A program made the translations under genes and the position numbers. Positions 1 to 64,000 of a DNA stretch of 64,000 nucleotides are shown piece after piece. This DNA comes from Ditylenchus dipsaci (Eukaryota > Nematoda > Chromadorea > Rhabditida > Anguinidae), in contig SADC01000942.1 in NCBI GenBank assembly GCA_004194705.1, forward strand, positions 1 to 64,000. Reading direction: 5' to 3'. Position 1 is the first letter of the stretch, and the number at the start of each line of letters is the position of its first letter. Under the pieces are notes generated by a model. The model did not search any database. It saw only the letters and a list, made by a program, of their open reading frames with translations, and was not told the origin of the DNA.

Positions 1-850
1 TTAAATACTTGCCTGGGTCTCTCTTGAAGATGCACGTCAAGAAACTCATGCCGGCAAAGAAAGTCCACTTCATATTGGCACCGCTGCCACTCGGTAGTTA
101 TCTTCTTCTCCTTTGAGCTTCTTCTCCTAAAGCAGTTGAGAAAACTCAGAAACAAAATCAGCAAAGTCAACAATAAATAGAAACCCAACCTGCATCGCTT
201 TCATGGCCATAACTCCCGAAATCCGCGTAGTGAATCTTGTACTTGTAGTCGCAGACCGCCATCAACACAGTCGAAAATGTACCCTTGTAGTTGTAGAAGA
301 GAGATCCACTATTGTCTGGCTTCGTGATTTGCACGTGTTTCCCATCGATGCAACCTAGAACAAAAAATTGAAAACGCGATACCTTCCTAAAGCAAAACTA
401 AAGAATCAAATTACCCAAAGTATTCGGCGAATTCTACCTCTTCCAGAACCTTCAGCAATCTTCATCCATTCCTCAGGTGTGCTTGGCGTCCTTAAGTACT
501 CCTTTTGTACTCCTTCCTTCCTTTTTGTCAGAAGTATTCAGCCTTTATCAGTTTTTTTATTAATACCCACACTTGTTCCTTCCGCATGCATTCTCATTAT
601 GGAAAAGATTCTTTTAGCAGCACCAGACAAAGCCGGAATTATCAAAATATCGATCGCTGAGTTTTTTATCGGCCCATTTAGATGAATTTTTGTTGTTTTA
701 GAAAAAGTTAGTGTTTTACCTCGTTTGTCCAAAACGTCGCTGCTTTTTTATTAACAGCCTCTCGATCGCAGCGATGCAATACATCTTCTACGAGGTCATT
801 GCTAGATTCTGATCTCAAAGGGACATGAACTGTCCTGAGCCGAATGGTGA
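1..850 (-). pseudogene. Decayed PIF/Harbinger transposase fragment
   Basis: Reading the - strand, blocks typical of a Harbinger DDE transposase appear in order. Around 520-405 is TPSTPEEWMKIAEG, the usual block just before the first catalytic Asp. Positions 354-190 encode CIDGKHVQITKP, then NSGSLFYNYKG, then a VCDYKYKIHYADFGSYG block ending SDAG, so the first two Asp of the DDE triad are visible. Positions 105-1 encode LPSGSGANMKWTFFAGMSF, at the place of the LP...DDAF block. An intron of about 50 bp (355-404) with GT/AG ends separates the first two. The copy is broken: the segment before that intron needs a frameshift and shows a TAG where the family has Trp, and the 3' junction reads into a stop. 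Positions 850-722 hold one more open stretch (TVHVPLRSESSND) of unclear origin. The element continues beyond the left edge. It is more decayed than the Harbinger at 20.7-23.9 kb. Confidence 0.75.
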
Positions 851-959
851 TGTGATTTCTGTTAGGGCAAGCGTATCACTAAATTGTGATTCTCCCAGCT
901 GAATTTTGGTCGAGTGTTATTTTTCAAGACTTTTCTTAAAATAAACATTACGAGTCCAA

Positions 960-1230
960 AATTTGTTCGTTCTGGTGAAGGACGGTGTCAGACGGACCGG
1001 CCATCGGCCGTCCCGTCCGAGTTTTTTCGTCGCCGGCCGTCTGCCGTCTTGGACGTTTTTAGCCGGCCGTCCGACCGTCCGGTTTTTTCAGCGCCGTCCG
1101 GACGGGGACGGGACGGGCCGGCCGTACGGGCGGCCACTATGACTGCGACTGTTGATGTGTGTCCAATGACGCGGAAAAGTCGCAGTCGCAGTCACACTTT
1201 TCCGCGTCATTGGACACGTAGTGTCAGCGA
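960..1230. repeat. GC-rich island of CCGTCC/GGACGG repeats
   Basis: This stretch differs sharply from its AT-rich surroundings. It is packed with CCGTCC, GGACGG and GCCGGCCG words, then contains an inverted pair around GACGCGGAAAAGTCGCAGTC (about 1168-1215). The open frames across it are low-complexity Arg/Pro/Ser strings and are not taken as genes. It resembles one arm of the tandem-array inverted-repeat elements seen elsewhere in the window, but no matching second arm or target duplication was found nearby. Confidence 0.5.
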
Positions 1231-2029
1231 AAAATTGGTCAGCGGAATATTGTCCGGTACCGGGAAAAAGTGCTTCAAAGTATAACAAACAAAGTCTTTA
1301 GAGAGTAAAGTGGGCGTCTTAAAAAATTTAACAAATATTTGAAAAATGAATGTGAACGAAAAAAATATTTACTGCTGCACTATGCAAGCTAAACTTTAGT
1401 ACCTGAAATTTCCCCAAAAATGCCGACTTTTAAATTATTTTTTAAAGTGGATTCGTCACTGCAACCAAAGAATCTTTACCAAAACTACTAAAAAATTTAA
1501 AAATTTTGCCCGCGAAGAAATTCGAAATACTCATTATTCCGAAAAAAGCGGAGTTGAAAGCGCAGTATCTAAACTTTGAGAATTACGGATTGAATGTCGA
1601 AATTTGGAAACTTTTAAATGAAATCATTGAAATTGAGAAGTCAACAATTTGGGAAAATTCAGGTATTTAAGTCTAAGTAATTTTAGCTTCAATAGAAATA
1701 ACAATGTCTTCATTTTTTCAGAATAACCGTGTAGAGCTGACTCTCAATTGTTGTTAAAGCCTAAACATGGCCCTTGAGTGATACAAATGATGTATAAATT
1801 TCTATTTTCGTTCAACATTCCACACGGCCCCTCAAAAACTGCAATCCTTAGCAGTTAAAAATAAACAAAACGCCACGAATTTCAAAAAAACTTTTTCTGC
1901 GTTTTCAAACAATTTTTGATTTTAGATACTTTGCTGGAATTTAGACAAATTTATTGAAAACCTGAACAATCACAAATCAAAAACTTTCACATCAAACAAA
2001 ATATTTCTCACAAAAGAGTCTTTCAATAT
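1231..2029. other. AT-rich stretch, nothing recognised
   Basis: No reading frame with protein-like composition, no RNA gene and no clear inverted repeat was recognised here. Confidence 0.4.
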
Positions 2030-2903
2030 TTTCTTGAGTGTCTTCATCCTTTCACGCATGCAGGAGAGCCTTTTTCATCACCATTAACTTTTATTGACTG
2101 CTCACACAGAAGCCCCCAGAAACGATGCTTATCCATGAATTCACTGACGTGTTGGCAAAGGATGTGCACTTTGGAGTGACTGGCATTGCGGAAAGCATGT
2201 CTAATATATTGCTACCTAGATAAATCATGTCAAAAAAAATCTGAAAGTCGTACCATCATTGTTTCAAAGTATTCTTCGGACCACATTTTTGAATTTTGCG
2301 ATTTCAGCACCCGAGAGGAAAGATCTTTTGCCATAGCTTGCATTTTGCCCAGAAGAGTTAGTAGCGTCCTGTAGCCAGTACACGAAGGATAGTCAAAATA
2401 ACATCTGTTATTTTTTGCGGTCCATCTCCAGTAAGAAGCTTCCGAGTGTGGTTGCCTAATTTTGAGGAGTAGAACATAACCTAAATGATTTCTCATTACC
2501 TGTAAAGCGTTGATGCCAGCTTTCTTGTCTACTTTGAGCTCCTTGTATCAGCTCAGCCTTGGTTCTCTGATCTTCTTTGACAGCCGACTTGTTCCACCTA
2601 CTTGCAGCTGCTTGCTTCCGTTTGGCTGAGAGTGCTGCTCTTGACTCAGCTTCTAACTGTCTTTCATTATCCCGCTTCACTAAAACAAAAAGCCTGTGAA
2701 ATAATAGGTACCACATGGTAAAATAGCTTACAAAGACGGACCTTCCCAGCCTCCTTTGCTCTTGCGCTGAACTTTTCTTTGCCAATCGTCTTGGCACTTC
2801 TCGCTACCGTCAGAGCTGTTCTTGCTTCAGAAGTCCTCAGAACGTTGGCTTGCTTGGTTGCCGGCTGGTTATGCGCTGCAGTATCCTGTCTTGTTCGGAC
2901 CAT
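2030..2903 (-). pseudogene. Transposon-derived protein exons with HxxxFxxxHxxWGLLxEQ motif
   Basis: On the - strand several coding-looking exons can be strung together. Positions 2903-2733 begin MVRTRQDTAAHNQPATKQAN and are basic and Ala-rich. A charged, probably helical exon follows at about 2680-2502, with SAKRKQAAASRWNKSAVKED and ending QESWHQRFTG before a GT donor. Positions about 2460-2240 follow, and 2198-2060 carry KVHILCQHVSEFMDKHRFWG then LLCEQS. The order 'GN/GNH block, helical block, H-L-H-F-H-WGL-EQ block' is familiar from repetitive transposon-encoded proteins of invertebrate genomes, though the superfamily cannot be assigned by eye. The frame across about 2460-2340 is uncertain (two frames look partly coding, with a TAA in one), so the copy is treated as broken. 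Exon limits are approximate. Confidence 0.5.
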
Positions 2904-3762
2904 TGGGCTTGCCTAAGAACGCAAAAAAATGATACTGAAATAAACGACAGACAAAAAGTGCAAAACCACAGTTTTTTTCGCACAATTCATATACAAAATG
3001 TAGCCTGTATTTTTAGGTACCAGAAAAGTCAGACCAATTTTTCAAAGTCAGAGTTTCCAAAACTGGAGACCGTTTTGAGCAAACAACTGGCATTTTTTTG
3101 AGTAAAAGTAGGGTTTTTGTTTTCATCTAACTTTTGCATAAGGTACCTTAAATTTGCATTTTTTGCATACTTCTTGGTACTAAAATGCAGAAAATTAACT
3201 CGTCTATAGGGCCTCCAGTTGCGTTTCAAAAAAATCTGACAAAAAAAATGTGCTAGGATCTCAATCAAGTCAACTAAATGAAAAATATCTTTGAAGATAT
3301 TTATCGAAATTATTTATAATTTTGAAATTTTACATGTTTTATGGGCAAGTGATGGCTCATTCGAAAGCCCATAATGCGAGGAATTTTTCGGTTATATGCA
3401 TGTTAAACTGGAACGGAAAAAAATCAGATGAGAAGCACAAACAAAAAAGGTATAAAATTGACCATTATTGATAGTTTTGAGTTTGGCGCCAATTTCTCCT
3501 AATGCACTAAGATTCAAATTTTGAGGGGCCGTGCCCATTGGTCAATAATGAGAATTTTTAAAAAATTCATGTTTTTGTCATATTAAAAGTTCATATTTTT
3601 TTATGTTTGCGAAAAAATGAAACGAATAAAAGTAGGCATTTTTTTAGCCAAAACAAGGCACATTTCAGCTAAAACAAGGCATTTTTCAGGCAATAATTTA
3701 AAAACTTGGCATTTTTAGCTTTTAGAAGCAGAAAATTGAAAACTATGCACTTTTAAAGGGGT
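2904..3762. other. AT-rich spacer, nothing recognised
   Basis: No gene recognised. The stretch contains scattered GGCATTTTT words between about 3080 and 3720, without a regular period. Confidence 0.4.
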
Positions 3763-3978
3763 ATGCCCAGACTAATAAAAGTGGTGCCCGCCAATTCAAA
3801 AAATTTTCCTAAACATTGAACTTATATACGAATTTTTCAACTTGGTTTCTAACACAACAATACTAAAAATTAAATTCTAGGCTTGTTTGGTTAGAAACCA
3901 AGTTAAAATCCGTAAGAAGTTCAATTATTAGGAAAATGTTTTGAATTGGCGGGCACCACCTCTTATTAGCGTGGGCAT
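3763..3978. repeat. Foldback MITE (GGTGCCCGCCAATTC ends)
   Basis: The two halves are inverted copies. The left half opens ATGCCCAG then GTGGTGCCCGCCAATTC and CTTGGTTTCTAACA; the right half repeats these in reverse order and complement. Related sequence recurs at about 28320-28410 and 62560-62770, so this is a repeat family. No coding capacity. Confidence 0.75.
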
Positions 3979-5633
3979 TCTTCTTCAAGCAAAATCAAGG
4001 CATTTGTCAGCCAAAACTAAGCAAATTTAATTCTCTTCCATAAAAAAATATTTGAACAGAACAAGTGTGGGAGAATCTGGTGCACCACCCGTATCACTCT
4101 TTTATGCGTCAATACTTTTATCCCAATTGTGCTCTTTCGTACCAAAAAAGATTTTTTCTGTATTTTATATACTGTATTTATTCTAATAGATGGCCATGGC
4201 CTTCTATTTTTCAACCTCTAAACATTTTTTTGGCTCTGTGTTAAAATACAAAAAATGTGGTTGTTAACTCCCTAGTTTCGGCCATCAGGGGTGGCCTTCT
4301 ATCAGAGACTGGCCTTCAATTCGATAAAATGCGGTACTTTTTGTCCAAAAATATTTTTGGAGCTAATTTTTTGGAGCAAGTTTGGGACACAACACGTGTT
4401 TTTGGAAGTAAAAGAAAATTTGTAATAAAAAAATGCTTTTGGGGCAGAAAAAATATTGTTCTCTTATTGTATCGAGTGTATTAAAGAGTTAAAATTGCAA
4501 CATTACTCGTAGAAATTTATTGTTTTTTGAACATAAAGAAGAAGCTTTCAAACATAAAATTTACTGTACTTCCCGCCTGTGCTTTTTTAGCTTGGCATTG
4601 ATCTTTGTCAGCTAGAAATGTTTCTTTATTCACCAACTTTTTCACTTCTTCGATTTTCACCATAATGTATGCAAATTAAGCAATGTTTTCAGCATTCACT
4701 TAGTACAACTAACTGCTTCGTTTTGGTTTTAACTGGAAACACACACCGAAATACTGATTTGCCCCAGTAAATTTTCAATATTCCTCAGAAAATTGATGAC
4801 TTGTGCAATTTATATCAATTTATGCAATTTATAAAATTTTACGGAAAAACCATTATTCATTCAGAAAATACGTTCAACTGGTCAGATATTTGCTCCATAA
4901 TGGCCAGAACCCTCAGAAAGTTGGTTTTTCAGTTGTCTACTGAAAAAGAGTAAACTTATTGCGAAAAAGGCGATAGAGTGGATCAGAATTCAAGTCAGAT
5001 GAGCTAAATTCCTAAGAATCCAAATTTGAACTGTTCCAAAAACCTCAAACTGCCGAACTATTCCAAACCATCACAAGCTTGTTTAGGGTAATTTTGATTT
5101 GTTTTGGAATAGTTCAAAATGGGATTATGAGGGACGGGAATTCGAATAATTAAATAAGTAATTCGAAAAAGGTTACCCTCCTTTAGTAAACCACCAAAAA
5201 ACCAACTTTTAGCAGATTTAAATTTACTGGATTTATTTGCCTAAATTTACTGAGGAACATCAGTAGTTTACTGTGAAAAATCAGTATTTTGTTTAAAATT
5301 TAAAATTGCTAGAGGAACGAATAAAGTTACTGGGGAAATCTAAATTTTGATTGTGATTTCAATTTTAGCCTTTTTCTTTTAACTAGCGATGATTTTTTTC
5401 AGCTAATTTGTGCTAAATTTCGGGTCGAAATATAATTATTTAATTTTTAGTCATTTCAGCCGCTCTGTCTACTTGTGCTGCTTTTATCTACATATTGAGG
5501 CAAGAATTAGTTATCCATTAATGTGTCGAAATCATGTTTTGACTTTTTTGAATTGAAAAAGCATTTTTAGGTGAAAATGTTTAATCAAAATTCGACTTTT
5601 TGTCTTGGCGTCTACTCAAATTTTTCTCGCAGA
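3979..5633. other. AT-rich region with MITE remnants, no gene
   Basis: No gene recognised. Near 4165 a TGTATTTATTCTAATAGATGG-like end appears (related to the MITE at 62256-62493), with a loosely inverted partner near 4290-4320. The rest is AT-rich and featureless to the eye. Confidence 0.4.
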
Positions 5634-6410
5634 GGGACACGGCCGTTTCGCCCAAAGTATCATTTCGCCCAAAATCTCGTTTCGCCAAAAATCATCAAGG
5701 CAATTATACTTTACATCTTAGTTCTAGTTATCGATAATTCGGCGCTAGTAGTGAATACCACCCCCTTCCCCCCCCCCCCCAACCTGACCTTATAGAAATC
5801 GCTGTAACTACCTTGCAAACAACAAGTTTAGGCTTAGCCCTTAGGCTTGGGGGTAGGCCAGCGTACGGAAGTTGTGACTAATAACTGTGTTACGCACTTT
5901 TTTACTTTTTACTTAAGTAAAAGGTGAAAATCGTTAATAATAATACTAAAACGGTGATTTGTTGAATCCAATAACCAGTACCTCGGAAGACACGTACCAT
6001 AATCGTAAGAGCCCAAGTGCACCCCCCCCCTCTCCCCTTCCAAAGAATATTTCTATAAGCCTACCATTTTCGGCTCCCTTGATTTTTTTCACCCCAATCC
6101 CTTGCGATGAAGTGTGTGTTGGTATTTGGCCGCGAAGCGTACCCTTGGTTTCTTTGTTGCAAAAGGTGTCAAATAGGTAAAAGTGAAAAAGTTAGCTTGG
6201 ATAAAGGTTATTTGATTCAGCGAATTGCTGTTTTGGTATTATTTAACCGTGTTTGCAACACAATTTAGGGTGGGATACGTTTTAATATGATTTTGTAATT
6301 AAAATTATTGATAACTAGAACTAAAATGTAAAGCATAATGGCCTTAATTATTTTTTGGGAGAAACAAACTTTTGGGCGAAACGATACTTTTGGCGAAACG
6401 ATACGGACCC
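5634..6410. mobile_element. Array-armed inverted-repeat element (TTTCGCCCAAA unit)
   Basis: The left end is GGGACACGGCCGTTTCGCC and the right end, read inward, is GGGTCCGTATCGTTTCGCC. Each arm repeats a GTTTCGCCCAAA-like unit three times or so, and longer inverted arms follow (about 5690-5740 against 6300-6350). An exact 8-bp direct repeat CTCGCAGA flanks it at 5626-5633 and 6411-6418. The centre has a C-rich stretch (about 5760-5780) and sequence shared with 47090-47170. No transposase is encoded, so it is non-autonomous. An 8-bp duplication with GGG ends suits a hAT- or Mutator-like mover. Confidence 0.85.
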
Positions 6411-6539
6411 CTCGCAGATACGTATCTCTAGCTTTCCAAACTTAGGGCTTGGAGCTCAAACAATTTTGACACATGATCGAAAAACTAAATTTAGCTCATT
6501 TTTTGCCAACAATTTTTTTGTTAAGTTGTGGTCCTCACC

Positions 6540-9500
6540 ATGAAGCGGATTTTTGACGTGCTTGTTGTAGGGAACGGACTAAGTGGCGCTGCAACAAAGA
6601 AAAGAATCGAAACTTTGAAACAATCCTCTGGTATGTTCTGAATAAACTTTTGAAAACGCCTTTAATTTAGCTTGGCTTGTTCACAATAGTCGGAATTGGA
6701 ATAAGGATGTTGACAAAAACATTTTACTCCAACTCCAATTGTGATTTTTTCACAGTGGCTGGGGTTTTTTGATATCGAAATTCTTTTTTTTTGTCATTTA
6801 ATCATATTTCGATGGAAATCAAAACTGCTGACGCTGTTTAAGAAAAAAAAGCCTTTGATTTTAAGTAAAAGTCGGAGTTGGAGTAAAAAGGTGTTCACAA
6901 GAACTATTTACTCCAAGTGCGACTATCGTGAATATGAGTAAAGTATTTGGCGAGCAGCTTATATATTAGAAAAATTCTCAAAATATCTATTTAAGCTTTT
7001 AGTAGCATTAGATGCGCACGAAATTTTCAATACCCTATTTTGTACATCATAGAGTATAAAAATTCGCAAAAAAAAGACTATAAAAATTAAATAAGATGAC
7101 TTATATTCATCTTGTCCACAACTTTTCCTAATTTATCCAATTTCTTGAAACTTGTTCCTAAAATGCTCGTGAAAAGGGAAAATTGAGTAAAAAGGACGCT
7201 TGCCCAGCGGTTATATTACAGTGTAATTAGAGAAATTTTAAACAACGTTTTCAGGTCTAACGGTTGGTGTGTTAGAGCAATCTCCTGCAATCAATACCTC
7301 AATAACTGTGGGAAACATTTCCAGCGGGATGATTGAAAAATTGGGTTTACGCCCTGAACTTCCAATATTCCAGCTGTATAAAGTAATTCTTAAAATTTCT
7401 TTTCTAATTCAAATTAAATATTTTAGTCTACAAACATGCTTTGGCTGCACCATAAACGCTCGATGTTTAGTCCACTATACACTCCGTTGTCCAAGACTAA
7501 AGCAGACTCCATAGGAAATAATGAATTCTTATTTATGGAGAAAGACTTGCATGACGAGTTGTGGAAGAAGGATGAGATGGAAAGAAATGGTGCGAGAGTT
7601 CACCTTCTCAAGAATTTCAAGGCCACAAAAATTCTAGAAGAGCGCGATGTCGTCCGGGGAGTCAAAGCTATTGCAAACGAAGTTTGTTTTTCTTTCAAAT
7701 ATCAACTAGTACAACTACTTTTAGCTCAACTTTGGAAGTATTACAGGGTGTATCAATGATTTTTTGATGACCTAATTTTTTGTGAATGACGTATTTGAAA
7801 ATTCTGTCTTTGCCAATCGATTTTATAGCCGACAATATTTTTTAGTGTGTAATTTTGAAAAGACGGTTTTTGCTTGGTTCCTGTGGTTCGGGTCCTGGAC
7901 TTTGGGTCGCCTCTGGATGGTCAAGCGAAAATCACAGAGAAGACCAAGCAATATCGTGTTTTGAAATTATACATTAAAAAAATATTGTCGGTCAGAAAAA
8001 TCGATTGGAATAAACAGAATATTTTACAAAAAATTACGGCCATTTCAAAAAGCTAAAAAATTTTATACACCCTGTATTTACTGCACTCGAATCCAGATAT
8101 AATGGCACCACTAGGGACCTACTCGAGGTACCGGTATAGTGTGAAGCCGTTACATCGGGGTTCGACCAAAGATGAATTTTCCAACTTAATCAATATTTGC
8201 CAGCTAAGTTTTTAAACAATTGGTTCTTGTTGTTTTCTAATCATTATCTTAATTTTTCGGGCCAGAATGGACTTATTTTTAATTTATTCGGAGTCAACTG
8301 ATCTAATTTAATTAGCGGAACGTAATAAAGTTTAATAAAAAAGAGGTTATTCCATAAAACTAACTTTTCTTAGTGTCCTTCAAAGTTCAATGTGTTAGGT
8401 AATACTTTATGAGAAATAAGAATCGCACGTTTATATGCCGATCCGAAAAAATTCATAATGGTTAGAAAAATAAGAACTAATCTTTAAAATCGGGTTTAAT
8501 TTTGAAAATCGGTTAAAGTACAATTCTTGCAGTAAATTACTGAAATATTGGGTTGTAAAATAAGTTCTGTCGGTTTTTGTTCATGAAGATTTTGTTTCAA
8601 TGTAAAATATTTCTACCATACTGTTATATATCATTTTGTAGAAAAGAATCTCCTATTTCATCGCTCTATTTCAGATTTCACAATTTCACAACAAAATGAT
8701 AATTTTAGCCTTCAAGAAATGAGCTTCAAGTTAAAAAAATAATTATCTCCGACATCTTTAAAACTAGTCAAAAGTTCAGTCAATTGTCAGGCGCTGCAGC
8801 AACAACTTAGCACCATGTTGTAGCTCAGATTAAGAGCTTCAAAATCCATTTTACAGAATAATTTTTGAAAATCTCAGTATTGAGATATGACTGTTTTAAA
8901 AAAGCAAATTCTTCAAAAAATGACTGAAATCCGGAAAAAAATTAAGAAAACTTGAATTTCAGTCATTTTTCGAAGAATTTGCTTTTTTAAAACAGTCAAA
9001 TCTCAATACTCAGATTTTCAAAAATCATTCTGTAAAATGTATTTTGAAGCTCTTAATCTGCGCTATAACATGGTGCTAAGTTGTTGCTGCAGCGCCTAAC
9101 AATTGACTGAACTTTTGACTAGTTCTAAAGACGTCGGAGATAATTATTTTTTAACTTGAAGCTCATTTCTTGAAGGCTAACAATCAACATTTTGTTGTGA
9201 AATTGTGAAATCTGAAATAGAGCGATGAAATAGGAGATTCTTCTCTAAAATGACATACAGTCGAACCTCGTTATAAGATACACCAGGAAGCGACCCCAGC
9301 TGTATCTTATAACGAGGAGTATCTTATATAGGGGGTAATTTGACGGGAGTTATTTAACTTGGGACCGGACCCAGGTGTATCTTATAACGAGTTCTATTGT
9401 ATAACAGTATGGCAGAAATATTTTACATTGAAACAAAATCTTCATGAACAAAAACCGACAGAACTTATGTTACAACCCAATACATCATCAAACTAGCGAA

Positions 9501-12500
9501 ATACCGCACAAAATTTGTATTTTGACGGTCTTCTTACAATTTTGCTGTGTTCTGTAATGTTGTTTTGCACAAGCGTACAGCCCTAGATCTTGTCTTTCTA
9601 ACGAGTTTTTCAACTGTATTGAATTAGTTGAGAAATGTATAAGTTTGAAGTTTTTTTTAAAATTACCCCATTTAAAGGACCATACTTGTTGATGACAACG
9701 TGATTTGGCAAATTCAAATGCGCGGGGACACTTCTTTTTACTCCAAAAATACTTTTTGAATTATGTGTTGTTGGAATATCATAATAAAAACATAGATTAT
9801 ATAAGTCACCCAGATAGCTCAGTGGTGTAGCAGGTGTACGATCAGTTCGCCCCGTTTTTTTTTCAAAATTTTTGATACATTTTGCAATAAAAATATTTTT
9901 TTATGGGAAAATTTTTTTTCTGGGACTCCTAATAGCTGAAATTTCCTCAGGAATCAGAATCAGACAACAGAATTTTAAAATAATTCTCGGTTGCTGAGAT
10001 ATGACCCAAAGTTAGGTGCTTGTCATTTTCAAATAAAGACTATCCAACTTTGGTTTATATCTCAGCAACCGAGAATTATTTTGAAATTCTGTTTTCTGAT
10101 TCTGATCCCTGAGGAAATTTCAGCTGCTAGGAGTCCCCAGAAAAATTTTTTTCTCATAAAAAATACTTTTATTGCAAAAAGTATCAAAAATTCTGAAAAA
10201 AACGGGCGAACTGACCTGTCTCCGGTGTAGCAGCGTAGTGCGGTGAATATCTGTCTCATGTTCGATTCCATGTCTGCGGTGTTATTTTTGATCATTTATT
10301 CATATGGATGATGGAAAAAATAATTTCGGAATAAAAAAAATGTCCCGCGCGCATTTGAATTTTCCAGATTCCCATTGTCATCAACAAGTATGGTGGGTAT
10401 ATGGCACTTCTGTCCGGACATTTCTGTCCGACACTTCTGTCCGGACAGTTCTGTCCCGGACAGTTCTGTCCCATTTCCAAATTTACTTATAATTTGCAAA
10501 TTAACCAAAATTTCAGTTTTAAATCTGAAAAACCATCATCCAAGATTGTTTTTATTGTGTGTATGAGTAAAACAATGTTACAATAATAAACTAGAAAAGC
10601 GCCAGTTGCATTCGCGGCATCTCCACACACTAAATCCTGACTTCAAGGTTGCATAAAAGCTTTTCTTATATCACTTTCTAAGTAACACTACCTAGGAATC
10701 ACTACATAATTACCACTATCTGAGTGCAATCACCTTGGTACCTTCGCCTGAATACCCCTTCTAGTCCTCCTCCATCTTGATACCATCCACTTAGATACCC
10801 GCTCCGGAGTATATCTCATCTGGATATACCCTCCTGAGGATCCCCTTCTGAATATTTTTCCCTGAGTACCATCAACTGGAAGCGCTTTCCTAAAAATCAC
10901 CACGTAGTTACCTCATCCTGGACGCCACCACCACACCTAGGTACCCCTTTCTGGGTATTCCCTCTTGGATGCCACCACCTTAATACCTCCTTCTGGGCGG
11001 TCTCCTGCTTACCCCTTCCTATGTGTCCCACTCTGGCTACTTTTCAATAAGTGTCCTTGGTTGATTATAACTTAGATTTCCCGCAGGTTTCAAACTTAAA
11101 TTTAGGATAATATGCAAATTTTAAGTAAATTTGGAAATGGGACAGAAGTGTCGGGACAGAAATGTCCGGGACAGAAGTGTCCGGATCCCAGTATGGTCCT
11201 TTAATGGCACTTTCTTACCTTTTTTTATAAAAATGTCGACGCTACTCGGTAATGCACCCGCCGAAAACCGAGTAGCGCCAAAATGTCCTTTATTTTAAAG
11301 TTTTGAATTAGGAGTTATGCATAAACCATTCAGTGAAATTTAAATTTAAAGCCAAGATCCAGGACTACATGCTTGTGCAAAACAACATTACAAATTTGTA
11401 AGAAACGTCAAAATACAAATTTTGTGAAGTATTTCAGTATTCTACTGCACGAAATTAATGTTATCCTTAAAAATTAAGCCGGCGAGTAAATTTATTTAGT
11501 GCGTAAATTTCCGCGTTTTTTCACGTTTAGTGTTTTGGGAGTTGGTAAGACATATTTTAGTCCCACCCAAAGTGCGCTGGCTCACGATGCGCCTAAGTCT
11601 TTGCCTAAATCTAAAAAATCAAAAAGATGCACCAAATAACCAAACATAAATGAAATCCAAAAGCCGCAAATCAAAAAAATTTACGCCAACCGCTAAACGC
11701 ACATATGCCGTCCTTTTTGTCGTCCTAAATTTCAGTCTGATCTCAAAAATTGCAAGGAATTCCTATTATGCATGTTGTTTTTGAGAATCACTGTGGAATC
11801 ACTAGACCCTAAATGCTTGATCTAAAGAACGCTCAAATCTATAAAGGGCGTAAATTAAATTAATTTTTGCAGGTCTCAATTAAAAACCATCGTAATCGGA
11901 GTTCTTTGCGATTTTGCAGGTAAGATTGAAGACGAATCAGAATGGACAATGGACTTTAAAAAACAGGTTAAAAAGGGTCGGATACAGCTAGAGAACGAAC
12001 TTTTTGGATGTGCGTTACACCAAGCGTTGACTGTATCATAAAATTTAAGGAAGAAATTGAACTAGAAGCTGGCATCACCATTTTCGCAGACGGATTGAAT
12101 AGCTTATCTGCATGTGGAAGTGTGCCTAACCCCAGTGGTCATCAGACAGAAGTTTACAGCTTACATGAAGAGCTGTATGAGCTAACTCCACAGATGCTTC
12201 AACCTGGGAATTTTTCCCTTTACCTTGGATACCCGTTTGTGAGTTATTTTCTATTATTTTGCTTGGATTAGCATTGTTTATCTGATATTTCTGTTGATAT
12301 AAAATCATAGAGCTGCGAAGGTCGGTGAACTTGCATCAGAACCGAAGGCCACCGCCAAAACGTCCCGGCAAAAAGGGCCCCATACAGATATGTATAACCA
12401 AAATGTAATTAACGGCTTTGTTCCAAAAAATATTCTAAATCATTCCAAATGTATCAGACAGTATTTCCTCTAATAAGCCGTCCGGCGGCTTATTTTTTAA

Positions 12501-15500
12501 TCACCTAGTAGAGAAGTGGCTTATTGGTAGGAGTGGCTTGTTATTCAACCGATAGACGCCGCAAAAATTCACGCTATGTTTCTCAAAAACTCGTGCCGGC
12601 GAAAATTCGGCCATGAAACACCTTGTCCATACAATTTCAAAACAAAAAGAAAATAGTGACGGTGAAACGCAGTGCACCCAGATTTCAGTTTTTTTGCGAA
12701 CAAATTTGTACCTTAACACTCGCCCTCCCAAGCATAGTAATTGCCATTTCTGACTCAGAATTTAACGGTAAACACGATGATGCAAAATTTTTTAGAAAGA
12801 GTTTAAGATGCTAAAAACTTCTTTCGAAAAGAGCTTGTTTTCGGTCACCCTGAACCACCAGAAATTTTGAGAAATTTAGATGGTACTCGCCGAACTTTCT
12901 ATTTAACCTAGACATGAAACCACTTAAAATATTGAGTGCATTCAGATATATCTATTGCGCACAAACTTGCAGCAGAGGGATCATAGTTTCACAGAGTACC
13001 GTATAACCTTTATTAATCCGGCCCCCTCGACTTTGAAGACCTTATCTCGGTCCAGGAAAAACATTTTGCAAACCTGTTTAATGCTATTTCTCGAATCCCA
13101 CGAGCTCTACCGATTTCGCTTTTCAGATTATGGGTTTACACCCAAAAATTTCGAGATCGACTCAAAATTTACCCGATTTTGATCTATATCCCGATCTATA
13201 TGGGGGTGTTTCGGCAGGGGATGTTTTGGCGGGGGCGTTTGAGGGTGGACCCCCGGTGAACTCATGTTGTCTGGCAATGTCAATCAACATTGGGTTCAAC
13301 TCGTTGATGGTTCAAAGTTTTGGGAAATTTTAAAACAGCTGTGAGTGCAAACAAAAAAGTATTCAAAAAATGTTTTTGGAGTAATGTAGCTATCACTCGT
13401 TAATTTAAAAAGTCAAGACTGCCGTGGCCATATCGTCAATGGTCCTCCAATAAGACCGCTTAAAAAATTTACAGCAGTTACTGAGTTTTGGTCATACTTT
13501 TGATAACTCTTTCTATTTCAGAGTTTTAGTGTCAAGCACTGTCGAATCGTCTATGTCACTGAGCTCAATGGTTATTTGTCAATCGCATTGTACTGCAGCC
13601 CTGGTCTTTCATATTTCCACTCTAAAAACGTAGGTATTTAATGGCCATGGACCTTTAAAATAGATATTTATAATTGCTTTAAAATACTTACCTCGTTTAC
13701 GCTTTCTCGCACCTGAATTTTTTAAAGTTACGAAAAAGAGGTTTCGATCCCGTTTTCTCTCCTCAACACAGTTAAAGAAAAACTTGTGAACAGTTTCTCA
13801 TTGAAAAATTCAGTGTTGTGCCTGAGAATTGAGTGAGAATTTGAAAAGTATACCATAACTTTTTTTAAATGAGGAAATTTTAGTTTTTGATATTTATGAT
13901 CTTTATCCCATTTTTAATTTTAAGTCTGTAATCTGCAATTAGATTTCAAGCTTTATTTGCAAAAATTTGAGATTTTCACCACTCTCACTAAGAAGTTACC
14001 TCAGTGAGCTCACTGAGAACTTTTCAGTGAGAGTGGTAAAAATCTTAAATTTTTGCAAATAAAACTTAAAATCTAATTGCAGATTACAGACTCAAAATTA
14101 AAATGGGATAAAGATCATAAATATCAAAAACTAAAATTTCCTCATTTAAAAAAAGTTATGGTATACTTTTCAAATTCTCACTCAATTCTCAGGCACAACA
14201 CTGGAAAAATTGAAACTTCCACCAAAAAGGTATTTTCGACTAAATTTTGGTCAAATATAAGAAAAAGTGGTAAATTTGGAAAAAAATCTATCTGGGGGCT
14301 ACTACGTATAGAAACCCTGTTATGCATGTGTATATTTTGGTACTAATGCCATTTTTCTTCCCATCCCTATCCATTATTACGTGATACACAATAAGTCCAC
14401 CTTTTGTAATATTTTAGACTCAGGCATGGGTAGGTCAGTATATGTTAAATCGGACTCAAATACTTTTTCTTACTTTTTCATATTTCAAGGAAAAAGGTTT
14501 GGGTCTGTTCTGAAATATGCTGCCCTACCCTTGCCTGAGAACGAGGGTCAACTGGCGGTCATACCAACTGGCGGCTATCTCGACTGGCGGCCCCCAACTG
14601 GCGGCTACTACGACTACTACCTATTACCCCGACTATCTGAAAGTGCACTAATTACCTGTATGGTATCTCAACCTTCGAGAACACATCTTCTGACCGAACT
14701 AGCTGTGCAGCGTGACCGCATAGACTCTTGATCTGCTTACCTAGGTGGTTGTACCCCGGCGGTGTAAAGGTTTCAAATTCAGGTAGTATTGCCCAGGCGG
14801 CGGTATCAAGACCTCGGTATCTAGATTGGAGATGGTAATATCTAGGACCTTATACCTAAAAAGTAGTACCTAAGTATCCATGCCAGGGCATTCTTAAAAA
14901 GGGCTCTTTTTCACCAAACATGTTTTTCTCACCTTTTTGCAGTTTGGGGACAACTTTGAGTCCGTCCTGACACACGCTGGCCTATCCTGCACCTAAGTGT
15001 TAACAAAAACGGGAGAACTGGCCGGACATCAGGCGCGTAGTGACGGTGCTGAAATATTTTCTAATTTCACAGTAAGTTTTAATTCCACTTCAATTAGAAG
15101 GGCAGCTCCCCTCCCCCCACAAAAATTTGAAATAGAAAATGACCGAATATAAGCAAATATGATAGGTTATATGACGGGTTCGAAAATGACGGACCATATT
15201 CCAACCCTAACCAAAACTGAGAGAAGTTAGACCCTTACTTCAATGAAAAACAGGCAAAATTGCATAGTGAGAACACCTCAAACTTCCACAGACCCGCCCA
15301 TTGTAAGAAACCTAATAGTCTTTTTTATATAAACCAGGAACAGTTGTCTCTTTTATACAGGCCGGAAACTATCGGCGCCGGGAGCTATTGTTCATATCCA
15401 CTTGTATTTGGTGGGTATAAGTTATGATGGCCGCCAGTCGGTGGCCGCCAGTTGGGATTATACTTTGCCTGAGCCTATAAATGTGATAAATCACCGACAA

Positions 15501-18500
15501 ATTATCCCAAAATTCACTGAAAAGACCTTCGACTTTTGAGAAGTTGAAGCAAAATTTAAAAAAAAGTTATATTTTCAGATCAGAAACTGTTTCTTGTATT
15601 GCGTTGAACAGACTTTTGGTTTTCTTATCTAAATGTGTCCGTACCCATTTTTAGCGTATAAGAATTATTTAGGATATTTTTAGCGTATAAGAATTATTTA
15701 GGATATCTAAACATGATTTATTTAAGAATTGTGAAATGCGTAACATCATTCCTCTATAACTCCTCCGCCCCGAACTTAATAAGTGCCAAAAAGTTTGTAC
15801 GCTTTAAATAATCCGACACAAAAAACCAGACGGGCATTGATAGGAAAGCAAAAGTAGCTTTGATGGCGAGCCAATTGTACTACTGCTTATTATTGTTGTG
15901 TTTGGCCCTGCATAAGTAGCGTGTATCAATTGACTAGTGTACTAGAAGGAGTGGCAAAGGAAGAGCTCTCACAACAAGCAAATTTGCATACGAATCAAAA
16001 AATTCGAGGTGTGATGTCACATAGAGAAGTACCGCCGTTTGGATCAAGACCGTTTGGCTTTTGGCCGTTCGATTCCCAGGCTGTTTGACTCCATGCACAA
16101 CTATTATTCATTTTAAAAAGCAAAGCTTGTTTTTGTTTCGGTTTTTTCTTGAATGATAGTCATAAACCAATATTTTTAAAGACCACTAAGCCTTGGGATC
16201 GGTAGAGGAACCCCTGGTACCTCACCTTAATGGATTGTATTTAGCCGAAAGCATTCAAAACAGGGCTCTCATTTCAAAATTTCAAAAATAAGTACATTTT
16301 TGAAAAAAATAAGATTATGAACCGTAAAATTGAACCGTTGAACCAAAAAATAAGTACATTTTCCAAAACACGTTAAAACTTTTTATTCTCCAACGATATG
16401 GCTAAAGATATGGCCTAAAATTGGAAAGTCAAGATTTGAAATAATATTCATTCAATTTTAGGCCATATCTCAACAACCAAGCCTTATTTTGAAATTTTGT
16501 TTTGTAATTCGGATTCCTCGTTAAATTTCAGCTACTGGGTGGCCTCAGAAAAAAAATTTATATAAAAATTCACTTCTTTTTTTAAAAAGTATGAAAATTT
16601 TCAAAAAAAACCGTCGCTAACTGACCGTACACCCTCTCAATGACTTATGCACTCTTTACACAGCTGACAAAGCGTTTATTTCTGTCACGACTCGCGAGAT
16701 TTACAAAAGCGTTCGCTTTATGCTCTCTCGTGAGATTCATAAAGGCATCTTTTCATGTTGCGGGATTCATTAACACACATAACCGAAACATGAGCCGTGA
16801 GCTATGAGGTCCTTTCCGGGATTCACAGAACTACTTTTTTTTCGATAAAAAAAATTGCATGGTGCAAACCTGCCATTTAGGGCTACACAATGGGCGAAAA
16901 TTTTAAAAAACTTGATCATTGAAACGCGTCAGTCCATCACCCACAAACATCCCTTACTTGAAATTTTTTTTTTTGATTGTTACATTATTCGACGTGTCGA
17001 TTGATGTCAATTTTTTATGATTGACAGCTCTTGAGTCAATTTTTTGGAAATCAAAAATTTTTTCTCTTTCAAAATAAAAACTTGAAAAAAAGTTAACACG
17101 CTAAGCTTAGCTAGCTAACCGTTGGTGCATACCACCCTGAAGATAACAAGAATTTTTTTTAAATATTTTTTAATATTTTTAAAGGCGAAGGCCAAATAAA
17201 TTGTTTCAATTGTGCGATATACAGTCGAGGCTCGATTTAAGGACTCTTTTGTTGCAACCTAGGGTCCGACACTTTTTTACCCCGATTTTTTTAAACTTTT
17301 GGCAATTCTGTTTTTACAGTCTAGTCCCAAATATCGCAAAGACTCCGATTTCGCCGGTCGTTTTTCAAAAAACCAAAATATAACCTATAAAAAGTAAAAA
17401 CTCTATTTAAGGCCTTTTCAAACATTGCTGTCCTTAAATCGAGTTTTTGCTTTTTTATAGGAAAATTTTCGTATTTTCGAAAAACGATCGGCAAGATCGG
17501 AATCCTTGCAATATTTGAGACCAGACTGTCGAAACAGAACTGGCAAAAAATTTAAAAAATCGACGTAAAAAAGTGTCGGACCTTAGGTGGGAACGAACTT
17601 CTGTCCTTAAATCGAGCATCCTTGAATCGAGCGTCGACTTTACACCTAATCTTATTTCAGTTTTTGAGACTGTTCAAAAAAAATGATGCCATAGCTGGCT
17701 TCTTCGATGAAACGGGGATAGAAAAGATTGGTGAAAAACACCAGCTTATAAAAGAAGACAACGCTATAGCTTTTGCAAAAAACCGCTCATTGTTGGTGGG
17801 AAAGAGCAGCAAACTGACTTCTCTAAGTCAGACACAATCACTCTACCATTCCCTCCTTTCCGGAATAGTTGGTGGAGAAACAGCAGTTGCTCAATTGAAA
17901 AGCAGACAAACAGGTTGGTTTTTAGTTACAGTCGAGTCTCCCATTAACATACGCTCCAAAAGTTCGTTGCCGCTTTGGATCCGTCATTTTTTTTAATCCA
18001 TTTTTTTTAATTTCGCTAGTTCTGTTTTGACAGTCTGATCCCAAATATTGCAAGGATTCCGATTTTGCCGATCGTTTTTGCAAAAGACACTGATTTTGAC
18101 ATTTAAAAGGCAAAAACTCCCATTAACATATGCTGAAATCCAAAACAGGCGTATGTTAATGGGAGTTTTTGCCTTTAAATGTCAAAGTCATTGTCTTTTG
18201 CATAAACGATCGGCAAAATCGGAATCCTTGCGATATTTGGGACCAGACTGTCAAAACAGAAATAGCAAAAGCTGAAAAAATGGGTGTCAAAAAGGTGTCG
18301 ACCCCGGTAACTTGCCCGGTCTCGAGAAGCGCGTTATAGCGAGTTTCGATTGTACTAGTATTTTAGACAATCTGCATTACATGGCGTGTAACGCCTTTTC
18401 CAAAGAAAGAAAGAGGGCAGCACCAAAGTATTCCTGACCGTTCGAAGTAAGATAAAAAAAACAATTTCAAACACCTTTATAACATTTTTAGTAATGGTTC

Positions 18501-19105
18501 AAAGCCTGTACGGTGTCCCTGGTATCTGGAAGATCGTTCTCACCGTGGCTACACTTATTGGCATGTTTGAAACTATTGAAGCTAAGAAACCAGGTAACAA
18601 TTTTTTACTACTGTGACTTTTCTTATTACAAAATCAACCAACAAAAAAGCGAGTGTTTGTGAAAAATGCGTTTCTTGATTAGTCAATATTGAAGTTTTTT
18701 GTTATGTTACCACCTCACATTTTGTAATGGCTTGTTCACGTTGTTAGAGTTAGAGTTCGAGTGAGAGTTAGAGTTAGGATCAGAGGTGTTCACGTAACCA
18801 AAATCCCGAACTCTAACTCTCTCTCGAACTCTAACTCTAACAACGTGAAGAAGCCGCAAGCTGTGATGTGAAAAATTCCGATTTTATGTTCGAAGTAAAA
18901 TAAAGCCTTAATAATAAATAGGGTCCTGAAAGTCTTGTTATACTAAAAAAACAGCCGTACTACTTGAGTTATGAGATTATTCTCACGAACTCGCCTAAAA
19001 ACGAATGACTTTTAAACAAAAGAGTGCAACTAGAGTGCCATGAATCATTAAATAACATATTTTTTAATTTGTTTACATTTTTTAGGTGCGAAACCGAAAG
19101 AATAG
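6540..19105 (+). CDS. ETF:ubiquinone oxidoreductase-like flavoprotein lacking the Fe-S domain
   Basis: Nine exons keep one frame: 6540-6630, 7255-7382, 7427-7681, 11920-11976, 12050-12238, 13522-13629, 17661-17913, 18492-18593, 19086-19105 (400 aa). The start MKRIFDVLVVGNGLSG holds the GxGxxG FAD loop; residues 30-40 read GLTVGVLEQ, the second Rossmann strand. Later blocks follow the order of ETF-QO (ETFDH): IELEAGITIFADGL (like HAKxTIFAEG), EELYELTPQMLQPGNF then LGYP, and LLVGKSSKLTSLSQTQSL in the place of the GCSPGFMNVPKIKGTH block. The true enzyme passes electrons from ETF to ubiquinone at the inner mitochondrial membrane. This one stops right after the region aligned to the membrane segment (IWKIVLTVATLIGMFETI) and lacks the C-terminal four-Cys 4Fe-4S domain and an evident transit peptide. 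The exon 4/5 junction (weak donor at 11977) is the least sure. Large introns hold mobile elements. Confidence 0.72.
6665..6945. repeat. Foldback repeat with GGCTTGTTCAC end
   Basis: In intron 1 of the flavoprotein gene. The left end GGCTTGTTCACAATAGTCG and the right-hand GGTGTTCACAAG...CGACTATCGTGAA form an inverted pair, with ACTCCAACTCC-like words inside. It belongs to the TGTTCAC foldback group also seen at about 18730, 32090 and 49545. Confidence 0.55.
7744..8074. mobile_element. Tc1/mariner-type MITE (CAGGGTGTAT ends)
   Basis: Starts CAGGGTGTATCA and ends TTATACACCCTG, with TA on both sides (7742-7743, 8075-8076), the target expected for Tc1/mariner. The two halves are partly complementary. 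Internal sequence (CTGTGGTTCGGGTC...CCTCTGGATGG) resembles the centre of the element at 28795-29154. It lies in intron 3 of the flavoprotein gene. Confidence 0.75.
8549..9485. mobile_element. Long foldback element
   Basis: Near-perfect inverted arms of about 350-400 bp. The left arm starts around TTGGGTTGTAAAATAAG and runs to about 8930; the right arm mirrors it and ends at the complementary sequence near 9485. The apex near 8935 (GAAATCCGGAAAAAAATTAAG) separates arms containing AGGCGCTGCAGCAACAACTTA. The right arm is interrupted by a pogo-like MITE (9258-9399) that the left arm lacks, so that insertion came later. Confidence 0.85.
9258..9399. mobile_element. Pogo-like MITE (CAGTCGAACCTCGTTATAAG)
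   Basis: Ends CAGTCGAACCTCGTTATAAG and, inward from the right, CAATAGAACTCGTTATAAG, with flanking TA. Internal GTATCTTATAACGAGG copies repeat the end sequence. The complementary place in the left arm of the host foldback (about 8636-8646) reads through without it, which shows the empty TA site. Confidence 0.85.
9490..9600. repeat. Outer inverted-repeat arm, partner at 11340-11455
   Basis: Sequence such as CAAAATTTGTATTTTGACG and GTTGTTTTGCACAAGC appears here and in reverse complement at about 11345-11455, bracketing the SINE-like and array-armed elements between them. The whole 8.5-11.5 kb intron segment is thus a set of nested insertions. Confidence 0.7.
9807..10285 (+). repeat. tRNA-like SINE candidate split by a foldback MITE
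   Basis: Left piece TAGCTCAGTGGTGTAGCA (about 9815) matches a tRNA A-box. Right piece GTTCGATTCC (about 10260) matches a B-box. Between them sits a foldback of about 370 bp (9850-10216) with ends CAGTTCGCCC and GGGCGAACTG. Skipping it, the two boxes lie at a tRNA-like distance. It is not a clean cloverleaf, so a tRNA-derived SINE or decayed tRNA is more likely than a working tRNA gene. Confidence 0.45.
10395..11189. mobile_element. Array-armed element (CTGTCCGGACAG unit)
   Basis: The left arm repeats TTCTGTCCGGACA-type units from 10405 to 10470 and the right arm carries the complement (11140-11185). Ends GGGTATATGG and, inward from the right, GGGATCCGGACAC. An exact 8-bp duplication AGTATGGT lies at 10387-10394 and 11190-11197. 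The interior 10640-11060 is a degenerate array of about 20-30 bp built on ACC(A/C)CCT..ATACC words. No protein is encoded. Confidence 0.88.
11220..11290. repeat. Small hairpin CGCTACTCGGT / ACCGAGTAGCG
   Basis: GGCGCTACTCGG-type sequence and its complement flank a short loop (about 11232-11280). Nothing else in the surrounding 500 bp of intron looks coding. Confidence 0.6.
12239..13521. other. Intron 5 of the flavoprotein gene, no gene seen
   Basis: Contains TTTCCTCTAATAAGCCG followed by a complement-like CGGCTTATT around 12468-12500, a remnant of the TACCGTATTT..CTCTAAT MITE group. Otherwise no supported feature. Confidence 0.4.
13801..14215. mobile_element. Foldback element with almost perfect arms
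   Basis: The arms of about 200 bp are reverse complements almost throughout. GTGTTGTGCCTGAGAATTG on the left pairs with CAATTCTCAGGCACAACAC on the right, and the apex at about 14000-14010 is GAGCTC-like. No coding capacity and no clear duplication. It lies in intron 6 of the flavoprotein gene. Confidence 0.85.
14540..15464. mobile_element. Array-armed element (AACTGGCGGC unit)
   Basis: The left arm repeats ACTGGCGGC four times (14549-14605). The right arm carries GCCGCCAGT twice (about 15428-15452). A 9-bp direct repeat TTGCCTGAG flanks it exactly at 14531-14539 and 15465-15473. The interior has a degenerate ACCT..GTATC array (14650-14880). An apparent reading frame across the left arm is repeat-derived. 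Confidence 0.85.
15465..17221. other. Intron sequence with a weak foldback, no gene
   Basis: Around 16260-16620 there is an inverted pair (AAAATAAGTACATTTT...TATGGCCTAAAATTG and its complement) ending AACCGTCGCTAACTGACC, related to the foldback at 9850-10216. Near 16035-16080 three GACCGTTTGG-like words recur. No gene recognised. Confidence 0.4.
17222..17640. mobile_element. Pogo-like foldback MITE (CAGTCGAGGCTCGATTTAAGG)
   Basis: Ends CAGTCGAGGCTCGATTTAA and, inward from the right, AAGTCGACGCTCGATTCAA, with TA flanks. The arms contain the family block CCTAGGGTCCGACACTTTTT and a GATCGG-like centre. It ends only about 20 bp before the acceptor of flavoprotein exon 7, so the MITE end may supply part of that 3' splice region. 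Confidence 0.85.
17929..18352. mobile_element. Pogo-like foldback MITE
   Basis: Starts CAGTCGAGTCTCCCATTAAC after TA and ends GCGAGTTTCGATTG before TA. The centre (about 18113-18168) is a second inverted pair of CTCCCATTAACATATGC. The arms carry the GATCGGCAAAATCGGAATCC block shared with the copies at 17.2, 24.0 and 40.2 kb. Confidence 0.8.
18724..18855. repeat. TGTTCAC foldback with GAGTTA-rich arms
   Basis: TAATGGCTTGTTCACGTTGT, then GAGTTA/GAGTTC repeats, then a central GTGTTCACG, then the complement ending CAACGTGAAG. It is the same design as the copies at 32090-32195 and 49545-49634, although the repeat inside the arms differs. Confidence 0.7.
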
Positions 19106-20668
19106 CTGTCCAATAGTTTTTCATATGGCTGCTTCCGTCTTCTTTCTGCTGCTGAACACCACTCATCGCAGGCTGCTAAGTTCATGACTCTCTTCTGTTG
19201 CTGTATCCACCTAAATTTTGTAATTTTTAATTGATCTTAGATGAGAATGTGTGAACTATTTTAAAGTTTATAATTGTTTTGTATACATGTCAAATTCTTA
19301 CCAAAAAATTTATTTCGCCAGATTTTTGCATTTCCTGCCAGTTCGAAATTTTGTATTTAAGTATGTTGTTGTTGTTGACTATTGGTGAGGAAAATGAAAA
19401 AACATCAGATTTTTTAATATATTTGAAAAGATGAGAAGAAATACAGCCTCAAATGCAAAAATCTGACTAAACATTATTTTACCAAAGTTTTGTGTCTTGC
19501 TAGATAGTCAATTATCACCATAAAAATGCTCAATAACTTAGGACTAATTTAATGGAATTTATCGTGGTGCAATTTATTACCAGTCACTTATTTGTTGTTG
19601 TTGCCAAATGCCAACTTTTCTTTGTTGCTCAAATTATTTAAATACGCTTGCTGGTCTGTTTTTATATATGTGAATTCTAAAAATAAATTAATTAAGTTAT
19701 TCTGTGTCTAATAAATAAAAAGAAGTTTCTACAGCCATTATACTTGCGATTAAAAAAAGTTTGAGGTGGTATTTTCGGTAAAGGGACGTTTCGCCCATAT
19801 TTGGACATTCGTCCAAATATGGGCGAAACGTCTATGCACCGTATTTTCAGACATTTTTGGCACATTTATATAAAAGTAACGAATTTTAGTCAGAAAAGTG
19901 TTATTCAGGGCATCCTGGTATGCAAAATTTCATCGAAACTTCTAATCACTGAGCAGAATTTTTAAAAATTATCTTTTTTAGATAGGAATATGAGTTTAAT
20001 GGCCATGTTAAAAAAATTTCGTAGTCTAAGTCATGGTCATATCTCAGCGAAGAATTTTTCTTTAAAATTCCGCTTTGTGATTTAGATTTCTGGAAAAATT
20101 TTGCTAATTTGGTGTTTTGAAAAAACTTTTTATGAAAAATGAGTACCTTTGTGTAAAAATGAGAAAAAATTTGCGATAAAACACCGTGAACTGTTTATGT
20201 CAAATGCACTTGCAAAGTATTCGTCAAATAGTTATATATCTTATTTCAGAAAAGGCCATAATACTTGACTAATTGCTCTTAATACGGTTGTGCTTTGAAA
20301 TAGGTGGGTTATCTAATTTGGCTATTAGTGTTTATGCTGCCTTAAAAATATCCCTTGGCTCTATGGGTCCGCATGCATGTCGTGGATTCTCTGAAGATTC
20401 GGATAAGAGCCCATGATTATGAAAAGTTCCAAAAACGGATAAATCTCGGAGTTCAGGACAATAATAGTGCCTTGTACTAAAAAAGCCGAGGTTAGCAGTG
20501 CTCTAACTGATCTGGAAAAAATGTTCTGTCTAGTTTCTAAAATTAATCTGAAGTCATCAATATAACATTTAACGCAAAAAATGAAAACAAAACGGCCCAA
20601 AAAACTGTTGACTGCCCACTTTTTTGGCACTGTAACTTGCTGTTATAAAACATCATAGATTTGAGATA
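19106..20668. other. 3' region of the flavoprotein gene, no further gene
   Basis: AT-rich. AATAAA-type signals occur near 19682 and 19710. A short palindrome at about 19785-19836 (GGGACGTTTCGCCCATATTT and its complement) is the only structured piece. Confidence 0.45.
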
Positions 20669-21080
20669 CAGTAGCTCCATTATACTCCCGCGGGACACGG
20701 GACAAATTGTATCCCGTGACTTTTGTCCCGCGACTATGTCCTGCGGGACAACGATATTGTCACGCGGGACAGAGTAGCGGGACAAAAGTCACGGGACACA
20801 GTCACGGGACACATTTTGGCTATTGTCCGCGGAACACCGACTCGCGGGACAACCCTAAGATTACAATAAATTTATTGAAGATGGCCGATATTCGGTGGCC
20901 TAGCGTGATAATTGGTACTTTTGACTCAGAATTGAATGCCCTACACGATGCCACCAGTGAACTCTACATCTGCAGCACCTATTACACCCACGCTTACATT
21001 CTACTCAGACTAAGACAAAATACTTTGCATACCATATAACTTTATTGAATAACATCTACAACAACATGTGCCGAACAACA

Positions 21081-22019
21081 CTAACACTCTTGCAGAGAAG
21101 CTTGGTATTCCTTTAGGCTCATTTCAGCAACTGACTTCTTGCGAACCGTATCGAATAGAGTTTCGGTAGGCTTCTCGGGCGCTTCCAACAAATGCTCCTC
21201 CAACTTGCTGATGAAATTACGGAGCTCTCCTATAGTAGAAATTTAATGAGCAAAAATTTAAAAAGAATATCAAGATTACTTTTGCACTCCAGCTGCATTC
21301 TCTTGTTACCTCCATTTTCGACTTGTTTGAGTAGCTCAGCAATTTCCACCGCCAACGGAGGCATCTTTCTCTTATTTTCGACGGCATTCATCAGGCGCTC
21401 AAACTCTGGATCAAACTTCTGCTTCTTGCTGATGGGAGACTTTGAAGGCGTTTGCTTGGCTAAGAAGGACGGCGTCGCATTGGTGGCTCGAATCCTGAAT
21501 TCAATCAATTGAATCAAGCCAATAATAATTCATAGTTTCTTACTGCTTGTCCGAGAACGTATTAACTGTGCGGAGAAAGGCCGTGGCACACCAGAACTTC
21601 CAATCAGGTTCAACCTCTTCAGCTCCATTACCAGTCTTTCCTTCAACCCTATAACGAGTGCGACGATGCGACGAGAGAACATTATCCCAGATTTTCTTGA
21701 GAAGAGCAACTAAAAACAACGTCAATTAAACAGCTATGTGAATTTCACTGGTTGCCATACCTCCAAAGCACTGATCTGTATATGCCTCACGGAAAGACTG
21801 CTCGATACTCAGCCAATCGGACTGCTTCTTCGACAGGCTAGGACAGTCGGCGTTTGTTGGATCCCACAAAATTGGCTTTTCTTCAACCAGCCCGATCAGA
21901 AACTCTTTGTGATTATCGGTAACATCAGCGATAGTGGACAGCTTGGCTAGCTTCTCATCAGTCGATTTTTTGCTTTTCTTAGCAGCTTTGCTCAAAGCAC
22001 TCTCCGTTACTGACGACAT
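21081..22019 (-). CDS. MADF-domain accessory protein of the Harbinger element
   Basis: Four - strand exons keep one frame: 22019-21761, 21709-21544, 21494-21310, 21229-21081 (252 aa). It starts MSSVTESALSKAAKKSKK, a basic Ser/Lys head. A MADF-like fold follows: FLIGLVEEKPILWDP at residues about 38-52, then SIEQSFREAYTD, then LLKKIWDNVLSSHRRTRY and WCATAFLRTVNTF. The third exon holds PSFLAKQTPSKSPISKKQK, a flexible basic linker, and a helical ELLKQVENGG. It ends ...YQASLQEC. MADF/Myb-type partners of Harbinger transposases bind element DNA and bring the transposase to the nucleus. All four exons are open, with no visible damage. It is transcribed in the same direction as the transposase, about 140 bp from the transposase's stop. 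Confidence 0.85.
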
Positions 22020-22156
22020 TTTCTGAAATATACGTGATTGGCAGAAATAAAAACATCCAAGCATATGAAAGCGACAACAATCACAACAAAAGAAGATATC
22101 TGGGATATTCAACGAAAAAAACAAAAGAAGTGCCAGTCAAACCATCTTTATTTACC

Positions 22157-23545
22157 TCAAACAACATCTTGAACACCTCTGATCACAACATCAACAAATC
22201 GATCTCGAATCAATCTTCCTTGCCACCCAGCTTCAGGCGCTCTTTGATCAATAAGCATTCTTCTGTCGTCCGGGAATCTTGAATTGAGATCTTCTTCTTC
22301 AACTGGATCCTTCAGAAAATTATGCAGAATCACGGCAGCCAGAGTATAGAGTCGAGCAGTTTCTGGCCTGAAACGATGACATACTGATTCACTATGTGAA
22401 CCATGAAACAGACTTACCTGGCTTCGATTGTTCCTAAAAAAATACGCCACCTTTTTGCGAAGATACCAAATGCGTGCTCCACTGCACTTCTTGCCCTGCT
22501 CAATTGACCATTGAACGCGATCTTTTCTTGTGAGTCGGCACCTCTATCTGTGAAAGGAGTCAGGACCTTAAATAAAAATAGATCAAATAGATTCTATGAT
22601 TGAGATATATTGACCTAAATATACCAGATCTGTGCATCCGAATCCACCGTCCCTGAGGAAAATAAACGGTAGCGAACCCTCTTCATTTGGTGGCAAAGCA
22701 GCTTCGGGCGACCCCAGGGAATGTCTTAATGGGCTTGAAATCTAAAGCGTTGAATCGCTGTTTCGACCAGAAGCACCAACATCCACCATCAGAAAGCGAG
22801 ATTCCGCATCCGCAATGGCCAAAAGAACAATCGAGTAGAACTTCTGAAATCACGGAAGCATAATGGCACAAGAACCGACATTAAAAAAAACCTTGTAGTT
22901 GAAAAATGCTGCTCCCGAGTGCTCAGGTTTCACAATCGCGATATGTTTCTTGTCTATAGCCCCCAAAGTCTTCGGAAACTGTCTGAGTCGATTGAATCTC
23001 TCCGCGCTTCTCTCCCACGTTTGACGAGTTGGCGTTGGCAAGTACTCCGTCTGCATAGCTGTGACAATCGCTTCTGATACCTCTTTGCAGATGTCATGCA
23101 CCGTGGAATCACCGATCACGAACTGAGGAGCCACTGCGCTATAGGTTGGACCAAATGCTATGAATCTAAGAAAGTTTTTGAAATGACAACAATGGCTAAA
23201 CGTGTTGCTAAGTATGTTGCCTGATAAAAACTGCCAGACGTTCTTTTCCCTCTATTGGCCTAAGATGCGTAGGACAATGTGCTTCTAATTGACGACGAAC
23301 CTAAAACAAGACAGACAAGACTAGATCCAAGCTGTGATAGCAAACAATTCATGTAACATACAAGTGAATAAATCATTTCAAACTCTGTTAGGCTGAGTCG
23401 CAAAAATCGCTTCAAGTAACCTTCATCCGGACTGCTGTAGTACCTCCAGAAAACTGCGAAGGAATTGCGGTGGAGAGCACTTTTATAATGAGCCGGTCTG
23501 ACGTAGCTTCTTTTCTTACGCAAAGCCCACCAACCAATAGCTTCT
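22157..23545 (-). pseudogene. Harbinger DDE transposase with one in-frame stop
   Basis: Exons on the - strand: about 23545-23362, 23300-23221, 23165-22892, 22843-22625, 22566-22418, 22367-22157. The order is LRKKRSYVRP, SLTEFEMIYSL, FGPTYSAVAPQF, then PTPTRQTWERSAERFNRL and FPKTLGAIDKKHIAIVKP (first Asp), VLLAIADAESRFLMVDVG (second Asp), IFLRDGGF, and RARSAVEHAFGIFAKRWR (the Glu), then LAAVILHNFL. The whole DDE_Tnp_4 core is present. Damage is limited to a TAG at 22744-22742 after GRNSDSTL, just past the second Asp block. The donor after 23221 is GC rather than GT. The 5' end is uncertain because no in-frame ATG precedes the first block. Its enzyme would cut and join element ends at 3-bp targets; this copy cannot make full-length protein unless the stop is read through. 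Confidence 0.88.
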
Positions 23546-24374
23546 TCCAATTAGAAATTTTCCATTTATCTAAAACGTGTACTATAACACGGCGAAAACG
23601 GTTGCCTTCAATATCGATCACAGCTTTAGCAAAAACGAAAGAGAACACGCGAAACTAACATTAAGAGAAATGTATGAGAATCGTTTTTTTCCAGACTTTA
23701 CTGAACACAAAATATTGTCCCATGACTTGGTGTCCCGCGGGACAAAAAAGGGTGTCCCGCGAGTTTGTCACGCATCTCGAAACTGTTGTCCCGCGGCACA
23801 ACAAAATTTTAGAATTAAGTTTGTCCCTTGACTCATGTCCCGCTTCTCTGTCACGCGGGATATAATTGTTGTCCCGCGGGACATTCAAAAATTATACCTA
23901 AATTTTGTCCCGTGTCTCGTGTCCCGCGGGAGTATGAATGGAGCTAGTCAAACCTCGATTTAGTGGCACCCCCCAAAAGTTCGTTCCCGCCTAGGGTCCG
24001 ACACTTTTTTTAACCCAATTTGCAAAATATTTTATCGATTCTGTTATGATAGTCTGGTCGCAAATATCGTGAGGATTCCGATTTTGCCGATCGTTTTTTG
24101 AAAAGTAAACGAAGTTTGGATTAAAAAAGTGAAACCTCGATATAGTGGCACCCCTTTTTTGAAAACAGGTGCCACTATATCGAGGTTTCACTTTTTTAAC
24201 CCAAAATTCGTTTACTTTTCAAAAAACGATCGGCAAAATCGGAATCCTCACGATATTTGCGACCAGACTGTCATAACAGAATCGATAAAATATTTTGAAA
24301 ATTGGGTTAAAAAAAGTGTCGGACCCTAGGCGGAAACGAACTTTTGGGGGTGCCACTATAGCGAGGTTTGACTG

Positions 24375-24912
24375 TAAAAGTTTTTTTAAACTAAAGTTGG
24401 AGAATTGTCAGGCAATTGCAAACGCAGACAATTGTCGAACAATTGTCCAAAAGACGAACAATTGCAACCCTTCTGGCTTCGATAGTTTTTACATTTTCAA
24501 CGGAGAATTGTCGGATAATTGAGAATTATCAATTCTCAACTGTCTGACAATTGTCAATTGTGTCGGACAATTGTCGCACGAGTGTCATGGACAATTGTCA
24601 TTGGTAAAACTAGTTTAAACGACAAGACCGACATGTATTATTGAGATATGTGAAAATTCACTACCGGGCTGATTTACCTACAACAATTCGGTGACTATCA
24701 TTGTCGGGAACTTCTTCAACCAATTGAAACTTCATGATGCAAACCGCTTTCACGCTTAAGCCGTTTATCTGATGGCCGGTCATCATCGTCAAAGATAACA
24801 TCAAGCGCCGAGCTGTAAACACTGGACAAGCTAATTTCAGACTTTTCATGCCTTTCTTGCAAATTAAAAACTGAGAAAACGGATAAGACATTTGCTGTTT
24901 GGACTTTGCTAC
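24375..24912. repeat. Cluster of GACAATTGTC palindromes
   Basis: Between about 24395 and 24605 the 10-mer GACAATTGTC or close variants (AATTGTCGGA, CAATTGTCC) occurs about ten times, with an inverted apex near 24515-24535 (GAGAATTATCAATTCTCAAC). This looks like another array-armed element, smaller than the rest. No flanking duplication was found. Confidence 0.6.
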
Positions 24913-26494
24913 GGGGGACACGGACAATTCGCCTCCGGGCCGATTCGCCTACCGGGACAATTCGCCTCCGGCCGATTCGCCTCCCGGGACAATTCGCCTC
25001 CAATTACATTATTTATCTCCTGTTCAGTCTGTCTATTCACTCCATGAACAATAAGCTTATCCTTAGTTTGTATTTTTGCAGAAAGGGTAATATTGTAGTT
25101 GTATTGCATTAATTTTTATAACATTTTTGTCAATTTATCACCTAATCGCCCTAATTTTCTCATGTTGTTGTCCACATGGTTCATTTAGATGGTCCACTTG
25201 GATCATGGAGGTCTCCAGCTAGTCAAAAAAATTTCAGCCACTAAAGTTACTCAAATTTTAGATACTTTCATCAAAACAGCTAGATACATGATATATCTCA
25301 TATTTAGATGGTTTAGATAAACTGACAACCATTTGACCAAATGGACACTCATATGAACCAAGTGGATACCCACCTCGTGTGTTTGGTGTTGCATCTCTTT
25401 TTTAAATTGAATTTTATACCATGTATTCACCGGAAACCTATATAAAATGGACAATTGCTCCCTGTTCATAAAGGCATTCTTACCCTGCTCAGATAATAGA
25501 GACAACAATTATTTGACTTCAAAATTGATCAGGCTATAACCAACTTTAGCTGCCTTTCTTTTGATCCAAGTGGACGACCACATGGTTTAGTTAGTGCATG
25601 GATTATCCATGATAACTAAAGTTGGATCATAAAAAAACATTTTAAATTTTAAAAGTTCTTTACAAGACGAAATATTACTATCCTGGTACCGCTACACTAC
25701 CTGAGTACAGCAAAATCAGGTGGTCGTCAATTTGGTGCAAATTTTTTTTACGTTTTTCATATTCCGAAACGTGTTTTCTTGACTAATTTGGGCATGCTAA
25801 AGATGGTTCGATAATAGTAAAAGAAGGTTTTGTATCGTATTTTTTAGTTATTGGGAAATAATTGAACTTGCCAAAACTAGAAAATAGCTTACAAAACGGC
25901 ATTTCACCACTATCAAACCATCATCAGCATTCCCGAGTTAGTCTAGAAAATAGGTTTTGGAACCCAAAAAAGTAAAAAAAAAGCTCTAAGTGGACGACCA
26001 CTTGGTTTGGTCGGTTCAGACTACAAAATTTTTCAAAATGTACGAATTTGAAAAAGTGTGGACCATTTTGTGTGTGGTCCAATTCGGTATGGATCAGTCT
26101 GGTGTGGATCGATTCGCTTAACACCCGTAAATGAATATACACCTCGACGAGGGATACCTACCTCCATTTGTGGAGATCGCTTCAGTGAACTCAAAATTTA
26201 CATTTGATAGCATGGTTGGTTTTCGATTTAATTTTTTTTCAAATTTTCAGGCCATCCACGTGAACATACACCTGACCTGAAGGTACCTACCCTGGGTTTT
26301 GGGGTCCGGATGGGTGAAATCGCGGTTTCGGTCCTGTCAAACAAGATTTACCACACAATTTCACGTCGAAAATAAGGGTTTGAATGTGGTATGTTGACTG
26401 TGACTTTTCAAAAATTACTTCTACTACTTTTTTTTTACCGGAGGCGAATTGTCCCGGGAGGCGAATCGGCCCGGAGGCGAATTGTCGCGGACCC
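24913..26494. mobile_element. Array-armed element (GGACAATTCGCCTCC unit)
   Basis: The left arm (24913-25003) repeats GGGACAATTCGCCTCCGG and GCCGATTCGCCT. The right arm (26443-26494) carries the complement and ends GCGACAATTCGCC-type sequence then GGACCC. Outer ends are GGGGGACACGG and, inward from the right, GGGTCCGCG. No clean target duplication is seen. Inside is an inner foldback (about 25560-25990) whose halves share CCAAGTGGACGACCAC and ..AAACCATC..CAGCAT words, a motif recurring at 52.4-52.7 and 59.3-59.5 kb. Confidence 0.75.
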
Positions 26495-27233
26495 TAACCA
26501 TTAATACTTATGTCGGATTTTGTTAATTTAAAGCACTGAAAACGATCGTTCATTTTTCAAAATGACGTCACAAGTGTTTCTAGTTAAATACTGAACCTTC
26601 TGAAATTGTCCAGGAATGTTTCATATATAATCTATTAGAGAATAATCAGAGCTACAAAAGCTAACTATCAAAACTGGGCGCTACTGTGATATACCTGGAG
26701 TCTACCGCATAAACGGATAATCAATTGCAACCCTGGTGACAACTTCTGGTGCTCTCAAACTCTCAAGCCCCCTGCGCCCCCGAAGGGGGCGCAGGGGCTT
26801 GAGAGTTTGAGATGCGCGCACTCACTTACCTTAGACATGATTCCGAGAAGTACTCTTGATCATAAAATCCATATAGAGTCTATTTTTGCCACGGCCCGAG
26901 TTGAAAAACATGGTAAAGCAGGTGGTATATTACAGCAGCGTCCAAAACTGTTTTATGAAATTTCCTTTGAAAATTTAGCTCAAAACTCCGTTCTGAAGTT
27001 TTGGGGCTATTTCTAGAAGCCCATGGTCGTCTATTTTTCATCTGTCCTCGAAGGGGGGGGGGTGTTTCTTGAATAGTACGCGAAATTTTTTAACGAAGAA
27101 AAAATTCACAACCCTTCCCGCGTTAAAAGAACTTTTAAGATAAACACTGACTTAAGTCGACACTCATTTTGTATGTGCCTGCATTGACTGTGCATTTTAA
27201 ATAATATAATTTTCAGCCTTTTCTACAATAAAG
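26495..27233. repeat. Upstream region of the carrier gene with CCCCCTGCGCC repeat
   Basis: At 26757-26815 is a hairpin of CTCTCAAGCCCCCTGCGCCC and its complement, followed by TTACCTTAGACATGATTCC and GCCACGGCCCGAGTTG. The same block recurs at 28071-28150 with 29408-29490, 34085-34240, 37880-37990 and 38600-38760. The carrier-gene promoter must lie in or near this DNA, but no motif can be assigned. Confidence 0.65.
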
Positions 27234-30200
27234 ATGGCCTCTCCTCTAACAAGTGAGCGAAATACTGACAGCTTTGCAATTGTCCTCAAGAATAAATTTC
27301 TAATCGACATGATGTCCGCTGGCAGTGCTGCTGCTGGCGCGAAATTTGGTTTGGCTTTTGTTCAAAACGTCAAAATGACTCCAAAGGTAATATACAGGGA
27401 CGACTATCGGTTCGTGGTACTTAATGACGGAACTTTTGGAAACGTTTATTAAAAAACATCAATTTCATAAGGAAAAGTTTCTTAAAAGTCACCTCAAAAT
27501 CCAAAATCTCATCCTGAATCCGAATCCGTTTGAATCAGATAAAAATAATTCTCATAAGCTGAGGTATCCATCTCAGTAGGCCAAGGGTGCGACTTTTCTG
27601 AATTTTTCACTCAGAGTTCTCAGCTTACTATATCTCAGCTTACAAAAATTATTTTCATCTGATCTCAACGGATTTGGATTCAGGATGAAATTTTTCAATA
27701 GGGGTGACTTTCATAAAACTTTCTCTTATAAAATTGATGTTTTTCAATAAAAGTTTCCAAAAGTTCCATCATAAAGTACCATGAATAGATATTTTACCAA
27801 TTTACAGCACATAAAAGTTATGCAGTTCAAGTCTTAATATAAAGTAGCCACGAAACTGTCATATACCAACCCCTTCTTAAAAGCTACTGTAATATTCCCC
27901 CTCCCAACTTGACATTTTTAGAAGTGTCTAAAAACCATTTTTATGCAATTACTTTGCCATAAAAGGTCCCAAAAAGCAATTTAAAAAAATTAAGGGGCTG
28001 TTATGGGACTTCCTTAATGGGAGGGGGAGGGAACGATACCAGGGCCACTTTTAGAGTACCTTTTTGGCTGCTTTACCATGTTTTTCAACTCGGGCCGTGG
28101 CAAAAATAGACTCTGTATGCATTTTTTGATCAAGAGTATTTCTCGGAATCGACTGCCCAGCGATTGGGTACACATTGTGATTGGGTACAGCGGTTGGGTA
28201 CAATTGCGGTTGGGTACAGCGATTGGGTACAGTTTAAAAATTAGTTTTCAATTTATTTAGTCCCACCGCATGTTTTTTGAAATTTTTTCACTTAGGCTTA
28301 ACCTTAGGGTAAATGCTTTTGAATTCCAGGTCTTGTTTTGTTGGAAACCAAGCTAAGAAATCCGTACAGAGGTTCGAATATTCAGAAAAATCTTCGAATT
28401 GGCGGGTACAAGGTTTGAACAAGTGACCCTTTGAAGACACATTTAAAACACTATTAAAAGGTACTGAAATATTTGTACCAGAGCTCGGAAAGTGTCTTAA
28501 AACATTTTTTAGTCCCGGCTAACATACGCTGGCCTAGATCAAGCCTAAAATTAGAACAGTCACAGCTATTTTTATATCTAATAATTTATGGGGAGGGGAT
28601 GTTTTCTTTAATAGCGCTAAAAAAAGGACAAGAAAAATTACACGTTCGAGCCCGTCCTATCGAGCACTGGTCTACCTAGCACCTAAGGTTGGACGACCTG
28701 CGACTCGCTACAAATTGTTGTACCAGACCAATTGTTGGCCGCTTCGCGGCCAAGACCAGCACACTCCACATTGCAAGGGATAGGGGAGCATGTACAGGGT
28801 TATTCAAGAAATTGTAACACTTTCAAACTGCCATAACTTTTTATCCCGGCACGATTTCGAAATTTTGTAAACGCAGATCGACTCAGAATTTCATGGCAAT
28901 TTTTTTGGTATATAATGTCAAAATCACGATTTTCGCTTGGTCCCCCCTGTGGTTTTGGTCTTGGTCTGTGGATGGCCTCTGGATGGGTAAGACCAAAACC
29001 ACAGGGGGACCAAGCGAAAATCGTGATTTTGACATTATATACCAAAAAATTGCCATGAAATTCTGAGTCGATCTGCGTTTACAAAATTTCGAAATCGTGC
29101 CGGGATAAAAAGTTATGGCAGTTTGAAAGTGTTACAATTTCTTGAATAACCCTGTAGTACATGTTTTTGGTGAAATGGACAAAAAAGTTAAAGTGTAGCG
29201 AGTCGCAAAAAGTGTAGCGAGTCACAATTGTAGCGAGTCGAAGTTTTACCCTAAGGTTAAGCCTAAGTGAAAAAATTTCAAAAAACATGCGGTGGGACTA
29301 AATAAATTGAAAACTAATTTTTAAACTGTACCCAATCGCTGTACCCAACCGCAATTGTACCCAACCGCTGTACCCAACCACAATGTGTACCCAATCGCTG
29401 TTTTACCCTCGGAATCATGTCTAAGGTATGTGGGTGTGCGCATCTCAACTCCAATCCCCAGAGCCCCCGAAGGTGGCGCAGGGGGCTTGGAGTGATGAAT
29501 AGCAATTTTAATGTCAAAAATGATCAAATATTTACGAATTTTTTTATTTTAAAGCTGTCGGATGTCTATTACACTTCTGCAGCAACCGATCAGCATAAAT
29601 ACAAGGCCATCTTGAAGATCCTGACACAGACTCCTAAAGAGAGAAACTCTGCAGCTCTTTGGCAGGCCAACTTTATCCGCTGCTGCTCGACCCAATCCCT
29701 AAACTTTGCTTTCAAGGATTCTTACAAGGAGCTCTATTTCAAAGGGTTGGTTGAAATTTAAAAAATTTAACGCGGAGAAGTAATATAAAAGTAATAATAC
29801 GAAAAATATACATTTCGTGTAACATTTCACGCTAAACAAAATGGTGAAAAAATCGTAAATGGAATATTCAACGGGTTTCTACATTTTTCGAACGCTTTTG
29901 AAAAGGTTAGAATTAACGCCCCCGCGGTGAGTAATATATTAAAATCCATGGCGTATTCAGGGCTATCTATTGCAAACAAATTTGTAGCATAGTGATCACA
30001 ATTTCACAGAAATTTTATTAAATTTCCCTCTAAGAACTAGTTTCCAAAAATCTTCAATTTCGACACTAAAATGCCCATCAGCTGTTTTTATTTGAGAAAA
30101 GTAAGAGTAGAGAATTTCGGTTTTTCACAATAAGTGCAGCAATACTTTGAATTAAAACCGTGACAAATAAAAACCAAAAAACAAACACATAGAAATATCA

Positions 30201-33200
30201 GGTCATGTCAAAGGTTCGCAGTGTTTTTAAAAAGATTTTTAACCAATCTTTTAAAACTTTACCACTCATTTTGTAGCTGAGAATCTTGGCTACACAATGA
30301 GAATCTATTGTAAAAACGCAATACCATAAATATGGCTTTTGAAAAAAACGCTGCGAACTTTTGTCACGACCTAATATTATAAAATTAATAGTAGCCTCTA
30401 ACAGTAGCCCCTCCCCCCTAGGAGGGGGGTTGAAAAATAGTAGCCCATGGGCTGCTATTAGAGGAAATACGGTATGTTGTGAGTTGAAAATTTTTCACAA
30501 ATTTTTTGGCTTTCAAACAAAATACACTTGAATCTTTTGCGTTATAAAAAAAGAAAAAAAAATGTTCAAAATGTTATCATATGGTAACTTTTTTCCGGTT
30601 ACTGTTTCAACGACGTTTCGATCATAGTGAAATTTTTTTTTCTTTGTTTCTTTTTTTCAGCATTCGGTTTAAATTTGGTCGTGATATTTATATTAATTTA
30701 TACCAACAAAAATGTCCATGTTGTAGAGCATTAAATTCTGCCAAGGCGGTATATTTTGTTTTTGGTTTTATCATCGGAATAACACTCTGCAAAACGTTTT
30801 GTGAGAAGAATACACGATTTTTTGTGCCGTATGAAACTTTTTTCCGCCACTGTATTACTCACCTGATTACCCGTCTGAGACCGTCCTTTTGCGAATTTTT
30901 TTCAAGCATCATTTTCAACGTCAAATTCTGCACAAAACGCATAGTATGGCAAAACAGTCTTTCTAGTGTTCATTTGAGCAGTACTTAATGAGTTTTGGCT
31001 TTAGCGATGAAAGAAACATGGGCTTCTTGAAGGTTTTCGGTGGAAATCTTGCTATGGGTGGTGCAGCAGGGGCTACATCGTTGTGCTTTGTGTATCCCTT
31101 AGATGTGGTGTGCAACCGTTACGCAGTCAGTATAGGCAGTAGCGGCAAACAGGAATTCAAAGGTAATTTTTCCATATATCTAACAATATTTTCTTTAAAA
31201 GTCACCAGAAAAATTCCTGTTGTTTTCATGCAACTTTCGAATAAAATTTGTGGTGACAAATTTAAAAATCTTTATTCCACCCTCTAAATTAAATGAATTC
31301 CCTGACTTGTGTGCCTGGGCTTTGAAAATGGTTGTTGCGCTTTTCGAGCCACAAAATTCTCTTTTCCTGCAACAGGTTTACTTTTTTCCTGCACTAAATC
31401 TTGATGACGCATTTTATATTGATGTGAAAGTAGTGTTTAGATTTTTTTGCCTTGGGGGACCAAGGTAAACCACCTGGATAGGGTACCTGGATTCCGTTTT
31501 TATTCATTTTAAATATTCTTTTACCCAGGCACCCTAATTCAATAGGAAGCCCCTTCGAGGGTACATTTTCCGGGCCAACGGCTGTCCCTTTATATAAATG
31601 GGAGAGTTCCAAGGAGATAAAAACGGTATCCAGGTACCCTATCCAGGTGGTTCACCTTGGTCCCCAAGGCAAAAAGTCAAAATTTTCGAAAATTTTTTTT
31701 TTGTGAAAATGGTCGGCCGGGCCCTAAAAACATGTTTTCTGTACGTTTTTAGTGGTGAAACGTTTAAAAAACATGGTCTGTGAAGATTTCCGGCTATGAC
31801 ATATACTGAACTTTATCCTAATGAGGTGCTCCAGATGACCATAAGAACCATTAAAAATGGCAGTTTCTAGTGAGGTCCCGATAACGGAAAAGAACCCATA
31901 GTTTTGCTAACTGGGGCCTACCACATAAAGAAACTCTGGTATGCATGTTTTTTATGCGAAATTTTATCGAAATTTTACATGATAACTATCCAACAAGCAA
32001 TCTTTTGTCGTAATTTACAATATTATGATAAAATTTCAAAAATAAAATATTAAAATAATTAGTTGAATGCAAAATAGTAAAAACGCATTGTGAACACCCG
32101 AGAGTGAGAGTGGGAGTGAGAGTAAGGGTGTTCACAATGACAACTTACTCTCACTCTCACTCCCACTCTCACTCTCAGTATGTGAACAGGCCATTAGACA
32201 AATAAGTAGTTGAAAAACAGTTTTTTTTACAAGATACATTTCACAGGTCATGAAAATATGCAGTATATAAAAGTTGTAATCGTTTTTCGTACATTTATGC
32301 AAAGACAGAAGATAAAAAAACTTCAAACTTTCACAACAATCGACTCTCTATATAATTTTTTGTGACAGAGTAAGCAAGAAAAAATCATACATGTGTTATT
32401 TAAATTTATTTTAGAAAAATACAAAAAAATTAAATACAATAGAATGGTTTATTTTGTAGGTCTGACTCATTGCACCATGAAAATAGCCAAGTTTAATGGT
32501 TTGGCTAGTTTCTACCGCGGTTTTTTTGTCTCCTTGCAAGGGATCATCATATATAGAGCCACCTATTTCGGACTGTTTGACACGGCAAAGTTGCTATTAA
32601 CAAGTGATGGACAGAAACTCAACTTCTTCACAGCTTGGGCTATTGCACAGGTTAAGCTTGTCATGTAATAAATAGATTATAATGTTGGTGAATTTATGTT
32701 TCAGCAGCTTTATTCAAATGAAAAAAAAATTTTTCAAAGGCTAAAATCAATTACCGTATTACTTCTAACAAAGCCATCCCCTCGACTTTCAGGGTCTGCA
32801 TCTCAGCCCAGAATGAATATTTTGCAAAGCTTTTTAATCAGGGTCGTAATCGTCCTTTTTAAGGTTGCAGTATAGAATCCCCCCCCCCACGGGGACTGAT
32901 CAGATCGAGGAGATAACATCATATTCGTGTTTCTCGACCCCGATTTCATGAGAAAGCCGGCTGTTTTTTTTGTTCTGAGAAAAAAAAATTTTCGAACCAC
33001 AGGGGGGTATCATGGTTTTTGAGTCAAAATTTGAAAAATTTAAATTGGCGCCTTTTGAATTTTAAAGGGAATAAGGGCTGTATCTAGAGTTGTGGAAATG
33101 TCCGGACATTTTCAAATCGGACATATGTCCGGGCATATGTCCGGACATATGTCCGAAATTCGGACATTTTCGGACATTTTCTGTTAACCCTAGTAAATAT

Positions 33201-36200
33201 GTCTTATATTAAGATAAAGACCAAGAATGAGCACAAATAAGCTTTATTGACATCAACCAAGGACAAACAACACTATTCTCCGATATCATTCAACAACAAT
33301 TCAAATTCATTCGATAGATTCTGTTCTTGGTTTTCTTCTTCGCTCTCCACCTCCTCATCTTCTTCCGACTGTCGCACCAATAATCATTAGACGGGATTTT
33401 TGAAGCTTTTAACAGGGGAATTTAATTTCAGCCTCGATAAAAAAAACCTCTGATTCTATTGTTAAAAAAAATAAATTATTCATTCTTGTGAACTTTCACA
33501 ACCACGGCTCAAATATAGTATACCCACCCACTGAACTATAGTATACCCACCCAGAAATTTGCCTTGGTCCCCCAAGCTGATTTTTTTGCAAAAAAATCAA
33601 ATCAATAAGCAAGAAAAATATTATTAAAGAACCTTCAAGTGCCTTTCCATTTTGCCAGGATGTGCCACATAACGCTCATTGCAAAACTTGCAGTAGCCGA
33701 CAAAGACCCGATTCAAATTGCTGTTCACTTCTTCCTTCGATCGAAATATCCCCAACACCAGGCGAGAGGCTTGGACATGGCAACCTGAAACATAATTATA
33801 AGCAGAAATTAGAAGAATTTCAGTAAGCAGAAGTGAAGAATGATTTTGCCGGACTAAGAGTAATGAAATAATCGCTGAGACAAAAAACAAGAAAATGTCC
33901 GATTTTTTGTTAACGGGACATTTTCTAAAATGTCCGGACATATGTCCGGGCATATGTCCGGACATATGCCCGGACATATGTCCATTTCACAACTCTAGCT
34001 GTATCGGGAGGGGAAGGGAATAAAGAGGGCCACTTATATGGCAGAACAATAGAAAAGTCAATATATGTATTCTTCGACTGCCTCACCATGTTTTTCAACT
34101 GGGCCGTGGCAAAAAAGACTCTATATGCATTTTATGGTCAAGAGTACTTCTCGGAATCATGTCTAAGGTAAGTGAGTGTGCGCATCTCTAACTCTCAAGC
34201 CCCCTGCGCCCCCGAAGGGGCGCAGGGGGCTTGAGAGGGGGGGGGTGATTCTATACTCAAGCCCTTTTTAAAAATATTTGTCCTTTTTTGAGACCCAAAA
34301 TATTTTTTATTTTCGAAGTTTTCAGTCAAATGTTTTTTTTTCGCTCCAAAATAGCAATAAGCACTGGATAAAATGAAATAAAATCTTTTTTTGACCCAAA
34401 TGTCCTTTTTCTAAATTTTTATTTCGAACCCTGTTTTTTGATGCATTTTCTTAACTCCCACGAGCTTCAACGATTCCGTTTTTCCTATTTTCGGATTTTA
34501 CCCGAAGATCTCGAAATCGACTCAAAAAATTTAGATTTTTGGGCATCCAAAGGATGAAGCTACCGGTGTCACTATTAGAGGAAATACAGTATTTCATATT
34601 AAAAAGAATACGACTGAATTGTAGTGTGTGGTCTTGAAAAATGATCTCAGTCCTTTTTTTGAAGTTTAGCACATGAATGAGTAGGAAGAATGTTAAAAAC
34701 TGTTTAGACCAAAAAATTGGCTTCTGCCTTGAAAGACCAAGGTAAACACCCTTTTTATAGACGGTATCACATATGAGTTACCGATTATAAAGTATGTATG
34801 GTACCAAAGAGGCTCTAAGAGATAGGATTTGAACATAGATTTTCCGACTGGGCCAACCGTTGAGGGTTCTTATTCTTTACCAGTCTCAATTAATGAACAG
34901 CTATGTCGGCCACTAGAATATATTATTGAAGCCAAGATTCCAGGCTACAAAACGTGTATTAACAATTATAGATATTTGATAAAGGTTTTGGATAATTTTT
35001 TTAAAAGAACTAAATTTTTAAGTCGTCCTGGTTTTTGAGCATTTTGACAAATTGAACATTTTTTTTGCTATTTTTATGTTTTTCGTTGTTCTTTTTAATT
35101 TTTTTTCATTTTTCTGGATTTTTCGATGTTTCCGGACATTTATATGTCAATGAAGACATTGTTGGTTTATATTTTCATAAAATTTAAACGTAAAGAAAGG
35201 CTTCAACCCAAGTACAATATCAAAAGTCTGAATACCATAAGAAAGTTTGGCTAAACAGAACCTTTGCCCTCCCACTCGCCAGAATGGCCCTGTTTATAGT
35301 CGGGGTCAACTTTTAGGGTCAACTTTTTCTTAAATTCGAAAAATGTCAATATTTATCGTTGTATTTCTTTATTTTGATGTTTATGGCCCTAGGGCAACTT
35401 TTTGAGCTCTACACGAAAATATAGGCAGTTTTTCCGACTGATTTATGAAAATTCGATGCAGAAAAATCGGTGAGTAAAAAAAGTTGAGGGATCAACTGGG
35501 TCAACTTAGGGTCAACTTTTGTCAAAATTTTGTAGAGACAAGATGTCAAATTTTTGTTAAAGCCATCTTGTAGAGCTCAAAAAGTTGAGTGGGGGTCATA
35601 AATATCAGATTTAGCACTTTCTCGTCAAAAAATTAATATTTAGCACTTTTGTGAAAAGTTGACCCTAAAAAGTTGAGGGTCAACTCGACTATAAACACTG
35701 CCAATCCCGACCATCCCACTTGTCAGGATCAAAATCAGAAAAATAAACAATGTGAAGCAACAAGCAACACATCGGAACAAAAAATACATATGCTAAGAAA
35801 AATAGAAAGGAATTATACACAAAAGTTTATTTATTTACCACGCATCAACATGGCACGGCGAGCTTAATTTTTTTCCACAAATATCGCCGATAGGAAAACA
35901 ACTTTCCATTGCTGAACTGAACCATTGTATATTCACGAGAGATGGCAGTGGCGACGGCATGAGCGTTTTTCTTCCCGCTCACGGGCCACGGAACCATGAC
36001 ATCGGATTGGAGCATCAATCCTTCTGGAAGTCCCTCGATTTTCTCAACTCCTAATAAGAATTATGATTTAAGGGATTTTAATTCGCTCTTCACCAGTTGA
36101 CTGCTCACCAATTGCAACAGGCTCTTCGTCATTGAAGTTACTTTCTCAGATTCGCGAAACTATTAACTATCCTATTCCAACAAAAAGTGGGAGGGCCAGG

Positions 36201-37498
36201 GTTCTGGCGAGTGGGAGGGCAAAGGTTCTGTTGTGCCGAAAATTTTATATTACGATTTAAATTTAAGCATTTATTGTAATTTTGAGTGCTAAATTTAGAA
36301 ATAGCTTAGAAATAACTCATTGCAGATGTCTTTATTTACATATAAATGTCCGAAAACATTAAAGAATCTAAAACTTTTTTGAAGAATAACGAAAAAACAT
36401 AAAAAAAACATTATAGTCAATTTGCTAAACCCCGCTCCCCGAAGATGAAGGACTCTTTAATTTTCCGATTTACAGTCAACTATCTCCACAGTCAACCTTC
36501 GCCAAACGTGCAATATGGCAAGGGGTTACTAAGAAGGGAGTTGACTGTGTGGTGGCCAACCACATCGGAACCGTGTATGCACTATGGCGGGGTGTACACT
36601 ATGGAGGGAGTTGACTGTAGCCAAAATGATGCGTACTTAGTTTTGTATCGCCTCAACCTCTAAACATTTTTTTTACTTATCAATGAGTTTAGTGACTTTC
36701 CAGAGTCATAATTTCATGGAAAACCAGTTAAAAATTTTACACACCCAAATTCCGGCTAGAGTACAGAATTCCCTAGGCCTTCTCTGTCTTTTTGCAAAAA
36801 CAACTAAAGGGGGACAAGACAGTTTTCATGTAAAAAAATATTTTTTGATTTTTGAGCTATGAAATAATTTCTGAAATGTTTTTACCATAATTTGTAGGTG
36901 GTGACTGCCTTTGCTGAATGCATCTCACATCCATGGGATGTTGTAAGTTACTAAATTATTTTAATTTTAAAGCACATAAATCACTGATAACGGCCAATTT
37001 TTTGTTAAAAGAGGGAAGGGTTCAAAGTGAGCAGACTTTTTCGCAGCTGATTTACGTCTTGTTGCATCTCCTTTCTGAATCAGCTACAAAAGCAGGAAAA
37101 TCAGCTGCAAAAAAGGACTGCCCGCTCAAAGTTATTAAGGACATATTTTCAACACAATTTGGGCAATACAAATTTTGGATTTTCGCTTTGTTGACAACTC
37201 CGAAAATCGTGCACCCCAAAAAGTGGGTCAAAGCACGAGAATAGATTTTGAAAAAGTTCCGCATTTTGGAGTAGGTCTTGTTAGAGAAAATATGATTGAA
37301 ATATATATTAAGGTGCGGCGGAGGATGATTATTCAGTCAGGGCGCAAAGACATTCTCTACAAAAATTCCTTGGACTGTGCAGTGACATTGTTTAAAAATG
37401 AGGGTCATATGTTCAAAGGAGCTTTGCTCAACATGTACCGCAGCATAGGCGGTGCTTTTGTGATGGCAATTTACGAGGAAATTCACAAATATCTTTAA
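27234..37498 (+). CDS. ANT: ADP/ATP-translocase-like mitochondrial carrier, divergent
   Basis: Six exons in frame: 27234-27386, 29555-29745, 31005-31162, 32460-32650, 36898-36942, 37313-37498 (307 aa; the family has about 300). ADP/ATP carriers exchange matrix ATP for cytosolic ADP across the inner mitochondrial membrane using three repeats with a PxDxxR/K signature. Seen: [52 protein letters not shown] then [10 protein letters not shown], and [18 protein letters not shown], close to the family RRRMMM signature. Oddities: repeat 1 has AFVQNVK where the family has APIERVK, repeat 2 reads PLDVVCNR, and RRRMMM is RRRMII. The second half is much better conserved than the first. Introns 2-5 are stuffed with mobile elements. 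No stop or frameshift, so a diverged paralogue is more likely than a pseudogene. It ends ...EIHKYL; AATAAA-type signals follow near 37540. Confidence 0.9.
27410..27795. repeat. Foldback repeat in carrier intron 1
   Basis: The left half (GTACTTAATGACGGAACTTTTGG...CATCAATTTCATAAG) and the right half (about 27640-27795) are reverse complements. The core holds two copies, in opposite orientation, of a TCAGATAAAAATAATT block. Confidence 0.7.
28151..29407. mobile_element. Array-armed element (GATTGGGTACAGCG unit)
   Basis: The left arm repeats GCGATTGGGTACA five times (28158-28230) and the right arm carries the complement (29333-29402); both continue into about 80 bp of shared sequence ending TTAACCTTAGGGTAAA. 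A 9-bp direct repeat CTCGGAATC lies at 28142-28150 and 29408-29416. The host repeat is uninterrupted at about 34153 and 38660 (CTCGGAATCATGTCTAAGG or its complement), so the empty site is visible. A Tc1-type MITE (28795-29154) sits inside. Confidence 0.88.
28795..29154. mobile_element. Tc1/mariner-type palindromic MITE
   Basis: Starts CAGGGTTATTCAAGAAATTG and ends with its complement, TA on both sides. The two 165-bp arms are virtually identical, with an apex near 28970 (GGTCTGTGGATGGCCTCTGG). It is nested inside the array-armed element 28151-29407. Confidence 0.9.
29746..31004. other. Carrier intron 2, MITE remnant only
   Basis: AT-rich. At 30393-30475 is GTAGCCCCTCCCCCC and its partial complement ending GCTATTAGAGGAAATACGG then TA, a member of the CCGTATTT..CTCTAAT MITE group. 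No gene recognised; the open frame in 30581-30988 has no protein-like features. Confidence 0.45.
31452..31672. repeat. Foldback repeat (CCACCTGGATAGGGTACCTGG)
   Basis: GGGGACCAAGGTAAACCACC on the left and its complement GGTGGTTCACCTTGGTCCCC on the right flank a loop of about 150 bp. It is located in carrier intron 3. The 'CTTGGTCCCC' end recurs at about 33560 and 41945. Confidence 0.7.
32090..32197. repeat. TGTTCAC foldback with GAGAGTGAGAGT arms
   Basis: GAGAGTGAGAGTGGGAGTGA, then GGGTGTTCACAATG, then ACTCTCACTCTCACTCCCAC and TGTGAACAGGCCATTA. The right end, read inward, is TAATGGCCTGTTCACAT, matching the ends of the copies at 18724 and 49545. Confidence 0.72.
32867..34262. mobile_element. 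Repeat-family element with GTATAGAATCCCCC ends
   Basis: Left end GGTTGCAGTATAGAATCCCC and right end GGGGTGATTCTATACTCAAGCC. A second copy with the same ends is at 37744-39023. The shared interior includes CATCATATTCGTGTTTCTCG, GGCGCCTTTTGAATTTTAAA, AGGGAATAAGGGCTGTAT and CCACGGCC blocks. This copy is interrupted by a hAT-like element (33085-33997). It lies in carrier intron 4. Confidence 0.75.
33085..33997. mobile_element. hAT-like array-armed element with BED-type finger remnant
   Basis: Ends TAGAGTTGTGGAAATG and CATTTCACAACTCTA, flanked by an exact 8-bp duplication GCTGTATC (33077-33084, 33998-34005). Two paralogous copies (about 37852 and 38815) lack the insertion and show one copy of the target, apart from its last base. 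The arms repeat CATATGTCCGGACATATG. On the - strand, 33792-33624 encodes [20 protein letters not shown], a C2/H2 finger of BED type as found at the start of hAT transposases. Around 33370-33266 lies an acidic tail [20 protein letters not shown] ending ELLLNDIGE and a stop. The catalytic middle is missing, so this is an internally deleted derivative. Confidence 0.87.
35035..36430. mobile_element. Foldback element with AGGGTCAACTTTT repeats and a coding scrap
   Basis: Outer arms 35035-35190 and about 36310-36430 are inverted copies (ATTTATATGTC..GAAGACAT and complement). Next inward, ACAGAACCTTTGCCCTCCCA then CTCGCCAG (35258-35283) pairs with its complement (36192-36225). AGGGTCAACTTTT-like words recur at 35318, 35510 and 35668. 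On the - strand 36049-35866 is an open exon with an acceptor: [20 protein letters not shown], then [17 protein letters not shown] and [20 protein letters not shown], ending at a TGA. It reads like real protein but is unidentified. Confidence 0.6.
36431..36897. other. Carrier intron 4 end, GTCAACT inverted words
   Basis: ACAGTCAACTATCTCCACAG (about 36472) and GGAGGGAGTTGACTGTAGCC (about 36602) form the ends of a short inverted element of about 150 bp. Nothing else recognised. Confidence 0.45.
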
Positions 37499-37743
37499 AG
37501 AAAATACCATTAAACTATCTAGCACTCATCTTGTGAAAAATAAAGAATAAGTTTGCGTAAACTTGAATAATTGCACAATAGAAGTGTCCAACAATGAAGA
37601 ATGTTATTTAAAGGACCATAGCCGTCGTAGATTTTTGAAATTCCTCCCAGGCACTTTTACACAGCTCAAACAATAAATGAAAACAGGATTTTCAGACCAC
37701 TTGAAGTTAGGGGGGCGGCAATTAGAGGGGGGGGGGAGGGCGG

Positions 37744-39023
37744 CTTGAGTATAGAATCCCTCCCCCTTCCCCCACGGGGAGTGATCAGATCGAGGAGATA
37801 ACATCATATTCGTGTTTCTCGTGTTTGCCTTTTGAATTTTAAAGGGAATAAGGGCTGTATTGGGAGGGGAAGGGAATAAAATGGGCCACTAATGACTCAA
37901 CTCCAAGCCCCAAGCCCCCTGTGCCCCCGAAGGGCCGCAGGGGGCTTGAGAGTTAGAGATGCGCGCGCACACTTATCTTAGACGATTTGTTTATAACTGA
38001 TGTTTGCTTTGTCATCAACCTTCGATCAGCGTTTGCCTACTTGTCTCTGTGAACAAATTGGTAATAAGGCGGCTGCAAACACACACACACACAACAATAT
38101 TCAGATACGATCTTTTGTCGTCTTCCAGATTATTTCCATTTTTGATTTCCTTTAAATAAATTTCCCATTTTGCCACTCAGCCATTTTGCTTTGATTGAGT
38201 GAAATGCGCGCAAGAATAATTGGAAAAATACACTCCGCAGTCTTTTTGAAAATGTTGTAAATTGATAGGAATCTCTTTGCTAGCAAACCAAAAGACTAGA
38301 GAGAATGTGTCCGGGTAGCCAGCCAATTCAATGATAGTTTCAACTCCTTGTTTTCCCTCAAATCAAATGAAATCAGAAATCGTGTTTGCCTCTGCCTCGG
38401 GAAAACAATCGCAAAAATGCATTAATGAGAGGAGAGAATGTCAAATATTGATAACAATCTTTTTGTTTCTCAACCCTTTTTTTGTGTTTGTGACTGACTA
38501 AATGTGAACAATTTTAGTTTTATTTTAAAGTAAAAGGTTTTGTTAAAGTGTTAATTTCCACGAAACACGAATATGATGATGTTATTTCCTGCATCCGATC
38601 ACCCCGAAGGGGCGCAGGGGGCTTGAGAGTTAGAGATGCGCACACTCACTTACCTTAGACATGATTCCGAGAAGTACTCTTGAACAAAAATGCATATCGA
38701 GTCTCTTTTTGCCACGGCCCAGTTGAAAAACATGGTGAGGCAGTCGAAGAATACATATATTGACTTTTCTATTGTTCTGCCATATAAGTGGCCCTCTTTA
38801 TTCCTTCCCTCCCAATACAGCCCTTATTCCTTTTAAATTCAAAAGGCGCCAATTTAAATTTTTCAAATTTTGACTAAAAAACCATGATACCCCCCTGTGG
38901 ATCGAAACAATTTTTTTTCTCAGAATTAAAAAACACGCGGCTTTCTCATGAAATCAGGGTCAAGAAACACGAATATGATGTTTTTTGTTCCATCCGATCA
39001 CTCTGCGTGGGTGGAGGGGGATT
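37744..39023. repeat. Second copy of the GTATAGAATCCC repeat family
   Basis: Left end GGCTTGAGTATAGAATCCC and right end GGGGATTCTATACTGCAGCC. It includes the CTTGAGAGTTAGAGATGCGC block twice in opposite context (37940-37990 and 38620-38645). The middle, 38000-38565, is different sequence with a CACACACACA run at 38080 and no recognisable gene. The block GGGCTGTATTGGGAGGG at about 37853 and its complement at about 38812 are uninterrupted versions of the hAT target at 33077. Confidence 0.65.
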
Positions 39024-39245
39024 CTATACTGCAGCCATTGGCTTTTTTGGGTATCGTATAAAATTGGGTGTCGTTAAATCGAGGGTTGGCTGTTTCGTCA
39101 AAAATTCAGCTTTTCCTAGGGACTATCACACCACAATAATATGTTTTGCAAAAAATAAATAAATAATATCTTATTTAAGTGTTCTGACGTCATACACATG
39201 TGGAATTATTCTAATTCTGATTGGTTTGGCACAACAATTTCATAG

Positions 39246-39595
39246 CACTTGTAAAAGCATTACCAGCTTTGGCTCAGGACTGGCTTAAAAAAGTTTATTT
39301 TCTTTATTCTGGGCGAGCAGCCCATCTGTACATAAGCAGCTCATTTGAGCTGGGCTTTCAGCTTTTCTGGTCAGGATTGACTTTTTGTTTTCTGGAACAA
39401 CACTCGTACAATTTTGTGATTAGTCAAATTGCAGTTGGAGAAATGCTTTATCCTTTTTTGCATCACTACCTTTGTGTAAGTCAACAAAGTAAAAAAAAGT
39501 TAAATCTTTGTTCTTATATATAGGCTCATGGTAACGAAAAATTGGTGATCTTTTTCTGTATAAACAGTTCTGTAGCCTTGTTTATTTTTTTCTAA
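39246..39595 (+). CDS. C-terminal exons of an unidentified membrane protein
   Basis: Two + strand exons join in frame across a 48-bp intron: 39246-39475 (acceptor TTTCATAG, donor GTAAGT) and 39524-39595 (acceptor ATATATAG), ending at TAA. The peptide begins ALVKALPALAQDWLKKVYFL, continues LGFQLFWSGLTFCFLEQHSY and FVISQIAVGEMLYPFLHHYL, then CAHGNEKLVIFF and a hydrophobic tail SSVALFIFF. Two or three stretches could cross a membrane. Codon-level openness over a clean short intron argues for a real gene, yet the exons upstream were not found between 37500 and 39245, perhaps because repeats separate them. The function is unknown and no family was recognised. Confidence 0.45.
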
Positions 39596-39809
39596 TCATT
39601 TCACTTTTGACTTGCCTTTTTTTTAATTTTTTCACCTTGGTTTGGTACCTTTAAACACTTTTTTTTTACTTTAAAGCTAAGGTTAATAACACACCGCCAG
39701 GAGGCGTAGCAAGAAATCGAGGGGAGGTCACCGGAATTTTCAGGCCATATCACCTACATCGTTTAAAAATGGTTAAATGTAGGACTGGGATGTCAAGAAT
39801 ACTGTAGAC

Positions 39810-39966
39810 CAGTGTTGTAAATCTTACAATTACGGCGCCGTCACGAGCTCGCGGCACGGACTCCGAAAATTTTGGCACCGGCTCACGGCACTGACCCCGA
39901 AATTTTCGGTGCCAGCACCAGCTCACGGCACCGCACCGGTGCCGCACCGGTGACTACTACAACACT
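39810..39966. repeat. GC-rich short element (CAGTGTTGTA ends)
   Basis: Left CAGTGTTGTAAATC and right CTACTACAACACT are inverted. Between them are repeats of GGCACCGGCTCACGGCAC type, a sharp GC rise in AT-rich DNA. CAGTG ends suit a short hAT-like MITE; no clear 8-bp duplication was found. Confidence 0.55.
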
Positions 39967-40165
39967 TCACCCGCAGGCAAATATGGCAGCAGGGCTCGGC
40001 AAAAAATTTTAATTTTAAGAAATTAAATGTTAGATGAAAGCAAACTGGCAGCATGTCCTGCTGACCTATATATTGACCTTTTGTGTGAACTATAAATTTT
40101 AGCGGATATTGGGACAGAATTTATTACTTGTGTTAATTTATATTTTAAAACTGAAATCAAAAATA

Positions 40166-40511
40166 CAGTCGAGTCTCGGTTTAGTGGCACCCCAAAAAGT
40201 TCGTTCCCGCCTAGGGTCCGACACTTTGTTTAGCTCAATTTTTAAATTTTTTTTGCCAAAACTGATTTGTCAGTCTAGTCCCAAATATCGCAAAGATTTC
40301 TATTTTGCCGATCGTTTCTCAAAAAATTTTTTGCCTCTCAATAAGCCGTCACCCTATTTTCAAAATATTTCCTTATATTTTTTTAATTTAATATTTCGGA
40401 CTAGACTGACGAATAAGTTTTGGAAAAAAATTTAAAAATTGAGCTAAAAAAAGTATCGGACCCTAGGCGGGAACGAACTTTTGAGGTGAGCGCTTTATAG
40501 ATCTTTGACTG
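40166..40511. mobile_element. Pogo-like foldback MITE
   Basis: TA then CAGTCGAGTCTCGGTTTAGT on the left; GCTTTATAGATCTTTGACTG then TA on the right. It carries the family block CCGCCTAGGGTCCGACAC in both arms (about 40208 and 40458). Confidence 0.85.
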
Positions 40512-43036
40512 TACAAAGTTTAACTGTGTATATTAAAAATTTGAAAAAGACCAAGGGAGTTTTGTGAAAAGCTGGCCTGAATTGTTTACTAGAGCAAAAA
40601 ACAGTTTTTCATATTGCGTAAATCTTTAATAACTTTTATAGCAATAGATATATTAAGAAATACTTGCCAAAATACCTTTTTTCCGTATTTTTCCGTCCAA
40701 AAATAACCGCAAAAACAATTTGATAAAAATAAATAAATAAGTTTATTGCGAAATTCAGCTTCTTAAAATTGTCGTGTCCTCACAACTCCAATAAAAAAAT
40801 ATTACCGCATAAATGCGTGGAAGAATGAAGGAATTAGTCAGCGACATTTTAATTAGTAATTCCAGCAACAGCCCACACCACCAATCGGCATTTAATAATA
40901 CTGGCTAAATCCGGATTTGGGCTGCCTCTACACAAATTCCAATATTGCCGCCACCGTACAACCAAAAACTCGTGGGGTTAGCTTGATTAACCAGGTCTTG
41001 TTACACCGCTTTAGACACAAATGACATGGAATTGAGGCTAAACTGAGCTGAGCAGCAACTATTTAATTATCCCCCTGCCATTCAGCCAGGACCATCCCAA
41101 AAGCCGATTTTGGGCGGCTCAGCCAGATGAGAGTAGCAGAACTTTCGAGATTTGTGCCGATTGGGAGGGGCAGGCAGTCTCTTCCTGCATGACTACAACT
41201 GGCTGGCTGGCTGGCCAGCTGGCTAAGCTGCTTGTTCCCCATGATTAGTAGTTGGACAACAGGGGGAGTTAACTGTGCGGATGACATGGCTATGTTACCG
41301 CAGAAAAACCGCTTTTTAGATCATACTTTCCATTTTTGGAAGGGCTCAGCCATCCAAAACAATTTCTGAGCTCTTTGGGTTTAGTGTGATTATGAGCAAT
41401 AAGTTGGGGGATTTTGGGCGGCGCCAGATCGGCCAAGACATTTGTGTTTGTATTGCAGTTATATGTTTATTATCTTGCTTGGCCTATTGGTTGGCCATCT
41501 TGTTCTGATTAATGTTATTATTATTAATATTATTTTTGACTTGGAATAATGGAATTAGAAGAAAGTGGTTTTGTGGGTACACTTTTTTCCAATGAAAACT
41601 GTAATTATTGCTTTCTGTTTGTTTTGGGTTTGATTTCAGCGAGGAAATCAACAAATTATTTGATGTGTATTATTATATTATGACTTTGTTGTATTATTTT
41701 TTGTTCCGGCAATGACTACTAGAGCCCCATGGATCATAGACTCTAGTATACACTTTCTGGTATACATGGGACACAACTTGTATCAGTATAACTTAAAACA
41801 TGAGTGCTTTTTTGGAAAAATTATCGAACCCTTCGTGTCGTAGTATGCATACCAGAGTTTTTTTATGTGGTAGGCCCAGTTAACAAAACTTTGTTCAAAT
41901 TCCATCTTTTTGGGGTGTATAGGTACCCTCTCCAAATAAATTACCTTGGTCCCCCAAGGTGAAAAGTCAAATTTTGGTACAAAATTTTTTTGTCGAAAAG
42001 CTGCTATCCGCGCCCCTAAAAACATGTTTAAAGGGCATGCCCGTGCCCGACACAGAGAAAAGGCGGGGACCAGCACTTTTCTTCTTTTTCGATCAAGTTT
42101 TACATGCATACGCATTCAGATTTTTTAAGTTTTCTGCCTAGTTTTTAAAAGTAGTATAGTGTCATTAATATTAGATTTGACTCAAAACGAGTGAAAAATA
42201 GAACGATTCAAAAAAAATTGATGGTCCCCGCCTTAACTTTTTGAAACGCACGGGCATGCCCTTTAAGCACAATTAAAGTGCTAACTCGGTCAAAAAACAC
42301 CATCCAGACGCTTATTACGACACGAACGACCGTTTTTGTCTTCTTTTTATAGTGTTTCTGTCATTTTTCCAACACTGTACTTGCGTGCCCATGGAGTCGC
42401 TTTTGGGTCGATGTGGCTTGCCGGACTGCACGTTCTTTAACCTTCTAACTTGTTAATTTTTCTAAAGTGTACAGTTTTTAAAGGAATTCCAGCTGCCTCA
42501 TTTATTTTGGCTACCGTATCCCATATAATTATTATAAGCCACTCTATAATTATGTGCCAACCTAATTTCAAATGGTCTTAGACTTTTTTTTACTACCACT
42601 TTGAGTTCTGTAAAAGAGCCTCTGAGGATTTTTTCTGGTTTTTAGTTGTTATACGATGTTTGATATATTCCATAAATATGTTTCTTTGCAGTTAGATGCA
42701 CCGTATTCTCTCTAATAAAAGAACACGACTTTAAATCAGGCGAGGCTTCCATTAGAGAGAATACGGTATTGTGTTCTTAAAAATGTGATTTATATTAGAT
42801 TAGTCCACCCTCTTGTGTCTGAATTTCTACTTCTTCCTCTTTTTTAATTTAAAATAAAATTGCTAGCCCGCTTCTTTTTTTTTTTTTTTGACCATTTGGC
42901 CGATTTTTATGAGTATCTTGGACAATTTATTTAAAACCAAAAAAGGAAGACAGAAATTCAGACATCAGCCTGTAGACTTTAGTTACATACTAAAAATATG
43001 CTTACTTCGATTTTTTTAATTTAATTTTTTATTCAG
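40512..43036. other. Region upstream of the dachshund exons
   Basis: No gene recognised. At 41945-42260 is a foldback-like pair (AAGGGCATGCCCGTGC near 42031 and its complement near 42245). At 42711-42766 is a small TA-flanked MITE (CCGTATTCTCTCTAATAAAA and complement). Around 41195-41225 GGCTGGCTGGCTGGCCAGCT is a simple repeat. Earlier dachshund exons or the promoter may lie here or outside the window. Confidence 0.45.
42711..42766. mobile_element. Short MITE, CCGTATTCTCTCTAAT ends
   Basis: A 56-bp inverted-repeat element with ends CCGTATTCTCTCTAAT and its complement; TA follows the right end. It is the smallest copy of a family also seen at 53592-53750 and 62256-62493. Confidence 0.75.
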
Positions 43037-46000
43037 ATTTTCTCCATCACAATTTACTTTACTACAAATCAACCCAACTCATCAATCATTTCGGACCTAG
43101 CCTTGTTGGTTCAGATGATGGAGCCTTTAGCGGCAATTCAACGTCTAGCTGAAGCACGCGCTTTGGGCATGGACCAAAATAGTACAACAACAGCATCTTC
43201 TATTTTACAATCTTCACTCAACTTTTCGGACAGGCTGAACATAGGTCAAAGAATGGATGTGTTCCCGGATGAAAGTGAGTTTTTATCACCTTTCACGAGA
43301 ATCACTGCATTGGTGCAACCATCTTTCCATAGCTTTCATTTTTAGCCGCAATTTCAACTTTTTCAATGGAGTCAAAGTGCATAAATTTGCTCCAGACACA
43401 AAATTTAGGCGAAAAAAAAGGATTAAAAATATTCGTTGCCCAGCAGTCATGTAAATTTTCAAATAAATTCCAATTTTTGTACACCTCGTATTTTATAACC
43501 TATAGTCGACTCGGCCTAGTATAGAACTCGGCCCTAGTATAGAATCCAGTTCTTTTTTTTGCCTTGATTCCCCTCTTGTTTTTTCTGAATTTTATTCTTT
43601 TTTGCTCTTTGTTTAAACCTCAAAGTCAATTTAAAAAGCCAAAATATAACGGCACAAACGGCACAAAATGTATGCCGTTAATATGGTTGATGTCGTTTGA
43701 ATAATATGAGTTCGGCTCTGCATAAATTTTGTCATAAAATACAACAGGGGGACCAAGGCAAAAAAGGCACCGGGTTCTATACTACAGTCGACGCTCGATT
43801 TAACATACACCTTGGGTCGCTCCCTTCGATAATAAACTCCATCAAATCACCCCCCGATTTAACATGCGCTCGATTTAACATACGGTTAGGCTCAGTCTCC
43901 AGGCCGTATGTTAAATCGAGCCCGCTATATAATCAACTCTCGCCATGGTGATCAAAACAAAATTAAGAAATCAAAACAACTCCATTTTTAAATTGCCGCC
44001 TTTTTCTTCGAAAATTTGTATCTAAAGGGGCATACCCGTCTGATTTTTTTGTATTTGTAAATTTACTATGAGGAAGAGTGGGCGAGGATTCATGGTGATT
44101 TTTAGCAACTCTTAAAAGATGTCTTGATCCCCAGTTCAGCTTCCCCATGTTGTTGTTTTGTATATTTGTGAAGTCTTTTTAAATTGTTTTTATAATTAGT
44201 TTTTTTGCGAAATTTTTTAAAAAAGATTTTATTTATCAAAATTCAGATTTGCCATAATTAGGATTTGCTATAACTATTATGACAAGTAGATTATAAAAAA
44301 TGGTAGGAAATTTAAAAAAAAAACAGAAAACCCAAGCACAATTAGGTATTTTCCTATTTGTTCTCATTGTCAGCCTTCAGTTAAAAAATAATGTTAAAAC
44401 AATTTAAAACACAAAAAAGGGAAGGGCTCTGACCATTTTTCAGGGAGGGCAGCAACTACAGTAGTGTCCTAGTAGTATTTTCGATCACTCGTCCCACCCT
44501 CTTTCTAAATTTGGTCACTCTTCATTTTCCTAAAAAATCGGCACCAATGCAATGAATACAATTTTTTTGCGACTGAATACCACCTCAAATTTCAGGTCAA
44601 ATGAGTCGAGAAGATGAAGAAGACTACGAAGATGATGACTCTCTCAGTGCACTCTGTTCCGCGCCTAACAATCTTGCTTCGGATCGGCAAATGGCACAAA
44701 GAGAACCAGCCAACGCCGTGCTCTTCAACTATCGTGGTGAGCGAGTAGCAGGGTTCGAGATGGATGCTGGCACTAGGCACATGATCTGCCTTCCTCAGGT
44801 ACTCTCATTCTGTTTTCGCCGGATCAAATATCAATTTGTAATATTTTTGCAGGTGTATGAACTCTTCCTAAAACAGCTGGTTGGTGGGCTTCACACTGTG
44901 TACACCAAGCTCAAACGTCTTCATATATATCCGCTTATTTGCAATGTGGAACAGGTGGGTCAATATTTTTGCAAATTTCTTGAATTTAGACTGATTAGTA
45001 TGTTATGTTGCAGGTCAGAGCACTTAGGAGTTTGGGAGCCATCCAGCCAGGAGTCAATCGCTGCAAGTTGATTGAAAAAGTGGACTTTGACAAACTGTAT
45101 GATGACTGCACAAACACAAAGTAAACTATTATTTACAGTTAATCAAGCGCTTTTTGGAAAAGTTGAATTTGGTAGTTGGGCCATACCCAGACATGTGCAC
45201 ACGCCTGCCCGGCCGCCGATTTTTACAGCTTGGGCCTGCACAATGTTTTTAGCCTACAGCGAAATTTTTTGCCCATTATGCATGGGTGGGAATGCCTGAA
45301 ATATATAATGAATTTTAGTTTACTGAACCAAAAAAAGTTAAAAACAGTATCTGCAAGGTAGATCAAGCCAATTTTGGGCTCAGTAAGATTTCAAAAAAAT
45401 GTCTCATTCTTAAGTCAGAAAAACTTCTAAAAACCCAAAATTCAGATCCAGACCAGGAAGACCACCAAAACGGTCAGATGGTAGCTGTTCCATGGACGAC
45501 TGTTGGAACAACTCAAGCAGTAGTGCGAAACGGGAAAGACTCGAAGGTAGACCAATGTTTTCTTTATCTTAAAAGCTCTCTAATCACACTCCAATTCAGA
45601 TTCATCTTGTGGTGGTCTTATGCCCTCTTCATCCAGCAACGACCTCTCCCTTTCCAGCACCAATCTACGTGGCTCCAGCACTCCCAACGTTCTCCAACTG
45701 CCACAATCCAATTCTCAACAACAAATCCTTGGCTCTCTGCTGCCCCTGACTGCCCAACACCTGCTCATGCAGCATATGATGGCTGCGGCAGCGGCGGTGG
45801 TCAGCCAGCAGCAAATACAACAACAGCAGCAGGATGTCCAGCAGCAGCAGAGACTCCGGTCAATCTCCTCCACCTCGCTCAACAACCCAGGCAACAACAC
45901 TCAAGGCGGGGATGAAACTTCCTCCTCGTCCAATGAAAGCAGCTCGGCTGCTACTGCCGCTAATAATAATACTAAGCAGGGTGGTGGAATTGGGCCAAAC

Positions 46001-49000
46001 GACAATTCGAAGGCTCAAGAATGGACTAATAACAATGGACACACTGTGTTGATCGATGGCTTGACTGCTAATGATAAAGAGGTCAAGTGTCAGAGGGCGG
46101 AGAGCAACCGATTTTCTAACCAGTGAGATTTTTATGGTACAGAAAAGTTCACTGAAGGAACATAAAGTAAATTTTGAAAAATGCTTCGAGACTTCCAAAA
46201 TAAATATGGGTTCGGGATAGCATTGTCAATCAGCCAGCCAATCGGCCAAATGTCCGTCAAATATTATGTCTTGGTCTTACCTATGGTTCAAAAAATTTTT
46301 TTGGCTGGTACTACTGCAGGGTAGTGGAATTAAGGGCATCACAATGAAAAAAAGGGATGTGAAGCAGCAGAGGTTTTCTCGCTTGAATTTTTTATAAGCT
46401 TTCTAGCTTATCCGACAAAAGTCTTCTGCCTAATTTTTAAAAATAATCTAGGGTCTAGAGATGAGCTTTTCCGAGTATTCCTTGTAATGATAGTCGGAAT
46501 TAAAGTGGAAGAAGCCGCCTAAATCCGCCTATTTTAGGCCACCCCCAAATTAGGTGACCCTCTTAAAAATAGGCGACCCGCCTAATTTAGGCGGCTTTTT
46601 TAAAAATCAAAATCAGAAACCACGGGGGGGGGGAGGAACTAAAGCAAATTTTTTAGATTTTTTCACGATCACAACCTAAAAATCTGACACCAGATTCGTG
46701 TTCAGCATAGTCGATTTGAATGTAAAAGTGCTTTTACAACTCGGAACCCAATGACAATTTAGGGACATCAAAAAAATTTTGTGGAAAAATTTCTGTACAA
46801 GTTGTTGTGTCGAGTGGAATTTAAAATATGATAGTTTTGACCAAGGCAAAAAAGTCAAAAAATTGTCAAAAACGAAAAATACCAAATGAAAGCGCCCGTA
46901 ATTCTAAGGTGTACTGCGGTTATAAAATTTCGAAATCGTGTCAGAAAAAATTATGGATGTTTGGACCCTACTATAGAATACCCCCCTCCCCCCCCAAAAT
47001 CTGACCTTTTAAAACTTAAGTAAAAAGTACCCAAATTTATGTCCCAGACCCCGGAAAATGTGCGCAAACTCTTCATTAGTCACAACTTTCGTACGCTGGC
47101 CTACCCCCAAGCCTAAGGGCTAAGCCTAAACTTGTTGTTTGCAAGGGTAGTTACAGCATTTTTATAAGGTCGGATTTTGGGGGGGGGGGGGGTATTCTAT
47201 AGTAGCGTCGATGTTTGGAATCGTGTCAGAAAAAAAAATTATGAATGTTTGGAATCGTGTCAGAAAAAAAAATTATGGATGTTTGGAATCGGCCGAAGAA
47301 TTAGGTCTCCAGTTGCAACTCGCAAAAATGGACAATTCTTTTTACAAATTCTTTCAATTCTTTTCGCGAAATTTGTGAAACAAAAAAGTACTTTTGCATC
47401 AGCCTAAAAAGGCATTTGGCGGCAAAAAGTACATTTTTTGTAAAAGAAATTGCCCGATAAATCGTCCCTTTAAATTTGACCTTGGTCTTTCCAGACATTT
47501 TTTTGAAAAAAAACAAAATTTTAGTCAAAAAGCGCTCAAAATATTTTTATTTTTTGAGCGGTATCCATTTGATCAACAACCAATCACATCAGCAGCCTAT
47601 TTGATCAAAAATCGATTTGATCAATAACCATTTGATCAACACGTCTTTTCCTTTTCTATCTAATGTGTGTTTATTTTCCGCTATGAATTAATGAACTTAC
47701 TTTTTTTTTTCGAATTTACAATTGTTTTATTTTATTTTCTTGCAATTGTTATTCAATATGAAATTCGAACTGCTTACGTCCAAGAAAAATAAGCCGATGC
47801 TTAGAGATTCCGACGGCTACATTTATTGGAAGATTGTTGCAAGGGCAAACCGAACCTACTGGCGATGCATTCACTATCGAGCCGGCTGTGATGGCACTAA
47901 TAACACCAAATGCGATGGTAATTGTTTTTTTACCCTTCTGAAGTTAACTTTAAGCTTAAAGTTAACTTCACTCCTTACAGGAAGGGCCGTGACTTTCGAC
48001 GGAAAATTTGAGCTAACCACTCCACACGATCACTTTGAGGAGGAGAATCATGCTAAAGTAAAGCCCTTTGAAGTTTTTAATTGCTTTTTTCTATCACTTT
48101 TTGGCAATTTTTAGAAGCAAGCACTGTTCAGCAAGGATCCTTTTCCACAGTTAATTTTGTTCCATTTTAAAACAAAGCAATTAGGAAACTGTTTGAAAAT
48201 AGGAGCAGAAAAATAAAATGATAAAATATTTGTTGATCAAATAAGTGGTTGGTTTTTTCGCAAGATAACTTTTTCCACTTGATCTTGAACTGCAGTCTTA
48301 TTAGGGGTGTCGGTTCATTTGATGCTGGACTATTGAGGGTGAAATCCGGTAATTTTCTTTGATGACCGATGGCAAAATTTTTTTTTCAAAGCGCTGGCTT
48401 TTCGGACTGTTAGTTGATCGGGACTCGTACTGTATAGATATTTGTAATCAAATTTAGGGAACAAACTCCAAAAAATTTGGCACGCCAAAAATTGGGCCAT
48501 AACAAATCGAATTAGACCCGTTCAAAGCTGGTCAATTTAAATGGACTGGTTTGGGATGGTTTGTCCATAATCTGGAAATTTTTTATACGGAAAAATCATA
48601 AAAATATGCCTTGGTCCCTCTGTTGTTTTACAGATAAGTAAATCAGGTGCAAAGTCATTTTTACCACAGTCATAACAGGGCCCAATTTGTACTGATCCAA
48701 TCCCAAATGGCCCCAGCTTTGGCGTGCCAAATATTCAGGCGTACATGGAAGGATCTTATTCAAAAAAATTCAATCTATGATCCTTTTAAACCACATAATC
48801 ATTTCAGATTCCGGTTCACAATCCTCAATGACGAAGTGGAGGACTACAGCAACAACAATTGCCCGAATGACCAGTGCACAGAGTTGAACACCCACAACAC
48901 TGGTCCATTGAATTTGACCAACAACAACAGCAACTCCAAGTTCAGCACCACACCAACCACCATCGTGGTGGCCGACTACGAGGATGAAGACAGTAGCAGC

Positions 49001-51512
49001 AATGGCCAGACCTTCTTGGTCGCCAAAACGTCAACTAGAGGAAAAGAGCGAGCTAGAGACAACAACTCAGACGGTGGCGACAAAAATAACTCCTCCGGCA
49101 ACCAGTCCGAGACCGATAATGATACTTTTGAGCGGGAGAAATCCCTGTCAGCCAATCTGAATGACCGAGGAGAGAGTGAGTCATCCAACAGATCTGGCTC
49201 TCAGAATTCACCTTCACAAAACTCTCCATCCGAGTCGGATCAAGCAATGCAGTTTGTGTTGACCAAAATTACCAGTATGATTGAGACTGCGGATAATGCC
49301 TTCAAAGGCCATTATGAAAAGTTGGCTAGTGAGTATTTTTTATCCACTAGAGAAAACAATTGAGCTAGAGTCAAAATTAAAATTTTTTTAGAAAGTCACA
49401 TGTAATCACAAAATGTATTGCTAAATCAGAATCAGTTGAGGTCAGATAAAAACATACGGAGAGTTGAGATGTGCCTGTTTTGAATAGGCCGTCCAGAAAA
49501 GTCAGACTACTCACTAACTGTAAAAGACATCTCAGCCCTGTAATGGCTTGTTCACGTTGTTCGAGTTAGAGTTCGGATCACAGGTGTTCACGTAGCCAAA
49601 CCCGAACTCTAACTCGAACAACGTGAACAAGCCCTAAATTTATTTTGACCTTGATCTTATGTTTTCGGATTTAAGAAGACATTTTGGTATAAAAATCGGA
49701 CCTCGTTTATCAAACACGCCAAAAAGTCGCCCCAGAGTCAGGCACTTTTCTGCCCCAATTTTCGAAATTTGTTTGAATTTGATCGCCAGTCTATTCCAAA
49801 ATATCACAGATATTATAATATCATCCGACCTTTTTCCAAAATCATTAAATTTTGTCATAAAAACATCAAATTTGTCAAAAGACTTGCAAAATTGGTGGAA
49901 AAGTTGTTGTACCCTAGTCAAGAACGATTTTTGGGGGTGCCGGATAAACGAGAAAATCATTGATTTTTTGAGAAATTTTCAAAAAGTATTTCAATAGAGT
50001 TGTCGACGTGGAATTCGTTACTTTTAGACACTTTTCGAATTTTAGCTCCAAAAGCCATCTGTATTTTCGGGCAGGACTCCTGCCGCAGGAGTAAGATGCG
50101 GCAAATCACATTGCGACAAATCAAATTGAGGCAAAATCAAATTGCGGCAAACTATATTGCGACAAGTCAAATTGTGGCAAATCACAGTGAACACTTTTCA
50201 CTGACTTAGACTGACGAATCATATTCAGCGAAATATTTCAAAAATCGAGTTTAAAAAAAGTGTCGGACCCAACGCGGGAACGAACTTTTGGGGCGCCACT
50301 ATATCGAGACTCGACTGTATATCAATCGTCAAAATTACCTTAAACAATTTTCATGCACTTGGCCTTGCTTTTCGACGTGGTGCGACGTCTAAATCGACTT
50401 TTCATGTCCCTCCACGTCGAAAAGAAAGGCCAAGTGCATGAGAATTTGCTAAACTAATTTCGACGCTTGGTATGGGCAGTCAAAGATTGGGCCATTTCAA
50501 ATTGGGCCACCGTAAATTGGTCCAAAATTAAGAGCAATATTCGGCAAATATTTACCGAATATTGCTCTTAATTGTGGCCCAATTTGAATTTGGCGCAATT
50601 TACGGTGGCCCGATTTAAAATGGCCCAATCTTTGACTGCCCCTTGGTATACCATTTTGCGAAAAAATATCGTCGGATCTAAAAAAGGTACCACCGAGCAA
50701 AAATACAGATGACTTTTGAAGCTAGGATTCAAAAAATGTCTTGAAGTGATAAACTCCACGTCGACAACCCTATACAGTCAACTCTCGATTTAACGAACCC
50801 CTGGGGACCGGCAAAAATGTTCGTTGAATCGAGAGTTTCATTAAATCGAGAGCTTATTTTAGTCATTTTATTTAATCGCTGGCCAAATAGGCACCAAAAA
50901 AAGGTTCGTTAAATCAAGAGTTTCGTTAAATCGGGGTTTCGTTAAATCGAGAGTTGACTGTATACCAAAAAGTTTCATTAGTTGGTGGTCGTTATTTACA
51001 GTTAACATGTCGGGTGTGGTGTATTTCCTATAGGAGATAGTGTCTGCTCAGGCACATTTTGTATATTATTACACCAGTTGGTAACCAAAGCTAGAAAAAC
51101 CATTACACCCGTGTTGGGTTTTCTCAGCTTTTTATCTGACACTATCTCTGAAAAGAGTCGGCTACGCTCAATTGCCTGACTTTGAATCTACAGCTCGGGT
51201 TTTTTTCCCTTGCCCGATAAATCAATCTTTAACTGAATTGTTTGAATTCTCATCGTCCAATTTTCAGAATTGACAGCTTGTCTTCAAGGAGAACTGGTTT
51301 CGCTGAAAAACTCTGAGCTGCAGACCAGAAAACTTCATAAAATTGAAAAGCAAAGATCAGGTATGTGCTGGCTTATTTTTAATGTGCTTATCATTGTAAG
51401 AAGATTTTTGTTTTTAGATTTGTATTTTCGGAAGTACTCTCATCTTAAACGGGAGGCTCACAACTTAAGAAAACGGGCTAGGCAAACAACAGGTTCAAAG
51501 AAAGAGGGATGA
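43037..51512 (+). CDS. dac: Dachshund transcriptional co-regulator (Ski/Sno/Dac domain)
   Basis: Nine exons in one frame: 43037-43274, 44596-44798, 44853-44954, 45014-45120, 45446-45546, 45600-46122, 48808-49328, 51268-51360, 51418-51512; 634 aa from the first in-frame ATG at 43115, although exons further upstream are possible. The N-terminal Dachbox-N is unmistakable: ERVAGFEMDAGTRHMICLPQ, LVGGLHTVYTKLKRL, ICNVEQVRALRSLGAIQPGV and NRCKLI, ending SRPGRPPKR. This fold acts in nuclear complexes that control eye, limb and neural fates. The middle is Ser/Asn/Gln-rich with AAAAAVVSQQQIQQQQQ. The C-terminus matches Dachbox-C, a coiled coil: QFVLTKITSMIETADNAFKG, then TACLQGELVSLKNSELQTR and KYSHLKREAHNLRKRAR. 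The coiled coil is shorter than in vertebrate DACH proteins. The intron after exon 6 contains a separate FLYWCH gene. Confidence 0.96.
43785..43950. mobile_element. Pogo-like MITE in dachshund intron 1
   Basis: TA then CAGTCGACGCTCGATTTAAC, with an inner TCGATTTAACATACG and its complement CGTATGTTAAATCGAG. The right end is less clear (AATCAACTCTCG). Confidence 0.65.
46490..46600. repeat. Palindromic GCCGCCTAAAT repeat
   Basis: AAGCCGCCTAAATCCGCCTA and AGGCGACCCGCCTAATTTAG-type words give an inverted pair around 46540. It lies in dachshund intron 6. Confidence 0.55.
46970..47208. mobile_element. Short element with CTACTATAGAATACCCCC ends
   Basis: Left CTACTATAGAATACCCCC and right GGGGGTATTCTATAGTAG, enclosing about 190 bp. 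The interior (ACGCTGGCCTACCCCCAAGC, GGCTAAGCCTAAACTTG) matches 5815-5880 in reverse. The C/G homopolymer next to each end is a family feature. Confidence 0.75.
47758..48216 (+). CDS. FLYWCH-type zinc finger protein nested in dachshund intron
   Basis: Three exons in frame: 47758-47917, 47981-48057, 48115-48216 (112 aa). It begins MKFELLTSKKNKPMLRDSDG then YIYWKIV, TYWRCIHYRAGCDGT and, after the first intron, TTPHDHFEEENHAK. The spacing Trp-Arg-Cys ... Cys ... His-x-His is that of the FLYWCH zinc finger, a DNA-binding fold shared by nematode FLH repressors, mod(mdg4)-type insect proteins and Mutator-like transposons. The remainder (KQALFSKDPFPQLILFHF...) has no known motif. AATAAA overlaps the stop codon. 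It lies on the same strand as dachshund, inside its sixth intron, with its own start. It could be an independent small gene, a transposon-derived finger or an alternative dachshund exon; the first is favoured. Confidence 0.75.
49545..49634. mobile_element. Harbinger-like TGTTCAC MITE
   Basis: TGGCTTGTTCACGTTGTTCG on the left and CGAACAACGTGAACAAGCCC on the right, with TAA on both sides, the target length typical of Harbinger. The inner part has GTGTTCACG and GAGTTAGAGTTCGG. Confidence 0.72.
49660..50320. mobile_element. Pogo-like element with an ACAAATCAAATTGCGGC array
   Basis: The right end GCGCCACTATATCGAGACTC then GACTG and TA, plus the block GTGTCGGACCCAACGCGGG, match the pogo-like family. 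The left side (from about 49670) carries diverged versions of the family block. Between 50085 and 50190 a 17-bp unit, roughly GACAAATCAAATTGCGG, repeats about six times. The left border is uncertain. Confidence 0.6.
50473..50644. repeat. Foldback palindrome (GGGCAGTCAAAGATTGGGCC)
   Basis: GGGCAGTCAAAGATTGGGCC at the left and its exact complement at the right, with GAGCAATATTCGG and CCGAATATTGCTC at the apex. Arms are about 75 bp. It lies in dachshund intron 7. Confidence 0.85.
50775..50960. mobile_element. Pogo-like MITE (CAGTCAACTCTCGATTTAACG)
   Basis: Perfect terminal repeats CAGTCAACTCTCGATTTAAC and complement, TA target on both sides, 186 bp. Sub-terminal TTCGTTAAATC..AGAGTTTCGTTAAATC units repeat three times. 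It is the cleanest member of this family here. Confidence 0.92.
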
Positions 51513-52160
51513 CTAATCGGTGTGGCGGACTTAATTAAAATTTCATGCCAACCATCTCTTCCTATTAAAATAATTCTCTCAGAACTTTCAAGTAGAAACA
51601 AACTCTTTTTTTTTGAAACACGTTTGTTTATCATGTTGGTTATTACAAAATAGAATATAGCCCGGTGGAATTTTGTACACATAACTAAAGTCGTTGAATT
51701 GGCCAACAATTGAAAAAAGGCCATTCGCCGGGAAAACTCTGAGCTGAACCAGTTGAGCTAGTTTTCAATTTAGAAATATTTTTTGAAAGTCACATCTAAT
51801 AGAAGAATGCCTTACTGAATCCGAATCCACTGAGACCAGATAATAAAAGTCAAGGAGTTGAATTGTAACTGCTAGTGCTGAGGAAATAGGGTTTTGAAGT
51901 GTTGCAGTGCAGTATTTTTGAATGACCCTTGGTGCAGTTCAGTATTGCAGTGTCAAAAATTAGTATATGCAGTGTCGCAGTGCAGTGTTTCATGGTGATA
52001 CAGTATACTGCAGTCTTTGATGATACTTCTATTTCAATGTGCAGTAACAGCTAATTTTGAATCGGAAATCAAGTCAATCAAACATTTTATTGCTTTCCAA
52101 ACACAATAACAATAATCGAGGAGCTCCTGCTGCTACACGTTGGTTACTGATTCTCTCTAA

Positions 52161-53211
52161 GGCTATAGGTGATTTGCGCCCTCAAAATGCTCATTTACGC
52201 CCTCAAATTAATTATTTACGCCCTCAAATTTGAAATTGATCAAAATGCTTATTTACGCCCTCAAATTACTCATTTACGCCCTCAAATTTCTTTTTTACGC
52301 CCTCAAATCGACCAAAATGCTTATTTTAGCCAACATTTTGCGGGAATTCAAATTTTTTAGTCTCAACTAGCGAAACCAGCCGATCGTCCACTTATATCAT
52401 AGAAATTTTTACATTTTTCATGTTCCAAAACCTGTTTTCTGGACTAATTCGGGCATGCTGAAGATGGTTTGACAGTGGTAAAATCCCGTGTTCTCGAGTA
52501 TATTTTGAGTTTTGGTGAATAATTGATTTCACCAAAATCAATTATTTCACAACACTCAAAAAATACTTGAGAACACGGCATTTTACCACCGTCAAACCAT
52601 CTTCAGCATGCCCGAATAAATCCAAAAAACAGGTTTCGGAACATGAAAACGTTAAAAAAAATTTTGATCCAAGTGGACGACCACTTGGTACCCACATAGG
52701 TACTTCACCTAGGTACCATCACCAGTGCACCTCCGCCTGAGAAAACTTACCTCTCTCTCTCTGGTACAGTCAATCCCCGATTTAGTGCGACCTCGAGTTC
52801 GATGGACTTGGTCAAAAGTCTTTGAAAGTATTGAAAGTGGAACCCCGATTTAGTGCGAACCTCGATATAGTGCAAATTTTTTGCGGCTCTCAGGGTCGCT
52901 CGAGTGAGCTCCTCATGCGTTCTCCTACAGAATGGCTCAGGGAAACTGAAAATACCGGTTTGGAAAGTCTAAACACAGTCAGACATTCGAGTTCTGAAAA
53001 TATGGCCATCTAAAATAGGGAATTCCCACCCAATTTGATCGATTTGAGGGCGTAAATAATAAATTTGAGGGCGTAAATGAGCAATTTGAGGGCGTAAATG
53101 AGCAATTTGAGGGCGTAAATGAGCATTTTGATCAATTTTCAAATTTAAGGGCGTAAATAATTAATTTGAGGGCGTAAATGAGCATTTTGAGGGCGCAAAT
53201 GAATTTTAGCC
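52161..53211. mobile_element. Array-armed element (TTTACGCCCTCAAATT unit)
   Basis: Ends GGCTATAGGTGATTTGCGCC and, inward from the right, GGCTAAAATTCATTTGCGCC. Arms repeat ATTTACGCCCTCAAATT about six to eight times each. A 10-bp direct repeat TTCTCTCTAA lies at 52151-52160 and 53212-53221, inside another MITE whose left end it splits. The centre (52405-52690) is a foldback of the GTGGACGACCACTTGG family. The 9-10 bp target length suits a Mutator-like mover. Confidence 0.85.
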
Positions 53212-53591
53212 TTCTCTCTAATAGAAGACCCCCACCATCCCTAACTCAAAATTGTGCTTTTGGCATTGTGTTTTTGACCCATTTTTTAAAGTATTCTCTC
53301 AGGCAAGTTACCACCCGTTTTGTAGCTCATCTCACTGGCTATAAAATAAGCGGTAACTTACTTGAGAGCTGTGACCACAAATCAGGTCGAAAACACATTG
53401 CCAAGAACACGATTTTGAATCAGGAGGGGTCTTCTATTAGAGAAAATACGGTATTAAAGGGGGGGGGGAATTTATATACGCATCGCCTTTTGTCGAAAGT
53501 TCTAGTCCCTCTGGGGTGTTTTAATTTAAGTTTTTTAGTAAGTTATTTTTACTTTTAGGTCCAAAAATCATCGAGCAGTCGATTGCAACTA

Positions 53592-53750
53592 CCGTATTTC
53601 CTCTAATTATGCGGCCCCTCCTAATTTAGCGGCCCCCCCCTTGTTTTTTGACTAGGATTTCAGAGTTAGGGCCATTTTTGATTTACAATTTCAAGATTTT
53701 CGGGCATCCAAAAAATTTAGCGGCCGGCCGCATAATTAGAGGAAATACGG
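53592..53750. mobile_element. MITE with CCGTATTTCCTCTAATTATG ends
   Basis: CCGTATTTCCTCTAATTATG then GCGGCC on the left and the exact complement on the right, TA flanks, 159 bp. The C-rich interior is not coding. Confidence 0.88.
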
Positions 53751-54735
53751 TATTTCCAGCACTGATTTGATGTCAGCAAATGCCTCAATTTTGCGATTCC
53801 AAGCAAATGTCCACCAAAATTAGAGGAAACCAGCCAAAATGATGCGTACTTAGACTAATATAGCCTGAGTCTCCGCCAATTTTATTTATTTGCTCACATG
53901 TTTAGTGACTTTCTGGAGTCAGAATTTCATGGGGAACAAGATAGAAATTTTTACACACCAAAATCACTTCAAAAAATCAGGTAGCGAGCGAAATGTTGAC
54001 TCAGGAAGAAATGAGTACTATTAAGGGGTAGGATTTCAGTATTATTTGGGAACTGATATTTTTTGCGATTTCAATTTACATTATTCTATACAAACGTATG
54101 CTGAAAATGACGGCAAGAAACAGGGCTACATTTTGAGTGCAAGGTTGCAAATGAGTATGTAAATTAAAATTGGAAAAAACGTCAGTTCCAGGATACTACC
54201 GAAAAGTACTGGTATAGTCCTATTTAGGATTTCATCGAATTGGACATGGTTCAATGTTTTTTGAATTCTAGCTAAAACTCTGTACTAACTTTTCATCTGT
54301 ATAATAGCTCAAATGAAAGCCCAGAAGCTTGGCTACATTTTGACACTAAACTTGTAAATAAAAGGACAAAAAAAACAGGGTTTGCACCCAGTGGTAGTCG
54401 AACCTGTGACCTAAGGCGATGCGTATATAAAGTTTCCACCCCCCCCTTTAATGGTAAAATGGTTGAAAGGTTTCTACGAGACAAAGAAAAGATACAAATG
54501 GAAACGGAGAACGCGTAAGCAAACGACAAAACGTAGTAAAAATACAGACAAATTCTAAGGTGTAATTAAAATAACTCTGCAGTGTAAAACTGCAGTATTT
54601 TAACGCGGCGCAGTGCAGTGTTGCAGTATTTTAAACTGATGCACTGCAGTATTGCAGTGCAGTATTTTTGCTCAATTTCGTTTAGTGCAGTATTGCAGTG
54701 TAGTATACTGCACTGCACCCAGCACTAGTAACTGC

Positions 54736-55048
54736 CTTAATTTGGCCATCCCGAGAATTCGGACCACCCACATGCTGCAAAGGAAACCCCAGCCCTTGCA
54801 TTTTTTGACACGACTTCGGTACTCAAGACAACATTTTGGTACTACAGTAGCACCTTGCCTACCAATCACCCCCTAATTGACACGACACAAAGCCTGAAAA
54901 TCCAGAACTTTTAAACACATGGCCAGAAAATTCAGCAAAGCAAAAAACAACGTTTTCGAAAGTGGTTTTATTTGACCAAACGCTGTACAGAGCAAAGAAC
55001 TATAAACACACAATGAAAGAACGAATAACTGAAATCTGTGATTGTTGC
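54736..55048. other. 3' flank of the FAM32A-like gene
   Basis: Read on the - strand, AATAAA is present at about 54966-54971, a plausible poly(A) signal about 80 bp past the stop. Nothing else supported. Confidence 0.5.
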
Positions 55049-55971
55049 CTACTTGGTCCAGGAAACCTTGGGAATGTCATTGAACTCAGTTAGCTCCTCC
55101 ATTTGTTTGTTAAACTTCTCCACCTTTTCCCTGTGGCTAACAGCTGCTTTCTTTGCCAGCCGCTCATATGCTGTTTCCTGCTGACGTTTCTGACAATTGA
55201 AATTTTTATTTAGATGAAAAGGACATTGGCGACTAGCTGCATGTATACAAACAACCCTCAAAATACAGGGTGTCCCAAAATTTCAAGAGACTTCATTGCC
55301 CATAAGTTACTTCATTTACTCTTTTGTCAAAAATCTGTTCCTACACACACCGGTCCAGCTCACAATGATAATTTTTTGGTATATAATGTCAAATATTTCA
55401 TTTTCGGTGCCTCCTTTAATTCGGGTCAGAAGCATCTAAACCTCCGACTAGGAGACAGATCCAGACCACAGAAGTAACCAAGGGCAAACAATCTTATTCG
55501 TATTAAATACAAAGAAAATCTTATTGCGAGCTGAATCAATGTACCAAAACAGACTTTCAAAAAATGGTCTACGAAAGAAGGCAGTGCTAAAATGTAGACA
55601 TGGTCAAAAAGAAAGTCAACGAAATTTTTGTAAAATACTGTACCGAAGTTGGATTTTACCCTTTTATAACATAAGATCTAATTTTTTTCTTTAATTAAGC
55701 TATGACTTTTAGTTCCTATGTGGAGGGTCTTGTTCGATTTGCTGACCCAGGACAGAACCAATAATAAAAGATGACATACCTCGAAAGCCAGTTCTGCAGC
55801 TGTTTTCTTCGGACCTGCCTCTTCTTTCTGGATGGTGAGATCTATTTGGCTGATGTCGCTTACGTCAACATTTCTCTTGGCAGATTTGTTCTTGAAGATA
55901 TTCCCTTTCTTGAGCTTCAAGCTGCTTTTGACGACTATATCCTTGCCTTTCTTCGTGATATCGCTGCTCAT
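55049..55971 (-). CDS. FAM32A: FAM32A homologue
   Basis: Two - strand exons, 55971-55780 and 55189-55049, join in phase 0 (110 aa; human FAM32A is 112). The N-terminus is SSLKLKKGNIFKNKSAKR, the Lys-rich head with the conserved LKLKG-like segment. The C-terminus is RLAKKAAVSHREKVEKFNKQ then MEELTEFNDIPKVSWTK, where IPKVSWTK is the family's diagnostic ending. FAM32A is a small nuclear protein whose C-terminal tail reaches into the active site of the spliceosome and supports exon ligation at some 3' splice sites. The intron (55190-55779) contains a single CAGGGTGTCCCAAAAT end at 55265, like a Tc1/mariner terminus, with no nearby partner. The gene is on the opposite strand to dachshund and ends about 3.5 kb beyond it, tail to tail. 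Confidence 0.95.
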
Positions 55972-57072
55972 ATCGCAGATGGCTTACACTGAAAATGTAA
56001 GTAGCTAGTCTGGTAAAAAATGAAGAAATTAATAAAATTAGCGACAAAGTACATGAAAGTCGATTTGTCTACAAAATTAAGCACGAAAGGACTATCCTGA
56101 AACACTGAGTAATTTTGTCGTGAATTTCCATAAAGCAATGTGCAATCCTCTCCGACTATGTCGCTGAGCCACCATGACTCAGCAACTGAATGACTAGGAA
56201 GTTCCTAGTAGGAACCACGCCCTCTCTCAGCAACACTGTATGCCTAAGGGCCTCAGAGAGCCTGAATATCCTTGCGATGTGGCGTAAACAGGGTTCGTAA
56301 TTGCCCTTTTTTCGAAACCCAAAATCTTTTGGCAGTAACTAATTTCACCCGTCAAAATACTGATTTACCCTGTCAAATAAAAAATAAATTGTTTCTTTTA
56401 TGTATTTTTCAAAGTTATTGTTAAAAAAATTCAAATTTTTTACCAGCATGTAGCCATGGATCTCAGCTTTCTAACAATTCATAAATTGACTTGATAACAT
56501 TTTGAAAAATTGCAGAAACAGGTCCTTGCATAAATCTCTTTTTTTTGAAAAATTTGCTTTATACAAAGACCTTATTATGCAACTTTTTGAAATTTCGTAA
56601 ATTCGGTTAATAACTAGTTAGGAAGCTAAGATTCAGGCCTACATTTTAGTATATAAACTAAAAAAACATGTAAGACATGTAAAACATGTAACATATAAGA
56701 AAACAAAAAAATTAAAGATTTGACGGGATACATCAGTAATTTGACGGGGCAAAACAATTTGAGCCAAATCTTTTTTATTTTTGAAGTTTTTAGTCAAAAT
56801 CTTTTTTTTTGCTCCAAAATTGCAATAAGCACTGGATAAAATGATATAAAATCTTTTTACCCGAATGTCCTTTTTTTCGAAATTTTTCATTACAAACCCT
56901 GGGCATAAACAATTTTCAAAGCACAGACAAAACAAAAAATAATAATTTAAGCCAATGTAATAAACTTCACAATAAAGAAGTTTCACGGTGACACTTCGCC
57001 AAAAATTAAATTTTAACAGCCATTTTGAAATGTATTTGTTTCAAAAGCGTTCAGCGTTGGCCAGTCGAGGAT
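55972..57072. other. Upstream flank of the FAM32A-like gene
   Basis: No gene recognised. 56330-56640 and 56730-56900 hold AT-rich inverted words around ATCTTTTTTTTTGCTCCAAA, also seen near 34330-34380. The promoter of the FAM32A-like gene must lie at its left edge. Confidence 0.4.
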
Positions 57073-57651
57073 CAGGGATGAGAATTTATGGTTAACTAGG
57101 CCTTTTTTCAAATACATCAACCGGCCTAAAATAGGCCCGTGCCAATTTGAATTAGACTTAGGCCTAAATAGGCCTATCTTAGGCCTAATAGGCCTAATTT
57201 TAGACCTATTTTTTTGGCGGGAATTTGAAATACATTTAATTTTCAGACGATTTTTTTTGCTTTTCGCAAATTTTTCATTTTTTTCCTCAGAATTTCACCC
57301 TAGAGTGGACAAAAGCCACTGAAAGTTAGTTTTCTAGAGGTTTACCAAAGGGAGGTAAACATTTTTTGACCATTTATGGGTATTCGCCATCTATCTCGGT
57401 GAATCGATTATTTGCAACATATTTTTAGGAAAATGATAATTTTAGCTTCGGATTAATGTTCAGCATGCTCGATTTACTTGTAAAACTGCTCTTAAAGGTC
57501 TAACATTATCGTAAAGTTTCAAATTACTCTCGAGACAAAGATGATTCAAATATGGAATTTTCTGAGTAGTTTAAATGTTTTTTGTCTCGAGAGGAATTTG
57601 AATTTTACGATAATATTATACCTTTAAGAGCAGTTTTACAGGGGGTCAGTA

Positions 57652-57835
57652 AAAATGCCAAAACAAAAATGCCAAGAGCAAAAATGCCAAGAGCAAAATG
57701 CCAAGAGCAAAAATGCCAAGAGCAAAAATGCCAAGAGCAAAAATGCCAAGAGCAAAAATGCCAAAAGCAAAAATGCCAAAAGCAAAAATGCCAAGACAAA
57801 AATGCCAACGAAAAAATGCCAACAGATATATTGAC
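57652..57835. repeat. 15-bp minisatellite AAAAATGCCAAGAGC, left arm
   Basis: About eleven units of AAAAATGCCAAGAGC or close variants. Because 15 is a multiple of three it is open in several frames and gives repetitive MPRAK-like translations, which are not taken as protein. The inverted copy is at 59725-59885. Confidence 0.9.
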
Positions 57836-58231
57836 AGCAATAGCTCCGGTTCTCTGTCTAGTCTTCGCGTCAATCTTTTAACTATTCCATACTAGCACTT
57901 TGCCTTTTAGTTTTTTTCGATTCGAAAAGTCGAATGCTTATGTATAAATTTCTGAAATGTAGAAGAGAACCTGCTGGTACCTCCAGCATACGAAATTTCG
58001 GACTCAGCTAAAAGTAAAATTTGTGCGCCTTCAAAGTGTTCCAAAATATTTGGCCAACCCTGTAGAAAAACGTTAATACAGCAATGCTTTTACATAAGAC
58101 AGCATTACAAATTGTAATTTACAATGAATTATTTACAGCTATCTCTACAAGTAACCTGCAAACGCTTGAATATATCTATTCACGAAAAAGAGGAATAGGT
58201 CGGCAGTGCTGTCAAAAATAAAAATGGTGGG

Positions 58232-58872
58232 ATGGAGCTTAACCAGTTGGAAGGGGAGCATGCGCTTGTGCCAGCCTGATCGTTTTGGGTGTAGAAGCCA
58301 GATTCCGACAAGTGGAAGCCAGTTGATAAGCAAACGGTATGTCTTTCTTTGCCTCGCACAAATGACATCTCTTGATTCGTCTGTCTTCGGCAAAGAAAAT
58401 TCACTTCTTCATTGTTCTTAGGGCAACGAATGGTCGGTTTGTCTTCACAAGCTGTGCTCCATCAATACAATCGAAATCTTCTGGGCTCTCTAGCATCGTG
58501 TAATCGCCGCTAACCAGCTTTGCTATGGTATTATTTTGAACACTTGTTGCGATCACCTACTGAAGTTTACCTTTTTAGGAACCGACTACATCTTCTTTCG
58601 AGAGGGAATCAAGCCAATTTCGGAAGAATATCAACGGTGGGTGCTCTTCATAGATGTGAAGAGAGCTTGTCAGGTTCGCCTAATTTCCTTTTGTGTTTTT
58701 TGTCTCGTTTCACGTCTATTGTTTGTAGCACACCAAGTTAAATCGCTACTGGCTGGAACTGCTCATTGCCATTCTTGGAGGACAGTTCAATGAATACAAC
58801 AATATATCAGTGGCGCACTCCTCAATTTTCGCTTCCTCAATGTTTTTAACTTTGTTGTTGAATGATGAATAA
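58232..58872 (+). pseudogene. eIF4E: eIF4E-like gene copy with three in-frame stops
   Basis: Four exons with intact GT/AG borders and matching phases: 58232-58336, 58422-58527, 58579-58673, 58729-58872 (150 codons). Translated blocks follow the mRNA cap-binding factor eIF4E: KPDSDKWKPVD (Trp as cap-stacking W56), NTIEIFWAL (the W73 that eIF4G touches), GTDYIFFREGIKPI, RWVLFIDVKRACQ and HTKLNRYWLELLIAILGGQF then NEYN. Three codons are stops: TGA at 58277-58279 where the family has the first Trp of RWALW, TAG at 58292-58294 at the aromatic of WFFK, and TAG at 58491-58493 at the Tyr of FWALY. The second cap-stacking Trp (W102) is Ser. After NNIS the sequence leaves the family and stops at TAA with AATAAA overlapping. 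Neighbouring genes use all three stops normally, so code change is excluded. It sits between hAT arms. Confidence 0.85.
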
Positions 58873-60523
58873 ATTGTGTGTTCGAGGTCGTTCCGTGCTG
58901 TTCATTCGATTTTGAGAAAGCTGCCGCTGTGTGAGGGAAGTTTATATGATGTGGCACTTTTTAAGTTCCTCTATATGGCACTCTTGGGTCCGCGACGTTT
59001 CGTAAAAAATTATCGTACCCTATCTAGAATCGAGCCCTGAACATGATTTGATAACGCTAAAAAATCGACTTGACTGACAGGAAGATCAGTTCTGAAATAT
59101 TTTCGTATCCCGTAGGGTATCCAGATGGTAGACGGAGGCGGTGGTACCGAGAAAGTGGTACTCAGGTGGTAATACCAAGGCACTGACCATGTATCGTACT
59201 CAGGTGGAGGTGTCTAGATAATGGTACTTGGATGGTGCTTAAAAATGGTCGTCCATTTAAATCAGAAAAGTTCACGCTTTTTAGGTTCCAAAACCTGTTT
59301 TCTGCACTAATTAGATCATTCTAAAGATGGTTTGGCAGTATTAAAATTACATTTTGCAAGATTTACAAAAACTATAAAAATACCATCAAAACGTAGTTTC
59401 ACTTCTGTCAAACCATTTCTGAAATGCTTGAATTAGTGCAGAAAACAGGTTTTGGAAGCCAAAAACAAAACAAAAATTTGATCCAAGTGGACTCATCGAG
59501 GATGGATATGCACCGTTGAGTGTAAAGATAAACCATAAAGGGTGAATGTCATTCATTTATGAAAGCACAAAGACACACAAGGAGTCCCCGAAAAAATGTA
59601 ACGCCAGGGAGCTCAATTGAAACTTCTATATGAGTCAAATACGTAGCAAACTTTCGATTAAACATAACTACTTTATAAGGAAACAAGACTAGGCCAGAAT
59701 CGCAGGAGTTGCAGTCAATATATCTGTTGGCATTTTTGCTGTTGGCATTTTTGCGTTGGCATTTTTGTCTTGGCATTTTTGCTCTTGGCATTTTTGCTCT
59801 TGGCATTTTTGCTCTTGGCATTTTTGCTCTTGGCATTTTAGCTCTTGGCATTTTAGCTCTTGGCATTTTTGTCTTGGCATTTTTACTGATAACCGTTTTA
59901 CAAGTAAATCGAACATGCTGAACACGAATACGGTGCTAAAATTGACAAATTCCTGAAAATATGTTGCAAATAATTGATTCACCGAGATAGATGGCGAATA
60001 CCCATAAATAGTCGAAAAATGTTTAGCTCCCTTTGGTAAACCTCTGAAAAACTAACTTTCAGTTCCTTTTGTCCACTCCAGGGTGAAATTCCGAGCAAAA
60101 AATAAAAAATTTGCCGAAAAGCAAAAAAAATCGTTTAAAAATTAAATGTATTTCAAATTCCCGCCAAAAAAATAGGCCTAAAATTAGGCCTATTAGGCCT
60201 AAATAGGCCTAAGATAGGCCTATTTAGGCCTAAGTCTAATTCAAATTAGCACGGGACTATTTTAGGCCGGTTGATGTATTTGAAAAAAAGGCCTAGTTAA
60301 CCATAAATTCTCATCCCTGTCGAGGATGCGTCAAAAAAATTTCCACATTTCTCAATTTATCCGACCATTCTCCAATAAATCGGTGAAGAGCGGACGTTTT
60401 ATCGAGCGTCGTTATACCGAGAATAAACTATAGTTTCGCCAAAATAATGACTTTTTCGAGACGTTAGATCGAGCGTCGTAATAACGAGCGTCTAATGTAG
60501 TGCACTTTTTACGCGTCCTCAAC

Positions 60524-61665
60524 GGCAACCGGACAAAACAGGTTTATAAAAGTATTTGTCGCGCGACAAAAACGTTTTTTAAAAGTATTTGTCGCGCGAC
60601 AAAATATTTTTTAAAAGTATTTGTCGCGCGACAAAAACGGCTTTTTTCCGGATTTGTCGCGCGACAAAAACGGCTTCTTTCCGGATTTGTCGCACGACAA
60701 AACCGACTTTTTCCCGTTATTATCGCGCGACACAAACGGTTTTTCCACTTTTCAATTCTTTAATTCTTTAACTGAGTAAACGGGTCTCCAGTAAATTCGG
60801 CCATGGTAAATTCATCCCCTAGTAAAGACAAGAGTTCAAATCTACCTTGTAGAACTACTTTTTGGTTTGATCAATTTTTTTTCCTAACATAGGATTCGAT
60901 AAGGGATTGGGTTTGTTAAGATTAAATTATGATTTTGCCTACCCAAACTCCAAATCCTGGGTTGGGTACCCTAGTCTCAGGTGGATATCCAGCTGACCCG
61001 AAATGTACCATTACGGGGTTCGGGAGGGTAAAATCACATTCTGGTCTTGACAAACGCAATTCCCTACAGAATTTTGAGTAAGAAAAAAATTTGTTTTTAC
61101 TCTCTATTTTATTTTTATTTCTCAGGTCATCCACGTTGGTATTCAGGTACCCACCCAAGGATTTAGACTTTTGACTTAACCCCCCGTCAGATTAACGGGG
61201 GGGGGGCGGCGGACAAAAAAGGGGGGACACATACGAGAAAAAAATTTTAGGACATTTTACCTACAATGTTTCCATTTTTGACTAAGAAAAAATCTGACGG
61301 GCGCGGCACGTGCACACCTGTCCCCCCCCCCCCCCTGGCTACGCCAATGCAGGTGGATATCCAAGATATCCCACACAAATATTAGAAATTGTCTGGTAGC
61401 CGCACAAAGAGCAAAGAACGTCAAGTGAGAACCAAAAAACCATGCTTGTCTCGCACCAAATCAGGAAAAAGCCGTTCTTGTCGCGCGACAAATCAGGAAA
61501 AAGCCGTTTTTGTCGTGCGACAAATCCGGAAAAAACCGTTTTTGTCGCGCGACAAAATATGTAAAAACCGTTTTTGTCGCGCGACGAAACATGAACGACA
61601 AAAACGGTTTTTTCCGTTTTTGTCGCGCGACAAATACTTTTAAAAACCTGTTTTGTCCGGTTGCC
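60524..61665. mobile_element. Array-armed element (GTCGCGCGAC palindrome every 33 bp)
   Basis: Ends GGCAACCGGACAAAACAGG and complement; 8-bp duplication TCCTCAAC at 60516-60523 and 61666-61673. The left arm holds GTCGCGCGAC or one-base variants at 60558, 60591, 60623, 60656, 60689 and 60722, spaced 32-33 bp. The right arm holds them at 61480, 61512, 61544, 61576 and 61622. The centre contains G- and C-homopolymers (61196-61207, 61321-61334) flanked by CCGTCAGATT words. No protein encoded. Confidence 0.9.
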
Positions 61666-61689
61666 TCCTCAACGACCGATTTATAGAGA

Positions 61690-62095
61690 AATGACAGTAA
61701 CAGAATTTCGTATATTTTTTAGCCCTGGGAATTAAAAATTTTCCGTTTCGAGTTTCCGTCACAAGATGTATATGACAGTAACGTCAAAATTTCATATCAA
61801 GGGTAATTTTTATGGTTGTCGACTTGGAATCCATCACTTTTGGACATTTTTTGAATGTTAGCTCCAAAATCCATCTGTATTTTTGCTCGGTGATTCCTTC
61901 TTGAAAATTCGACGATATTTCCAACAAAATGGCATATCAAGCGTCAAAATTAGCTAAGAAAATTTTCATACACGTGGCCATTCTTTTCGACGTGGGGCGA
62001 CGTCTAAATCGACTTTTCGCGAGACTTGACTGTAGAAAGATATTATAAGCACGACCAACAACCACACACCAACCAAAAAATCAACTGATTAAGCC
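61690..62095. other. Degenerate pogo-like remnants, no gene
   Basis: GACGTGGGGCGACGTCTAAA then TCGACTTTTCGCGAGACTTG (61995-62030) resembles 50380-50405, and GCGAGACTTGACTG then TA is a pogo-like right end. No gene recognised. Confidence 0.45.
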
Positions 62096-62535
62096 TTAAA
62101 GGGCCATTGCCGTCCCCGACAACGAGAATTTCAAATGTTTGAATTCGCGCGGACAGTTCTCTTTCGTCTCGCACTTTACTCTTTTGACTTGCTTCGAATG
62201 ACTCAAAAGAGTAAAATGAAAGACGAAAGAGAACTGTCCCGCGCCAATTCAAATACCGTATTTATTCTAATAGACGGCACCCCTGCGTTCAAAATCGTGT
62301 TTGTGGCATTGCGTTTTTGACCCACTTTTTGAAAACTTTTATCGGGGAAGTTATACCTCAATTTGTAGCCAGTGAGATGAGCTACAAATTGAGGTATAAC
62401 TTACCTGAGAAAAGTTTTCAAAAGTGGGTCAAAACGCAATGCCAAAAACACGATTTTGAATTTGGGGGTGCCCGTCTATTAGAATAAATACGGTACTTGA
62501 AATTCTTGTTGTCGGGGACGGCAATGGCCCTTTAA
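62096..62535. mobile_element. Foldback element holding a nested MITE
   Basis: Outer ends AAAGGGCCATTGCCGTCCCC then GACAACGAGAATTTCAA, and complement at the right (about 62495-62535). Inside the left half a palindrome GGACAGTTCTCTTTCGTCTC and complement spans 62150-62245. A separate MITE occupies 62256-62493 with TA flanks, so it inserted later. Confidence 0.75.
62256..62493. mobile_element. MITE with CCGTATTTATTCTAATAGACGG ends
   Basis: CCGTATTTATTCTAATAGAC and exact complement, TA on both sides, 238 bp, with a second inner inverted pair (TTGTAGC..GCTACAAATTGAGG). It is the same family as 42711-42766 and 53592-53750. Confidence 0.88.
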
Positions 62536-63217
62536 AGGACCCTGCCTCGTCCTGCTTAATGGTCCCGCGCCAATTCAAAAAATTTTCACTGAACATGAAC
62601 TTCTCTTCGGATTTTTCAACTTGGTTTCTAACAAGAGAAGGCATAGAATTTAATTTCAGATTTAGTTGTGAGAGAAACAAAGTTAAAAAATCCGTACAGA
62701 ACTTTAATGATTAGGGAAAAATCTTTGAATTTGCGTGGGACCATTGATTAGGAGGAGACAGGGTCCTTTAACGTTACAGTAGAATCTCGATAAAATGCCA
62801 CCCCGATCATAGGTCTGACTTATTTATCCAGCAAAAAGAAATGAGGCAGATCATTCCTCGATATAAAGCTTCCTTCTGTCCGGTCTCAATCCGGGTTTTT
62901 CTACATAAAAGACGCAAAAGACTCCCTTTGTAAGGGATGCTCTTTATGATGAATGCTGAAATTCGGTTCAATTGTAAAAAGATACATGTCTGTTGGATGT
63001 CGAATGTTCTCTCTGGATCGGAATATCTCTTCAATGTCAAAGGCGGAAGTAATAAAGAGCGTAGAAGTTGTTAAGACTTATAAGCAAAAAATTAAGCTTT
63101 GTCAAAAAAATTCGAGGTTCCAGAAATCCGAACTTCAGCATACAACCCTGACTTTTTTTATTGGTTAATTCTTTGCGTAATCTGATTATTTCAGATCGAA
63201 GCTTATCAATTTAAAAT
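62536..63217. other. Upstream region of the Argonaute-family gene
   Basis: 62560-62770 contains the GGTCCCGCGCCAATTC foldback related to 3763-3978. A pogo-like CAGTAGAATCTCGATAAAATG end is at 62777. The open frame at 62953-63168 has no protein-like features. Immediately before the start codon is TTTCAG at about 63190-63195, so the Argonaute start exon may be preceded by a non-coding exon or spliced leader. Confidence 0.45.
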
Positions 63218-64000
63218 ATGTCTCAGAATTTTTCTCGTGGAAATACATCTAGAGGTGAAAGAGGCCGGCCATTCAATCAAAGCTCTGGCAGAGGGTTTAA
63301 TCAAAGTGGAGGTCGGGGCCGAGGATTTAATCAAAGTGGTCCTCGCGGTTCAAGTGGTGGTGCTGGCTTTCGGGATGGTGCATTCGCAGGAAGTGGTGCA
63401 GGATTCCAAGCACCAGAAACGCCAGCAAGAGAATTGAAAAAGTCAAGGTTGTTTTCTCGATCACTTTCTAACTAATTTATATATATGACGTACGTAATAA
63501 TATTGAAAGCTAAACTAAAATATTTAAGGCTACAGATGTGCCGAATCGAACATTTGTGGGTACTCTTGGGAGAAAGTAACTAACTTTTGTTGTGTGGCTA
63601 TCATTACTGACTGTTTATAGCATTAAACTCATCGTCAACTATTTCAACATGAACTATCTAAAGGGTCTGAATTTCTTCAACTATCACATCAACGTATTCA
63701 TCATTGGCAAGAAGGATAACCGAAGAGAAATCAAATCAAGGTGCTTTTTTAATATTTGTCGAAATTACCGTACTTACTTCAATTAATCCCCGTGGATGGT
63801 AATGATCTACCCTCTACCCTTTCGTGGGTGGAAAATATTTTTTCAACCGAGAATAATTTATGTTTAGACGTCTTCTTCGAAAACATTTTTGGGCATTCGT
63901 GAGCAACAATGAAGAATTTTTTGGTGGCCGCTACAATTCCATCTATGATGACAGGAACTTGTTGTACACACTTAAGAAGCTGAATATGGACGGAAAGTCG
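63218..64000 (+). CDS. Argonaute-family protein, N-terminal part (cut by window end)
   Basis: Three exons in frame: 63218-63447, 63621-63740, 63868 to beyond 64000 (161 codons seen). It starts MSQNFSRGNTSRGERGRPFN with further GRG/RG repeats (SGGRGRGFNQSGPRG), the Gly-Arg head that many AGO and PIWI proteins carry and that arginine methylation marks. The Argonaute N domain then begins: IKLIVNYFNMNYLKGLNFFN then YHINVFI, in the place of the family's I-L-x-NYF...Y-Y-V-x-I. DDRNLLYTLKKL at the window end matches the family's YDGR..LYT block. The PAZ, MID and PIWI parts lie outside, so slicer residues cannot be judged. The family loads small RNAs to silence transcripts or transposons, a relevant job in such a transposon-rich genome. 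The DGR-LYT block favours the AGO branch over PIWI, but only weakly. Confidence 0.82.

What the first reader, a model, noticed from the sequence alone, without database searches (positions are those of the whole stretch)
5634..61665. A recurring architecture: inverted-repeat transposons whose arms are private tandem arrays
At least nine elements share one plan: short terminal repeats, then in each arm a tandem array of a 10-20 bp unit, inverted between arms, with a non-coding or borrowed centre. Each element uses a different unit (TTTCGCCCAAA, TGTCCGGACA, ACTGGCGGC, GATTGGGTACAGCG, GCAGTATTGCAGTG, TTTACGCCCTCAAATT, AAAAATGCCAAGAGC, GTCGCGCGAC). All are bordered by exact 8, 9 or 10 bp direct repeats that I located to the base. 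The Harbinger at 20.7 kb has the same arms with a 3-bp target. That different superfamilies converge on the design suggests arrays grow in element ends generally, possibly as cooperative transposase-binding sites, or that some replication process expands them. The elements and duplications are seen directly; the mechanism is inference.
Basis: partly seen in the sequence, partly recalled or inferred. Interest (0 to 1): 0.82.

Follow-up and report, generated by a model that had tools for sequence, protein, structure and literature searches.

The report
Nematode Mutator transposons with tandem-array ends
Many small mobile DNA elements in a plant-parasitic nematode carry mirror-image tandem repeats at their two ends; most look like members of a known Mutator/Foldback kind, and in some families the outermost bases stay alike while the repeat units change.

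Summary
The observation largely holds. Of 12 candidates checked in the window, 9 have exact 8-10 bp target-site duplications; E4, E5 and E9 do not. Empty sites exist for E6, E8 and E7. Four families searched genome-wide are dispersed with facing ends or paired arrays, not satellites. The genome is probably Ditylenchus dipsaci. All 4 MULE-transposase loci fetched, of 115 matches, sit between inverted tandem arrays. Best reading: mostly non-autonomous Mutator/Phantom elements of Foldback type. That plan is in print: Tm1 in Meloidogyne (PMC3169594), Muta in Aedes (PMC5225508). Convergence of superfamilies is weakly shown: two elements are hAT-like by ends only, and one Harbinger lacks a clean array. 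Perhaps new: five families with different units share two unlike 9-bp end caps; outside the elements that gave the motif, 11 of 27 B caps have an A cap within 5 kb, all 11 convergent, about 0.5 expected, though at least two of these are one family. Transposase binding and array growth were not tested.

The parts
5626..5633 (+). E1 left TSD CTCGCAGA
5634..6410 (.). E1: non-autonomous element, ends GGGACACGG / GGGTCCGTA, unit TTTCGCCCAAA (17-bp period, about 3 copies per arm), arms 5644-5739 and 6303-6400
6411..6418 (+). E1 right TSD CTCGCAGA
10387..10394 (+). E3 left TSD AGTATGGT
10395..11189 (.). E3: ends GGGTATAT / GGGATCCG, unit TTCTGTCCGGACAG
11190..11197 (+). E3 right TSD AGTATGGT
14531..14539 (+). 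E12 left TSD TTGCCTGAG
14540..15464 (.). E12: unit ACTGGCGGC, 3 exact copies left and 2 inverted right (not called by TRF), unlike outer ends AACGAGGG / AGTATAAT
15465..15473 (+). E12 right TSD TTGCCTGAG
20672..23946 (-). E4: PIF/Harbinger-type element (DDE_Tnp4 relative 22850-23248 -, MADF 21726-22133 -); arms with GTCCCGCGGGAC-like words, array called in the left arm only, no TSD found
24915..26494 (.). E5: ends GGGACACGG / GGGTCCGCG, unit GGACAATTCGCCTCCG; no TSD here; two copies of this type elsewhere have 8- and 9-bp TSDs
28142..28150 (+). E6 left TSD CTCGGAATC
28151..29407 (.). E6: unit GATTGGGTACAGCG-type, arms 156 bp 99% identical; inserted in a high-copy repeat whose other copies are empty
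29408..29416 (+). E6 right TSD CTCGGAATC
33077..33084 (+). E7 left TSD GCTGTATC
33085..33997 (.). E7: hAT-like ends TAGAGTTGTG, unit ATGTCCGGACAT (12 bp); empty relatives of the site at about 37850 and 38810 of the window
33998..34005 (+). E7 right TSD GCTGTATC
52151..52160 (+). E8 left TSD TTCTCTCTAA
52161..53211 (.). E8: ends GGCTATAGGTG / GGCTAAAATTC, unit ATTTACGCCCTCAAATTACTT; dispersed family; empty site on C381
53212..53221 (+). E8 right TSD TTCTCTCTAA
54578..54720 (+).
57065..57072 (+). E10out left TSD TCGAGGAT
57073..60319 (.). E10out: hAT-like ends CAGGGATGAG, AGGCCTA-type arrays in both arms; E10in is nested inside
60320..60327 (+). E10out right TSD TCGAGGAT
57641..59894 (.). E10in: ends GGGGGTC / GGTTATC, unit AAAAATGCCAAGAGC, 11.7 and 10.7 copies, TSD GTTTTACA (57633-57640, 59895-59902); multi-copy family
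60516..60523 (+). E11 left TSD TCCTCAAC
60524..61665 (.). E11: ends GGCAACCGGACAAAACAGG, unit about 33 bp with GTCGCGCGAC palindrome; second copy nested in L081
61666..61673 (+). E11 right TSD TCCTCAAC

Best explanation
Most of these elements (E1, E3, E5, E6, E8, E10in, E11, E12) are non-autonomous Mutator-like (MULE, Phantom type) transposons with Foldback-type ends. Each end is a short cap next to the target-site duplication, followed in fixed register by a tandem array of a family-specific unit, mirrored at the other end. A FLYWCH-MULE transposase from autonomous relatives is inferred to bind the array units with its zinc finger and to cut at the cap, inserting with an 8-10 bp staggered cut. 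Shown: borders, duplications, empty sites, dispersal, MULE frames between such arrays in 4 of 4 fetched MULE loci (3 families), shared caps in five families. Inferred: which MULE moves each family, binding of units by FLYWCH, and that slippage or unequal exchange inside arrays changes their length. E7 and E10out are probably hAT-type, by ends and duplication only.
For: TSDs in 9 of 12 window candidates, with a mismatched-pair control. Empty sites: E8 at C381 (92% across the junction), E6 at 33 of the 40 places scored, the other 7 being the window's own six flanks and the E8 site; E7 and the L081 copy of E11. MULE loci: L083 (unit GGACAAAACACCGCC, 8-bp TSD), L085 (unit TCGTTTGTTCGAAAAGT, TSD 8-10 bp by choice of border), L086 (unit CTTCATTTCGTAACAG, 8-bp TSD), and L084 with the unit of L085 but no exact TSD. 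Pfam: MULE in frames of L083, L084, L086 and at C40:10332-10565, inside L085; FLYWCH in L084 and L085. E1 and E5 share caps with L084/L085. First base common to both arms at the same offset within 1 bp in 16 of 16 element copies tabulated. Cap pairing outside the source elements. Published parallels: Tm1 (PMC3169594) and Muta1, active in yeast with 8-9 bp TSDs (PMC5225508).
Against: No MULE remnant was found by tblastn inside the window elements. By eye on the listed places, no MULE match lies in a listed E8, E10in or E11 copy except at L086, where E8 is a nested guest; the nearest others are 2.5 kb (E11, C586) and 4.2 kb (E8, C48) away. So membership of E3, E6, E8, E10in, E11 and E12 rests on duplication length and end structure. 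E12 starts with A, not G. Only 4 of 115 MULE matches were looked at, picked for open frame, score or copy number before their ends were seen; a further MULE-like stretch in L084 (230-652) was not assessed. FLYWCH was not found by Pfam in the L083 frame scanned. No binding data.
Confidence: 0.78

Rival explanations
1. Arrays are passive by-products: slippage or unequal exchange at element ends makes short arrays in any inverted-repeat element, with no role in transposition.
For: Array length varies widely between copies whose aligned cores are 90-99% identical, and arrays also occur in two hAT-like elements and weakly in a Harbinger-type one.
Against: The register of array and end is kept at both ends even where the outermost bases differ, and caps stay alike while units diverge, which slippage alone does not predict. 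L077/L078, a duplication with 4372 of 4375 aligned bases identical, shows no gap of unit size in its arrays.
Confidence: 0.3
2. Several superfamilies (MULE, hAT, Harbinger) independently evolved the same array-bearing ends.
For: E7 and E10out have hAT-like ends (TAGAG, CAGGG; motifs recalled) with 8-bp TSDs; hAT domains are common here (150 matches, the number scored, of 2005 candidates); E4 is Harbinger-type. The Tm1 paper names Galileo (P), FARE (MULE) and Mcmar (Tc1/mariner) as separate cases.
Against: No transposase could be linked to E10out, none was sought for E7, and E4 has no clean array or TSD. Autonomous array elements were fetched only through a MULE search, so their being MULE says nothing against this rival.
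Confidence: 0.45
3. The arrays are dispersed satellites or an assembly artefact, unrelated to element borders.
For: Small indels are frequent in the assembly (52 gap columns, 19 of them at one end, in the L077/L078 alignment). Three of the 17 fetched E10in loci lack one of the two arrays (one of them partly masked).
Against: Of 17 fetched E10in loci 14 hold both arrays, all 14 with one end of each kind, and 12 of the 14 have a duplication of 8 bp or more at the element ends, L077 and L078 being one insertion. E11 ends face each other in 24 of 24 neighbouring pairs within 6 kb. E8 dimers number at most two per place among the 100 of 107 listed.
Confidence: 0.03

Closest known systems
Tm1, Mutator/Foldback family of Meloidogyne (PMC3169594; abstract, passages and sections 6, 9 and 11 read)
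   Same: Unlike 7-bp motifs at the two outer ends, then 1-9 tandem units of about 14 bp, number varying between arms; 9-bp TSDs on most; FLYWCH-MULE transposase; mostly non-autonomous; a plant-parasitic nematode
   Different: Different unit and caps; several families here rather than one; arrays up to about 21 units in E10in; histone-hairpin elements were not looked for
Muta families of Aedes aegypti (PMC5225508; passages read)
   Same: 8-9 bp TSDs; 8-10 bp terminal motif plus tandem subterminal units in Muta1 and Muta5; 10 of 12 long-TIR families have 9-15 bp tandem repeats; FLYWCH in 13 of 14 families; derivatives with variable repeat number
   Different: Insect; Muta1 was shown to move in yeast, nothing was tested here; whether Muta ends are unlike was not looked up
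Foldback of Drosophila, TU elements of sea urchin (recalled, no sequence compared)
   Same: Long inverted arms built of short tandem units
   Different: Not compared
Galileo (PMC3573991, abstract) and Tetris (PMC4079207, abstract)
   Same: Foldback-like ends with internal tandem repeats
   Different: Galileo has a P-type transposase; Tetris units are about 220 bp and seed satellites, which was not seen for the families searched here

Membership tests
MULE (Mutator-like, Phantom type) | MULE transposase domain between the ends | tested here: met
   PF10551 in L083, L084, L086 and at C40:10332-10565 in L085. Met for the autonomous relatives only; no window element has it.
MULE (Mutator-like, Phantom type) | 8-10 bp target-site duplication | tested here: met
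   E1, E3, E12, E6, E8, E10in, E11; L083, L085, L086. Not met for E5 in the window and for L084.
MULE (Mutator-like, Phantom type) | N-terminal FLYWCH zinc finger | tested here: inconclusive
   Found in L084 and L085; no Pfam hit in the one L083 frame scanned for it; not scanned in L086.
MULE (Mutator-like, Phantom type) | place in the Phantom clade of a transposase tree | not tested
   No tree was built; protein relatives of L084 are FLYWCH/MULE proteins of nematodes, insects and mites.
Foldback type (structure) | inverted arms made of short tandem units | tested here: met
   not met for E9 and E4, weak for E12
Tm1 | unit CGATTCAGTATCCGC and caps CGGTTAA / CCTACCC | tested here: not met
   Compared by eye with the 16 element copies: none has this unit or cap pair; E10in has GGTTATC at one end, close to CGGTTAA. 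No genome search with the Tm1 unit was run.
hAT (E7, E10out) | 8-bp TSD and TAGAG/CAGGG ends (motif recalled) | tested here: met
hAT (E7, E10out) | hAT transposase in the family | tested here: inconclusive
   None of the 150 listed hAT matches lies inside the 22 E10out end pairs. Not tested for E7.
PIF/Harbinger (E4) | DDE_Tnp4 transposase and MADF/Myb partner | tested here: met
   88% identity over 76% of the piece to a D. dipsaci DDE_Tnp4 protein, although Pfam itself gave no hit to that piece; PF10545 24.6 bits
PIF/Harbinger (E4) | 3-bp TSD | tested here: inconclusive
   The script looked for matches of 6 bp or more and listed none; a 3-bp one was looked for by eye only and not seen.

The most novel reading that the evidence does not exclude
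In this nematode a group of MULE families keeps one unlike pair of end caps (A GGGACACGG, B GGGTCCGCG) and a unit framework (C at position 11, TT at 14-15), while the rest of the array unit diversifies: the cap would be the constant cutting site and the arrayed unit a changing address that co-evolves with the FLYWCH finger, letting sister families escape each other's transposase.
Probability: 0.33. Interest if true: 0.6.

Novelty: new member of a known kind. Interest (0 to 1): 0.42.

Why it matters
It suggests that Foldback-type ends are a common plan of this nematode's MULEs rather than a curiosity of one family, and it offers related families with constant caps and varying units, which makes the old question of why Foldback ends carry arrays testable by simple binding assays. 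If the cap/unit split holds, it would suggest how families of one superfamily separate within one genome.

Tried and rejected
Rejected: arrays as satellites for the families searched; E9 as an element of this plan. An early note of mine said that the duplicated loci L077/L078 differ in array length; the alignment shows 4372 of 4375 aligned bases identical and no gap of unit size in the arrays, so that claim is withdrawn. Autonomous copies of E8, E10in, E11 and E10out were sought by comparing listed places with listed MULE and hAT matches, by eye and in part by script; none was found, but all these lists are capped. Empty sites: 7 joined flanks were made, 6 were searched; E11 was not. E1 and E10out gave only their own flanks, E12 its own flanks and two weak matches that stop at the junction, E3 a repeat that stops at the junction; each search scored only 40 candidates, most of them taken up by a repeat in E3's or E6's flank, so absence is not shown. 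Results against the cap rule: L001, an E1-type pair, has similar A-like ends (GGTACACG) on both sides and no TSD; L007 has B- and A-like ends (GGATCCGTA, GACACGGG) and no TSD; no TSD at the ends was found for L001, L007, L009, L022, L026, L031, L033, L074, L076, L079 or L084. Two of the four A/B pairs whose ends were fetched (C1, C39) have no TSD and unlike units in the two arms. The A-cap word also lies in other repeats (facing A/A pairs about 380 bp apart), so its raw count (1642 against 746 in the reversed control) does not count these elements; B is 428 against 263. Pattern searches for E3, E6, E7 and E12 copies were not made or not answered.
Full report
Setting. The window is C938:1-64000 of a 227-Mb eukaryotic assembly. 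A piece of its Harbinger-type protein is 88% identical to a Ditylenchus dipsaci protein, a MULE frame has its best hits there (55% identity), and size, contig number and G+C fit the published D. dipsaci assembly (227.2 Mb, 1,394 scaffolds, 37.5%; PMC6929663, whole text read; here 226.98 Mb in 1,359 contigs). The name is an inference: the genome bears none.

Observation. Tandem arrays with inverted partners are real. Twelve candidates were examined: E1, E3, E4, E5, E6, E7, E8, E9, E10in, E10out, E11, E12. Nine have exact duplications of 8-10 bp at their borders. E4, E5 and E9 do not, and E9 has no inverted partner. In a scan of 255 kb of held DNA, 22 of 44 inverted-array rows show an exact match of 8 bp or more near the edges against 4.7% of 1796 mismatched pairs. 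Some elements give more than one row, a few matches lie in array sequence, and many held loci were fetched for an array family, so this tests borders, not abundance.

Insertions. Joined flanks find an empty E8 site on C381, continuous across the junction at 92% identity with a single TTCTCTCTAA, and E6 proves to lie in a dispersed repeat that is uninterrupted at 33 of the 40 places scored (6 others are the window's own flanks, 1 the E8 site). E7 lies in a repeat with two empty relatives in the same window (single GCTGTATT there), and a second copy of E11 sits in an E10in-type element at a place that is uninterrupted in five other copies compared. E1, E12, E10out and E3 gave no empty site in searches capped at 40 candidates; E11 of the window was not searched.

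Families. The E10in dimer has 161 exact matches and none in the reversed control. Seventeen loci were fetched; 14 hold both arrays. In these 14 (13 independent, since L077 and L078 are a duplication) each copy has one end of the type GGGGGTC/GGGCGTC (GGGGTAAG in L074 and L080) and one of the type GGTTATC, with 4.9 to 20.9 units per arm; cores are 90-99% identical where they align, which is 38-100% of a core. Of the 14, 12 show an exact match of 8 bp or more at the ends; L074 and L079 do not. E8 has 107 dimer matches, none in the control, at scattered places. E11 ends give 100 matches, and all 24 neighbouring pairs within 6 kb face each other, 102 to 2505 bp apart; E10out ends give 96 matches with 22 facing pairs, 2 back-to-back and 2 in the same direction.

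Transposase. PF10551 gives 115 matches (150 of 504 candidates scored). Four loci were fetched, picked for open frame, score or copy number before their ends were seen: L083, L084, L085, L086. All four have the MULE frame between inverted tandem arrays; three have a TSD (L083 8 bp, L085 8-10 bp by choice of border, L086 8 bp), L084 none that is exact. L084 and L085 are one family, so this is three families. FLYWCH is found in L084 and L085. No MULE remnant was found in the window elements.

Caps. Sixteen element copies tabulated with their borders have the first base common to both arms at the same offset, 4 of them with a difference of 1 bp. Several begin at offset 0 because the whole end is an inverted repeat, so the informative ones are those with unlike caps (E1, E3, E12, E6, E8 and its copy in L086, E10in, L004, L024, L083, L085). 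Five families (E1, E5, L004, L024, L085) share cap A (91% mean identity over positions 1-9) and cap B (83%), falling to 41% and 38% at positions 17-24. Over 14 ends (two of the seven elements were found through the cap words) C stands at position 11 in 13 and TT at 14-15 in all 14. Outside the elements that gave the motif, on contigs C1-C51 the exact B word has 27 sites and the A word 99; 11 of the 27 have an A within 5 kb, all 11 convergent, against 0.49 expected for that orientation. Ends of 4 of the 11 were fetched: two are E5-type with 8- and 9-bp duplications, two have no duplication and unlike arms. So part of the 11 is one family, and the test supports paired unlike caps rather than many independent families. 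L001, an E1-type pair, has A-like ends on both sides and no duplication, against the rule.

Reading. The plan is in print for Tm1 (PMC3169594), Muta (PMC5225508), Galileo and Tetris (abstracts). The Hermes hAT paper (PMC10368747, abstract and outline) describes binding of subterminal repeats by zinc fingers at one end only, a precedent for unlike ends. Dupeyron-type MULE classification (PMC6446971, passages) lists Phantom with FLYWCH in some and 8-10 bp TSDs. Eight paper searches were run; their listings, which for one search show 15 of 331 papers, showed no report on such elements in Ditylenchus. Only open-licence papers were searched, so I do not claim that there is none.

Noticed in passing
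window 8541-9487: 88-bp inverted pair, 95% identical, ends TATTGGGTTGTAA: looks like a Tc1/mariner-type MITE with TA target; no array.
   Followed up: no
window 62096-62535: 39-bp inverted pair next to TTAA on both sides: looks like a TTAA-target MITE (piggyBac or Kolobok type, recalled).
   Followed up: no
window 44601-45068: Frame with a SKI/SNO/DAC domain (54.4 bits), probably an exon of a dachshund homologue.
   Followed up: partly
window 47722-48111: FLYWCH-like frame under the Pfam cut-off (20.7 of 23.6 bits); may be a domesticated or broken MULE.
   Followed up: no
L086 182-1233: An E8-type element nested inside the left array of a MULE element, with a 9-10 bp duplication made of array sequence.
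   Followed up: partly
L081 903-1978: Second copy of E11 inserted in an E10in-type element, TSD ATTGACTGC.
   Followed up: yes
L024 and L026: E5-like arrays CCGGGACAATTCACGC of up to 28 units in one arm.
   Followed up: partly
C48:59501, C52:250125, C53:220877, C105:76908, C156:138101, C202:256082: The B-cap word GGGTCCGCG falls inside E10in copies, away from their ends; unexplained.
   Followed up: no
C6, C15, C25, C29, C32 (places): Facing pairs of the A-cap word about 380 bp apart, some doubled: probably a separate small family with symmetric ends.
   Followed up: no
L077 and L078 (C429): Duplicated stretch about 9.4 kb apart, 4372 of 4375 aligned bases identical, each with the same E10in-type element and TSD.
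   Followed up: yes
L084 230-652: A second MULE-like stretch upstream of the L084 element, with short arrays at 1599-1713; its ends were not assessed.
   Followed up: no
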